Source: Hericium rajendrae (taxonomy: Eukaryota; Basidiomycota; Agaricomycetes; Russulales; Hericiaceae). From it: a stretch of 64,000 nt of DNA. Below the pieces are notes generated by a model that saw only the letters and a list, made by a program, of their open reading frames with translations, had not been told where the DNA came from and did not search any database. Where the stretch lies: NCBI GenBank assembly GCA_033439255.1, contig CM065881.1, positions 1,612,001 through 1,676,000 on the forward strand, written 5' to 3'. Each line of letters opens with the position of its first letter. Position 1 is the first letter of the stretch. Shown here piece after piece: positions 1 to 64,000 of this stretch. The position numbers were made by a program, and so were the translations under genes.

Positions 1-92
1 GAGATTTGAACGGCCATTCAATTTTTAATTGACGGCAAGTTTACTTTCATTTTGACGCGCCGTTAATTCTTAAATGAAGGGCCATTTATCAC
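1..92 (+). repeat. left terminal inverted repeat of KDZ-1
   Basis: Starts GAGATTTGAACGGCCATTCA and contains CATTTTGACGCGCCGTTAAT. The reverse complement of 14055-14134 starts GAGATTTTGACAGCCAGTCA and contains CATTTTGACGCGTCGTTAAT. The match is imperfect, with related short direct repeats (TTGACRGCCAGTCA type) inside each end. The repeat may continue to the left of the window. Confidence 0.65.
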
Positions 93-120
93 ACGTTTAC
101 AGGCCGTTCTCAACTTATAA

Positions 121-460
121 CAGCATGGAGCTCGGGCTCGGGCTCGGGCATGGGGGCTCGGGCTCGGGCTCAGGCTCAGGCTCGGGGAGCGCAAATACTG
201 GGTGCGCGGGCGCGAATACTGGGCGCGCGGGCATGGATACTGGGTGCATGGGCGCGAATACTGGACGCGCAGGCATGGATACTGGGTGCATGGTTGGGGG
301 TACTGGACGCGCAGGTACTGGGTGCATGGGTGGGGGTGCGGGCATGGGGACTGGGGTGCAGGGGTGTAGATACTGGGGGCGTGGGGATGGCTACTGGGGG
401 TGCAGGGACGGGTACCGGGGGGGGCATTGGGGCTGAGTGTGGGTCCGGGGACGCCGGGTG
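121..460. repeat. GC-rich subterminal minisatellite of KDZ-1
   Basis: Begins with many copies of GGCTCGGGCTC and passes into a degenerate array built on GCGAATACTGGGCGCGC, GGCATGGATACTGGGTGCATG and related units. The long open frames here, on both strands, are a by-product of the repeat, with Pro/Ala/His/Arg or Gly-rich translations, and are not called as genes. The stretch 461-815 has no gene that I can support. Confidence 0.75.
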
Positions 461-815
461 TGAGTGACATAAGTGTACCATCGGCGAGCGCGCCATGTGC
501 AGGGCATGGGTGTACCACACGCGCACCATCTGCGGGCGTACCACGCACGGGGGGGAGACAACGTCAGCGGGCGCACCACGCACATGATGCACGCACGCCG
601 AGCGCAGGTTCACCGGTGCACTGCAGCCCCGCATGAGCATGAGGCAGTCCGGGGGGAATAGTTTGCTGATCCCGTGTTGCTGGGGTCCTGTGTGATCACA
701 TGCAGCCGTGCTCGAAAATCTGCTAAGTCAGTGCAGGCAATGGTCGAACAAACAAAACAAGAAAGAAATCATGATATACGGGGCAAAATTCATGACAGGA
801 TATCGTAAGTATGCA

Positions 816-3800
816 TTATGATGCGCCGTCTTCAGATGTAACTGACGCTCCGGCGGCAGCAAATAACGATGAACGGAAGGGGGTGCAGAAGGTCGGCAGG
901 GAGGACATCGTGCCAAAGGCAGCTACCCACTCTGGTTCCAGGTTGAAACTCTCGAGGAGTGGAAGCCATTGTTTTGTGAAGGAGATCCTCAGAGCTTCCT
1001 CGATGGAAGCCTGCTTGGCCGCATACGCAGCAAGGCCACTGCAGATATCGTTGCCGGCCATCGCACGAGCTACTGCGCATTCACGCCATTGCCTCGCATC
1101 TGATTCGAAAGACTTGACCACTCGGCCCATCTCCTCCTGGATAGCGTCAACCTCCTCAGACCACCTGCGTGCTCGAGCACGCGTCTTTGCCCACTCAACG
1201 CGTGAGCTCACATTGAAATCCTCTTCACCCTGGCCATCCTCTTTGACAGTAGGTGCCTTCAGAGTCAACCAAATCCAGGACGGCTCTCGCCGACCTTCAC
1301 TCCTCTCATCGCCTTCGCGACCCGGGCCTCGAATATCTTCCGTCTTCAGAACACAAAGATGCATGCTCCAAAGACCACCGGGCTCCAAGGTTTGCAGTGC
1401 AGTGCGCGCAGAGTTGTAACGAGCATGGACACGCTGGATACGAGCAGAGAGCTGCTCGAATACAGTGTGCACGCATGTGTTCGGCTTGTTGCCAGTCCTG
1501 GAGACATTGAGGAACTTGAAATCGTACACAGATTGCATTGTGCGGCGGAGACGGCAGATATCGTCAAGCACATCATCAGCCTGTGCTTCACGAAGGCGAC
1601 ACTCCATTGCACGAAGAGCTTGCATGGTATCACCGAGACAATGGCTGGTTGGTAATGATGAGGGGAGGAATAACTCCATGTTCTCAGCATTCTTCGCGGG
1701 ACTTCCACTGGAGGACTCAGTCAGGACGTCTCCAGCTTCGTCGTCATCGTCATCGTGAAGGTTGGATATCGTCGGTGACCAGGTCCGAAGTGAAGCGACA
1801 GTCGGCATATAAACATTTTGTGCTGAGCGCCAGAAAATAATACATTGGGTGAGAGCAAGCCACCGCTTTCGGATCTCGGTGATTTCAACCAATGAAGGCA
1901 ACGACTTCACAGATTGAACACGTTGCTTTAGGGATCACCTATGAAAGAATTAGCAGAACTTTTGCAAGATATAGTGAATGGACTTACTGTAATTCTTCCA
2001 GCTCGAGGCCTGTCTGCATGAACATTGCTGGTGTGAGCTCGTGCGTCGGCAAACGGCCCTGCGCTGCAGCCACATCTTCCTCCCTCTGCAACTGCACCTT
2101 GACCGAGTTGTATGTCAGGCCTAGACCTCACATTCAGTACGAGAGAAAACCAAATGAAAACGACAAACTTACTCGACTTCGGCTCAGCATATGGATCCGG
2201 CTTCTTTTTGTCCTTCTCCCAGGCCAACACCATAGCTAACCACTCTTCCGTCACATGGGCAGGAAACGTGCTGTTGAAGTCGTCAAATGACCGGACACTC
2301 TTCGCTTTCCACATGATAGCCTCGTGGAGGTTCTTCTCATAATAGATACCTAGGATATCAAATTTAGCGACACTTGTCTGAAGCAAAAAAGAGCAAACAC
2401 GTACCAAAATTCACGACCTTTTTCCAATTCCAAACATTCCAGTGGTCATTCAGGACCTCATGACGCGCGCCTGCACCCATTTCTCTGGTGCTCACAGCAA
2501 CACCATTTATATGGGCCCACTCTGACTCCACCCCTTCACCATAAGACCGGCCCACACCAGGCATGTAGTTGAGCGAATACACAGACTGGCAAGCATCACC
2601 GTGCACTGGTAAATGAAATTTTGGTATTGCAGTGACGATGGTGAGCTGATTCGGGTCAAATTGTATGTTCTCCGGGAAGTGGAGCATCCTGGGTATGAAT
2701 CGCTTCGACCATTGGCAAACAATGTCGTAGATGTAGCCACGGCAATGATGCTCTAAGCCTGCTGTACATTACAGGGCAATATAATCCATCGTGACGTATC
2801 TAAGCACACAGGTATTAGCATCGTATTAAGAAAGACCATATGTGGCACTTACTTTTCACCTTTCTGGAGATCTGCCACACCGCGCTTTCGAACAAATGAA
2901 TGGCGCCCGCATACCATGGCACCCACACCAGACACCGTATACCCAATTGTTTTCAGTGTATTTGCCTTCAACAGTGCTGTGTGTTGAGAGTTACAGGTAC
3001 TGGTCTGTAAAGGAGGGGGGTCAGACATTGCGACAGCAGTCGAGATAGATGAGATTTACCTCAGATTGTTCAACATGCGAGGCCAGCATGTCCTGGTATG
3101 CTGTTTCTTCGACAAAGAATGCCCACCCAGGTGCCAGCTCAACGTCTTGGAAACCACGATCTTTCAATTTCATCTTGAAATTGGCGTCAAGCGACACCAA
3201 GTCCTGATATAACCACCTGCAAAGTCATTACTACCATAGCCACAGGATGAAGACAATATGACTCACTGCTTATCTTCATGTGCATCCTTCCAGTTGTCGG
3301 GAAGGTTGTGCCCCAGGTGCACACATGCCGGACATTCGACCACAAGAGAACCAGGTGCGGTCGCTGCTACGCCGGCCGGGTCATGGCCACGTCCGGTGTG
3401 CTTGAGCATGAGGAGATGGTGCCATTGGCGCACTGCAATCGCGAACTGCTTATACCGGGACTACATCAGTCAGTATCATGTAGCATTCAGTATAAAGAAA
3501 CATAGACTTACGCCAGGCTTGTTCAAGCCAGTGTTGTCCGTCAAATGCTCGAGGCTGATATAAAAATCATACATGTTGAGCTTGCCCTGGAGAGTCATCT
3601 CGTGATACAAGTCGAGAACGTCAAAAGTAAAGACAGTGGATGGGCTGGAAGTTGTTGCAGGATACCAGCCAGTCCGAAGAAGTTGCACAAAGGGTTGGAC
3701 CCCGCTCGAGTCCTCAAAACAATGACAGAATTTGCACATGACAACGTGGAACCCATTGGTATGCATGACAAGTAGCTGATGAGACGTAGCAGTAGGGGAT

Positions 3801-4885
3801 GGGCAGCTTGAACCCGCGTGACCAAGCTTCACGGTCAGACCAAGCTCGCTCAACCAAATTCTGTTGAAAAATGCGCCATCCCAAACCTAAGGACAGTTCC
3901 AATTCACATAAGCTCGCACCCATATCATGGCAACAATGCATGTACCTCAACGCGATGCAACGGGTTCCGGTGGTGTTCGCTCATGATGCAGCTCGCGCAC
4001 AGACACCCAGGTACAGAACAGTCTAGACAATGGTACTTCGCGTCACCTTCCCTGCATGACCCACAAATGGCAGGCATATTTTGAGAGCCCAAACCATCGC
4101 AGCGCAGAAGCTTGTCGAGAAACTGGTCATGGAAGGGAAGCCATGCGAGAAGTTTTTGCTATGTCTGTGCATCAGAATATAGAAATCACGACAGTAGCAG
4201 GAACATACCGAGTTCGCATTGCAACTGGGGTCCTTCGGAACATTGTGGTTGTCTTGCCGTGCTGTCGAACCCGTCTCTTGTTGTGCTGTTGAATCGACAT
4301 CCTGTGTGGTGAATGCACCAGCGTCCACGCTCTCGACCTCGGAGGCAATGGGGCCTGCTTCGGCTGCAGTCCTTGCACTTGGAGTCTGTCCACTCGATGA
4401 TAGAGTGATGATGCTTGTGTTGGTGCGTTGGCCGCGCTGTCCGCTAGCCAGTCGTCGAATGGTGATGGCCCAGGCAGACGCTTGGAGAGAGTTCCGATTA
4501 TTGTGAGAGACCGCATCAGGAACCCTCAGAACTTTCTGATTGATCTGATTTGATCTGATGTCAATCTGATTGATCTGAAAAGAGCTTTAAAGGAATTTTG
4601 ATCTATGTATTATATATAAAGAGACTTAAGCATTCTAGTTGTCAATATCTCAATTCTCAAATACTTGATTTAAAAAAAATCAGACCAATCAGATTGAAAT
4701 CAGATCAATCAGATCGACATCAGATCAAATCAGATCAAATCAGATCAATCAGAAAGTTCTGAGGGTTCCTGATGCGAGAAAACGGGAACTGCAGATACTG
4801 AAGGCAAAGACGTGGTAGAAGACTGCGAGGAAGAAGGCAGAAGAGGATGGACGATGAGGCATGGTTTCTTGGACCGCTGAGACAT
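816..4885 (-). CDS. KDZ transposase of KDZ-1 (interrupted by a MITE)
   Basis: This is a multi-exon KDZ-superfamily transposase with a DDE-like RNase H fold, which would cut and paste the element in the nucleus. The chosen start is the ATG at 4885 (MSQRSKKPCLI). In order it shows a cysteine cluster at about 3950-4100 (C-G-S-C...YHCLDC...CLCASC, then HHRNPLHRVE), the block LGHAGSSCPSP, the block VQLLRTGWYPAT, the first catalytic region YIYDIVCQWSKRF (about 2730), the zinc/His stretch KFHLPVHGDAC, and GEGVESEWAHINGV followed by VLNDHWNVWNWKK, both hallmarks of the family. The C-terminal helical region ends at 816 with EDIRGPG and PSWIW blocks. Exons supported by splice signals include 3946-4158 and 3512-3886. 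A 261-bp MITE sits in the N-terminal exon. The N-terminal exon frame is uncertain. It represents a different lineage from the KDZ-2 transposase. Confidence 0.85.
4514..4774. mobile_element. CATCAG-family MITE, 261 bp, in KDZ-1 transposase exon
   Basis: A near-palindrome starting CATCAGGAACCCTCAGAACT and ending with its inverse ...GGGTTCCTGATG. The interior is rich in TCTGATTGATCTGA repeats. It is flanked by a 2-bp direct repeat CG (4512-4513 and 4775-4776). It has no coding capacity. It lies inside the first exon of the KDZ-1 transposase and uses the same terminal sequence and duplication size as the copies at 22427, 53004 and 56400. Confidence 0.85.
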
Positions 4886-5528
4886 GATGGAGGAACGGAG
4901 GAAACAGGTGGCATGAGCTGGCGTGTTCTTTCTGGTGTGACCACGTGACACAGTCACTCGAATAAGCGAGACACAATGCATAGTATTAAGTAGTCTAACC
5001 AGGGTATGTCAATATATTTACACATTTTCAGAGCCTTTGAGGGCTTTCGAAATGATTGACTGCGGTTAGATGATCATTTCTGAGGAATGAGTCACCGAGA
5101 TGAGATGAAATCCAAGAAATATTTAGAACATATTGTGTGGTATACGAGCTAATGACGTGCGCTGCATGCTGCATGCCATGCTATAGTGCGGACGCACCGT
5201 TGCTCTCGACAGCCTGTGCAGAGCGCGCTGTGCACTACGTACTACACAAATCTGCGGTTCTGAACTTCAGCGCCAAGACCATGTTCAAGAGACTGTTAAA
5301 CTACTTTATTCTCCGGCGTGAGCATAACTAACGAGGCGAACTTTGCATCTGCTAACCCCAGTGCTAACCCAACCTAACCTAGCTACTTCAGGACAATTCA
5401 CCGGTGCCCTCAAGCTGCCAATGTACACAGATTCATGCGATCTTTTCAGACAATCATTAATCATGGAGGCATATTGCATAGCACATGTAGATAGCATAAT
5501 TTTGAATGACAATTTGCAGTATATGTGA
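4886..5528. other. no gene seen
   Basis: This spacer lies between the transposase start and the RNase H1-N gene end. It is mixed-composition sequence with short open frames only and no recognisable motif. It probably holds the promoter of the transposase and the 3' UTR of the neighbouring gene. Confidence 0.4.
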
Positions 5529-6589
5529 CTACCGACGTATTGTTTCAATCCCACTCGTTGCGGCCGCCTGATACCATGCATCCAATGCCTCCGCTCTACT
5601 CTTGTACATCTTATGCGCAGCTCCTGGACAATTCAGAACATAATGAGACATATCCAGCCTAATTAGGATGGTCAGTACAATCTACGCCGACGGTTAGGCA
5701 GCATAACTTACCAATCTGCCCAGATACCGACTCAACGGCCCTTCGTAACGACGTAGAACCGCTTTTGATCAGGTTGTGTCGAGTGAAAAACTGGCTCTGG
5801 AGTGCCACCGTCTGATGTACTGGCATCTGTTGCGGTCAAGCCGTGACTTGTGCTGGCAGCAGAGCATGCACGAGACTCGCTGCTTGCACTGGACCTTGTG
5901 GATGTCGCATTTGACCTCGTAGAAGATGTGGGCGACCTCGTGTGAGAGCTGCGCGGGGTCGACTCACGGCTGCGATACATGGGCAGTGGTGTAGGGGGGA
6001 CGGCATCTGGTGCATTACGAGGCGCCGTGCTAGGCGTGGATTGTACGCTGGGTGCGGAGCACATGCTGGGCGTGGAGTGCGAGCTGGGCGTGGAGTGCGT
6101 GTTGGGCGTGGAGTGTGTGCTGGCCGTTGGATGCTCGCTGCGGTGCGTGCTTGCTGGCCGAACCGGGGTAGATGCTAGGGTAGATGCAGTGGTTGAGGCC
6201 CGGGTGTCTCCATCCTCTATCACAGAATCGACGCACGGGTACCGACGAGAATGATAGGGGCGTGGATGTTGCTGCGGAGGCAGCGCACTTTGAGGCGTGC
6301 ATGGAGTATCTCTGGTTTGCTGACATTGGGAGGCTCTAGGAGGCATCTCAGGCGCAGCAGAAACTGAGTGAGACATTCCTTGGAGTAATTCGATTCGCGA
6401 GAGACCGAAGACCGGAATCGGACGGTCATTGGGGCTATCCTCCTCATCGCTCAAGTCGATGAGCTCGATATATCCAATATCAGGCAGATCATCATCAGAA
6501 TTGGTGGAGGGAGGGTCGGGAGGGTCTGAGTGTGATACCATGCTTGGACCTGCGAGATTGTGTGGATAAGGTAAGTCAGAATAAACCAT
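5529..6589 (-). pseudogene. RNase H1 N-terminal (viroplasmin-like) domain protein
   Basis: Two exons, 5712-6589 and 5529-5658, are joined by a GTAAGT...TAG intron that keeps the frame. The first ~270 residues are low complexity: an acidic patch (LIDLSDEED), then Ser/Thr/Pro-rich repeats of the HSTPSTHST type. The last ~55 residues match the small RNA/DNA-hybrid-binding domain found at the N-terminus of eukaryotic RNase H1: FYVVTKGR, then VGIWADW, then GAAHKMYKSRAEALDAW. One TGA stands directly after KGR, where the domain continues in the same frame; a CGA to TGA change would explain it. The start at 6589 is uncertain because an acceptor-like CTCGCAG follows shortly after it and an upstream exon may exist. 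Such domains are often attached to repeat-rich proteins in Agaricomycetes. Its role in the transposon is unknown. Confidence 0.65.
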
Positions 6590-8509
6590 GAAGATACGAA
6601 CTACTTACTGTCTGTCAGGCCACTGCAAAAATGCTGTAGTAAAGGTCCTGCAGTGGGGTGGGCGTATAAAATGGGGAGAGTAGATGGTTAAGTCCACGGC
6701 ATGTGGAGGCATGTTCTTCCTGAATAACCGGGCGCAACCTCATCTTCCTCGTCATGGGTCGAAAACCTTGGGCCACTCCCCCGGAGGTCACCTGGATGAC
6801 GGAGCGTGGTCCTGCCTATGCCGAGGCTCGTCAACTCGAGAGCAGAGTGGCCAGGTGTGGATGGTGGGACATCCTCTTTGCTGATTACTTCACAGCTTTC
6901 CCTCTCCCTGAGCCCAATGCCAACACGTTGGCTGTCGCGGGTGGAGACATTAATGTGGTGCGGGCAGCACGACGCAACGTGAGCGACTATTGGTTCTTAC
7001 TTACCATTCTTGCGTCTGACTTCTTGATGTCATTGATAGCAAGTGTATAACTGGTTCGGAAACCACTATTCCCACGTGTCGACAGCTGGAACCGGTCAGC
7101 GGGGGGCGATCGATCTATCGACCAAGGCGACGCGTCAGCTCCAGTCCCATGAGGCTTACATGAAGATGTTCTGGGCCGAGAAGATCTGAGACGAGCGGGA
7201 TAGGTGCTGGAACAGGCTTGTTCCCGTCCCCACCACCTACCCCACCCTTGCCTACAACAAGAAGGTCGCCAAATCCATGTTGGATGACGAGCCAGCCGAT
7301 GTTCACGCTGCTGTCAAGCAGTTCCATGTCAACTTTAGTCTCCCACCAACACTTTGCGACGACATCGATCGCGCTCGCAAAGAGTTGCTGCAGGCGTACG
7401 TGGCAAATTTTTTTCGTCATCTTCGTCTCTTGCTGACACGTCACACGCAGTGCAATCGATAGACTCCCTACCACTCTCATGAATGCCCTCGAGTCCATTG
7501 ACCAGCACACCGGTTGGAAGGGCACAATCTTCGTTGGTGGTCCTAACCCAAAACTCTCTGGCCAGATCACATCCTTCATGTAAGTGCCTCACTCATGTCT
7601 TCGTTAGTCTTCAACATTGACGGATGCTCTCAGTATCCACAACGGACAACTGCTCCTTACGAAACAATAATGGGATGAGGCAATGTCGGACTTTGACGAT
7701 GTTATAAAGGCGGAATGGATGAAGTTCCTTGGCAGATGTTACTGTATGTATCGTTTTTTTGGTGCCTTCGGTTATCATCTAATTCCTTTCAATAGCCCCA
7801 GATATGTGTGTGCGAGTCACCTTTGGTCCAGAAGATGGCTCAGACGGCTTGGGCAGTCCCTCGTCTGTGACCAGCGATGACTTTCCGGGTAGCGGCAACG
7901 CATCTTATATGTCGAGTGACCCACCCACCCCTAACACTAGCTGTTCCTCTACCGTCGCTCCTGTGCTTCCAACGTCATCGCCGATTGTGCCTTCTACTCC
8001 TGTCCCCTCACCAACAGGGCCATCGACTTCTGCTCCCCTATCACCAATGGATATAAACTCACAGCCGTCGGCTTCGCCAGCTGTTTCTACTACTGCACAT
8101 CATAACCCGTCTCCGGCCAGGGCCGCTGGTCCATCACCTGCAAGCTCGGCATCATCAGCGGAGGTTACACCTGTTGCCCCCGGCGCTCCGCTCATGACAT
8201 CGCCCGCGGCGCTGTCATTTACAGATCTGCCGGCGCTCCCTGTTTCTTCTGTTACCTCGTCTACGCTGTTCAGCTTGCAAACCCCTCCATCAAGGATGGA
8301 TGCCACCCTGCCACCGAACACGAGCCCCGTCTCTTTCGCCTCAGTGACCTCTTTCTTCGATACCCCAGCCACTATGACATTGTCGGCGCCAACAACTCCT
8401 GATTCTATGGCGCCTGGGGCCCCTTCTATCCCGACGGCAACAGCGACCATGAGTATGTTCAGTCACTTAGTGTATTGAGAGAATGCCAGGCGAGCTTGAC
8501 AAAGTGCCA

Positions 8510-9290
8510 TTGTTGATTGGCCATCCTGCGCTGGCCCGTCTGTCACAATGTAGCAGTCATCCAATGACAGGCCTGCCCTTTCTATGTACCAATGGGTCAT
8601 TGTCTGGCCTCTAGTCATTTAATCTGTAGTGTCCATTCATCATTGACCGGCCTGTCCTCTGATGTCCATTGGATCATTGGCTGGCCCACTTGATCCCGCG
8701 GGATATCAGTTGCTCGGCCCGTCCTCTACCATCCAATGGGTCATTGGCTGGCCCATCCCCTTATAATGTCTACTGGTCATTCATCATTGACGGGCCTGTC
8801 CTCTGATGTCCAATGGGTCATTGGCTGGCCCTCTTGATCCTGCAGGATATCAGTTGCTCAGCCCGTCCTCTACCATCCATTGGGTCATTGGCTGGCCCAT
8901 CCCCTTATAATGTCTACTGGTCATTCATCATTGACAGGCTTGTCCTCTGATGTCCAATGGGTCATTGGCTGGTCCTCTCGATCCCGCGGGATATCAGTTG
9001 CTCGGACCGTCCTCTACCGTCTATTGGATCATTGACAGGCCCGTCCTCTTACAATTTCTACTGGTCATTGGGTCATTGGCTGGCCCATCCTCTTACAATA
9101 CCACTGCATATTCATCATTGACTGGCCCATCCTCTGACATCCAATGGGTCATTGGCTGGCCTGTCCTTTAACAATGTCTACTGTACATTCATCATTGATG
9201 AGCCCGTTCTCCACTGTCTAATGGATCATTGGCTGATCCACTTGATCTTACAGGTTATCAATTGCTCGGTCCATCCTCTACTGTCCAATG
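8510..9290 (+). repeat. outer minisatellite, left arm of fold-back
   Basis: Roughly 100-120 bp degenerate units contain TCATCATTGACAGGCCTGTC, CTGATGTCCAATGGGTCATT and GATCCCGCGGGATATCAGTT. The same units recur in reverse complement at 11755-12400. Confidence 0.8.
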
Positions 9291-9299
9291 AGATGTTAT

Positions 9300-10020
9300 T
9301 AGATCTCATAAAATCCTGCCAGACTCTATCTTAGATGTTTTCAGATCCCATGTAATCCCACAGGATTCTGTTTTAGACATTTTCAGATCCTATGAGATCC
9401 TGTGGGATTCTATCTTAGACATTTTTGAATCCCATAAAATTCTACAGGATTTTGTTTTAGACATTTTTGGATCCCATGGAATCCTGCAGGATTTTGTTTT
9501 AGACATTTTTAGAGATCCCGTGAAATTCTGTTTTAGATGTTTTTGGATCCCATGGGATTTTGTTTTAGACATTTTTAGAGATCTTGCAGGATTCTGTCTT
9601 AGTAGACATTTTCTAACCACATGAAATCCCACAGAATTCTGTCTTAGACATTTTCAGGTATTCCGTAGGATTCTATCTTAGACATTTTTCGACCACATGA
9701 AATTCTGCGAAATTCTGTTTTAGATGTTTTCAGATTCCATAGGATCTTGCGAGATTCTGTTTTAGACATTTTTAGATCCCATGAGATTCTGTCTTAGATA
9801 TTTTCAGATTACATGAAATCTCACAGACTCTGTCTTAGACATTTTTGGATCCCATAAAATCTTGTCTTAGATGCTTTTAAATTTCATAGGATCAAATTAT
9901 ATGAGATGTTGTTTTAGACACTTTCAGATCCTATCATGGGATATTACAGGATTCTGTTTTGGATAATCTTGTGAAATCTCATCTTAGACACTTTTGGATC
10001 TTATGGAATTCTGTAGAATT
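9300..10020 (+). repeat. inner minisatellite, left arm of fold-back
   Basis: Degenerate units of about 45-50 bp follow the pattern GGATTCTGTTTTAGACATTT, then TCAGATCCCATGAGATCC. Inverted counterparts occupy 10870-11735 (AAAATGTCTAAAACAGAATC). The ORFs here merely translate the repeat. Confidence 0.8.
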
Positions 10021-10061
10021 CTGTTTCATAGACTTTTGCTTCTCACATTAGCAAATATGGT

Positions 10062-10160
10062 CATTTTTCTGACTCATTGACAGTGGTCTGACTCATCTGA
10101 AAGTAGTCTGACTTATGCAAATCAGACCATTGTCAGTGAGTCAGAAAAATGGTCATCTTT
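10062..10160. repeat. small hairpin in the fold-back centre
   Basis: The arms AAATATGGTCATTTTTCTGA and the inverse TCAGAAAAATGGTCATCTTT enclose a short loop with TGGTCTGACTCAT repeats. It may be a separate tiny MITE or the natural apex of the fold-back. Confidence 0.6.
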
Positions 10161-10308
10161 GCCTATCTCAGATATATTTATCTAGAAATTCAATCTGAGA
10201 TACCAGAATAGCAAAGTAACAAGTGATATGTAAAAATAGTGATATGTATCTTGAAGTGTAGTACAATGTCATCTGAGTGGTAAACAAGTAGTCTGACTGT
10301 CATAGCTG

Positions 10309-10625
10309 TCCTGGCTCACTTGCAAACTGCAAAATACTGGATAAAATGCTTTGTATAAAATAAAAATTTGTAAATATCTCAGTTAGTTCTGATCCAATTG
10401 ATATAAAAATGTTACTATATGAAAGGTCCTGAAAAACCTGCATCTAATCCAATATATTGCTTAACATATTCTCCAATTGAACCATAAAAAACTGCAATAT
10501 ACTGATTTGTACAAATTTTAAGTATAATATTTGTATCATGACCTCAACCAGTCCTTATATAACTTAATGCATGTTATATTCAAATTGATTTTAAGAAATC
10601 ATCTATCAAAGAGTGCATATAGTTG
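10309..10625 (+). repeat. dispersed AT-rich repeat, copy 1
   Basis: From CTCACTTGCAAACTGCAAAA through ATAAAATGAAAATTTGTAAA-like and CTGCAATATACTGATTTGTA sequence, this stretch matches 62455-62765 in the same order with scattered changes. It is non-coding and its family is unknown. Confidence 0.7.
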
Positions 10626-13436
10626 TTTAAGCACATATTTTCATATTTGGCAGTTAATATAAGTAAAAAAGTGTTACATTTGAATTCAGCTCACAAAATG
10701 AAGCAAATGTATATAGATATATTGTATAGTTAAGTACTAAACTTGGCATAATTGCTTATAGAACAATTTGAATGTCAGATCTGAGCATAGCTTGAGATTC
10801 TTGGATAATTGCCAAATTGATAAATTACTATTGGATCTCATGAGATGACACTAAATCAGCATTTTGCAAAATATCATGGTAACTCAGATGAAACCTTATA
10901 AATTTCAAAAGTATCTAAGGCAAAATCCTACAAGACTTGATCTCATGAAATCCAAAAGCATCTAAGACAAGATTTTATAAAATACAAAAAATATCTAACA
11001 TAGAGTCCTACAAGATCCTATGAATCTGAAAACATCTAAAACATAATCTTGCAGGATTTTATGTAGTTTGAAAATGTCTAAAACAGAATTCCGTGAGATT
11101 TCATGTGGTTAGAAAATGTCTACTAAAACAGAATCCCGCGAAATCTCCAAAAATGTCTAAAACTGAATCCTGCGGGATTTTATGCAGTCAGAAAATGTCT
11201 AAGACAAAATCTCGCGGGATCCCTAAAAATGTCTAAAACAAAATCCCATGGGATTTCATGTGGTTAGAAAATGTCTACTAAGACAGAATCCCACAGGATC
11301 TCCAAAAATGTCTAAAACTGAATCCTGCGAGATTTCATGCAGTCAGAAAATGTCTAAGACAAATTCCTGCAGAATCCCTAAAAATGTCTAAAACAAAATC
11401 TCATGGGATCTCATGAGATCCAAAAATGTCCAAAAGAGAATCCCGTGGGATCTCCAAAAATGTCTAAAACTGAATCTCATGGGATTTTATGTAGTCAGAA
11501 AATGTCTAAGACAGAATCCCGCAGGATCCCTAAAATGTCTAAAATAAAATCCTACGGAATTCCATGGGATCCAAAAATGTCTAAAACAGAATCCTGTAGA
11601 ATTTCATGAGATTCAAAAATGTCTAAGATAGAATCCCACAGGATCTCATAGGATCTAAAAATGTCTAAAACAGAATCCTGTGGGATCACATGGGATCTGA
11701 AAATATCTAAGACAGAGTCTGGCAGGATTCTATGAGATCCAATAATATTCCATTGGACAGTAGAGGATGGGCCGAGCAATTGACAACCTGTAAGATCAAG
11801 TGGACCAGCCAATGACCCATTAGACAGTGGAGAACAGGCCTGTCAATGATGAATGTACAGTAGACACTGTTAAAGGACAGGCCAGCTAATGACCCATTGG
11901 ATGTCAGAGGATGGGCCAGTCAATGATGAATATGCAGTGATATTGTAAGAGGATGGGCCGGCCAATGACCCAATGACCAGTAGAAATTGTAAGGGGACAG
12001 GTCCGTCGATGACCCAATGGATGGTAGAGAACCGGCTGAGCAATTGACATTCCACAGGATCGAGAGGGCCAGCCAATGACCCATTGAACATCAGAGAACG
12101 GGCCCGTCAATGATGAATGACCAGTAGACATTATAAGGGGATGGGCCAGCCAATGACCCAATGGATGGTAGAGGACGGGCCGAGCAACTGATATCCTGCG
12201 GGATCAAGTGGGCCAGCCAATGATCCAATGGACATCAGAGGACAGGCTGGTCAATGATGAATGGACACTACAGATTAAATGACTAGAGGCCGAACAATGA
12301 CCCATTGGTACATAGGAAGGGCAGGCCTGTCATTGGATGACTGCTACATTGTGATGGACGGGCCAGCGCAGGATGGCCAATCAACAATGGCACTTTGTCA
12401 GGTTCACCTGGCATTACCTCAATGCACTAAGTGACTGTTTTATGTGCGACCATAACGAGCGACCATTCGACACTGCCAACCCCAACCCCGCATCTGGCAG
12501 AGGGTCATGGCTTGGCCACGTCGATGCGAAGCCTATCGTCTGCTGCATCACCATCCATCTTCGCGCCAATTCCGTTCAAAACTGTGATGTCGCAAAATCA
12601 CCCTGCATGGATGAAGGCCGGTCTCAATTGGTTGTGGGCTATAGATTCTTCTGCCCAGTGGCAGAGATTCATTGCTGCATGGGTGGGCCATGAGGTTGCC
12701 TCTGGATACAAAGAGAATGGGGTAAGTTTCATTTATTGTCGCTATATTATGTACAATGAGCTGACATACATATATATAGAAACTCCCAACCACTCTCCGC
12801 CCAGCTGTGACAAAATGGTGGATGAAGAATCATCGGACATTTGATGAATACCCCCCTATCAACGACATCAATGAGTACGGTGCCACGGCTAGTGCGTGGT
12901 ATAAGTCCATGCAGCCTGCCTGCCGTGGTGGTGACGACTTCTGCCGTCATCAGCCTGTTGGCGGAGTCGAGTGGGGCTGCTTGATGGCTAGTGGCACCAC
13001 TGGCGTGTACCTCGCGGTCATCATCTTCGGATGGTGGCTGCAAGGTGTCAAGGAGTTGGACACTCCCGAGCATGACACCTTGCATGCAGAGGTCATAGCA
13101 TATGTTGAAGACTTCACTTGGGTCCTCAGTCAAGTCCGGGCGTTGCCAGCTTCCCCTACTTGTTCTACGACATCACTGTCTGCCAGCTCTGTGGAGTCAC
13201 CATCTGCCGGCTCCGTGGCATCGCCTTCCATCAGCACTATGCCAGCGCCAGCAACCGAGAGGAAGAAGCAGGTGCCATCGACGAGAAAGAAGTCAACGCC
13301 TTCGGCGGTGGGCGACACACTGGAGCCTGTGAAGATGAAGCGGCGCCGTGACACGGTGATGCAGGGTACTTCGTTGACGAAGCGGCACCGCAACACAGTG
13401 ACTCAGGGTGCTTCAGCGATGAAGCACCACTCCTAA

Positions 13437-14054
13437 TGCCTTTGCTGCCCCCATTTTCCACTGGCCATCTGTTGTCCTCATTGCCTGCATGTGTCTCCGC
13501 TCAAGCCCGTCCATTTTTTTCACCGAAATCACTCGTCACTCATATATGCTATCCATGGATCTTATCTTCGCCCATCCCTTCCCTTTCTGGATTGCGCGCT
13601 TCATGCCCATCCCTTCTCTTTCTGGATTGCGCACTTCGCGCCGGAGGTCTATGTTTCACCTGTGCTTCATGCAGTTCTGCCATATCATTAATGTGTGCTC
13701 TGTTTTACTCTCGCTTTCTTACCCCTGCTGTTGTTTTCCTGCCCATGCTTATGCATTCTCGCTTGTGCTATGCTGATGTTTTTGTTGCTGCTTTCTTGTT
13801 TTTGTCACTTTCTCTTTTTTCATCTTCTGTTCGTGTTTTCGCACATCTTTCTTGAGCTTCCAGTTTTATGCCAGTTTTTGATGTTTTTTGATGCTTTTTT
13901 CGTACTTTTTTCGTACCTTTTTTTTATGTAGCATGCTGATGCAATATACAGTGTTCCATGTCGGTCAGCGCATGATATTTCACCAGCTGACCAGGTAAGT
14001 AGCCTGTCAATTTTTGACAGGTGTGAGCAGCACCATCAAAAAATGCAAGACGGG
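13437..14054. other. pyrimidine-rich tail of KDZ-1, no gene
   Basis: Sequence after the cargo-gene stop contains a short repeated phrase (CCCATCCCTTCCCTTTCTGG / CCCATCCCTTCTCTTTCTGG) and T-rich runs. The open frames are Phe/Leu/Ser-rich composition artefacts. It probably holds the 3' UTR and subterminal DNA. Confidence 0.5.
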
Positions 14055-14134
14055 CTGTGAATTGAGGATTAACGACGCGTCAAAATGAAAATTGACTGGC
14101 TGTCAAATGAGAGTTGACTGGCTGTCAAAATCTC
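14055..14134 (-). repeat. right terminal inverted repeat of KDZ-1
   Basis: The inverse of the window start. Reading inward on the minus strand it begins GAGATTTTGACAGCCAGTCA. The next bases outside are GCCGGTGC. It contains two direct copies of a GACTGGCTGTCAAA unit. Confidence 0.65.
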
Positions 14135-14203
14135 GCCGGTGCTATACACATATTGTTTGTGATAATGATCACAAGTTATTGAATAGGATTGGACCCAGTG
14201 GTG

Positions 14204-14480
14204 TTCGCACAGCCTCAACGCCCTCAGCATCGTCTCAGTGCCCTCAGCGCCCTCTCCACCCCTTCCACGCCCTCTCCACGCCTTTCGTGCCATCTTTTTG
14301 CCCTCAGCGCCACGTCCGCAGCCTCTTCGCCCTCCGCGCCGCCTCCACGCCATCCGCACTACATCCACGTGCTCTGCGCTGTGTCCATGCTGTGTTCGTG
14401 CTGTCTGCACTGTGTCCACGTCATCTGCACCGTGTCCGTGCCACCCGTGCAGCGTCTCCGCCCTTTACCGCACCTCGCGT
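14204..14480. repeat. GC-rich low-complexity tract (CCCTCAGCGCC type)
   Basis: Repetition of CCTCAGCGCCCTC and CGCCATCCGCAC-like phrases outside the right end of KDZ-1. Overlapping ORFs on both strands are artefacts of the repeat. From 14480 to about 14985 the DNA becomes AT-rich with many CATAGCTCTA-like words and no gene. Confidence 0.65.
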
Positions 14481-14987
14481 GCATCGTCAGCCATGCACGT
14501 GACCATAACGCCACACGCACGCACCTTAGCAGCCATCTAATAGCAGTGTAGCAGGCAGCAGCTCACGCACGACTGCTACATGATGTGTGCAATGCTGCCC
14601 GAGTTATGTTCATGATTATAATTCATTTCTGTAGTTGTAGACTAGTTCTTGTAACTGTATTCCTAAATATTAGTAAACCTTTTTTTTTTGGAAGTTGAAA
14701 ATCCCTCATTTAATAAAATCAAAAGATTTGACTTGTGATTATGGAGTCTATCATATCTGACATAGGGCTGATAGAGTCCATAGCAAGGCTTTGATGATAT
14801 ATAGCTCTGATAGTAATGGCTTATAGGTACATAGGTCTATATACCTTCTGCCTGCTGCTATAAAGGCTATCATAATGTGCATAGCTCTACATAGGCACAA
14901 GGATGGCTATATAGATCTCATAGCACTATGCTAGGACACATATCTTAGTGCTGAGCTATATAGATTTTTAATTTTTCAGATGAAGAT

Positions 14988-15473
14988 TACAAAAAAGTGA
15001 AAATGAACTAGAAAAAAAAAAGATAACAACATCAGTTGTAATCAGATAACAAAGATAACAAACCTTACCTTAACAATGTAACAAACACTACAAAAAGCGA
15101 AAAGATAACAGCTTAAAAGGTAACAAACCTTACCTTACAGTTGTAGCAATGACTACAAAAAAGTGAAAGTGTACAAAAAAGATAACAACATTAGTGTAAG
15201 GAACATAACAAAGATAACAAATGCTTATCTTAGAAGTGTAGTAACACTACAAAAAAGCGAAAAAGATCAGAAAGATAACAAAGTCAACAATACTTACCTT
15301 AGGAGTAGTAGTCACATAACTACAAAAAAGCAGAAATGAAGTCAAAGGTAACAAAGATAACAAACTTACCTTCAAGAGCAGAGATGGTGGTGGTTGCAGA
15401 GAGAGAGGTATTTCAGAGCAAACTCATCAGATATGTCTTTTAATTGGAGTTTAAATCAGCCACATAGCCACAA
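14988..15473 (-). repeat. intron-like repeat array, copy A
   Basis: On the minus strand, five units each begin with a donor-like GTAAGT or ATAAG, contain TTTGTTATCTTTGTTA and in several cases ACTAAT, and end in GCTTTTTTGTAG. They are separated by about 18-22 bp blocks such as TTATGTGACTACTACTCCTA. The stretch 14988-15473 closely matches 18946-19418 as a direct repeat with the same right-hand break after CACATAGCCACAA. No ORF runs through it. Confidence 0.75.
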
Positions 15474-15484
15474 AACCTGTTGTC

Positions 15485-15760
15485 AGATTTCAGATTATTA
15501 TCAGACTTGGATCTGAGATCAGAACTTAATCTGTAGTCAAAATATTATATTAAGTCAGACTTTAATTTGTAATCAGACTTGATATCTGTAGTCAGATTTT
15601 AATTTATAGTCAGATTTGATATCTGTAGCCAGATTTGATATCTGTAGCTAGATTTGATATCTGCAGTCAGACTTAATATCTGAGATCAGAAATGATATCT
15701 AATCTCAGATGTTTTTCTGATTATACCTGTAGGATTACACCTGTATCATTAACCTGACTT
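15485..15760. repeat. TCAGA short tandem repeats
   Basis: Degenerate ~19-20 bp units of the type GTCAGATTTGATATCTGTAG. They are followed at 15795-15823 by AGAAAGTTTGTAGGGTTTCT plus GATG, the terminal motif of the CATCAG element family, so this looks like the subterminal region of one such element whose other end I could not find. Confidence 0.6.
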
Positions 15761-16589
15761 GTCTGATTCTTGCTACCAGTTCCAATCAGATTTTATAAGA
15801 AAGTTTGTAGGGTTTCTGATGCCCTTCCTCCATCACATCATTGTTGCTCATTTGTCATATCTCTGTCACATCACTGTCATATCATACTATCATCCTCCAC
15901 TCTCCTTCTTGACTCGTTGATTTTTGTACACAAGCTATTCCCTCTCTCTGCATACTTAATCCCCATTTTGTTTATCTTTGTCCATGTTCAGTCCATGCTA
16001 CTTTGTCAACAGATACATGTAGTTTGCAAGTGTCTATGTCTCCTCTACTTCGCATGCACAAACATACTACTATGATATTTTAGCTATGATTTGTGTGCAC
16101 ATACTATACATCGTGCAAAGCTTGGATAGTGTATTTGACATAGCTTGTAATGCATTCACTTAATGGTCTGACTGGAGTGACCACTGCACCAGCCTGCACT
16201 TATGCACAGCCCCAGTGAGCACTACATGATAGTTCATGCAGACAAGTCATGATGCTAAGTGAGTGCAGTGAGAGCACCATCAGAAGTACATACTTAAGTC
16301 ATTTAGTAGCAAAAATCCTGTATATGTAGACTAGAATTAATATACTATCTTTGTGATAAAAAGAGTCCATCCCAAAGCCTAGTAATTTCATCTGCTGCTG
16401 CCCTTCATACTGATCAGACTTGCAAGAGCAAGCACCTGAATGTGAGAACATATTCTTTCTTCATCCTTGCATTCAGATGCTGATTTTGATTAACACTACT
16501 TATAACTATCTAACAATCTTGGTTCTTCCTCTCTATAACTATCAAACATTATATGTATTGATTGATAATTGAAAGAAAATAAAAAAACT

Positions 16590-16745
16590 AGATGGTCAGA
16601 GCTGGAGTTGAATCTGCAAACTCATCGGATTGAAGATATGTGATTATATAAGCCAACTGCCTAATGGGCATAGTCATTGTTTGCATGTCATTTTCACTAT
16701 AAAAAGGCGGTATAGAGTAAATGATTCTAAGGAATCATAAAGAGG
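16590..16745 (-). repeat. possible tRNA-derived SINE, copy 1
   Basis: The reverse complement matches 62766-62935 throughout: GATTCCTTAGAATC, TTTACTCTATACCG, then GGCAGTTGGCTTATATAATC, then GAGTTTGCAG. On the minus strand AGGCAGTTGGC resembles a pol III A box and AGATTCAACTCC, some 50 bases on, resembles a B box. It could instead be a decayed tRNA-like hairpin. Confidence 0.45.
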
Positions 16746-18160
16746 AATAGAAAATCAGGTAGAAACCCACCTGTCTACTTGGGCTGTACAAAAGTAGTGA
16801 TGGTCTTGTGTCCTGCACCATAGGTTGAATAGGGTTGAACTCTTAAATACTATTATGAACTCGACCATCACTTCCCCATTGACATCTTAGTGTGGAAAGG
16901 GTTATATAGACTACATATTTGAGCACCAGAAGTCAAATTGATGGACAAAGAGCACATGCAGACACTTACTTCATTCTTTGGATTACTTTTAAAATCAGAA
17001 CACAAAAACTTCAATCTTGCAGATGAGTTGAAGTCTAAGCACCACTTTTGTACAGTGGCCAAATTGACTGGACAAAAATTTCAGCGCTTAAATTTTGACA
17101 AATATGGTGAGGCTTGAGGGGTTTGGGAGAAAAAAGGGTGTAAATATGATTAGCTCGGCAGCTTTTGAATGGAAAGAAACATCGCAAATTGTGGTATAAC
17201 TCAGCATCGAGCACTTAGATGATGATGCAGTCATCCTCTGGCACAGACACTGTGAGCACACACCCAAAACCCATGAACAACTGCACACTCACATGCAGCG
17301 GTGCAAGGTGCCATCACTGAATGTCCAGCCTACATCTCCTATCATCGACTTGTTCAAATCCACCCCGAACCCTGTGCTGTCTGTGAGCTCCAGGCCATCC
17401 ATGCACCACCTGTGCCTACCTGTGCTTGCACTAGGACATTAGAATATTTTCCGCTGGCTGAAGGCAAGCCAGCTCGTCCTACAACAACCAAGCAATGACT
17501 CCATTCGTGTAGTTTGGACCAGATGCCTAAAGACTTCAGCTCGTATTTTAACACATTTGTGTAGCTATTGCTTACTATTACTTATATATACTACTATATA
17601 TAGCTACTACTTGCCATATTTAGTAGTACTTATGTGGTGTGGTCAATTCTATGATCCTCCAAATTTTTATCTTTGTCAGCTTTAACTTTTGGGCTAATTG
17701 CTCTTGTGGAACACTTTCTTTCATCAATATGCATGTTTTCACAAGAGCGATAAGGAAACGGACAACTTTTGGCACCTACATTTCAGTTGCACAAAAGTAG
17801 CAATGTTTAGAGAGCCTACACCATAAACTTAATGTCAATGCAAAGTCGAGATATTTGATAGTTGAGTAGCAATGTGTTTAGAAATGCACATGTGCACACC
17901 AACCCAACCCAACACCAGTAACAACTATTGAACTGGCTTTACTTTGTAATCTGGATCTGAACATATAAAGTTGACGACAGATGATGATAATGAAAAAGAA
18001 CATATGCTTGAATTGTAGCACAATATTATATGAGCAATGAACAAGTAGTTTGACTGTTATAGCTACTAATCAGTACTTTTACAAACTTTCTGGCCATGTC
18101 TGATTGCACCTGGGAGCAACATTCAGACACATCAGGCAATCATGCAGGGTATAGTACCAC
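16746..18160. other. AT-rich spacer, only unassigned short ORFs
   Basis: Open frames such as 17301-17498 (+, 65 codons with ITECPAYISYHRL and CAVCELQAIHAPP) resemble remnants of a coding region, but I recognise no family and see no continuous gene. The rest is AT-rich intergenic sequence. Confidence 0.4.
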
Positions 18161-18164
18161 AGAT

Positions 18165-18372
18165 ACAATCATATTTATATCTGACCTCAGATTTTACTTC
18201 TAATCTCAGATTTTATGCCTGGCTCCAGATTTTATGTCTGGCTCCAGATTTTATGTCTGGCCTCAGATTTCATGTCTGGCCCCAGATTTCATGTCTGGCA
18301 GATTTCATGTCTGGCCTCAGATTTAAAGCTGACAGCAGCTTTAAACCTGATAGCAATTTTAAATCTGATATT
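18165..18372 (+). repeat. TCTGGCCTCAGATTT tandem array
   Basis: About ten degenerate units of 18-20 bp (CAGATTTTATGTCTGGCTC, CAGATTTCATGTCTGGCCC). No coding signal is seen. It belongs to the same TCTGA-rich style as 15485-15760 and the CATCAG elements. Confidence 0.75.
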
Positions 18373-18469
18373 ATATATTGAATTCATGCTTTTCAATCAA
18401 TCAATATATCTATAGGCTAAACAAACATCATATCAACTACATAAGTAATCATCCTTATCTCAATTACAA

Positions 18470-19418
18470 AAAAAGCAAAAAAGGCTACAAATATAACAAC
18501 ATCAGGCTGAAAAATATAACAAAGATTATAAGACTTATCTTAGAACTACCAAAAAAGTGAAACAGACTACAAAAATCACAACCTTACCTTATAATGACTG
18601 CAAAAAAGCAAAAATGAATCTGAAAAACTATAACTTTATTAGTCTTAACAAGATAACAAAGATAACAAAACTTATCTTAGAAGTGTAGTCAAGACTACAA
18701 AAAGCAAAAATCTACTAAAAAGAGAACAATATAAATGTAAGGAATATAAAAAAGATAACAAAGCTTACCTTAAAAGTATACCAAAGTCTACAAAAAGCGA
18801 AAATGTAAGAAAAGATAACAAAACAGAACTTACAATGATAAGAAAGACTACAAAAAAGCAAAATATAGTGAAAAGATTATAACATTACTGTAAGCAAGAT
18901 AAGAAAGATAACAAATCATACCCTAGAAGTATAACAAAGACTATAAAAAAGCGAAAATGAACTAAAAAAAAAGATAACAACATTAGTTGTAATAAGATAA
19001 CAAAGATAACAAAACTTATCTTAATCATATAACAAACACTACAAAAAGCGAAAACATAAGAAAGATAACAAAACTTACCTTACAATTGTAGCAATGACTA
19101 CAAAAAAGCAAAAGTGTACAAAAAAGATAACAACATTAGTGTAAGGAACATAACAAAGATAACAAATGCTTATCTTAGAAGTGTAGTAACACTACAAAAA
19201 AGCGAAAAAGATCAGAAAGATAACAAAGTCAACAATACTTACCTTAGGAGTAGTAGTTACATAACTACAAAAAAGCGGAAATGAAGTCAAAGGTAACAAA
19301 GATAACAAACTTACCTTCAAGAGCAGAGATGGTGGTGGTTGCAAAGAGAGAGGTATTTCGGAGCAAACTCGTCAGATATGTCTTTTAATCGGAGTTTAAA
19401 TCAGCCACATAGCCACAA
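18470..19418 (-). repeat. intron-like repeat array, copy B (about 11 units)
   Basis: Acceptor-like GCTTTTTTGTAG or variants occur on the minus strand about every 55-100 bp (plus-strand positions near 18472, 18545, 18598, 18692, 18790, 18848, 18941, 19039, 19098, 19191, 19265). Each is paired with a donor-like GTAAGT/ATAAGT and separated by ~7-22 bp blocks. Several units hold ACTAAT, like a fungal branch point. 18946-19418 is the near-copy of array A. Confidence 0.75.
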
Positions 19419-19439
19419 TTGAACAAAGACATATGATCT

Positions 19440-20132
19440 GGCACTTGTAGCTCGCTCAATTTGTATCGGATTTCGACGCTCTTAGATGCGTTCGAAAGGC
19501 CTTGTCAACCGCTTTCCAACAAACCTTTATACGCTATGTTATGTGAAAAACTCGTGGAATGCGATGCATTTTTGTTTTGGAAGAAGATTGATTGATATCT
19601 TAGTCAATTGTGGGCGCTTTTTCTCGATCTTGGATGCATTGGAAAGGTGTGAAAAATCGCTTTCCAATAAGCCCTCATAGACTGAATTATATGCAATATT
19701 CATAGAATGCAATCCATTTTCTTGTTTCGATCTTCTGAGAAGAAGATAGAGGGGTACCTCGCTCAATTTGTATCGGATTTCAATGCTCTTAGATGTGTTA
19801 GAAAGGTCTTATCAACCGCTTTCCAAAAAGCCTTTATACGCTGTGTTATGTGAAAAACTCGTAGAATGCGATGCATTTTTGTTTTGAAGAAAGATTAAAT
19901 GATATCTTAGTCAATTTTGGGTGCTTTTTCTCGATCTTGGATGCATTGGAAAGGTCTGATTTATTGCTTTTAAATAAGGCCTTATACAGTCTGATATTTG
20001 CAGAACTCATTTGTGCAGGACCATTTCTACTTCTGATCCTCTTAAACAAGAGATCTTGATCTATCTCAATCAGTTTTTGTCTGATCATTATTTTCTTAGA
20101 TGTATTTGAAAGCCCTATATAATCACACAATA
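19440..20132. repeat. satellite of about 150 bp, higher-order dimer of about 306 bp
   Basis: The block starting CTCGCTCAATTTGTATCGGA at about 19451 recurs at about 19758. Each ~306-bp block contains two related halves (GATGCGTTCGAAAGGCC...CCGCTTTCCAA and GATGCATTGGAAAGG...CGCTTTCCAA). A decayed fifth copy runs up to KDZ-2, and similar text (AACAAGCCCTTATGC) resumes after 52795. The ORFs inside simply read the repeat. Confidence 0.75.
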
Positions 20133-20136
20133 CATT

Positions 20137-20464
20137 GACTTTCGCTGCAACCTACGGGCCAGACAAAAGTGGCCTAAGGCCGTAAGTTACGGACTGGTCA
20201 AAGCCAGCTGGAATCACCGTTTTTGGTCCGTAAGCCACGAACCAGCTGGATTTGGGAATAGACCGTAGGTTACGGGTCGGCTTGCATAGATATGTACCGC
20301 AGTTTACGGTGCAGCTCGGTCACCCATATTTAATGCCTCGCAAACTACGGCCCAGCTCAACTGGCCTCGTCCCTGTCCGGATTCACCAGCCCGGTCTCGG
20401 ACCACTGCATGCACATTCGGACTCGGACTCGGACTCGGATTCGGACTTATATTATTCGGACTAG
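20137..20464 (+). repeat. left terminal inverted repeat of KDZ-2
   Basis: Starts GACTTTCGCTGCAACCTACG and runs through six TACGG-type words (CCGTAAGTTACGG, CCGTAGGTTACGG, CCGCAGTTTACGG, AAACTACGG) to a CGGACTCGGACTCGG tract. It is matched in reverse complement at 52455-52782 with few differences. Confidence 0.85.
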
Positions 20465-20741
20465 GGTTCAGATTCGGACTCGGAATTTCAGATTCTCAGA
20501 TCCTTAGGCCTCGGACTTATGCTCAAATCTGGCTGCAGATTCGGATTCACTCAACGGACTTGGGCCAACCGGTTTCAGCGTGCAATGGACCGGTATACGA
20601 GAATCAGAATACAATTGTATTGTCTGCGGACTACTACTTTCTCAGCCGGACTATCCACACGATGAAGGGAACTACTGATAAACGCGCACGAGAATCTATG
20701 CCTGACTAAATAAAATGTAAATAATGAGAAACTGACTGTGA

Positions 20742-23183
20742 CTACGCACTCTCGACCTGGATCCTTGTGACGTGTGCCACCTGGTCCTTCAACGTGTTCT
20801 GGTCCACCTGGAGGTTTTGCATCTGGCCCTGCAGCACAACGTAGTCCTCCTCCAGGCACTGCTGCCCCAAACTGTTGTCACGTGCGTGAGTCTTGATGAG
20901 CCCTCGGAGCTTGCACACTTCCTCCTTGAGGTCATCAACCTGGCTTTGGAGAGACTGCGCCGTTGACCATGAGCGTTGTGCGAGGTCCCGAATTGAGTGC
21001 AAGCTCACATCACTGGTCAGAGTGACACGACTATTAGAGCTGTTCTTGGCGCCTGGCAATCCTCTAGCTGCAGACGGACTACCCTCTCGGTCCGGGTGAT
21101 GTGGGGGCAGCGTGCGGAGTTTCTTCCCCACAGGAGGTGCAGCAGGAATTGGTTCTGCTCCATCGTCGTCTGTGACAACATATTCTGCGGACTTCGGAGG
21201 GCCTAGAAATATGGTTAATGAGCCCCCATACTCTCGGCGATGGAGTGGATTACCTTTACGTTTCCGTCCCGAGACGTTGGTAGCTCGTTCTGCCGCTTGC
21301 TCCCCGGCTTCCCGCTCCCCGCCTTCTCCGTCGGAACCTCTCTTGCCTGTTCTACGGGTCTTGCCCCGCCCACCTGCCAAGGGACACTTAGCCCGGCGTT
21401 TCCAACACCACCAGCATGCTCCATTCGAATTTTCAGACCGTACGCATCGAGTACCCTTTCGACTACAGGGGGAACAAGGTGGGGACTGAATGAAGACTTT
21501 AGCATGCAGGAACAAACAAGAGAAAGGCAGATATGCTTACCACTACAGGTAGGTCATCTGGGGGCCCATCGGGCATAGGACTCCCTTTACCCTTCTTTCC
21601 CGCTCCGTTACCTGCAGGAGGATCCTGCACGTCCGGAGAGCTCTCCGCTTCGGCGTGATGGGGTCGGTCCAGTTCCTGATCCCCCGGACTGCCTGCCATA
21701 ACCACATCGAGCTGTTCATTATGTGCGACTTGGAGGCCGGACTGGACTGGTGGAGCCGGCGCAGTCAGGGCCAGGGTCGTTGGAGCTCCAGAGGGAATCT
21801 GGGCTGGGATGCGGTGGTCTTCTGTAAATGTGATCGAAGATCCGGATGGCCTCTGCTCGTTTCTCTCCAGAGGATCATCAGTTGTTGCGCTCTGAGTAGT
21901 GCTTAGTGGTGCCGGATGGGGTGCAGATGTGAAACCGACAGGCTTAACGGCCATTTCAGTCGTTGCTAAGATGGCATGTCCCGCGGATTGTACAGCAGGG
22001 GGTCAGATCGGTCTGCTGGTTGACGCAGCAGGTGTCTTTCCACCGTCAACGGACTTAGCAGACCGCACAGACTCGGTAGGAAGGCGTTCTGTGGCCCCAC
22101 GTGATGTTCCCGGGACTGGGGGGGGGGGAGAGGGCACGGTTGTGTTGTGATCCAAATCTTCTGAAACCCACCAATGCTCTGACAATGGAATTCTCCCCAC
22201 ACACTTCGACCAATCATCCCTCCCCTCCGAAAAGGAGTCCACCGTGCCCGCGAAGGTCTTCGGATCCAACAATTTCTTCGCCCTTATGAGACCAACCAAA
22301 TTCCTGCCAACACTCTGGATCAGCGGGGGTAATGCAAATGTCTTGTTCTTGTCCATCACTTTGAGCATTTGAATGATGCAAGATGCTGTGTCCTAACAAC
22401 ATGACCTCAGTAAGCTAAATGTACAACATCAGGAAGGTTGACAACTTTCTGATTGACCTGACAATTTCTAACCCTACTGACAGCTTCTGATTGACCTGAT
22501 CCACCTGAAAGCAATCTTGAGAAGCAAATATCTGATCAGACTTTTACATTCAAGAAAAGACATTTATTGTCAGATATATAAGTTTTTAATCTCTAACTAA
22601 TAGATATATCAAAATCTTTGATATCTGAAATTTTTGAAAATCTGAGAGTATCTGATTTCAAATCTGGAGGTCAAATATCAGTCAGATGGATCAGACAGTG
22701 TCAGACACCATCAGATGCTCTCAGACAGTTGCAGATAATTTTCAGATATTTGACCTCCAGATTTGAAAAAAATCTCAGATCAGACACTCTCAGATTTAGA
22801 AAATTTCAGATATCAGAGATTTTGTTATATCTATTAGTTAGAGATTAAAAACTTATATATCTGACAATGAATGTCTTTACTTAAATGTAAAAGTTTGATC
22901 AGATATTTGCCTGTTAAGATTGCTTTCAGGTAGATCAGGTCAATCAGGAGCTGTCAGTAGGGTTAGAAATTGTCAGGTCAATCAGAAAGTTGTCAACCTT
23001 CCTGATGAAGCTAAAAGCTAGAACAGAACTTACACATTCTTTCAACAATCGGCGGTGCCACCACTCCCGGCGCTTGTTCGACATCGGCTGAATCTCAATG
23101 GCCTTCTTCAAAGCGACCAGGGCACACCCCACACGGGCCTCGTGCAATTGAAGGTTGCCGAGGAGTTCTGAAGTAGTAGTCAT
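20742..23183 (-). CDS. Zn2Cys6-like protein with coiled coil (paralogue D)
   Basis: Start ATG at 23183 (MTTTSELLGNLQ). The first exon ends in RRLLKEC before a GTAAGT donor; intron 1 holds a 581-bp MITE; the acceptor TTGTTAG leads into DTASCIIQMLKVMDKN in frame. Then follow SEHWWVSEDLD, a long Pro/Ser/Thr linker, and after another intron CSPCSRKGTRC...CWWCWKRRAKC, a C-x2-C-x6-C-x9-C-x2-C-x6-C pattern like Gal4-type zinc clusters, with basic residues. The C-terminal ~110 residues look like a coiled coil (SLQSQVDDLKEEVCKLRGL). A TGA lies in frame between SRPI and PPAVQS near 22004, consistent with CGA to TGA. Likely a DNA-binding protein acting in the nucleus. Paralogous to 39561-41114 and 49139-50172. 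Divergent from 23577. Confidence 0.6.
22427..23007. mobile_element. CATCAG-family fold-back MITE, 581 bp, in intron 1 of paralogue D
   Basis: Ends CATCAGGAAGGTTGACAACT and its inverse. The arms are almost complementary over their full length, with TCAGATNNTCTGAGA repeats near the centre. 2-bp direct repeat AA (22425-22426 and 23008-23009). Same length as the copy at 56400-56980 and nearly identical to it in opposite orientation. Confidence 0.9.
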
Positions 23184-23576
23184 ACCGGGTGGGCGAACAA
23201 TGTCAACGAAGTGAGCGTGGGAGGGGGAACAGTACAACTGTGCTGGCAGACACAGCATCCGGCAATAGCCGCTGGATGGGCGATCTGAGGTGACCGTGAT
23301 GCGTGACTGTGACAACATATTGGCGACACCTCCATGCAGACCGAGAACGCCTTTACTGGGTCCCGTCTGCTTGTCCTGTTCTTGTCCTCTCAAAACAATA
23401 TGTCTGACAATACCACAAAACAAACAGTCCTGAACAAGGTTAGAATGCACTTGTAAACCTGTCACTATTAGTCCACTTAAACATGTCTCTTTTTGGACTC
23501 CATTGCTCCTGCCTCCTTGTGTTGCATGTACAGGACTCCACCCTTGCTTCGCACCAGTCGCCAAACCGCCGGAACC

Positions 23577-23955
23577 ATGTCTCAACCGAGTCCCATCAGC
23601 CTGGACAGAATTCATCTTTTCTGTCCTCGAGCCGGAATGATTCTGATATCACCCCACCTGAGGCAAGTTTCATCATTACGCTATAGAGCCGCATCTTCAT
23701 CATTGGTACAGTGGCTCCATATTACGTTGACATTGACCCTTCCATCAGAACCGGACAGGAAGGCCTGGCAGCACCAGGTCCTGACCGGTGAGCGCCTACC
23801 CTTCACACCGGACTCAACTGAGCAGACCGAGCCGATTAGAAGAAATTGGCGTTTTGCGTCGCTTGATTGCGTGGAAGACGGAGGAATTGCGGGAGCTCAT
23901 CGAGCTCCATATTCAATTACAGAAAACCTCGGAGCTTTTCTATGAAGAGCAGTAG
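23577..23955 (+). CDS. small coiled-coil protein, divergent partner of paralogue D
   Basis: The ATG at 23577 gives MSQPSPISLDRIH. At least two introns are needed to reach the last exon, which reads RLEEIGVLRRLIAWKTEELR followed by ELIELHIQLQKTSELF and stops at 23955. The C-terminus is a short, charged coiled coil similar in style to the end of the 41603 gene. Exon limits are uncertain. It lies about 390 bp from the divergent start at 23183. Function unknown. From 23956 to 24734 I see no gene, only the 3' side of the F-box gene. Confidence 0.4.
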
Positions 23956-24734
23956 CTAAAATATTCTGGTAGACTCAGTCAACTTATTAGAAGGCTTGGA
24001 CGCTATCCTTAGATTGCAATGGGACATGCTGCGGGTCATCTTATGTCAGGGTCCTAGTCCTAGCCGGAGCTGATCCGACATGCAAACACTCCTCCGGACG
24101 GCAACTGTCTTCGGATGTAGGCCACCCCAGCATCATGTCTAGAATGACGCTCGGTAAGCGGCTTGTCCCAGAGAACCATTCTTTCGGAAGCATGGCCAGA
24201 TCCGGCAGACCATTCCAGCTTTCCGGACAGGATCCCACTGACTCAGTCACCATCTAGAACATTGCCCGAGTCCTTCGATCTGCCACGGTGTCGCATCCAC
24301 CATAATGACCCAGTGGAACCGTAGAAATTGATGCCAGAGAATTGGTTATAGAGATTGGCATAGCTAGGGAATCATACCCCGGTGCAGTACTGGTATGACT
24401 GGGGATGATATAGCTCCGTCGCACTGGATGTTTCAGTCTGGTAAGGGCATACCTGGGAAGTGGTAATGGACATTGCAATCGCTGGGGGACAATAACTGGA
24501 CCATGTACGATTTCGGATTCAAATGATAGGATAGCGTCAACCGTCGGGTCCGAGGGAGGTGTATATCATCATTTGCATCATAAGCCAGAATGGAGGTCCT
24601 TTTGGTAACAGGGTGAATGATCACAGATGACATTCGATCCAGCAAAATGACAAGACGACACATGAGGTACAGGTACATGCGGTCACGGAATTGCATAATG
24701 CAAGCCGGGCTCCCCTGCAACTTCCTCATCCCCC

Positions 24735-26697
24735 CTAATCCTCTGCTGTCAACGGAGACTGCACAGAGTCCCATTCCACATCCACAAGGGTTCGCAAGGC
24801 CTCCACCTGGCTGACTGTGATTGCACAGTTCTGCATAACGAGAGTGAGCCGTGTCCCAAGCGCTGCATGGCGATAGGCCAGGGATTGCTTGAGAATGTAG
24901 CCAACAGCGTAAGAAGGACGAGGGGCAAAGAATTCACGGTTTTCAATCCTCGGATGCTCAGTGTCAAAATCCACTTCTGAAAAATGGATTTGGGTGACAT
25001 TTCTGAAGAGATGCGGGAAGTCCGGGGGTATCGTTTCTTGGACTTCATCGTGCTCTAGCTTCGGCATGTACGAGCAGGGGGCAGCAAGTGCCATGCATAA
25101 TGTGCGGCCAACGTCGCCCTTGACGGATACAGTGTGAATATTGGTGTAACTGGCAAAATGGGAGATCCAGTTGCTCGACCGCAGGTTCTCGTGGCCGGAC
25201 TTGCGGGCCCAGTTTAAACCGTGATCCTTGCCGGACTCCACGATCAGGTGTCGGATGGAGACCTTAGTCTCTGGGCTTGGACAATGGTCCAAGGGCTTGA
25301 GGAGGTGCCTGTGCAATACTCCCTCAGACCTCCCGCGGGCGACATGGGCAACCACACGTGCGCACGGGATATCTGCACTGCCAGGGGGATAGTCCGTGTC
25401 TTGAGGGAGAGGGACATCGGCCCAGAAAGACAGGTCCCAGGACTCAGATGACGAGACAGGCTTGACTCGCATCATCATAGGATAAGGTGCAACGTGGTTA
25501 TTGAGAAAATGGGTCACGGTGGAAAAATCATCCACCTTAGGGGCATAGCCTAGGATGAAGACATCGCATAAGGGAGGTATGTGGACATGCTGGATGACAT
25601 TGCTGATGTGGAGGAATGAATTTGATTCACATGTGAAGTGACGGAGACAAGTCAGTTGGACCATGGGCACGTCTGGAGGGGGGTCAGGCTGGGAAGGGAA
25701 GCAGTGAGACATGAACAATGTCTCTAGCCCACACATTTGCGATAAAGCAAGGATGAGATCGAGAAAGGCCTTCTCGGGGGATGGACCAGCAGCAGCGGGT
25801 GGCTCATGCTCGGATTCAGCGTAGGGAATGCCATCATGTTCAGAATCAATGTTCATAACGTCGGAAATTGACGTGAAGTGATTATTTATGTGCAATTTGG
25901 TGAGGTTGCACATGAATGATGCGGACCATGTCGGGACAAGGTAATGTAGCATCATCATGCGGAGCGAAGGTGCTTGCTCTTCAAAGAGGTCTGCGGGGAG
26001 GATACCCACACGGTCGCTCCGTAACCGGACTGCAAGAAATACCGATTCCAAGATCGGCGCCGGATGGACCAGGGATCGAATCAGGTTGAAGGAACCTGAG
26101 ATAAAGTTGACAAGGGAAAGATGGCGGATGCGACGCATGCATTGCGCCAGGAGTGCAACGGTATGCGGGGTGGGGATGTTATGCCTCCAATATACATCCC
26201 TGTAGGACAGGGGCAGTGAGTGGGAGCGTTCCACCAGGGCTTCTCTCCAGGGCTGAGATAATCCCGTGCAAATATTTGTCCACAGGCTGCCATCCTGTAA
26301 TGCGGCGACTCGGAGAAAGGTGCAGGTATGCGTGATGTGAAGCCACCCCAGGCCTTTCATGGATGCTGGCTCGTTAGCAGCGCAGAAGTGCAAGATACGA
26401 TTTTGCAATTCAATGGGGATGCAGGCAAGAGGTGATAGTGTATTTCGCTTGGTGCAGATGGCAGTGCGGTCCGTCCTCAGTCTTCGGATGACGTCCCCCA
26501 TGCCATGCGGGTCGTTGCCACAGGCGCGGACAGCAACGAGCTCTCCATCTACATTTTTTATTAATTTGTCCAGCCGACGTCGCTCTCGCTCGATATCATG
26601 CGGGTCGGTGTGCGTGGGGATCCTGTAACAGGGATGTGAGACACTACCATTCATGGACAACGGATCGAGAGCAGACTTGCATTGTACCGTCAGACAT
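24735..26697 (-). CDS. F-box / LRR-like protein, copy 1
   Basis: Exon 1 is 26681-26697 (MSDGTM, shared codon) and exon 2 is 24735-26622. The intron starts GCAAGT and ends TTACAG, a GC-AG intron. The product is about 634 residues: a short helical N-terminus (DIERERRRLDKLIKNVDGEL), an F-box-like motif (LSPLACIPIELQNRILHFC...LGWLHITHTC..LR..AL..SLWTNI), then leucine-rich irregular repeats and a conserved tail (YAVGYILKQSLAYRHA, VEALRTLVDVEWD). Such proteins act as substrate receptors of SCF ubiquitin ligases and form large families in Agaricomycetes. It appears intact. A longer start at 26711 would skip the intron, but the paralogue at 43525 supports the spliced form. Confidence 0.85.
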
Positions 26698-27185
26698 GGT
26701 GTTCTTTTCAACGCACAGATATTTGGTAACGAAGAGAGAAATGGGAATTGAGTGGAGGAGGACTAAGTACACGAAGTGTCCGGCTTACACACAAGGGAGA
26801 ATAACAGTCACACTACGTTACATCAACATGACAGGGCTGACAGTTGCGGACCTAGAGAATCAATAACAAGCAAACAGGCGGGCATCAAAACAAGGCGTGC
26901 ATCAAAACACGACGTGTATCTAATAATGAGGATCCTCTGAAAGCCACGTGGAGCCTGCACCACGATGGATGGACCCTACATGACATCCTCGGCATCCGGT
27001 GCATCCGGCGGGATCGTCGTGGGCTCAGTTGGAAAGGATCTCGCTCGGGAAATGAATATCTCCTCGAGACCGGCAATGAGGTTGTCGTTGATGCCACATC
27101 GAAGTAGGTGGTCGACGACTTGGGGAGGGGTGATGTGACCACAGTCCCCAGGATAAGGACGGGGAAAGCCAAAGTCAGACTGCGG
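26698..27185. other. no gene seen
   Basis: Spacer between the F-box start and the end of the next minus-strand gene. Short frames only, with a small GCATCAAAACAMGRCGTG repeat near 26880-26920. Confidence 0.4.
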
Positions 27186-27832
27186 TCACGGACGAGTCAT
27201 CGCAACTTCGATCTGGGCGAATAACCCAGCGACCGAGAAAATGCTGGCCAGCTCCATCATCCAAATCATCTCGAGCACCCCATCCCCTTCGTCCCCCTCA
27301 TCCGGCCCCGTCTCTACGCCGAATCGCCATGCGCGAACGAGATGCAGTGTTACGGTATTATCGAGACCGGAAATGCCAGCCGGTGCGAGATGCGGATACG
27401 TTGTGTAGAGGTATAACCAATATTCCACGCGGTCTTGTGGTGGAAAGGATCGGGCGGATGGGGTTCCCGGAGGCATGTTGTGACGAGGGAGGTCTGGAGG
27501 GGGGTGGTTGAACATGGTAAGGGAAGGGAAATGCAGAGGAGAGACTGACCGGAATTCTGAGCTAGGCCATGATGTCGGTCATGGATGAGAAGATGGAGGA
27601 TGTCAATCCTGTCTTGCACGTCGTAGAAGTTGTGGATGACAGTGCCAAGGATTTCTTTCAATTCGTCACACTGTTCGCGAAGACGGTGTACTTGGCGAGA
27701 GGCGATGGCAACTGCTTGTTCCATCTGAGAAAGTTGCTCGCGCATCCGCTCGAATGAAGGTGAACGTCGGATCCCGGTGTGAGCAGTGTGGGCAGTTGCA
27801 GATGGCGAGGAAAAGGGAGAAAGAGAAGGCAT
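27186..27832 (-). CDS. small coiled-coil hypothetical protein
   Basis: Two exons, 27550-27832 and 27493-27186, with donor GTCAGT and acceptor CTCCAG in frame, give about 196 residues. The N-terminal half is Ser/Pro-rich then helical (SFERMREQLSQMEQAVAIAS, VHRLREQCDELKEIL), a likely coiled coil. The second half has PPQDRVEYWLYLYTTYPHL and an acidic stretch (TGPDEGDEGDGVLEMIWM). I do not recognise a named family; similar short coiled-coil proteins are common and variable in Agaricomycetes. It appears intact. Confidence 0.6.
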
Positions 27833-28107
27833 GATCAGCACGAAGAGCGAGTGGGTTGGGAGACGGGAAGCAGCGGGTGGAAGAGATAGCAGTGAAGAGA
27901 AAGAGGAGGAACAGAGACATATTTATACTACTCATGAGCAGGCGACTGCGAAATGACCTGAGGTCAACACCCGGAATGTCCGTCTGCAGCTTGCAGGAAG
28001 AAGGGTGCAAAGGTGTTGGAAATCCGCCCGGACCAACAGCCCAGACGGCAATGATCTTCAACGTGAAACGTCTACATGGGACCAGTTGTCCTGAGCAAGA
28101 ACACATG

Positions 28108-28270
28108 AACAGTTGTCGCCTACACACGGCGAACAAGCACCACATAGAACAGTTGTCGCCTATACATGGTGAACAAGCGCCACATAGAACAGTTGTCGCC
28201 TAAATGCACGGCGAACAAGCGCCACATAGACCAATTCTAGCCTATACACGGCGAATAAGCATGACGTAGA
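28108..28270. repeat. 40-bp tandem repeat, four units
   Basis: ACAGTTGTCGCCTACACACG plus GCGAACAAGCRCCACATAGA recurs at about 28109, 28149, 28189 and 28229, with the last copy diverged. It lies between the promoter side of the 27832 gene and the LINE fragment. Confidence 0.85.
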
Positions 28271-28274
28271 CGAC

Positions 28275-29730
28275 ACGAGGCAGACAACCTTGCTCGCATC
28301 TTTGGAGCATGTTCAGCATGCATTTTTTCGCCGCTTATTAGGTCTCTCCGCCCGGTCGACGCTCGCCTTCCTCTATACCGAGACAAGTTTGGAACCGCTG
28401 CGCTATCGCCGCGTGCAACTCCTCCTCCTCCCATTCGTTCACTACGCCTCGCTGCAGCCGCCGGACCGCCTCGTATGCCATGCATTCCGCGCATTTCTCC
28501 ACTTGGCGGCTGATGGCGTGCCCGGATGGGCTTCAGACGTTATTTATGTCCTGCACACTCTGCCTCTCCCGGTACACGTCATGCTGTCCGTTATTGACAG
28601 CAAAGCAAATACCAGACATTCTCGCACGTGTTACCGCTTCCATGCGCACACATTGGTCTGCTGTCATCAACGCTTCCCCTCGTGCGATGCTTTTGAATGG
28701 ACGGACGGAGATTGTACATCACGGTGAGTTGCCCAGCCAGCCGGTTTTCCATTTCAGGCCTTATCTCCAGGTCCGAATCCTACCACACCGACTAGCCCTC
28801 ACACGCCTCCTCTTCACCGACCACCATCTGGCTTGCAAGGACCTGCGCCGTCCTTCTGCACATCAGCCTCGCATCCTGCGATGCTGACGCCTTTGTCGCT
28901 TCTGTAAAGCAGCTGTAGAATCCCCCGAACATGCCTTGTTGGAATGCTGTGCTCACCCGTCACTTTGCTCCCTCCGCACTTCCTTCCTCGAACATGCCTC
29001 TCAGTTCCTGGGTCCAACGCGCTCTCGTACGCTGTTCGGGTCTCACGATACACGCTCGATCACAAAGAGCCTTGTGCGCGAGCGGGGCATCCTCGACATG
29101 CTTGTGAAGTTCACCTTCGATGTGCTCGAGGTCTTTGCTGCCTCGCCCGTGTTCATTCATCCTTCTGCACAAGTTTTGCATGTGGTATGTCTCTGTTTGC
29201 TCGTGCGCTGGCCGGTCCCTCACACTCTTGTCGTGTCTCTATGGGACGTTGTCTAGGATTGACCCGGTCTCATAGCCACAAGGTTCTCGCGCGCATGGGT
29301 TTACCCTCGCGGGAGGTTTTCCTGCCGCGGGCTCATCCCCGCTCGGTACTGACCCGGTTTTGCCATGGCGTCGGTTTTGGTCTCATCTGAGGTTTTCCTT
29401 TGCATGGATCTTTCATCGGGTCGTGATTCATGTGTCTTGTGGCGGCCTGGTTTACCCACACACAGGTTTTTCCCTCAAAAAGAGATTTTCCTGGTGTGGG
29501 TTTTTCATCAGTTCACCCGCTACACTGCTCTCTCTGTTCAATTCTGTGTGTTTGTCTTTTCTACTTTGTCGTCTATGTGCGTCATCCTCGACAGCGATCG
29601 GAGTAGTTACATGACTTGAGTGTACATAGCGTAGTTTGTGCCTGACTATGTAGTATGAACACCGCTCTGTTCCGGAATGGGACCACTGCGGAATAAACCT
29701 TCCTTTCTTCCTTCCTTCATCACTCAAGCT
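28275..29730 (+). mobile_element. 5'-truncated LINE fragment
   Basis: The translations EHVQHAFFRRLLGLSARSTL, PLRYRRVQLLLLPFVHYASL and, in another frame, LALTRLLFTDHHLACKDLRR, then EHALLECCAHPSLCSLR resemble the C-terminal part of basidiomycete non-LTR reverse transcriptases (the segment after the RT domain, including a Cys-rich LCRFC...EHALLEC piece). At least one frameshift (around 28480-28600) and a stop (near 28885) are visible, so this is a relic. The 3' UTR (29230-29720) has repeats of GGTTTTCCT/GGGTTTACCC type and ends near GAATAAACCTTCCTTTCTTC. Confidence 0.65.
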
Positions 29731-29992
29731 GCGGGCTGCGGCTTTGGTATGGCCATCGACCATCTCATTGTCATGAACACTGACATGTCCTGGAACTCAG
29801 AGCAGAGTGATGCGGAGCAAGCGAATCAATACCAGTGCATTGTACTCTCATGACTGTGTTATTCGAAAGTACTCTAAGCCTATGCCGTAGGAACAAATAG
29901 CACATCATCGCAGACCGGTTGCCCATGCAGTTCACAGAAATGCAGCAGACATTGTCCAAGGGCACCAAAACCTGGCTCTTGGATCAGAAGGC

Positions 29993-32825
29993 TCACCGAC
30001 GTGCAGCAGCCTTCTTTTTCTCCGCAGTCTCCTGTCTCTTCTTGTAAGCAGCGGCATTCTTTTCCCATTGGGCCGTCTGCTCTGGAATGATCCTACGACA
30101 ACAATGATTTTCGAATTTCCACCAGTCAATGACATGGCATACTCACATTGCCATCTTCTTAGTGGGCACCCGTGTGCGGCCGCTCCGCTTGCTGGGAGAG
30201 CCAAGCAGGGCTTCAGACAAGGCGGCTGGAGGGGGTGCAGCCCGGGACGACTGATGCTGTGACTTTTGCTTCTCAGGTGCAGCTGGGGCATCCGATGGTG
30301 ATTGTACCTTTCCCTTCTTCTCGATCTGAGCCCGAGCAGGCAGAGCCTGTTTGTGAATTCTCTTGCTGGGACCAGCAGATGGTGCAGCTGCAGGCAACAT
30401 ATTCTTTCCAGTGGTTTCAGAGTATGCTGTGCGAGCATTCTCTAGATCCTCCTTCATGGTAATGCATTGCGGTTCAACATACTTTCCGAGGTAACGGAAC
30501 GGAATTGTAGAGTTCTGAACATAGTCCGGGACCCCTGCATCAGGCCGACTTTCATCATCAGAGTCCGATGCACCCATCTGTGCAGTTTCAAGATCCCGGA
30601 GCAGTTGCCCATATGCCAAGGCCACCTCCATCAGTGCTGGTTTGCTCAAGATGTCTCCATCGCAATTACGCCAAGGCGTCTTGGGGTCCAATAGCCACTG
30701 TATCTCAGACTTGGGATTCACATTGGCATGAACACGGCGCGGCAACCATGGCCTTGGATAGTCAAATGTAGCTCAGTCAGGATGGTCTGGGTCTGCTGTA
30801 GTGCGATGTCCCTGCTGAAGGTATGATCAAATAACCAACATGACATATATTTTGGGACAGCGTACCCTGCACAATGAGATCTCCAGCACGAGGTCTTGAT
30901 ACAACTGCAGTCCAGAAAGACCGCTGAGGAAGGCAAACTTGGCTTTTTCATTTTTTGCCGAGTTTCCTGGTGTTTTCAGCGGACTGCCATCTGAGTCCAG
31001 ACTGACTTGTGGATCAATCCGAGCCTTGTTTTTGGACTTATTGTTCGAAGGCATGGTCCCCGCACGCCGTTCCCTAAGCTGTTGCAAAGCCTTAGCTTTC
31101 CCAGCATTTGTCACTCGTAGACTGGTTTCCAATGGCGTAACGTCTTCGACATCATCCACATCCTCCTCTTCAGATCTGAAAGAGCCCAGGTCGAAAAACT
31201 CTCCATGTTCGTCGTAACCATTATGATCCTTTGTCCGAGCATTTTTGCGACCCGAGGGAATGCCAACCATCTCGACATCCTTCTCAGCTTCCGCGTCCGA
31301 GACATCCTGAGGGTTGGGCACATCCCGGTCTGCAAACCGCGCTTGAATTTCCTTCCGTCGACGAATCCGGACAGTCTTTCCTCCCCCGGTGTTGCCCTCG
31401 CTGTCGGATGGAATCTCCATCACAGGGGTCCACTCGTCCTTCACGACGACCGCCTTGAACTCTAATACAGTGAGGCCATCGGACTCCCGGTTCTGCCAGA
31501 ATTCGATGATGGGTTTGAGTTCCTGCCTATTAATGCGTGATGGATCTTCCCAAACGTATCCCGTAGGAAGGTACATCGGGTCAATGTAGTTCTCGAAGCC
31601 GTCAGCTTTTATCTTCGCCCAGGGAATTGCCGATGCCTTCGGATTGGCGCGTGCTGATGAATTAATGCATTAGCCGGGCCAAGCATGTTCATCACAGAAA
31701 ATACACACCGTAATGAAAGGTTAGAAACTCCCTTATCAGCGATATCAACAAATCTGGCGTGTATTCTTCGAAATCCGCAGGTATTGTAACACCTCCGTCT
31801 GGATTGTAGATCAACTGTAGAGTTGGTTTCCTGGACTTCTTGACTGCGTGGCCCGGTTCATTGGAATCATCCCGGGACCTTCTGGAGTCAGCACCGCAGA
31901 CCAAAGCATGAAATTCTGCATACAATATAGAGCTTCGGCATAGGATGTCCAGGCCGACATCATTGGCTGCTCATCCCAGTCCTTCACTGCTTCTGCGAGG
32001 GTTGGCCGTCCGAGGTCACCGTTGTAATCGAACCTGGATTCATTCAATATCACTCGACTATGGAAAAGGTTAGATCATACTTCCGGACCACCGCCGTCCC
32101 CTCTTCGTCTAGCCATGTCCCCAGGACCACTACGGACATCCCAAGATGTGACCGCATTTGTGTGGCGAACGACTTGGTGTACTCGCCAGCATGCTTAGAT
32201 GCTTGTCTGCATAGAGACGACATGAGGACAGATACTGGACATACAGCAACAGTACGGACCTGGCCTGCACATCAGGAGGAGCCTCCGTCTTTGTCCACAA
32301 TGCAGCATACTCCTCATATTGGGTCATCTTGTCCGGAGTAAGGTTGTTCATCACCTGACTCACTGCCCGAGAGTAGATCGCAATGTGGGCTTTGCTTCCA
32401 GGCTGCGCACCACCAGATAGTACTTTGGCATGCTCCATGATGGCATCGCGTTCCATGTGCTGGACTACGGCCTTGAGTGTCCATGTTCGGACATACTTAA
32501 ATGAGTCCGCCTTCCGAAGCCGGTGCCTGCCATGTTTTAGCAGCCACTCGTGTATCAACTATATAGCGAAAGTGAGTTAGCAGCGACAGCTCATCAACAG
32601 ATGCAGGCATACCCGCTGGACCCTGGTCAACTCAAGACCCCTGTATGAAAAACGGCCAAAGAATTGACCACCAGGTGCCTTGAGGTCCGTAATGATACGA
32701 CGTCGTCCAGCCTTCCCGGTCTCCTTAAAGGCCTTCAACTGTGTTTTGAGAAAGTCAATCTCGTCCTCCGACAGATCAGTCTTGACAGACTTGGACTTTT
32801 TCTGTGGAAGGGGACCTCTCGGCAT
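29993..32825 (-). CDS. lysine-rich cargo protein of KDZ elements, function unknown
   Basis: Start ATG at 32825 (MPRGPLPQKKSKSVKTDLSE). Exons include 32613-32825, 32260-32558 and a next one from 32206, all with GT-AG signals in frame; the final exon stops at 29993 with EQTAQWEKNAAAYKKRQETA. Blocks: LSGGAQPGSKAHIAIYSRAV, MTQYEEYAALW, FATQMRSHLGMSVVVLGTW, LTFHYG, FENYIDPMYLP, an acidic centre (SDAEAEKDVEMV, SEEEDVDDVEDV), and a basic tail (SPSKRSGRTRVPTKKMA). A frame change near 31920 is either an unrecognised short exon or a frameshift. I know this block order from a multi-copy, uncharacterised Agaricomycetes family. The acidic and basic tracts suggest a nuclear protein. Only ~170 bp separates it from the divergent TET/JBP gene. 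Confidence 0.6.
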
Positions 32826-32997
32826 TAAATTGAAAGTAGGAGGGGCGAACTGAGGGAAGGGGCGGAAGAAGGCAAACTGATCAGCAAATGGATTATAGTG
32901 CAGCGGAACGACATGGACTGACTTTTTTTTTGTTTTTCATGTACGTCCTCAGACATACGGTCTTCAAAGGTAACCAATATGATCCGATCTTTGTCCA
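32826..32997. promoter_or_regulatory. shared divergent promoter region
   Basis: A 172-bp gap between two divergent ATGs (32825 minus, 32998 plus), so the TET/JBP gene and the lysine-rich cargo gene probably share control sequence. It contains a long T-run (near 32923) and no further ORF. This is inferred from spacing only. Confidence 0.4.
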
Positions 32998-34596
32998 ATG
33001 CTGTACAGGCCGAATGAGGAATCCATCACCGGCAATCTCCTGCCGAAGCACATGTGGATAGCCGAATGCTTGGTGACAAACCTCTGCCACATCAAAGACC
33101 GCGACCAACCAGCCTTACTTTCCGCGCTGATCCTCATTTCCGCTCATTCCCCAAGTGAGATGTCCGAAGTCGAAGCAATCTCAATCTATCTGAAACACAT
33201 GTTTCATTGCTATTTGGCTAACCACCAGAAGGTCGACTTTGCCAATCCTGCCCCGATCCCATACTGGATGCTGTCATCCAGCCTGCGCTGCGAGCTGGAT
33301 TATATTGCCCGGGAGTTGGTTGCTGCTTTTCTAAACCGTAGTATGTGTATCAATTTGAAAATGAGATGATTGAAAACTGATGTAACTTCAGTCCGGATGA
33401 CTTGGGATGCACAGCGTTACGCCAGCCGCATTCCGAAGAAATACACCGGACTCAACTCACCAACAGAAGCATCCCTACACCGGCGTTACCCGGGCCTAAC
33501 CTGGGGTACCAACAATACCTCGTGGCCTCTGATTGATGTCCCAATGACGGTCTCGGATACACACACCAATCACCTGGTGTGGTACCTACCAGGTGTGCTG
33601 TCCCTGGAACGACAGGTGGCAACTCGCATTTGACATCACCCGTCATTGTGTTGATCAATTGCTTGTGCAGGCCATCATGTTCAATGCTGCAAAGATCCTC
33701 GAGCCCCTCTTCCAAAGGAGCTGGACTGAAATTTACAGAAAGAATGGGCCGACGAATCCAGGACCAGCAGGATCGGGCATTGTCAAGTCCGCGAAGCAAG
33801 CAGCAGGCTTGAGGTCCAAGGGAACGAGGTCCGAAGCCATGAAGTCTCTGACTCGTCATGCTCAAAACCTTTATCATAATCCGGTAGTCTGCACCTTGCA
33901 TCCTGGCTTTGTAGATTTGTCCCCAGCATGGTTTGCACTCGGCCATGAGGTATGAGACCCTTCCTTCTATCGTCGATGTAGAATTCAGTGTGTACCTGGA
34001 TTTCGCTGTAGGACACTCACTTTCCCCTCTACACGTCTGTCTCCCTCAAGACCCAGCGGGCAAAAGAATGGCTGCTAGCATTCCAGGAATCAGGCGCGAT
34101 CATGAGTGCAATTCTTGGGGTCATATACCCAGAATTACACGAGGCTGGCATATGCACGTTGGAATGGCTCAGAGATATGCCGGAGTTTTGTGAAGTGATG
34201 TGCCACTGGACATCTGCATTTAGTGGTGTCTCGATCATCTCTAACCGGGCCACCATGCCGCATAGAGATATGGGAGGTCGCGCCGAATGGCCAGATCTCC
34301 TGGCGACGATCGGCACATATCCTGATGCAGAACTGCACCTCCAGAATCTCAACCTGAGGTTTGCATACAGGTCCGGGACACTAGCTGCGGTCTGCTCAAA
34401 AATGGTAATCCATGCAGTCCCAGAATGTGAACCGGACAGGGTGTGTTATGCATTTTGGATGAGAGATGCAGTGCACGAGCGCATGATCGTCAAAGCACCG
34501 GACTGGTGCAATGACAGTCAGTTCAACATCCCATCCGAACCCGACGTAACGGACGAGTCATCGCAGACTCACGCATCATTACCTTTTTCATTGTAA
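32998..34596 (+). CDS. TET/JBP-type 2-oxoglutarate/Fe(II) dioxygenase
   Basis: Four exons in frame: 32998-33340, 33392-33615, 33671-33949, 34051-34596, giving about 463 residues with no internal stop. The enzyme family oxidises 5-methylcytosine or thymine bases in DNA, using 2-oxoglutarate and Fe(II). Visible blocks: HLVWYLPGVLSLERQ, HPGFVDLSPAWFALGHE, SAILGVIYPELHEAG, then the double-stranded beta-helix core with VSIISNRATMPHRDMGG (H-x-D iron ligands), LLATIGTYPDAELHLQNLNL, the distal iron His in KMVIHAVPE, and the 2-oxoglutarate-binding Arg region DRVCYAFWMRDAVHERM. The fungal TET/JBP expansion is known to be linked to KDZ transposons, and this copy lies just upstream of a KDZ transposase on the same strand. 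The start may be further upstream if there is an extra exon. Confidence 0.8.
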
Positions 34597-34752
34597 TAGC
34601 ATATTCTTATCCCCGATGCTGTGAGATTCCTTGTGTCCCCACAATCCCCTTCCTCTGCTGTTCCTCCGTCTGCAGTTCTTCAGTACCATTTTCTTCAGTT
34701 GCTGGCCTGACTTTGCTCCCCCTTCCCAATATCCTCTTTACTGCTTTAATAG

Positions 34753-37700
34753 ATGCCACCCAGAGTGAAGAAAGGCCGTGGCATACGGATCGTCGTGCAA
34801 GAAGAACTTGAGACTGGGCGTGGAACACGGAAAGTCAGTCGGCCAGCGGCTCAACCCAAGCAAACCAAGGAGGCCGATGATGCCTCATCAGACCGGAATG
34901 GAAGCGGAAAGTGTGCCCGTGCTGACAGAAAGGGTGATTCGTCACGGACTACCCACCAAGGATCTACAGCCAAGGCCGATGGAGCTGCACACGTCTCCCC
35001 AGAAGCTCCGGTCATGACCGAGCAAGACTGGGAGCTGTATCATGCCCAGTCACTTAAACCGCGGAAACCCCGTGTACGTCTCCAGCTTTGGAATTCATTT
35101 CTGTCCTAATATCATTCATGTAGACAGACCGAACATGGCTGACCGAATGGACAGACACCGAAGATGACTACATTCACACGATTCTCCAGGGTGAGGCCCG
35201 AGAGGACACATGTGCCACAGTGCAATGCAAACGGAAACCCGAATGACGGTGCAAGGACTGCTTCTCCAGTCCGCAATTCTGCGCAAAGTGTTGTAAAAGG
35301 TGCCACAGTCATTTGCCATTCCACCGTGTTCAAAAATGGACCGGTACGCATTATGAGCTGGCTTGGCTCAGTGAACTCGGCGTTCTCATATATCTGGGAC
35401 ATGCTGGCTCACGCTGTCCGTCTATTGCTGAGAATGGCCATGATTCAGATAGCGCAGAATCCAGGACGACTGTTTCTTCCGGGATGACTCCTCGACCATC
35501 CAGCCATTCTATTCAAGACCCGAACCATTCATTCACAGCATTCCGTTCACCATCAAGTTCTTCCTCCTGAGGCCCTTCACCCCCTGCCATGAATGACATC
35601 CTATCAGGTTCAGAGGATGGGTACTCAGAGATCGGTAATTCAGAAGTTGTGTCACGGGCTGCTACGACTTGTCCGCCGTCTCCAAGTGAATTGACTACCA
35701 CCAGCAACACCAGCAGGTCACATATCCGGTCAGTCTTAGAGACCGTCCATGTTGGTAGAGACCACCGGAAGGAGAAAGAAGGGACCATTTCTACTGTGAC
35801 TTCCCAGGAACCCCACATTGATGACTCTGACACTGATACTCCAGCCACATCCATGCATTTACTCCCCAATCGTCACATCACTAGTACTCATGGAGACACA
35901 GGAGATATTGGACGATCAGCCGGGCTGGTGTCCGATGTACTTTCAGAATCTGAGGCTGAGTCACTACCAGCTGCCTCCAAATCCATGCGCGGCCGCCTCA
36001 TCACACGACCTCATCACAGCCGACAACCATCCCCATCACCACCCACACCCTTATCATCAACCCGAAGGATGACTACACGCTCACATAATGGAGCTCAGTC
36101 CAACGACGACCACCGAGGACCGGGGCCCAATTGTAGGACACCAAGTCCGGTGCCTACCATCCACTTTGACGAGTTCCAACGTGCTTCTGCCTACATGGCG
36201 AAGACTGAACAGGAAGCCATAGAATGTGGTGTCTTCCAGAAGGACCGGCCATGTACGCTAGCTGCGAGCCTCCTTGATGACGATGATTATGTCCATGAGG
36301 ATGATGGAGACACCGATTGGGAGCATGTCAATGAGGAAGATACCTTGGCGGAGGCTGAACGTCAGGCCCGGAGTCAGAGGCTCCATGCTAGCGAAGATAC
36401 ACCGGATTATATCCTGACCATTGTTGATCGGTCCGGAGTGCACGAATTAGGAGTGGTGAACTGCTATTGCTCTACTGATGAACCACTGCACCGTCAACTC
36501 CTTCGGAGCAATCTATTTCCAGCATCATTCCGTTGGCCCCAGACTGCGTTCACATTCCAGGTGTTAGAAGACTGTCGTTTGGACAATCTTGAATGCAAAA
36601 CCTCATTTTTCCAGTTCTTCGGAAAGCTCCGTCGACTAACCAACCCTGCCTTTCCGGATTCGGTTCCTGTTGCGTTGCATGCCTTAACAGTTCTCTCATT
36701 GGCACTAACACATTCTCATAGGACTGTTATCGGGAACTTATGCGGTCTCTGCGGGTATGGAGGCACCTGCAGTATATGCGATGGCATGGTTTCGGTCATT
36801 GCACTGACATGCCAGGAAATGGAGACTTGGCATTATTCTGTCCCACATGTCCTCAACCAGGAGAAAACATGCTGCCTGAAGACCAACTGTGAGTCCATTA
36901 TTTCCCATCCAGTTCTCTTTGTTGACTGCTGGTTTTCAGTGACCTCGATGCATGTATACAAATGCAGGATGGCAACTTTACTGCCCAGCTGGAGAAGATG
37001 AGAAGACCGGACAACGATTTCGCTTTGAGCGATGGCACCGGGTTCATGGTCGAGAGCAAAAGATACCATCAACATCTCCGCAGCAATCGGGAGGTCAGGC
37101 AAGAGGTGCAACTAAGTAGCATATTGCATTATGTGGTCGGTAACCGTTTTGCCTGCAACAGCGATCCACATGCAATGACCACCACGCGGTGAATCAAGCC
37201 AATGCCCGGAAGAGTAATTTATACTCATCCGGTTTGGGGTCCGCTGCCTGCATGCATGGGGCATTTATACCACACACGACAGTGGACTTTCAAAAGGGTG
37301 AACGGTAGGTGTATCTCTCTGTCAGTCCACAAAGATAATGTTGTGCTGACAGATAGTCTGCAGTCAAGTCAATATGGATTACTCCGTCTGCCAAGGGTTG
37401 GGGTACAAGTCGCAAGGTCTGACTACAGCGAGACTCTTGTATGACATCGCTTGCCAGTGGTTTGTCAATTTCTACTCACGTGTGGACCGGAGCGAATTTT
37501 TGGAACTACCTCCGGACATGGAAATTATATCCGGTATTGGTCTTTTCCACATCCACGGTCACCGGCAAGAATGCCTCGCTCGGTTTTCACCAACGTTCAT
37601 TCCGGGCGCACGCCAGGTAGATGGGGAGATATTGGAGACATTGTGGGCTCCTTTGAACGAGATCTCACGAAGTACGAGAGGGATGTCTATCTCTCACAGG

Positions 37701-39265
37701 AGGGAGATTTTGGATGATCACATGAATGACTCAAATTGGAAGAAGCTTGTACACAGCGGTATGCATGTTTCGATCATTGTATGAGCTCCCTGACCAGTAC
37801 TGAAAGTCGGGAGCAGTGAAGTCATTGTGCAAGAAGTGGAAGAAGTCAGCAACAGGTCTCGAGATTGCTGAGACAGCATTCGCAGATTTTGATCACACAG
37901 TGCCTGACGACGTCCATGATGGATGGAAGAAGATAGAAGAGACTGCACAGAAGAACCGCTTACGGGATATAAAAGCAATGGACGTATATGATCTGCAGAT
38001 CGACGGACGTATGCTCCCAGCCATCCTCAGCCTGGAGAACAATTGCTAATGTCATAGACAGTACCAGGAAAAGCGGAAATGGAAAACCGACTTGTGGCTG
38101 CAGTGGAGTCTGACAGGCTTCGTGGTTGCGCTGCATGGATTCACTCGGGACTCAAGATAGAAGAGGCTCAGTGCGTTGTCCGATTTACCATTCCTTTATT
38201 CTGACGAAGCCAATGGTCATGCTAGGCTACAGCTGGCAGCATACGTCCGAAGCGTTGGTAAAACTGCTACATTAAACCAGCAGAACACCATCGCAGAACG
38301 ACGACGACGGCTGCAGACCCAAATTGATCAGTTTGAACGGCGGAGTCTGCCTTACATGTCCGAAGGCGAGGATTGGATCCCCGGATTCACTATCAGACGG
38401 ATGATCGATGACGGCGCCGAATATGATGAACTATGGGAGGACGTCCGCACTGAATATTCGAGACCTCTCATCGATGACGATGCAGCAATTCTGCCAGAGC
38501 GCGTTGCCCTTCCATTGCCCTCCACTGTGGGAAAGGCACTGGCCACTACTCATGGACTTCACGGCGTGTTGGAACAGGAAATTGACCTTCGGATCGGGCA
38601 AATGAACGATGCGCTTAGTCAGCTCCATATAGCTCTCAGCGAGAAGGCATTCCAGTTCCGGATGAAGGTGCGGGCGGCCCGCGGATCACAACGAAAGCGG
38701 ACAAGGGCTTGGGCAGATATTGAGACTACGGACAAGGTTGTCCAACAGCAGTGCCGTGTCTACAACCAAGCACGATGTGCTCTAAACAGCCTTGGGCTTG
38801 CAGATTCTGACACATTGAAGACTTATAAGGTCTTGCACCGGTCGGACTTATGGGCGCAGACATTTGTCATTGACTCAAGCATGCGGGGATCTCGTAATGA
38901 ACCTCTTTCATGGTTCTGGAGACTGGGACGGAAAGGCGAGAATGACAGTAAATGGACAATGGAATGTGGGTCCGGTCTGCTGCATTCAACATGATCCCTG
39001 TCACTGATGGAGAATTGTAGTTTATCGTGTTCACTGGCTACGGTCTCGGGCCCAGATGAAGCAATGGCGTGCGGAGCGGGAAGCCCTTCCAAGGGAGATG
39101 GCACGAACGATCAATTACTTCACCAAGAGGGCAGAACGGTGGGGAAAATGGAAGGCCAACAACACAGATCCAGGGCACCAAAGCTATGCCTCCAGACAGA
39201 TGGCACTCTGGATTAGCATGGCCAATCAGGCAGAGAGTGCATTTGCAGAGGCATTGGCACAATAG
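34753..39265 (+). CDS. KDZ transposase of KDZ-2 (probably inactive copy)
   Basis: Start MPPRVKKGRGIRI. In order: a CxC2-like cysteine cluster (CKDCFSSPQFCAKCCKRCH, LPFHRVQKWTG), VVNCYCSTDEPLHRQLLRSN, FPASFRWPQTAFTFQV, LECKTSFFQFFGKLRRLTN, DCYRELMRSLRVWRHL, ALFCPTCPQPGEN, QDGNFTAQLEKMRRPD, ARLLYDIACQWFVNFYS (first catalytic region, about 37450), FHIHGHRQECLARFSP, VDGEILETLWAPLNEIS, ILDDHMNDSNWKK, and the C-terminal helical region (KRTRAWADIE, SWFWRLGRKGE, VHWLRSRAQMKQWRAERE). About ten introns with GT-AG signals keep the frame. Oddities: in-frame TGA codons near 35249 and 35568 (both fit CGA to TGA), and a frame change near 38175. A different lineage from the KDZ-1 enzyme. Confidence 0.85.
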
Positions 39266-39560
39266 TACTTCAACAATGTTCATGCCTTTTTGATTTGTGG
39301 TATCAAACCCGGAGACGAAGAATGTGCATTAAAAACATCACAAAAGAATGACTGTACAAGTAATATTATTCTCAGGCAGATGGCTGGACCAAAAATGGAG
39401 CACGCCTCACGGAAGGTCGGATTGAATCAGGAACAACACAGTATCTCAAGCCAGTCCCGGTCCTACTGTGTGTACGTTTAGTTGCAGCATGACTTCCCTT
39501 TTTGCTGTCCTTGGGTACATCTCACTGCAGTTGCTGGTGCGCCTCCCCCTCTACAAACCG

Positions 39561-41114
39561 TCACACAAATTCCAGGTCTGCTGAACTCGCCCGAGACATC
39601 TCCGCAAGTAGTGCTTGCAGATCAACCTCTGACGGGGGTTTGGCGGCCTGAATGCGCCCTTGTGTGGGTTCTTTCAGGATCTCTACAAGCAATGTTAGAA
39701 GGAAGGGGAATGATATGTACACACATACCGACAATGACCTTGTTAGCCGCAGGCTTCCTGGGACGGGATGGGCCGGCAACGCTCGAGGAGCGGGAGGCAG
39801 CCGGATGCTGTGATTTGGATATGGATCCTGAATGCCTCCCCCGGTGTTGTGCTGCATTCCAGGCCCTACGATTCTGAGGTGTGTTGTGGCTGCAACGCTC
39901 CCGACGGATGTCACAACCGATACAGATATTTGGATGGCCCTCTTGGGTGGCACAGCGGTCACCGTGTTTCACGCAGCCATTGCATCGAAATGGCTATCCA
40001 GAACTCAACTGTCAGGAGGGGGATCATCGGACAAGGAGATCCACCCACAAAAGGAATCTCGGTTAGGTACGGGTTGTACCAAGATTTCTTACTGGGCTGG
40101 CGCCGCCGATTATACAGGCCAAATTTGGGCGGCGGAGACGGTTTTCGGAGTACTTCGCGTGGCCGAAGACCAGACCGCTGCATTGAACGACCCACCGTGA
40201 CCGCCCTAGATGCGAATGTCGATGCAGATTGTGATGCGGGAACAACATCGGGATGCAGAACCTGACTTTCCGTGGAACTGGCCAATGAATGATAGGGCAG
40301 CTTGTGAACCATGCGTGACCGAGGAGGGCCAATCTTGGCACCGGGGGGGAGGCCTGACTGGCTTTCCTCGGTTTCCTCGCTCTCTTCGCCTGAACAAGCA
40401 CATCGTCAGTAGACTGATTATATGGGGAAACTGTAAGGGATACATGCGGGCAGGGAGCATACCCAGGTCGGACAATGACTGCATTGCTGGAGCGTCACAG
40501 GCTGGTCTGGTGGGGGGAGTCATTCCCTGATTTGTCTCATCCCCATTGCTGCACCACAAATTGACAAACCAATCGACGAGGGAGTCCGGAGTCGAATAGC
40601 GGACGGCATCCTGTGCAGGGACAAGTAATTCCGCTATCAGGGACAATGTCAGGCTACATCCTTGCAGATTACAATAGCGAGCTTATGGTTCTCCCACCAG
40701 CGCAGGCCCAAATCCATATTTTGCGCCTTGACATTCAAATTGCGATCCTGAGGATCAAGAAAGCTTGCGAGCTGGCGTAGATTGAATAAGCCCTCCGGGT
40801 CCGTCTGGCTCTGCAAGAAGTTGAGGTAGCGGGCTGTGTGGCGCATATACCCGGGGGTCAGCATCATCATTTCCCTGACACCTGCCTCCATGGCCGACTC
40901 CCTGATCCTCTTTGCTGAGACCTGAACATAGTTTAGCAACGTGGAGACCAGTGAATTGAAAAGAGCATACCATTTCTTTTGTGAATTCTGTTTGCCAGGC
41001 ACGCCGTGCATGCTCTGACAACCGAACAGGTGCTCTGCTAGCAGCATGAAGTGCGAGCCCAACACGCACCGACAAGATCAAGTAGCTGGCATTCAGAACG
41101 TTGACACTGTCCAT
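39561..41114 (-). CDS. Zn2Cys6-like protein (paralogue A)
   Basis: Start ATG at 41114 (MDSVNVLNASYLILSVRVGL). Intron 1 ends in TTCAG and leads to VSAKRIRESAMEAGVREMMM. Then DPQDRNLNVKAQNMDLGLRW and WENHKLAIVI, a linker with GLRPREVLRKPSPPPKFGL, and CNGCVKHGDRC...CIGCDIRRERC, the same C-x2-C-x6-C-x9-C-x2-C-x6-C pattern as paralogue D. The last exon ends EVDLQALLAEMSRASSADLE. An intron or frame change between the linker and the Cys cluster (about 40000-40090) is unresolved. A Gal4-like cluster suggests DNA binding, possibly to the many TACGG or TCCGGA words of the element (inference). Divergent from the gene at 41603. Confidence 0.6.
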
Positions 41115-41602
41115 AGCAGCCAGAGGTAAGAAAGAATGAAAGTCTGAGAGAGAGAGAGTGACGCAGAAGGGGATCAAGATGCACAATTGGACTGCCAACG
41201 TGTCACCCATGCAGTGATTGTCATGTGTTACATCATCGCAGGCGTGGACCGCAAGAGGTTTGAAATTTTGTTTCAAGCCACCATTGATCAGATGACTGAT
41301 GTTGCGTAGTCCGGTGGGTCTGGATCATTCGTGTTTGTGTTGTCATTTTCGGACCGGAACCCCATGCCCCTAATCCGATCAGACCTACCTTGTGCATGCC
41401 CGTTACACGCGGTGTTAAGAGAGGTTCCGCATTATCACAGCTTCCATCTCCCCTTCCGCCCCTCGTCCTCACGTCCTGCAGCCTACCGTCCTTTGCTCAA
41501 CTCTGGTCGTGAGCTCCAGAAGTAATATGGGTATGCCGCATATTACATAGGTCTTTGTGTCTTTCTGACGATTGTTGAATAAATCGTACAATCCTTGCGG
41601 TG

Positions 41603-42514
41603 ATGCCTATCAACACACATCGAGGATTTCAAGCTTTGGCGCATGACACAGAGCTTGTTGGTGAGAAGAATGTGGCCGGAGACATGAGTGGCCAGGATGC
41701 AGCGCCGAGCAGTGTGCCACCGCTTAGTCAGGAGTCGGACTGGCAGTTGAAGGAAGGCATGGTACGTGGGATCACATTGGACATCAGTGAGAGGCAACTG
41801 ACAATCTTCAGAACCTGATGATGGAGTTGGGTGATCAGTTCTCTGAAGTGGAGGGGAGCCAGGACAATTTACCGTATGTAGATCAGGTTTTCGGTGTGAC
41901 ATTTGACGTTTGACCATATTGTAGTAAAACAGATGGCACCATCGATTCATTACCTCCAGTCCGCACCGAGTTAACTGACAGGGGAATGCTAGGGCATACT
42001 GACGGACGCCCCCTTGCCGACCTGGCCAATGCGGAGTCCAATGTCGGAGATGTGCCGCCCTCTCAAGAGCAGGTTCCGACGTCTCAGGATGTTGAAATGG
42101 AGGATGGCTTACGCACCCCGGTTCCACATTCTGCATCGGTGTTGGCGGCCCTCGGCCAGGTGAGTTGAGCCAGGTGAAGATTTGAGAGACATCTCGCTGA
42201 TGTTCTTCGTAGGATCTTCCCGATAGCGAATTCCTACCCCCGCCTCCGAGAGCACCGGTCGATGAGAAATCCCGGATTATCTGGATCAAAGGTGCACTTC
42301 GTGGTATGGTTCTTTCTCACTTTTTTTCGGAACCATATTCATTTGCTATCTAGCTCATATCAGGTGGATAACGGATCGGAGAGAGTCCCTGCTCCGGGAG
42401 TTGCGGGACTTGGAATCTCGGGCAGCTCAATTAGAGTTATTGAGTGCCTCATATACCATCCCTCCGGATGCCCAGGGTGAGAGAAACGCAAGCGAAGGCT
42501 CGTCAAATGTATGA
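41603..42514 (+). CDS. small acidic coiled-coil protein, partner of paralogue A
   Basis: Five exons with consistent GT-AG signals: 41603-41761, 41812-41873, 41925-42159, 42213-42303, 42354-42514, giving 235 residues with no internal stop. It begins MPINTHRGFQALAHDTEL, is acidic and Pro/Ser-rich in the middle (PSQEQVPTSQDVEMEDG), then has DLPDSEFLPPPPRAP, IIWIKGALRAHIRWITDRRE and a short coiled coil (LLRELRDLESRAAQLELLS). No named family is recognised. About 490 bp from the divergent start of paralogue A, the same layout as at 23183/23577 and 50172/50526. Confidence 0.6.
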
Positions 42515-43524
42515 TAGCTTTGGTGCTGAGTTCAGCTAAGCGCCAACGATTGAATATCAGTATGGAAGTATGGATCTTAGAATAGGAACTAGGAAATTGT
42601 AAGAAATTTCCAATGGGGACACGAAGGTGAGACAAAGTTAGGTTCGCGGTAGGTCAATGGGACACAATGGGTTGGCGGGGTACTGAGTAAAACCGTGTTC
42701 ATACTCCGGCCTCATTCCCTCGATATAGTGCTGTCTTCTCAGATTATGATACCCAGGTATTCCCATGTATATGCGAGCGTATCATGTCCACTTCCACAGA
42801 GCGCACCTGGTCCATACACGACCCTAACCTTGCAATTTAGAGAGAATGAAACTGAAAAGGCGTGCGGAAAGAACCACCATCTCGATATCTCTCAGCGGGT
42901 ACATGATGATGCCCACCATGGGACCTTCGCATTGGCTCTGTCTAGATATCCAGTGCAACATCCTTTCTAACCGAGCCCACGACGATGCAGCGGATTTGCC
43001 AGAGACCCCCAACACTGTCGATGTCTTGTAAGGTTAAGCTATAGCCGCGCGTGCTCCACATCAGCTAGGTTAGAGTGAAGACAAATTGGCCCAAGCTTGC
43101 CGGAAGCTGGGTTACTGTCCAGACATGGGGGCCTGCAGGGTTCCCGCCAAGGAGAAAAAATTGAGAGAAAATCTGAATTTCAGCAGATCAGGTACACAAT
43201 CCCGATGAAATTGTACAACATCAGGCTGGAACCAAAGCTTCATCGGCACGGATTCGGGGCCTTCCGACTGGGCTGTCCGGACACGGGCTTTAAAAAAATT
43301 GACCCCGGTTGTATACCAGTCCATACCAATTATACGGGGTCTTCTCATGCACCGCCGCATCATGCAACTGTCAATCCGGTCAAATGTAGTCATAACGCCA
43401 CACACCTGTCACCCTGGCCAGCTGTTTATAAACTGCTCATCCATAGTCCACGTTTGTTAGTTTTTCTCTGCCTCGACGACTACCCTTACTTATTGTTGCT
43501 GTATCCATCACCCGAAAATACATC
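42515..43524. other. no gene seen
   Basis: Spacer before the F-box gene. Frames at 42695-43031 and 43097-43555 have no recognisable motif and no splice structure I would trust; the second overlaps the F-box start and its probable promoter. Confidence 0.4.
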
Positions 43525-45509
43525 ATGTCAACCGGATCAAGTTTCCAGATCTTGAGGCAAGTCCGGCGGGATCTTTCATCCATCAATGTTTGAATTACTG
43601 ACTACTCGCATCCCCTTCCAGGATTCCTGTACACCCTGACCCAGTTGATATAGAACAGCAGCGAGCTGCCATTGACGAGGAGCTAAACCAGCTACTCCTC
43701 CTCACCCTCGATGCTCGTGCCCGGCGAAACAGATTATCACCCCTGATCCGCATCCCCACCGAAGTGTGCACGCGCATAGTTCATTTTCTCGCTGCCAACC
43801 AGCGGTCGGGTCCCAAAGACCTAGGGTGGGTCAATGTCACCCATGTCTGCCGCACTTTGAGATCCAGGGCACTCGAGGATCCAAGCCTCTGGACTACCAT
43901 CAGCGACGGACTCCGTACGCCATTGCGAAACGCAATGGTCATCTGGTCCCGGTCTCTGCCCCTCTCTTATTCTATCACCTACACCAGATGGAACCCCCCT
44001 ACCTTGGATACTGTCGAGCTGCTCTCCAGAACAATCCATCGCATCCGTGACCTTTCCCTCCAAAACTTTTTTGTCAGCAGCATGCAAAACCTCTGGCCAT
44101 CCATGGCCCATCCAGCCCCGATGATTGAATCGGTGATTTATGTGCTCCCTAGATGGTCCTCCTATCAAGGTATCAATATGCTCCCCGCTGACCTCTTCGA
44201 CAATCATGCTCCATTGCTACGTAAGATGATGCTTCGTTGCATCGTCCCGGTGTGGTCCGGGAGTATTCTACGTGGTCTCACCAATCTCCACATTAATAAT
44301 AAATCCACCCGATCAGATCTGCTAAATATTGATCCTGACCACAAGATTATTTTCGACCATCCATCGGACTATGTAGCATCTGAAGAGGCACCTCCTGTTG
44401 CTCCACCCAGCGTCAACGCTTTTAGAGAGATGCTCGAAGCTCTCGGTCAGATGTCCAACCTTCAAATGCTGTTTCTCTCCCACTGCTTCCCTCCTCTCCC
44501 CTCCCCTCCTCCCGTCGTGCCTGTGGTCACATTCGGTTCTCTACAAAAATTCACATGTCAGGACAAATCATTCCTGCACATGGCGCATGTCATCAAGCAC
44601 ATCACTGTACCTCCCTCTTGCAATATCCTCATCCTCGGCGATCACCCTCAGGCCGGCGAATTTGCCCCACTCACAACATTCATTGATAGCCACATCTCAC
44701 CCCATCCCCTGAGCATGCGCATCGGTTTTATCTCTTATAACCTAGCCTGGGACATCTACTTATCAGGATATCCTCCCTTCTCCGATCACACCGGCCATCC
44801 CACCTTTGACCCAGATCTCCCGAACATCTCGGTTGTCGTGTACGCCAATACCGATGGGTATGACGATGAGAGACCTCCAGAGAGGCGCCCCATGATAGAG
44901 GACCTCAATCATGTCCCAAGCACAGAGACCAAACGTCAGATACGGCATCTTGTTCTGGACTTTGGAGAGGACCACGGTTTGGAACACTGGGACAATTACA
45001 TCATCGAGAAGATCACTTTTCGCGACTGGCTCTCTGGTTTCCATGCCTACACCGGCATTGAAACCATCGCGGTGCAGGGCGACAGTGGCCGTACGCTCTG
45101 TATGGCTTTAGCCGCACCCCGCTCCTTTATGCCCCCTCCTCCGGAGGAAGATGAAGTCGAGCCGATCACAATCCTGGACTCAGATGAAGTCGACGAGGTC
45201 CCAATGCCAGACTCGTTCCCGCACCTCTTCAGAAATCTATTACGTATCGAGTTCATGGAAGTCGATTTTAATACAAGTTACCCCAGGCCTCGGGATAGTC
45301 CGTGGTCCATATATGAGGTTTCTCGTCCTTCCTATGCCATTGGCTACATTCTCAAGCAATCCCTGTCCCATCGCTATGCGGTATTTGGGACACGGCTCAC
45401 TCTCGTCATCAAGCATTGCACAATCACGATCAACCAGGTGAAGGAGCTGCGAAGCCTTGCAGATGTAGAATGGGACTATCTGCAGTCTCCGTTGACAGGA
45501 GAGGATTGA
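43525..45509 (+). CDS. F-box / LRR-like protein, copy 2
   Basis: Exon 1 43525-43556 (MSTGSSFQILR) and exon 2 43622-45509, joined by a GC-AG intron (GCAAGT...TTCCAG), give about 639 residues. Clear paralogue of 24735-26697: DIEQQRAAIDEELNQLLLLT, then LSPLIRIPTEVCTRIVHFLA, LGWVNVTHVCRTLRS, SLWTTISDGL, LRKMMLRCIVPVWSGS, an acidic insert (EEDEVEPITILDSDEVDEV) and YAIGYILKQSLSHRYA. Exon 2 is 1888 bases in both copies. It would act as an SCF ubiquitin-ligase receptor if expressed. It appears intact. Confidence 0.85.
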
Positions 45510-45578
45510 AGGGTGCGCGGAACCTGTGGGGGAGCCTGGCTTGAATTACGAAATTTGGTTACCACATGTATTTTTAAT

Positions 45579-46545
45579 TCACGCATCGCCGAAAGGAACT
45601 CCCTTCTCACTTATGATGTAAACATTGAGCATTCCTCCAAGTAAGAGCTCACCCCTGTTGCCTTGCCGGTGACCCCCGCATAGTGCCAGCGGGGTGACCA
45701 GTTCAATACATGAAAGTAAGTAATCAATCCTGGAGCGACGGGCAGCTTTGCGAGCCTTTCGCTTTGGTATACCAAACACCGGTGGCGGGGCTGGCCTCCG
45801 CAGGGTAGCATGAGGACGAAGGCCATCTCGGACCAATGCGTGGTCAACCGGTGTGCTGTCCCGTGCACGGTCAGAGACTCTGCACGGTATCGGGACAATG
45901 GGTGCAGGCCGAGGGTGTTACAGTCCAGGAGCAAGCAATAGCTCTGTGGTGCGAGGCATGGAATAGGGGTGTCGAGTTGGTGCGGGGTGTCGAAGACATC
46001 ATGAGATGCGGGAATGTGTCGATTGCAGGAGCTTCATCTGGGGCGCTGGTTGCGGTACTCGCCTCGCGTTTCGCGGCTTTGTATCCCTCCCGGTATGTGT
46101 CATTTCTGCCTTCTTTCCTCCCCATCATTATCCCTGCTTCTAGTCCTTCCTCCCAGACCCCATACTCTGCCTCTTTGCATATGTGCATGAGGAAGTCAGT
46201 GTCGATCTCATCGATTGACATGGCGAGTGATGCGGGGGTGCTTACCTCAAGGCTACCCTGCTTAGTGCACTCGCTCGGACCCTCCTCATGACGCGCGCTC
46301 CGTCCTGCCTTCGTGCTTCCCACCAACCCCTCACACCCTCGCGAAACCTGACTTTCGCCCAGCCATCAGACCTGCCTCGTAGCCGTTCTGGATCGCGGTG
46401 GTGACGATGTCGTTGTGGAGCGTGCGATCGACGAAGTCCGGCTCAGACTCTGGTGATTCGTAAGTGGCAGCCGTATGGGGCTCACCCAGTTCGATGCCAG
46501 TCGTCGGCGGTTTCACGTCGTTGTGCGTGGGTGCGGGGCATTGTT
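45579..46545 (-). pseudogene. remnant paralogue B with GRKEG-type repeats
   Basis: Minus-strand pieces: NGYEAGLMAGRKSGFAR (46331-46516), MSIDEIDTDFLMHICKEAEY plus GVWEEGLEAGIMMGRKEGRN (within 45871-46326), and near 45730-45836 a segment GLRPHATLRRPAPPPVFGIP like the 3' exons of paralogues A and C (GLRPREVLRKPSPPPKFGL; GLRPLAALRRPAPPPVFGI). No Cys cluster is visible and I cannot assemble one convincing gene. Probably a decayed or recombined relative of the same family. Confidence 0.45.
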
Positions 46546-46619
46546 AGACGCAGTCCAGGCCCCTACAGGGAGCGAGTTCTCGGGCTGGAGAGATGACCTT
46601 TCGAGGTCCGATTCAACAG

Positions 46620-47330
46620 GTGTCCATTGATACCCCGAGCAGGGACGGCACATGCGAAGATTGACGCAGCCTAGCACCATTATGACGCTGTTCTGGTGAG
46701 TTTGTCGTGGTAATTAGCTGAGAGAAACTGAAACTCACAAGAAGCTCGCAACAAGCAGCTTTTTTCGGCCCAAAATTCGACGCCAGATTCCCCACGGCGA
46801 GCGGCGAGCACCGTCATTAGGCCAAATAGTCGGAGTCGATGTCCGTGAACGTCAACATTTACAGTCGCGCGAGCTCTGGGTGGAGCCCAGTGTGATCTAC
46901 GGTGTCATTCTCGTGAGTTCTTTTTCATTATTAGCCGAGGTGAATTGGAGCTCACCTTGAGGTCGCCAATAACAGTTATTTTGGTTTCAAAAATCGGGCC
47001 CAGAGGCCCCGCGGCGAGCAGGGACCGCTATCATTAGAGCAAATGTTCGTATTCCGCAAAAGTTCACGCGCTGTCAGCAACGGTGCGGGCGTGGGGCGCA
47101 GCCCCGCGCATGCTTGATGCTGGTGAGTGTTCCGAGCGCGTGGTTTTGACGACGTTTCAGTTATTGACTTGATGTCTTCGTGGAAGGCGTTTGTCGCCTC
47201 GGAGTTTTGAGGTCCAGGCTCCCGAGGCTTGCGGCAGTTGGACGTGGTAGACGGAAGATATTCGTTGGCAATGCGAATGGACTTCCGTTCACACTGATCC
47301 GAGCGCTGGGCGTAGCCCAGCACGTGCACT
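46620..47330. repeat. degenerate tandem repeat of about 200-215 bp
   Basis: Successive units share (T)TCTCGTGAGTT/TTCTGGTGAGTT, then CACCTTGAGGTCGC-like or CACAAGAAGCTCGC text, then CCCCRCGGCGAGC, CATTAGRSCAAAT and GGTGGAGCCCAG/GGGGCGCAGCCC. At least two clear units and a weaker third. No gene. Confidence 0.6.
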
Positions 47331-49138
47331 GACTCGCTATGTGACGCGGTCAGTCTCTTTCATCGAAATGAACCGAGGGGAAGGTGGACAGACCAGGAGC
47401 TCGAAAAACAAATTTTCGTTGCCCGGACATGTGGCTTTCAGGCCCCGCGGTGAGCAGCAGTCACACTCCGAAGATGAAGTGCTCATCGTCGTGGTGAGCG
47501 GTGGCGACACTGGGCGTATGTTCGCACGTGCTCGCAGGGCACGTCATGGAGTTAGAAGTAAAGATTGGGGGGAGGAGGCCTTTGCGCACGGGGATAATGT
47601 GGTACTCACCTCGTATTCCCGCTCTGCCAGTCCCCTCTTGCGCGGCACTTTCGAAATCCATACATCCGCTGTGCCGTCGCATTGCTGTCCGCCTGAGCAC
47701 CTTGAGCTAGACATCTCGAGGGCATCATCGTCAAGTATGTGGAGGCGGGACGCGTCTTCGCTCGTGGCGCCCGCTCTCTGCTGTTAGCGCGTGCACCAGA
47801 ATGGCACCATTGTGGGCGCTCTGCGATGCCCGGGCGTGCTGAGTACGGGTCATGTCTGTGATTCGGGCGTCATGCGCTCCAGCTGGACATCGAGCGCGAT
47901 GTGGTTTCCCAGCGTCCGTTGCATGCCCTGCACACTCTCGCATTCTTGAATCCTTCGACATCACGTTCTATCCTCTCGATGACGCTGCTCACGGTGTGCA
48001 TGTGTTCGAATCGGACTGGAGAATGTGGTGAGTGCCGCGTGCTTCATTCTGAGAAGGCGGTCTTGTTTACCATTTCCCCTTTGCGTACCCTACTGATCTT
48101 GCTCGCCTACAGACTCTGCGCCTGATCGCATACCCTTCCGCAGGACCAGTCTGGAGTGCCATCCGCCAGTTCCAAACCGAAGGCGTCATCGTCAAGTTAG
48201 ATGCGTGGATCTCATCTGGCATTCAGTTTCTGGCTGCTTTCGTCGCGCTTTTCGATCTCCCATGCGCTGACGCCTTTCCCGGATGAGCCGGTTCGGAGTT
48301 CGGCTGGATTCGACACCATGAGTGAGTTGTACTTTGCTTCGCGGAATGGGATCTTGCTTACCATTTCTCGTGCACATAGCCTGCCGATCTCGCTCATCCA
48401 CCGACTCTGCCCCTGCGCCCGCGTCCTCGAGCGCCATCTGCCAGTCTCGCGCACAGCTCCATGGCATGCCAAGGGCATCATCGTCAAGTTCGAGAGGCCG
48501 CGCCTTGCTTGCCATGCAACCGCCGGGCATCACGTCCTTTCCCACACGGGTGTTGGACGTGTTCGGGGGTCGTTTGTGTGCGCTCGCTCTCGCGGTTCAA
48601 AGCGGACTGGAGGGGGGAGACTGGCGAGCACTGTCTTCGTGGGCACGCGATGCGTTTGCGGGGGTCCAAAACGCGCCGGTCTTCACCGGACCACCAGACT
48701 GGTGGGTAGAGTTGCAGGGACTTGCGAAGGGACAGGACTGGGGGCATGGTGCTGATTAGCACTGGTCATGTCATCTGCGCGGACTCCACGGTGGTCCCCG
48801 GGCTCGTTGGCGGGCATATATGGGCGTGTGATGGGGCGGAGCGGGGCGGGCATGTTGTTCAATGTCTCGGCATGCATATGCGATGCAAGAGGGGTGGGGT
48901 GCTTACCTGAGGTACGTGTCCTCCCTGCATGTTGCTCGCGGTGTGCTCACCTCCGTACATGGCCCAAGGCCGCTCTGCGACTCGTTCTCCACGGCGATGG
49001 GATATGTTGCATGACAGCTTAATGTGCACGAGTCGTTGGGTCGGGGGAGAGGTTTTGGATGCGGGATAGGTCGTGTGGGGTGCAGGATATGGGTGAATTA
49101 TGATAAATGCCTAGCTACTATTACATGCAAGAAATTAA
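47331..49138. other. GC-rich region with diverged internal duplications, no secure gene
   Basis: The word GGCATCATCGTCAAGT (or GGCGTCATCGTCAAGT) recurs near 47723, 48186 and 48475. TTGTTTACCATTTCCCCTTT / TTGCTTACCATTTCTCGTGC and GACTCTGCGCC / GACTCTGCCCC are shared by the blocks around 48060-48240 and 48350-48500. Frames on both strands look like repeat products. It may be a decayed tandemly duplicated gene. Confidence 0.45.
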
Positions 49139-50172
49139 TCAACCCTGGAGCGACCGGCGGCTTTGCGCATCGGCCGCTTCGGTATACCGAACACGGGGGG
49201 CGGGGCTGGCCTCCGCAGTGCAGCAAGCGGTCGAAGACCCTCTCGGACCAATGAGCGGTCGACCGGCGTGTTGTCCGGCATGCGTGCAGAGACTCCGCGC
49301 GGTGCCGGAACAACGCGCAAAGGCTGGGGCAGCCGCCCTCCGGAACTCATCATTGCGGGTCGCTGCCGCTGCGCGGAGGCATGAGATTGATGTCCCATGT
49401 CGACATCCGGAGGCGTGCGACCCACAGCAGGCTGGTCCGGCTGGTCTGAGCGGTGCGATGTCAGTATAAAAGCAATGACAGAAGAGTTGAGGAGGGATAC
49501 GTACTACTGGTAGCGCGATGCCCTTCATATTGCAGAGACTCCGGCGACTCTGCAAACAACCCGCGCCAGGCGTCAGCGTTGATGGGGCCTGCGAGCGTGA
49601 GCTCCGGAGGAGGGAGGGTATAGGCGGAGGGGTGGGATCATATATTGGATAGACCAGGTCTTGTGGAAGGTGAAAGATGGGGAAAGATGCGTCAGAGATC
49701 TGTACTGTGATGGACATCAGCTGACGCATTTGTTCATGACAATCAGGAACGCACCATCCTCCCACCAGCGATGACCACAGAACTGCTCCGACCTTGCCAT
49801 CCAGTATGACGGACTGAGACCATCGATATATGCGTAATCGGAGAGCGCGTGGAGATCGACGTTCTCGGGCCGCATGGACGAGAGGACTCGCATGGTGTTG
49901 CGCATGAACGAGGGGACGGGGACTAGTGCGGTCTCCTCGGACACGTTGGCCGTGCTCGCTCGAATGGCGTCGGCATGCTCCTACAAAGCACTGAATAGAA
50001 GCGGAGATGGTAGCCAAGGGTGACACACCAAACACTGGATGAAGCCATGCACCCAGGCGACATGCATGCCCGGAGGCATCAACGGGGATGTTGCCCTTGC
50101 AGCAACAAGACCAAGACCGACCGAGTCACAAGCAGCGGAGTACGCTGCATTGAGGTCCGCAATGGAAGACAT
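49139..50172 (-). CDS. paralogue C of the cargo family (no Cys cluster)
   Basis: Start ATG at 50172 (MSSIADLNAAYSAACDSVGL). An intron (GTGTGT...TTGTAG) leads to EHADAIRASTANVSEETALV, then VDLHALSDYAYIDGLSPSYW, CGHRWWEDGAFLIVMNKC, a Pro/Ser linker and a final exon with GLRPLAALRRPAPPPVFGIP ending at 49139 (KAAGRSRVD). The N-terminus aligns by eye with paralogues A (MDSVNVLNASYLILSVRVGL) and D, and RWWE matches A, but I find no Gal4-like Cys cluster here. The DNA-binding part is therefore lost, diverged or in an exon I missed. Divergent from the gene at 50526. Confidence 0.55.
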
Positions 50173-50525
50173 GATAAAGCTAGGATGAGCGATGATTGAA
50201 AACAGAGACCGCAGGTTAATAGTGACTGAGGAAGGCAATGATGTGGGGGGAGGGAAGGAGACCGAGTGCGGACTTTGATGCTGCTTTGTTTGTCACGTGT
50301 TGCGCGTTTCATCGTCACAAAAATGATGTCACATCGTGCTGATGTAATCCGGTTCTGACCGTCCGGTCCTAGTCAAGTCGGTCCGGCCGGACCAGCCCGG
50401 TTACCTGGATCTTATGTCATCTAACCTTAACCTGACTCAAAACTAACTTTGTCTCAAACCCGAATCAAAGGGCAGGCATTCCGTGGCATGCGGCAACTCC
50501 CGGTCGGAGATGGAATGACTTTGCG

Positions 50526-52206
50526 ATGCATGGTCTGTCGTCTGTGAGTGTTAGGGAGGCCCATCGTGCAGAATGTCCTTGTCCAATGCCCTGCCACACG
50601 ACCGCTTCTCGCTCTTCCACAAGCGTAACGTTCAACTGGACGACTCTCCGGGCCGCTGTTGAGAGTATGGAATATCGGATTGGAAGAGATCTTGACGACG
50701 TGGCAGATGCGGGGATGGTAGACAGGCCGTGGTGCTTCGCTCGCATTTGCAGTGACGCAGTAAGTGTCTATGCTATCTTCCAGCTACGTACACCCTGACG
50801 CGCATCGCAGGTCGTCATCGAAAAGGCGATTGCAGAAGTCAAGCGCCTCGAAGCTAGCACTCGGATTGACCGTCCCTCAGGTGGGAAATGCATCTTGGAG
50901 AGTTTCCCCCCTTTGCTCATCAAGGTTGCGGAGTGGTACAAGACTTGTTATGGTGGAGGCAGTGGGGTGATGCTAGCACCTGATGGAACCATTGTAGAGT
51001 CACTCCTACGGGCAGTGGAGAGGTTCCGGATGTCGAGGGGAGGGATCAGACCGACGACAATGTTGGAGGGAGGACAAGGTAATGACTTTGTTGTATGTTC
51101 CTTGTTCTGCACTGATTTCAGATTTAGGCCCTGCAGCTCCAGACAAGCGTCAGCATGGGGATAAGGAGGGCCTAATTGCAGTGGAGGATAAGCTGGGCAA
51201 TGAGGATAATGGATCAACTCGCAAAGGTGTGTTGTCTCATAGTAATCTTGTATTGCACATTAACAGCTGTTGTGTAGGAAGTCCACAGGTCATCGGGAGT
51301 GGAGACGTGTTAATGCCGACGATGCCTATAGTACCGGCAAAGAGGCGGAATTGTGAACCTGCACTCCAACGACCGCCGCCGCCCAGTGCGATCACTGGCA
51401 GAGCATTCCACGGGCCAATCGTCCAGAGTCGTTATCTCTGGGCTAGCAGTCCGAGCTCTCTGCCACACGACAACATCGATCCGAAGACCGCCCCGGGAAA
51501 AGGTTAGTTCATGTATCATTTCCGTTGCATGATCTCATCGGTTTCAGATGTACCTATGGTGTGGATCCAGGCCAAGGCCCAATCTTTAGTACAACTTCAG
51601 ATGCGGACCGACAAAGACCGAACTGGTGCGGGTAGCCGAGCTTCTCAGGAGTGCCAGTCGGCACCTGGTCCATCTAACGTAGGGACGACCACTCCGGAGC
51701 TCAGCCGGTACGAAAGAGGCAACGTCACAGCTTCTTATGGCCAAACCGGCTTGGTTAACATGAATATGCTGCATGACATTGACCAGCACATCAAAGGGCT
51801 GCATAAGAATGTTGATCATGTGTCCATGCAATTGGAGAAAGGCCTTCAGCAGTATTCCCTAGCTGTAGAGCAGGGCAACGTCATCCTCAATCGCATAGCT
51901 TCTCTGGAGCAGAGTGTGACGGTGATGAGATAGGAGCTGAAGGAGGGTATGAAGGATTTGGAGGACAAGCTCGACGATGTCTCTCGACAGGTTGCCGACT
52001 TAGAGTGTGAAGTCCCTGGTTTGTCTGACGCTCTCTCGACTCTTCGGCAGGACCATGATGACCTGTCTGAAGAGGTCCAACATCGGTTTGACACAGTCGC
52101 AGACCAATTCAGCTGGGTCAACACTCATATGCCCCTTCCTACTGACGAGTTTTCGACGGACTCAGAATTGGGAGAATCCTCTGATAGCAACGTTGGAGAT
52201 AAGTAG
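50526..52206 (+). CDS. coiled-coil protein, partner of paralogue C
   Basis: Starts MHGLSSVSVREAHRAECP; exon 1 ends at 50759 and exon 2 begins at 50811 (VVIEKAIAEVKRLEAST in frame). Later exons read LGPAAPDKRQHGDKEGLIAV, a Pro-rich part with PSAITGRAFHGPIVQSRYLW, then VPMVWIQAKAQSLVQLQMRT and MNMLHDIDQHIKGLHKNVDH. The C-terminal ~150 residues are a strong coiled coil (ELKEGMKDLEDKLDDVSRQV; LSTLRQDHDDLSEEVQHRFD). A TAG stands in frame between TVMR and ELKEG near 51933, so this copy is probably damaged. Divergent from paralogue C with ~350 bp between starts. No named family. Confidence 0.5.
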
Positions 52207-52454
52207 TTCATATCATTGATCTGTGCATTCTTTTTGTGTCTGTCCATGAGTCCGAATCTGCTGTATTCCAAATTTCTGTACCAGTCCGAATCTATTTTTT
52301 CATTCCCAGTCCGGAAATTTGTCAAGAGCTGAAGCATTGGAATTTGAATCCGGTACTTCAATAATCCGATGTTTCAGCCCTCTGGTAGTCCGGTAGTCTG
52401 GATTACCGGTAATCCAGTCATCCGGTGAACTAAGAGTCCGGTAAAGTGAGAATC
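52207..52454. other. subterminal spacer of KDZ-2
   Basis: Non-coding DNA between the last gene and the right inverted repeat, rich in AGTCCGAAT/TCCGGT words. It includes CTGGATTACCGGTAATCCAG, a perfect 20-bp palindrome near 52397-52416. Confidence 0.6.
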
Positions 52455-52782
52455 CGAGTCCGAATAATACAAGTCCGAATCCGAGTCCGAGTCCGAGTCC
52501 GAATGTCCATGCAGTGGTCCGAGACCGGGCTGGTGAATCTGGACAGGGACGAGGCCAGTTGAGCTGGGCCGTAGTTTGCGAGGCATTAAATATGGGTGAC
52601 CGAGCTGCACCGTAGACTGTGGTACATATCTATGCAAGCCGACCCGTAACCTACGGTCTATTCCCAAATCCAGCTGGTTCGTGGCTTATGGACCAAAAAC
52701 GGTGATTCCAGCTGGCTTTGACCAGCCCGTAACTTACGGCCTTAGGCCACTTTTGTCTGGCCCGTAGGTTGCGGCCAAAGTC
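52455..52782 (-). repeat. right terminal inverted repeat of KDZ-2
   Basis: Inverse counterpart of 20137-20464, with the TCCGAGTCCGAGTCCG tract on the inside and GGTTGCGGCCAAAGTC at the outer edge. Then CACAC and the direct repeat CATTGACT at 52787-52794. Confidence 0.85.
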
Positions 52783-53003
52783 ACACCATTGACTGATATA
52801 ATTACTTCTTAACAAGCCCTTATGCATCATGCTATAGTACTATTTTGTATAGATGTGATCTGTGATCTTAGTCTACTGATCTAGAGGCAGTTTACAGCTA
52901 AAGATGACTCACAACCTTGAGTTTACAATAACTTTGTCAACCACTTGCCACATCAGCAAATGTCTAGTACATGGATTGGAGCAACTTTTAGTTTATTTTG
53001 ATT
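52783..53003. other. AT-rich flank, resumed satellite-like sequence
   Basis: Starts with the direct repeat CATTGACT followed by TTCTTAACAAGCCCTTATGC, resembling CTTTCCAATAAGCCCTCATAG of the 19440-20132 satellite. It therefore looks like the interrupted continuation of that array. No gene. Confidence 0.5.
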
Positions 53004-53692
53004 TATCAGGAACCTTCAAAACTTCTGTTTAACCTATGAGGCATCTGACAGTAGGGTAGTACACAGTGCTCGCTGCAAACCCGATGCAAGGCAAGATGCA
53101 CTCGTGCTGCAAAGCTCAATGCAGTCACAGCTGACCTCAGCTTGAGCCTTCGGAGTCTGAATGCTTGCCAAATCCAGTCTCCGGCACCACAGCAGACCCA
53201 CAACCCATAGCACGTTCGAGTCGCACATTTTGCAACTTGCAGCCTTTGTATTGTCTTTTTAACACTTTGATTACCTTGATATACATACCTTATAATAGAC
53301 AGCCTTACCCGATGGTCAACATGCCGCTGAGTGGCTGAGAAGCAATGAATTCAGCTCAAATCTGAATGGCCATTCTGATTATTATTTTTGAGACCATCAT
53401 AAATCCTGCCGGATGTGTAGTACTCAAAGATAATCCCTGCCAACACCCTCGGAAGTCAGAGGAGCATTACGATCACCTCAATTCAACCGTGCCATTTCCA
53501 ACTGAGCAGCTACTTTGGAAAGCTGAAATAGGGCAGGATATTGGGGTTTTCTTGCCATTTTTACCCTCAATATAATCCAGATATCATGTATTCTATAAGG
53601 CAGTATCTATGCAAAGGTATCCGCAGAAAGTTCTCCAGTCAGAGGATATATGACATGACATTGAAATGGTGGGCGTTAGTGTTGGTGATACA

Positions 53693-54115
53693 TGTCAAGA
53701 CTCGGTCGTAGACAGCAGAGAACCACCCAAGTCACCAGCGATGATGGGAGCGAGAGAGCAGAGAGCGACTAGCAGCGCAGTGACCTGTATTGGAGGTACA
53801 GTACGGTACAGACGAAATGGACAATCTAGGGAAATAGGCGAGCGACAGGGAGCCTATAAGTACTGGGACGACAATGGGAAAAGAACAATGGACACCATAA
53901 CGGGTCGAACAATAGAGTGAGAACAATGGTGGCCAAAAGGAGAACAATGGGAGGGAGAACAATAGGATGTCCCAAAGGGGAACAAGGGCATGGGTGAAGG
54001 ATAGCCCCAGGTCATGTGAGGAAGTGAACATGTGATGGGGCTGCTGGAGCACATGACCGACGCGATGCCTTGATGGCAGAGAAGAAGGCGGAGAGAAATG
54101 GAGCGATCCGTGACA
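53693..54115 (-). repeat. 3' LTR of the Gypsy element
   Basis: 423 bp, same sequence as 60953-61375 on reading the two side by side. Preceded by ATACA (53688-53692). Confidence 0.95.
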
Positions 54116-57100
54116 TCACCCCCTCTCTAAGACGCACTTTCGCCTGGAGTGCGTGATGAGCATGGACGGGATCAAGGTAGATGAGTCCACGAAGATTGGG
54201 AGCCTTGAGTGCATGCGGATGGCGGGTGTAGAAGTCGGTGATTGCACCATGGGCATTGGAAAGGGAGGTACGTGAAAGCCACTGATTTTCTGAATCAGGG
54301 TAGCCTGCCCATTTGACGAGATATTCAATGCCGCGTTTGTTCCGAGTGAGACGAGCATCGAGGACAGACTCAACTTCGTACTCTTCCTCGCCCTCCACAA
54401 GGTCAGGTGGTGGTGCAGGGAAGTTGGGACCATGAGCATCGGTTTCCTTGTAAGGGGACAACAGGGACGTGTGGAACACCGGGTGAATACGCCAGGTGGG
54501 TGGTAGCTTCAGTCGATAGGAGACTGGGCCCAGGACGTCAGTGATTTCGAAAGGTCCCAGGCATCGATCAGCAAGCTTAGCTTTGGGTCGTGTGGTTTTG
54601 ATGTTCTTGCCATCGAGCCAGACCTTGTCGCCAACCTGGAAGTGGATGGTGTCATGCATATGGTCCTGGTTGTTGCGCTTCATGAGATCAGCAGCTGTTT
54701 GAAGGCTGGCCTGGACCTCAGTGCGAAGTTGTTCGAGGTGACGGAAACGATCCTCGACGGCGGGTGTAGACGATGTGGGGTTGACAGTGGGGATGGCAGT
54801 GGGAATATAGCCGAGGAGCATTTCAAATGGAGCTCGGTTAGTGGCGCTGTGGATACGGTGGTTGTGCGAGAACTCAGCGTAAGGGAGCCATTGGACCCAA
54901 TCATCCTGACGGTAGTTGCAGAAGGTACGAAGGAACTGCTCGAGTTCTTGATTGACGCGTTCTGACTCGCCATCGGTCTGTGGATGATAGGCGGTGCTGA
55001 GGGAGGACTTGATACCAAGTTTGTCGAAGACGCCACGCATGACTTTGCCTGCGTACTGTGGGCCACGATCAGAGATGAGGCGTTCCCAGAGGCCGTAGTT
55101 CCGATAAATCCGGTCAAAAAGGATGTCGACTGTGCCATCACTGGTAATGGTCTCGTTACAAGGAGTGAAGGAGACGTGCTTTGTAAAACGGTCGATGACC
55201 ACATTGATGGAGTCATAGCCTTGGCATTCTGGGAGTTTGACGATGAAGTCCGAGGTAATGTCTTGGAAGGGACGGGTAGGGATGGCATTGGGGATTGTTT
55301 CAACATGGGGGCGGTGATTTTGAACCTTGGTGGCCTGGCAGGTAGCACAGCCATCGACATAATCACGAACGAAGACAGACATACCGGGCCACCAGTAGTT
55401 GCGACTGAGGAGCTCATAGGTCTTGTAGCGTCCGGGGTGACCAGCCATGGGAGTGTCGTGATGCAGCTTGACGATATCTCGCCGAAGGTCCTTGTCAGCA
55501 GGGATGTAGACTTTGCCACGAAAGAGGATGAGGCCATCCTCGTAGTTCCATTCTTGGAGGTTCTTGACGAGGGAGCGAGGACCGTTGTTCAGGATCACGT
55601 CAAGGGCTTGAACGACCTCAATATCCTTGGTCTTGGCATTGCGAATGCGTTGGCGAAGATCAGCATTGCCAATGGACTTGACAGCGGCTGGACGTGTAGC
55701 ACGAATCTGGAAGTACTTGGGGTCGAGGAGGACACGATCTGAGTTGTCGTCGTCCACCCCCTCTCTATGGTCAGGTCGTCTCGACATGGCATCTGGCCGG
55801 TGATGAATACCGGGTTTGTGGATCAAGGTGAAGTCGAAACGAGTGAGGAAGAGAGCCCAGCGAGCCTGACGACGACTCAGCTTTTGGGCAGACTTGAAGT
55901 ATTCCAGGTTCTTATGGTCGGTCCAGATCTCCACAGTATGGGGAGAGCCTTCCAGGTAGTGCCGCCAGGCTTCGAGGGCACGGATGATGGCCAGGAGTTC
56001 CTTGTCATAAATGTCGTAGTTGCGTTCAGGGGCAGTGAAAGCCTTGGAGATGTAAGCAACAGGGTGCCATTGCTCGTCCTCCCGCGCTGGGATAGGATAC
56101 CTCCTGTGGCATAGTCTGAGGCATCGACCTCAACCAAGTAGGGTTTGGACGGGTCAGGCATGATAAGGACTGGGGACGAGGTGAACGCAGCTTTAAGAGC
56201 CTCAAAGGCATGTTGACATTCAGCAGACCAGGCCCAAGGATGGTCTTTCTTGGTAAGGTCAAACATGGGACGGGCGACTTTGGAGAAGTCCTGGATGAAG
56301 CGTCGATAGAAGTTGCCAAAGCCAACAAAGGACTGGACATCCTTGACGTTACGGGGGGCAGGCCATTCAGCGATGCCTGCAACCTTGACGGGGTCCATGC
56401 ATCAGGAAGGTTGACAACTTTCTGATTGATCTGACAATTTCTAACCCTACTGACAGCTCCTAATTGACCTGATCCACCTGAAAGTAATCTTAACAGGCAA
56501 ATATCTGACCAAACTTTTACATTTAAGTAAAAACATTTATTGTCAGATATATAAGTTTTTAATCTCTAACTAATAGATATATCAAAATCTCTAATATTTA
56601 AAATTTTCTACATCTGAGAGTGTCTGATCTGAGAATTTTTTCAAATCTGGAGGTCAAATATCTGAAAATTATCTGCAACTGTCTGAGAGCATCTGATGGT
56701 GTCTGACACTGTCTGATCCATCTGACTGATATTTGACCTCCAGATTTGAAATCAGACACTCTCAGATTTTCAAAAATTTCAGATATCAAAGATTTTGATA
56801 TATCTATTAGTTAGAGATTAAAAACTTATATATCTGACAATAAATGTCTTTTCTTGAATGTAAAAGTCTGATCAGATATTTGCTTCTCAAGATTGCTTTC
56901 AGGTGGATCAGGTCAATCAGAAGCTGTCAGTAGGGTTAGAAATTGTCAGGTCAATCAGAAAGTTGTCAACCTTCCTGATGTGGCAAGCGTGTTATGGGAG
57001 ACGATGAGACCGAGGAACTCAACGGAGGGCTGCTCGAAAGAGCACTTCTCTGGTTTGAAGAAGAGGTCATTGTCCTGGAGGCGTTGGAGGACCTTGCGCA

Positions 57101-58700
57101 CAAGGTCGCGATGTTCTTCGAGGGTTTCGGTGAAAATGAGGATATCGTCCATGTAGATGACGACTTTGCCCGTGTCGATGAGATCCTTGAAAAGTTCATT
57201 CATCATTCCTTGGAACGTGGCAGGGGAGTTTGTAAGACCAAAAAACATCACCAGGGGTTCAAAGAGACCGCGGTTGGTTTTGAAGGCGGCTTTCCATTCG
57301 TCGCCCTCCTTGATGCGAACGTTGTTGTAACCCCAACGAACGTCCATCTTGGAGAAGACTTTGGCACCCTTGAGCTTGTCAACGAGTTCAGAGATGAGGG
57401 GCAGGGGATATTCATTCTTGATGGTGCCCTTGTTGAGGGTGCGATAGTCCTGGACGGGGCGTAGTTTTCCATCTTTTTTCTTGATAAAGAAGAAGGGACT
57501 CGCCATAGGGGATTTGGAAGGACGGATGTAGCCTTTTTTGACCTGGTCATCAAGGAACGAATCGAGGTCCTCCTGCTCAGTGGGAGCCATGGGATAGACC
57601 TTGCATGAACGGGGTTCAAAACCATCTTTCAGGTCGATGGCGTGATCCCAAGGGCGACGTTCAGGAAGGCGATGGGAGGATTCCTCATCGAAGACGGGTT
57701 GGAAATCCTGGTACTGAGGGGGAACCATCTCAGCAAAGGACTTCTCTGCAACATGGGCGGCCACACGCTCAGCCAGTTTCTGAGCATTGGTGAAAGAGCG
57801 ACGGATACGGATGGTATGTTGGTAGTCTGGGTCGTCATCTGGAGGGGGTGGTGTGTCCCAGTCAGGGAGAACACCAGCTAGGCGAAGGCCCTCTTCAACC
57901 CAGTCATCATCGACGTTAGGTCGTGGGTCATCATCCTCGGTAAACAGACGTGCAGGGACTTTGGACAGGTGGATGCGGCGAAGACGGACACCTTGGACTC
58001 GGCGAGCGGGGATCACGTATTTGGGAAGTGGGGCAGGAACAAATGGCGGGGGCAGTGGGAGCAGTGGAGGGGGGCAAGGTGGGGGGAGCAGTACAGCAGC
58101 GGTACTGAGGACTGGTGGACAAGGGGCTGATTGGCGGCGTTCTGAGCGAGTGGACAGGTTTTTGACCGGGGGCTTATTCAGGGTGCAAGAGGGAGGGCAG
58201 CGAGTCATGTCAACACGACGAGAGACCCAATCAATTTCAGGGTTGTGTTCCTGTAACCAATCGGTCCCAAGGATAATGTCATAGTCGCCAATATCAACGA
58301 GATAGAACTCAGCTGTCTCCTCATGGAAGGACGTCGAGTCCTTGGCGTAAATGCGGATGTTCTGGTTGACAGAATAGCGGACCCAGCCCATGATGTTTTC
58401 GGAGTTGTCCACGTTGCGAACGGGAAAGGGTTTAGGGAGTTTCTTGAGGGGGAACTGGTGTTTTTTGGCAAACTCGGGGTGCATAATGATGCCTTCTGCA
58501 CCACTATCGAGAAGTGCCTCAGCGTCGATTTGTTTCTTGATCGGGGCAGTGATAATCTTGGCCTGGAGCGTAATGGACGGTGTCTGACGGTTGGGTGTGA
58601 TAGCGGACATGCGCAAAGACGATGGATATGATTGCTCACAGGGGTCGGATAGTACAGAGAAGCGATTCGACGGATCAAAGAAATGTTTCTTGCCACCCAC
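54116..58700 (-). other. pol region of the Gypsy fossil
   Basis: Minus-strand coding remains of protease (LLDSGAEGIIMH), reverse transcriptase (VVIYMDDILIF), RNase H, integrase (HHDTPMAGHPGRYK zinc-binding end) and chromodomain (EYLVKWAGYPDSENQW). A 581-bp MITE lies between the RT and RNase H parts. Treated as a fossil and not reconstructed. Confidence 0.9.
56400..56980. mobile_element. CATCAG-family fold-back MITE, 581 bp, in Gypsy pol
   Basis: Ends CATCAGGAAGGTTGACAACT and inverse. 2-bp direct repeat TG (56398-56399 and 56981-56982). Nearly identical to 22427-23007 in the opposite orientation, including the TCAGAT-rich centre. No coding capacity. Confidence 0.9.
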
Positions 58701-58723
58701 GGACGACGTGACCGGGGGGCGCT

Positions 58724-59713
58724 TTAAAAACCCTCAACCATATCCTTTAATGCGGCCTTTGCCTCTTCCCTCTCTTCCTCGCTCAAGTCCTTCAACTGCG
58801 ACGATAAGTCGGCGATGGACCTGTTGATGGCGGGGACAGCGAGGGCGGCGGCTGCATCTTCTGGAGCTACTCCCGGGGCAGAGCCGGTTTCTAGCGCTCG
58901 GACACGAGGGGTTGGGGCACGGGGGTTGGAGTCGGCATTGAGGGGGCAGTCGCGGAAGCCATGGCCCTTCTGGCGGCAGCGGAAGCAACCGCCCTCACGC
59001 CTGAGGCGCTCACGGTCAGGCTCCGAGAGTTTGGACAGTGGGGCACCTGTAGCAGCGACTGTGCGGGATCGGCCAGTAGATGTGGACTGAGGGGAGCGAG
59101 TGCTCACCGGGGTGCGCCCAGTTGTAGGGCGGGGACTCTGGAACCGGGTGCGCATGAGGTAGGCAGCATTCCTGTCACGGGCCCTCGCCTTCCACTCAGC
59201 CAGGGTGGTGGGCGTGGGGTAGCTGCGCTGGCAATCATCACGCAGGGCGCTGTTGAGGCCATGCAGGAACCAGTCGATCAGGGCCACGTCATTGTAGCCG
59301 GTGCGAGGGGCGAAGGACTCAAACTCGGTGATGTAGTCGACTACCGGGCGCGTACCCATCTGGAGGGTCTGGATAGCATGAGAGGCATCCTTGGAGTCGT
59401 CAAGGGGAGAGAAGTCCAAGTTGAAGCGAGTTCGAAGGGCGGTGAGGTTGGCGTAACGGGGAACATGAGCTGGAGATGTTTTTGCAGCCACGAGATCATC
59501 ATCCTCAAGGATCTCTTCGACGCGCTGGGTGGCCCACTGGCCGGCGATAGGGCCCTGGCAGAGGTCGAGGAAGAGGGAGATCTGGGCGGTATCATCTTTA
59601 TACCGGGTAGCGTTGGCGCGAAGGAATAAGCGAATACGCAGCTGGAATTCCTTGGACTTGGAACGATCTCCCTCAAAGGGAGCAGGTTTGACGCCGATCT
59701 CAGGGTTGGACAT
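58724..59713 (-). other. gag region of the Gypsy fossil
   Basis: A gag-like capsid frame (MSNPEIGVKPAPFEGDRSKS, later a retrotransposon-gag block around FNLDFSPLDDSKDA) ending in a CCHC zinc knuckle (CFRCRQKGHGFRDC). Between this and the 5' LTR (59714-60952) is leader sequence with no convincing gene. Confidence 0.9.
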
Positions 59714-60952
59714 GTCGATGGATGGCTGAACAGGGGGGGCTGTGGCAATGGTTGGTTTGACGTTGACGGTGGATGTCGATGCAACAGCGGCAACGGGTGG
59801 AGCAGGTGAGGGGACTGGTACTGGGGTAGGCGTCGAAACAGGTGGTGGTGGTGGGGCCCGAAGGGTATCGAGGCGGGTAGCTTGTTGCTGAGCGAGATTC
59901 TCTATAACTGCTTGAGAGAGTGCGAGTTCTGCAGTGGTTAAGAAGAGGGTACTGGCCTGCCAAAACCACAGGTCACTTTCTTCTACGAGGCTGGGTCTCC
60001 AACTGACTACAAGCCGATTGGTGTCGGAGCGGTATGCGTAGTAGTTGTTGGTTACCGGGTTGAAGGTAATACCTGGGGGAACAACAAGTGGGGTGGTGCG
60101 AGCAGGGGGAGAATCTGCACTAGGGAGGGCGACGGTGGGAAGCGGCGGGGTAGCGGGGTGTTGGCGACGGTGTTCTGTAGCTGCGACGTCGAAGTCGTTA
60201 AGCTCGAGGTCTGCCTGGTCGTCACGATCGGCGAAGTATCACTGTGCAGGACCGTCGTCGTCCTCGTCCGGAGTGACAAAGTCTATTCGAACGATGCCAG
60301 AAAGGGTGTAGATGAAGTATTCGTCGAGCGAGGCAAAGACGCCGAGTGGGTATGGTTCTGTGGTCTGGAAACGGGGGTCGGTGGGATCAATGGTGAGGTC
60401 TAGAAGAAGTCAGCCGCGACTGGGCGACGACCAAGAGCACGAGGGTACAGGGGGTCCGAGTACGGGTTTCTGAGGAATCGGTGGCCGAGGCGTTCTCTGG
60501 CCCACACAGGCTCAGGCGAGGGTTCGGGGGTGAAGAGACCTAGTGTGCAAAAGGGGAACGAGGTCGATGGTAGGATACTCGCAGGGGATCCTCGGTTGGG
60601 TTGGCGACAGTGGTAAGCGATATCCGAGGCACCGAACGTGAATTCTTGCAAGTCGACGTCAAAGAAAACTCGAATTCGAACGTATAAGGCAATGGAGATA
60701 GCACCTGCACGTGGTTTCCACGACCTCAATCGAAACCAAACTCCTTCGGCTTCCCAACGCTTCACAGCACAATAGCGGAGGAGGGGGATGAGTGCACTGC
60801 CCTCGATGGTGTTGGCGATGGGAAAGGGGAGATGAGGTTGATGGAATGGATGTCGGGATTCGGTGAAGATGTCGGCGGTGAAGGGTTCAAAGAAGAAAGG
60901 TATGATGGGCGATAGTAGGGAGGTGAGGCGGGTGTATGAGAGATTGTCCAGG

Positions 60953-61375
60953 TGTCAAGACTCGGTCGTAGACAGCAGAGAACCACCCAAGTCACCAGCG
61001 ATGATGGGAGCGAGAGAGCAGAGAGCGACTAGCAGCGCAGTGACCTGTATTGGAGGTACAGTACGGTACAGACGAAATGGACAATCTAGGGAAATAGGCG
61101 AGCGACAGGGAGCCTATAAGTACTGGGACGACAATGGGAAAAGAACAATGGACACCATAACGGGTCGAACAATAGAGTGAGAACAATGGTGGCCAAAAGG
61201 AGAACAATGGGAGGGAGAACAATAGGATGTCCCAAAGGGGAACAAGGGCATGGGTGAAGGATAGCCCCAGGTCATGTGAGGAAGTGAACATGTGATGGGG
61301 CTGCTGGAGCACATGACCGACGCGATGCCTTGATGGCAGAGAAGAAGGCGGAGAGAAATGGAGCGATCCGTGACA
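60953..61375 (-). repeat. 5' LTR of the Gypsy element
   Basis: 423 bp, matching 53693-54115. Followed by ATACA (61376-61380). Confidence 0.95.
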
Positions 61376-61607
61376 ATACACCACCGACCGGATTTGGCAA
61401 ATATTCAGACTCCGCAGACTCAAGCCGAGGTCGGCTGCAACTGCAACGAGCTTTGCAATGCGAGTGCATCCTGCCTTGCATTGGGTTTGCAGCGAGCACT
61501 GTGTACTACCCTAGTGTCTGATTGTATCTCTGCATGATCTGCAGCAGTTGCATCAGACACTAACATGCCTTGCAGGTCAAACAGAAAGTTTGAAGGTTTC
61601 TGATGTT

Positions 61608-62446
61608 GTTCATATTATCTATTGTAGGCCTCTTTAGGCAGTTTTACAATGTGTTGCAAACTACTATATAGGCTCAATAATGTTGAGCATGACCAAATTT
61701 TTAATTAGACTTATAAACATCTGCCAGTGTAATTTATAATGCAGGTCTACAACTAAAGTGGTACAATATAACAACACTAATATTCTACTTGGTCTGCATA
61801 GCCTTTATCTAATAATAACAATATATTGGATTTCTATTCTCTGTTCAAACTCACATTCAATTTCACTTGCAAGTTTATTCAATGCACATTAGTACACTGT
61901 CTTATATTCATGTCTATCCATCTACACTTGTTAATTTTTAATTATTCTGCTTGATTTGATATTGAGCTAAAATCTAAATGTAAGTTGATATCTGACTATG
62001 TCTAAGAGATTACACCTGCCTGGCTAAACTGACAAGAAAACAAATCTGATAAACATTTAAAATCTGGAGAACATCAAAAATCTGACTGTGTCTGAGAGAC
62101 TACACCCTGCCTGATCTGTCTGACAGCAAAAAATCTGAAAGACACCTAAAATCTGATTGTGTCTAGGAGACTACACCCTGCCTGGCTGACCTGACAAGAA
62201 AAAAAAATCTGATCAACATCTAAAATCTGAAGAATATCTGAAATCTGAACAACATTCAAAATCTGACTGTGTCTGGGAGACTATACCCTGCCTAATCTGT
62301 CTGGCAGCAGAAGATATTTCAAATCTGACTCTGCCTGACTTGTCTGATTTTGTTTTTAGCCAGAAATGACCAATCTGTCAGGTATATAAGGTGATCAGAC
62401 AAGATCAGACAGAATAAGATCTAGCAGAAAGTTTGTAAGAGTACTG
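61608..62446. repeat. TCTGA-rich tandem repeats ending in a CATCAG-type terminus
   Basis: From about 61960 units of ~90-100 bp recur: ATCTGACTGTGTCTGAGAGA, CTACACCCTGCCTGATCTGT, then AAAATCTGA. The stretch ends CAGAAAGTTTGTAAGAGTAC plus TGATG at 62446, like the termini of the CATCAG family. The other end was not found. 61608-61960 is AT-rich without a gene. Confidence 0.6.
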
Positions 62447-62454
62447 ATGTATCA

Positions 62455-62765
62455 TGAGTCACTTGCAAACTGCAAAATACTGAACCAAATGCTTTGTATA
62501 AAATGAAAATTTGTAAATATCTCAGTCAGTTTTGATCTGATTGACATGAAAATAATACTGTTGGAAAGGTTTTGAAAATCTGCATCTGATCTATCATATT
62601 ACTAAACACCTTCTCAAATGCAAGAAAAGAGATTTGAAATATACTGATTTATACAATTATATAGCATAATATAAATATAATGATTTCAAACCATCCTTGG
62701 ATGACTCAATGCATATTATTTTCAGACTTATTTTGAGAAATAGTTGATCAAAGAGTATATTTACG
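62455..62765 (+). repeat. dispersed AT-rich repeat, copy 2
   Basis: Collinear with 10309-10625: GTCACTTGCAAACTGCAAAA, AATGCTTTGTATAAAAT, AAATATACTGATTTATACAA. It directly follows the CATCAG-type terminus. Confidence 0.7.
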
Positions 62766-62935
62766 ATTCCTTAGAATTGTTTACTCTATACCGGCTTTTC
62801 CTATCGAAAATGACACCAAAATGATGACCATCCCCATTTGGCAGTTGGCTTATATAATCACAAGTCAACAATCTGACGAGTTTGCAGGTTCAATTCTAGT
62901 TCAACCTTGAATTCTTTTATTTCATTTTACAATCA
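62766..62935 (+). repeat. possible tRNA-derived SINE, copy 2
   Basis: Matches the inverse of 16590-16745. TTGGCAGTTGGCT (62838-62850) resembles a pol III A box and GGTTCAATTCT (62887-62897) a B box, with GAGTTTGCAGGTTCAATTCT recalling a tRNA T-arm. Shares the GATTCCTTAGAATTG / TTTACTCTATACCG head with the other copy. Confidence 0.45.
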
Positions 62936-63744
62936 ACATATCTCACTGTTACTGTTCAGAATCATTATACATAACATTTATATCTTATTATGATTTCTTG
63001 GAATCATTTACTCTAACTAATTTCTCATATAAAGTGAGGTTATAAGTTTGATTCTGCCAATTGCCATTCTTATAATTTTGGATATTTCTTAGAGATATTC
63101 AGTCTCTTAAATCTAACTAAATCATTGTTAGACTATATGCATATTTAAGTCAATGCTAGTTATATTAGGACCAGAAGTTCTTAGTATGAAAAAGTGCAAA
63201 CTTGTTACAAGATAGTGGATAAATGTACTTCATAGTAAAGTTTGTATCTTTTTATTGATGTAAGTGAGTGTGATGTATGGTTATATAATGAGAGCAAATT
63301 TTACCTCCTCAGAACATTTATTTTCATAACAATAGGTCCAGAAATCACTGAGATATGAGCAAATCACTTCAAAAGGTATCCTTGAGGAGGAGATCATAGT
63401 GATTGCATTGTAGTGGAGCAATGAGTGGTGCTATTTACACGCTAAAGATACCTTGGAAAGGTCTGATTTGTACCTTTCCAATGGCATATCGTACAAGACG
63501 ATTGGATAAGTATTGAGAAAACGCGGTAGCAATTACTGAAGGGTTGGTGTTGAAGGTAGGGGCAAACTTGTTGAGGCCATATCTTTTTATCGACTCATCC
63601 AATTGTAGTGTACCTAGCATTATTGAAAAGGTATAATGGAGCTCTTTCTGACGCAATCAAGGGACCGATGATATCTCCAGTACTTAAGGAGGTACACTTG
63701 AATTATCACAAAACTTCCTATTTGACTATTTTCAAGGTTTTACA
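62936..63744. other. AT-rich DNA, no gene seen
   Basis: Short frames only. 63445-63500 (ACCTTGGAAAGGTCTGATTT ... CTTTCCAATGGC) recalls the GGAAAGGTCTGATTT words of the 19440-20132 satellite. Another TTCTTGGAATCATTTACTCT piece at 62995 recalls the SINE-like head. Confidence 0.4.
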
Positions 63745-63834
63745 TAATCCGCAGCATGGGCAAAATGACATACTCCCATCCCATGACATCATGAGGAGGA
63801 CGGGAGTACGTCATTTTGCCCGTGCTGCGGATTA
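63745..63834. mobile_element. 90-bp hairpin MITE
   Basis: Near-perfect inverted repeat TAATCCGCAGCATGGGCAAA ... inverse, loop of about a dozen bases. Flanked by ACAT on both sides (63742-63745, 63834-63837), or alternatively by a TA duplication if the ends are ATCCGC/GCGGAT. 63838-64000 is AT-rich with no feature. Confidence 0.65.
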
Positions 63835-64000
63835 CATAAGCGATTTATAAGCAGGAAAAAATCGAAAAAATCATTCAAGTCTAGGGCAAATTATCAAATC
63901 ATCTGAGAATAGACACATACTGAGTAGCATAAAAAATCAGTAAAAATCGTGTTAATATGGCCATTGATAGTAATATTCCGAAACACTTGAGTTTATGTTT

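Follow-up and report, generated by a model that had tools for sequence, protein, structure and literature searches.

A stretch of 32.7 kb in Hericium rajendrae is probably one large KDZ-group DNA transposon whose termini bear the signature of TET-carrying Kyakuja elements

In a window of 64,000 nt from Hericium rajendrae (assembly GCA_033439255.1, contig CM065881.1, positions 1,612,001–1,676,000 of the forward strand; all coordinates here are window-based), positions 20124–52795 very probably constitute one large KDZ-group DNA transposon of 32,672 bp whose ends show the signature of TET-carrying Kyakuja elements. The element is bounded by long terminal inverted repeats (TIRs) and a target-site duplication (TSD), and it encloses a KDZ transposase, a TET/JBP dioxygenase and further genes (Table 1). 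On this evidence, a KDZ element that carries a TET gene can attain 32.7 kb as a complete unit whose ends are defined.

Table 1. Features of the element and its junctions in window coordinates
Feature	Position	Strand	Description
TSD, left copy	20117..20123	.	ATATAAT; control-tested
Left tip	20124..20135	+	5'-CACACAATACAT; imperfect inversion of right tip
Left TIR	20136..20469	+	334 bp; 8 CCGTA/TACGG half-sites, then TCGGAC hexamer array
Zn2Cys6-like open frame	20745..21536	-	motif at 21384-21476; C-terminal coiled coil
Fold-back MITE	22427..23007	.	581 bp; CATCA..TGATG ends; 2-bp TSD AA; PlavakaB-like
Left F-box-type gene	24735..26654	-	single exon, 639 aa; paralogue of 43602-45509; without a Pfam F-box match of its own
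Lysine-rich protein gene model	29993..32940	-	766 aa; many exons, borders uncertain
TET/JBP dioxygenase gene	32998..34596	+	4-exon model, 463 aa; alternative of 6 exons, 526 aa
KDZ transposase gene	35589..39265	+	9-exon model, 1070 aa; CxC2 cluster and complete KDZ domain
Gene model with Zn2Cys6-like motif	39561..40717	-	306 aa; motif at 39892-39984; PPPxFG region; exon borders uncertain
Right F-box-type gene (ORF)	43602..45509	+	Pfam F-box-like, 24.1 bits
PPPxFG paralogue	45582..46365	-	ORF fragments; Cys cluster not seen
PPPxFG paralogue	49138..50172	-	ORF fragments; Cys cluster not seen
Weak gene model	50586..52206	+	404 aa; coiled-coil end
Right TIR	52450..52783	-	334 bp; 7 CCGTA/TACGG half-sites
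Right tip	52784..52795	-	CACCATTGACTG-3'
TSD, right copy	52796..52802	.	ATATAAT; control-tested

The two TIR arms share 323/334 identities (97%; blastn), and a repeat search extends their alignment to 348 nt at 95%. A preliminary description made from the letters alone had placed inverted repeats at 20137–20464 and 52455–52782, which is accurate to within 5 bp; it had also taken 20137–52782 as the full extent, and here the repeats are real but the true ends lie 12 bp farther out. At these ends the tips read 5'-CA...TG-3' and the flanking ATATAAT copies match at 7/7 positions with symmetric offsets, a combination of 7-bp TSD and CA..TG that arises by chance at 2.5e-5 among random flank pairs and at 0 and 1.5e-4 when one real junction is kept. 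Because this 7-bp TSD is perfect and symmetric and is joined by CA..TG tips, we regard the two repeats as the ends of a single insertion. An 8-bp TSD, as known from other KDZ lineages, is absent at the termini (best, 6/8). The first TSD candidate, the 8-bp direct repeat CATTGACT, had asymmetric offsets and a chance of 1.3%, and it was displaced by the symmetric ATATAAT with CA..TG.

Base composition also shifts at the element ends, in GC as well as in the observed/expected ratio of CpG (CpG o/e), the latter being 0.80 in the element interior, 1.02 and 0.93 in the TIRs, and 0.52 and 0.40 in the flanks directly outside. In the far left of the window CpG o/e is 0.82, no lower than within the element. 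The left flank holds a 307-bp tandem repeat that appears, on weaker support, to continue beyond the insertion: the right flank following the TSD is identical to the 307-bp unit at 23/40 bases in the predicted phase, which none of 9300 flank 40-mers equalled, though another phase does slightly better (24/40) and identity falls to 0.41–0.42 over 80 bases. Since the 40-bp length was picked after viewing 30, 40, 60 and 80 bp, and given the drop at 80 bp, this apparent continuity of the host repeat is best taken as supporting evidence and not as proof. When the right flank from 52784 was aligned locally, with gaps, to the 307-bp units, the score was reached by 35/500 shuffles (not significant) and exceeded by 8 or more of 69 control stretches, and a gapped alignment anchored at the true right end was weak, at about 10% of controls.

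These junctions bear directly on a different account of the repeats, i.e., that they are the ends of two separate copies or solo elements lying in opposite orientation around host genes. Long inverted repeats by themselves are compatible with such an arrangement, but we consider it highly improbable: the perfect TSD and the CA..TG tips are symmetric around the pair, the arms are without terminal inverted repeats of their own (7–12 bp examined), the flanks appear to carry one host repeat across, and only one KDZ gene was detected (Pfam scan of gene models and of 77 of the 100 ORFs of at least 100 aa).

As the preliminary description had proposed, both a KDZ transposase and a TET/JBP dioxygenase lie between the repeats, and both genes are open with complete or near-complete domains. 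Specifically, the KDZ domain (PF18758) scores 154.9 bits over positions 4–217 of 217 in a 310-aa segment of the spliced model, and a CxC2 cluster (PF18803; 73.2 bits, ORF 35571–36998, + strand) precedes the transposase core; no other transposase domain was found by Pfam in 77/100 ORFs of at least 100 aa. The TET/JBP protein matches its Pfam family at 66.7 bits and CcTet at E 4.1e-29 (residues 96–443), keeps the HRD...H triad, and has Gly and Asp at the places of CcTet Gly331 and Asp337; judged by sequence, we class the gene as AG-type TET/JBP.

This set of characters—a KDZ transposase accompanied by an AG-type TET/JBP gene, a 7-bp TSD, CA..TG termini and an HxD motif—resembles that of TET-carrying Kyakuja elements of Agaricomycetes, for which a 7-bp TSD, 5'-CA..TG-3' termini and an AG-type TET/JBP gene are described in the portion of the source available to us (Kojima 2025, PMC12730594), the TSD length being 7 bp in Kyakuja and 8 bp in Zisupton and Dileera. 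Unlike the two Laccaria Kyakuja families detailed in that portion, which are without TIRs (a trait not stated there to be lineage-defining or otherwise), the present element has 334-bp TIRs at 97% identity. Within the parts available of the respective papers, the Cryptococcus elements KDZ1, KDZ2 and KDZ3 (9–11 kb, TIRs of 139–241 bp, TSDs of 4–8 bp, CxC1; PMC12810828) likewise combine a KDZ transposase and a CxC cluster with long TIRs and a TSD, in Pleurotus ostreatus a CxC2 cluster stands ahead of every intact KDZ copy as it precedes the transposase here (PMC7641404), and in Marasmius oreades TIR motifs have been characterized for both KDZ and Plavaka elements (PMC8290104). As the available parts of the Pleurotus and Marasmius papers give neither element size nor TIR sequence nor cargo, long TIRs may be more common than the available portion of PMC12730594 implies. 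The present element differs from Cryptococcus KDZ1–3 in its CxC2 cluster and its 32.7 kb, about three times their size (PMC12810828). We found no earlier report of cargo of the present kind among the available portions of these sources; in those portions the term F-box is absent from PMC12730594 and the word dioxygenase from PMC12810828. Long TIRs are now linked to the CA..TG and 7-bp-TSD type.

Starships are large fungal transposons of the Pezizomycotina that carry many passenger genes and a tyrosine-recombinase captain. Our element likewise is large, fungal and rich in passenger genes, and an earlier comparison with giant cargo-bearing fungal transposons holds at the level of concept but no further, as here a KDZ transposase and TIRs stand in place of the captain. 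No Pfam domain of a tyrosine-recombinase captain was found in 77/100 ORFs of at least 100 aa, a size below which shorter exons fall outside the scan. These observations suggest that Basidiomycetes may own cargo-carrying transposons outside the Starship group.

Among the passengers, the two genes previously called F-box paralogues are indeed a paralogous pair (44–49% amino-acid identity), but only the right copy reaches the Pfam F-box-like family (24.1 bits; cut-off 24.3), and the left copy is named by its 49% identity to the right one. Divergence between them (Ka 0.46, Ks 1.22 over 608 codons; Ka/Ks <1) indicates evolution under constraint. The F-box ORF finds no match by sequence in PDB at E 1, and AlphaFold models of the pair (pLDDT 36) are of too low a quality to support a fold search. 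Constraint on these genes would also suit a domesticated host locus in which the KDZ and TET genes are immobile and serve the host, yet the TIRs and the TSD persist together with an open transposase gene, which fits a transposon better, and we hold domestication to be unlikely.

For the Cys-cluster paralogues of the preliminary description, two Zn2Cys6-like motifs in open frames stand, whereas the two further paralogues, which have the PPPxFG region in common with the 39.9-kb gene, show none. The spacing C-X2-C-X6-C-X9-C-X2-C-X6-C, which we take to be the rule for Zn2Cys6 motifs and on which both assignments are based, occurs twice in the six frames of the window and in 0/100 shuffles of the element (looser pattern, mean 0.01); it is the Cys spacing only that fits, as neither cluster matches Pfam Zn_clus at E 1. 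The motif at 39892–39984 lies within an exon of its gene model and that at 21384–21476 within an open frame, through or around which the automatic gene models at 20634–22368 splice. In the AlphaFold model of the Zn-cluster ORF (pLDDT 53) only the C-terminal helices are fairly confident, and this model too is of insufficient quality for a fold search.

The lysine-rich cargo gene noted earlier is recovered as an open spliced model, with no Pfam match above cut-off in 553 of its 766 aa (best, DUF4028 at 18 bits; cut-off 25); it is oriented divergently to the TET gene. The model at 50.6–52.2 kb gives only coiled-coil Pfam matches below cut-off, and 62 further ORFs yielded two weak matches (Yae1_N, 0.00076; BORCS6, 0.0081) that are taken as chance or coiled coil. 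A LINE fragment suspected at 28.2–29.8 kb from sequence motifs received no support from Pfam, and Rfam and tRNA searches returned no match.

Whether all of this moves as one unit, as had been proposed, is answered in part: the repeats end one insertion with KDZ and TET genes inside, but the block at 22427–23007 is plainly a later insertion and not cargo. The TSD concerns the ends only, and entry of cargo after landing is possible, as for the MITE. On such an account, a smaller TET-carrying KDZ transposon (at about 29.9–39.3 kb) was enlarged after landing: F-box, Zn-cluster and coiled-coil genes, of host origin or belonging to other elements, were inserted or duplicated between the TIRs afterwards and are passengers of this one copy. 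With the MITE at least one later insertion is known, the cargo duplicates are old by the identity of the F-box pair, and the KDZ1–3 elements in the available text of PMC12810828 reach only 9–11 kb. Against this, the interior apart from the MITE is fairly even in GC (0.51–0.56) and CpG o/e (0.73–0.99) and shifts at the ends, the F-box reading frames remain open and show Ka/Ks below 1, and Pfam finds no second transposase domain in the ORFs scanned (77/100 of at least 100 aa). We consider this growth a real but lesser possibility.

If the whole is one transposon, as we prefer, its transposase would bind both ends, probably via the repeated CCGTA/TACGG dyads of the TIRs, and integrate through a 7-bp staggered cut; the element may still be mobile today. 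Half-sites number 8 in the left and 7 in the right TIR vs 0.30 per 334 bp in the interior, a density reached in 0/5000 mononucleotide shuffles. Within the TIRs the dyad takes the CpG-containing form CCGTA-N3-TACGG (dyad duplex CCGTAAGTTACGG); CCG-N7-CGG itself is not TIR-specific (6/20 in the window). For the Zn2Cys6-like proteins a candidate role is to bind the dyads as well, and the F-box-type proteins may serve as adaptors for host protein turnover. Oxidation of methylcytosine by the TET/JBP enzyme is predicted to let the CpG-containing ends and genes escape silencing.

Taken furthest, these steps would form a self-contained module for transposition and anti-silencing, in which methylatable CCGTA-N3-TACGG TIRs are read by the element's own Zn-cluster proteins and transposase, opened by TET, and relieved of host silencers through F-box-mediated removal. 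We regard this as speculative, the more so since one of the two Cys clusters is not retained in the gene models; if true, a Basidiomycete would possess a module comparable in scale to a small Starship. Scans of a viral contig collection (non-fungal; KDZ, TET, a TIR 25-mer, the F-box ORF and the lysine-rich ORF) and of a genome contig collection (non-fungal; KDZ) gave neither a relative nor a further copy nor an empty allele. The CpG-containing dyads of the TIRs provide concrete sites for measuring whether TET enzymes of transposons counteract silencing, as has been proposed.

The element is bounded by long terminal inverted repeats (TIRs) and a target-site duplication (TSD). The left TIR matches the reverse complement of the right one at 323/334 positions without gaps (blastn), bearing out the inverted-repeat positions of the preliminary description, and a repeat search extends the pairing to 348 nt at 95%, with arms 31,980 nt apart. 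At symmetric offsets up to 40 bp from the TIR ends, ATATAAT was the sole perfect 7-bp match, and the best 8-bp match in the same scan reached 6/8; asymmetric offsets up to 40 bp gave no further CA..TG pair of at least 6/7. Between the ATATAAT copies lie 32,672 bp, beginning with CA and ending with TG. When flank positions were drawn at random 40,000 times and put through the symmetric-offset scan, a 7/7 match arose in 1.2% and a 7/7 match plus CA..TG in 2.5e-5; pairing one real with one random junction gave the combination at 0 and 1.5e-4. The 7-bp TSD and CA..TG ends are like those of TET+ elements of the Kyakuja lineage in Agaricomycetes, while the presence of TIRs is unlike two Laccaria TET+ Kyakuja families described as lacking them (both in the available sections of PMC12730594). 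Active Cryptococcus KDZ elements, in the accessible text of PMC12810828, measure 9–11 kb, with TIRs of 139–241 bp and TSDs of 4–8 bp.

Features in and around the element (window positions)
Feature	Position	Strand	Remark
Inverted-repeat arms	8460-12437
~490-bp direct repeats	14983-15473, 18937-19418
307-bp tandem repeat	19456-20116		left flank
TSD copies	20117-20123, 52796-52802		ATATAAT
Element	20124-52795
Left, right TIR	20136-20469, 52450-52783
Cys clusters	21384-21476, 39892-39984
MITE copies, 581 bp	22427-23007, 56400-56980
F-box-type ORFs	24735-26654, 43602-45509	-, +
40-bp tandem repeat	28102-28260
Lysine-rich gene	29993-32940	-
TET/JBP gene	32998-34596	+
KDZ exons 1-5	35589-36662, 36722-36888, 36940-37093, 37162-37304, 37364-37758	+	splice model
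KDZ exons 6-9	37817-38008, 38068-38170, 38226-38965, 39021-39265	+	splice model
137-bp inverted repeats	53043-53179, 61386-61522
Ty3/Gypsy element	53693-61375

Within the TIRs, CCGTA/TACGG half-sites number 8 on the left, a count reached by 0/5000 mononucleotide shuffles of that TIR, and 7 on the right; their density in the interior is 0.30 per 334 bp. The exact dyad CCGTA-N3-TACGG occurs four times in the window, each time within a TIR, and the TIRs also hold 8 of the 9 window matches to a degenerate dyad (up to 2 mismatches; 1.0 expected) and 6/20 of the looser CCG-N7-CGG; a TCGGAC hexamer array lies on the inward side of the half-sites. We infer that half-sites and dyads are putative protein-binding sites and, since each exact dyad carries two CpGs, that these dyads may be methylated and acted on by the TET enzyme.

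Iyer 2014 is the founding TET/KDZ paper. The KDZ transposase here was modelled in nine exons (1070 aa, no internal stop), whose borders are provisional because a neighbouring splice choice is also open and one 5' splice site departs from consensus. In Pfam it spans the KDZ domain (4–217/217, 155 bits), and the gene has a CxC2 match of 73 bits; in Pleurotus, CxC2 precedes all intact KDZ transposons (accessible part of PMC7641404). The TET/JBP dioxygenase (463 aa spliced; 526 aa in an alternative splice model) aligns in its 463-aa form with the reference CcTet (residues 96–443, E 4.1e-29), retains HRD and the downstream His and, like CcTet, has Gly and Asp at the places named Gly331 and Asp337 in the available text of PMC12730594. 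The kinship with CcTet and CxC2 suggests an Agaricomycete-like host.

The two F-box-type ORFs share 44% identity over 654 aa (BLASTP; 49% in alignment), and their Ka of 0.46 versus Ks of 1.22 over 608 codons (simple Nei–Gojobori, Ks near saturation in parts) points to purifying selection on the pair. Only one of the two touches the Pfam F-box-like family, slightly below cut-off. The Pfam scan covered 77 of the 100 ORFs that overlap 20.0–53.0 kb and reach 100 aa or more, with shorter exons included within spliced models only. The lysine-rich gene, oriented divergently from TET, had its best Pfam match below cut-off (553/766 residues scanned). A PPPxFG region is common to three genes on the minus strand (near 40.2, 45.8 and 49.2 kb); the first alone contains a Cys cluster (39892-39984), within a modelled exon. 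The other cluster of the element (21384-21476) lies in an open frame, where automatic gene models splice through or around it. Both are spaced C-X2-C-X6-C-X9-C-X2-C-X6-C, the only such clusters in six frames of the window; among 100 dinucleotide shuffles of the element none had this spacing, and a looser pattern averaged 0.01. Neither cluster matched Pfam Zn_clus. Also inside the element is a 40-bp tandem repeat in four copies, adjoining ORFs without Pfam support that, we presume, resemble LINE ends.

Judged from this single copy, all cargo is likely grouped in one mobile unit. As a whole, the most likely mechanism is one in which the transposase would bind the TIR dyads and insert the element with a 7-bp stagger, the TSD being observed; TET, by analogy with its family, would remove or alter methyl marks so that the element stays active; Zn-cluster proteins might, speculatively, co-bind the element ends; and F-box proteins could conceivably bring in host proteins to be turned over. 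The literature searched, most subscription papers being outside its reach, yielded no description of a KDZ element with F-box cargo; co-mentions of KDZ and F-box concerned, in the text available, fish fusion genes and a Ganoderma Pfam list, and the remaining papers naming both deal with sheep and a cnidarian. By title, no giant or cargo-bearing KDZ elements were found in that literature.

For CpG observed/expected, the interior has a value of 0.80 and the TIRs have 1.02 and 0.93; the adjacent flanks stand at 0.52 and 0.40, and two further AT-rich parts of the window at 0.31 and 0.36. As the window's far left (0.82) and the young Gypsy element (0.83) are as CpG-rich as the KDZ element, the latter differs from its flanks and not from the whole window. 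This pattern would equally fit an element that arrived fairly recently, one shielded from methylation decay, or ordinary coding DNA.

A 307-bp tandem repeat forms the left flank and ends where the element inserted; this array may carry on past the element. At the phase expected for once-joined flanks, 23/40 first bases of the right flank match the 307-bp unit, equalled by 0/9300 flank 40-mers; the two predicted phases rank 2 and 3 of 574, and another phase scores 24. We count this continuity as supporting evidence only, because the 40-bp length was picked after several had been viewed, identity drops to 0.41–0.42 over 80 bp, and the right flank, when aligned with gaps to 307-bp units, gave no significant score. 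Further left lie ~490-bp direct repeats (94% identical) composed of AT-rich tandem units, and large inverted-repeat arms (87–93% identical; CpG o/e 0.31) with 42-bp and 144-bp tandem repeats.

The 581-bp fold-back element inside the KDZ element, which has the termini CATCA..TGATG and is flanked by a 2-bp TSD (AA), is a later event and not cargo. Its second copy (97.6% identical, TSD TG) sits inside the neighbouring Gypsy, and both copies are without any CpG. Judged by the termini and 2-bp TSD length published for PlavakaB (available sections of PMC12730594), these MITEs class as PlavakaB-like; for Marasmius, PMC8290104 states that TIR motifs of KDZ and Plavaka elements are given in its supplement. 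The Ty3/Gypsy element, 0.9 kb from the KDZ element, is probably a very recent insertion; it carries a chromodomain, 423-bp LTRs that are 100% identical and a 5-bp TSD (ATACA). Outside both its ends are 137-bp inverted repeats, 87% identical.
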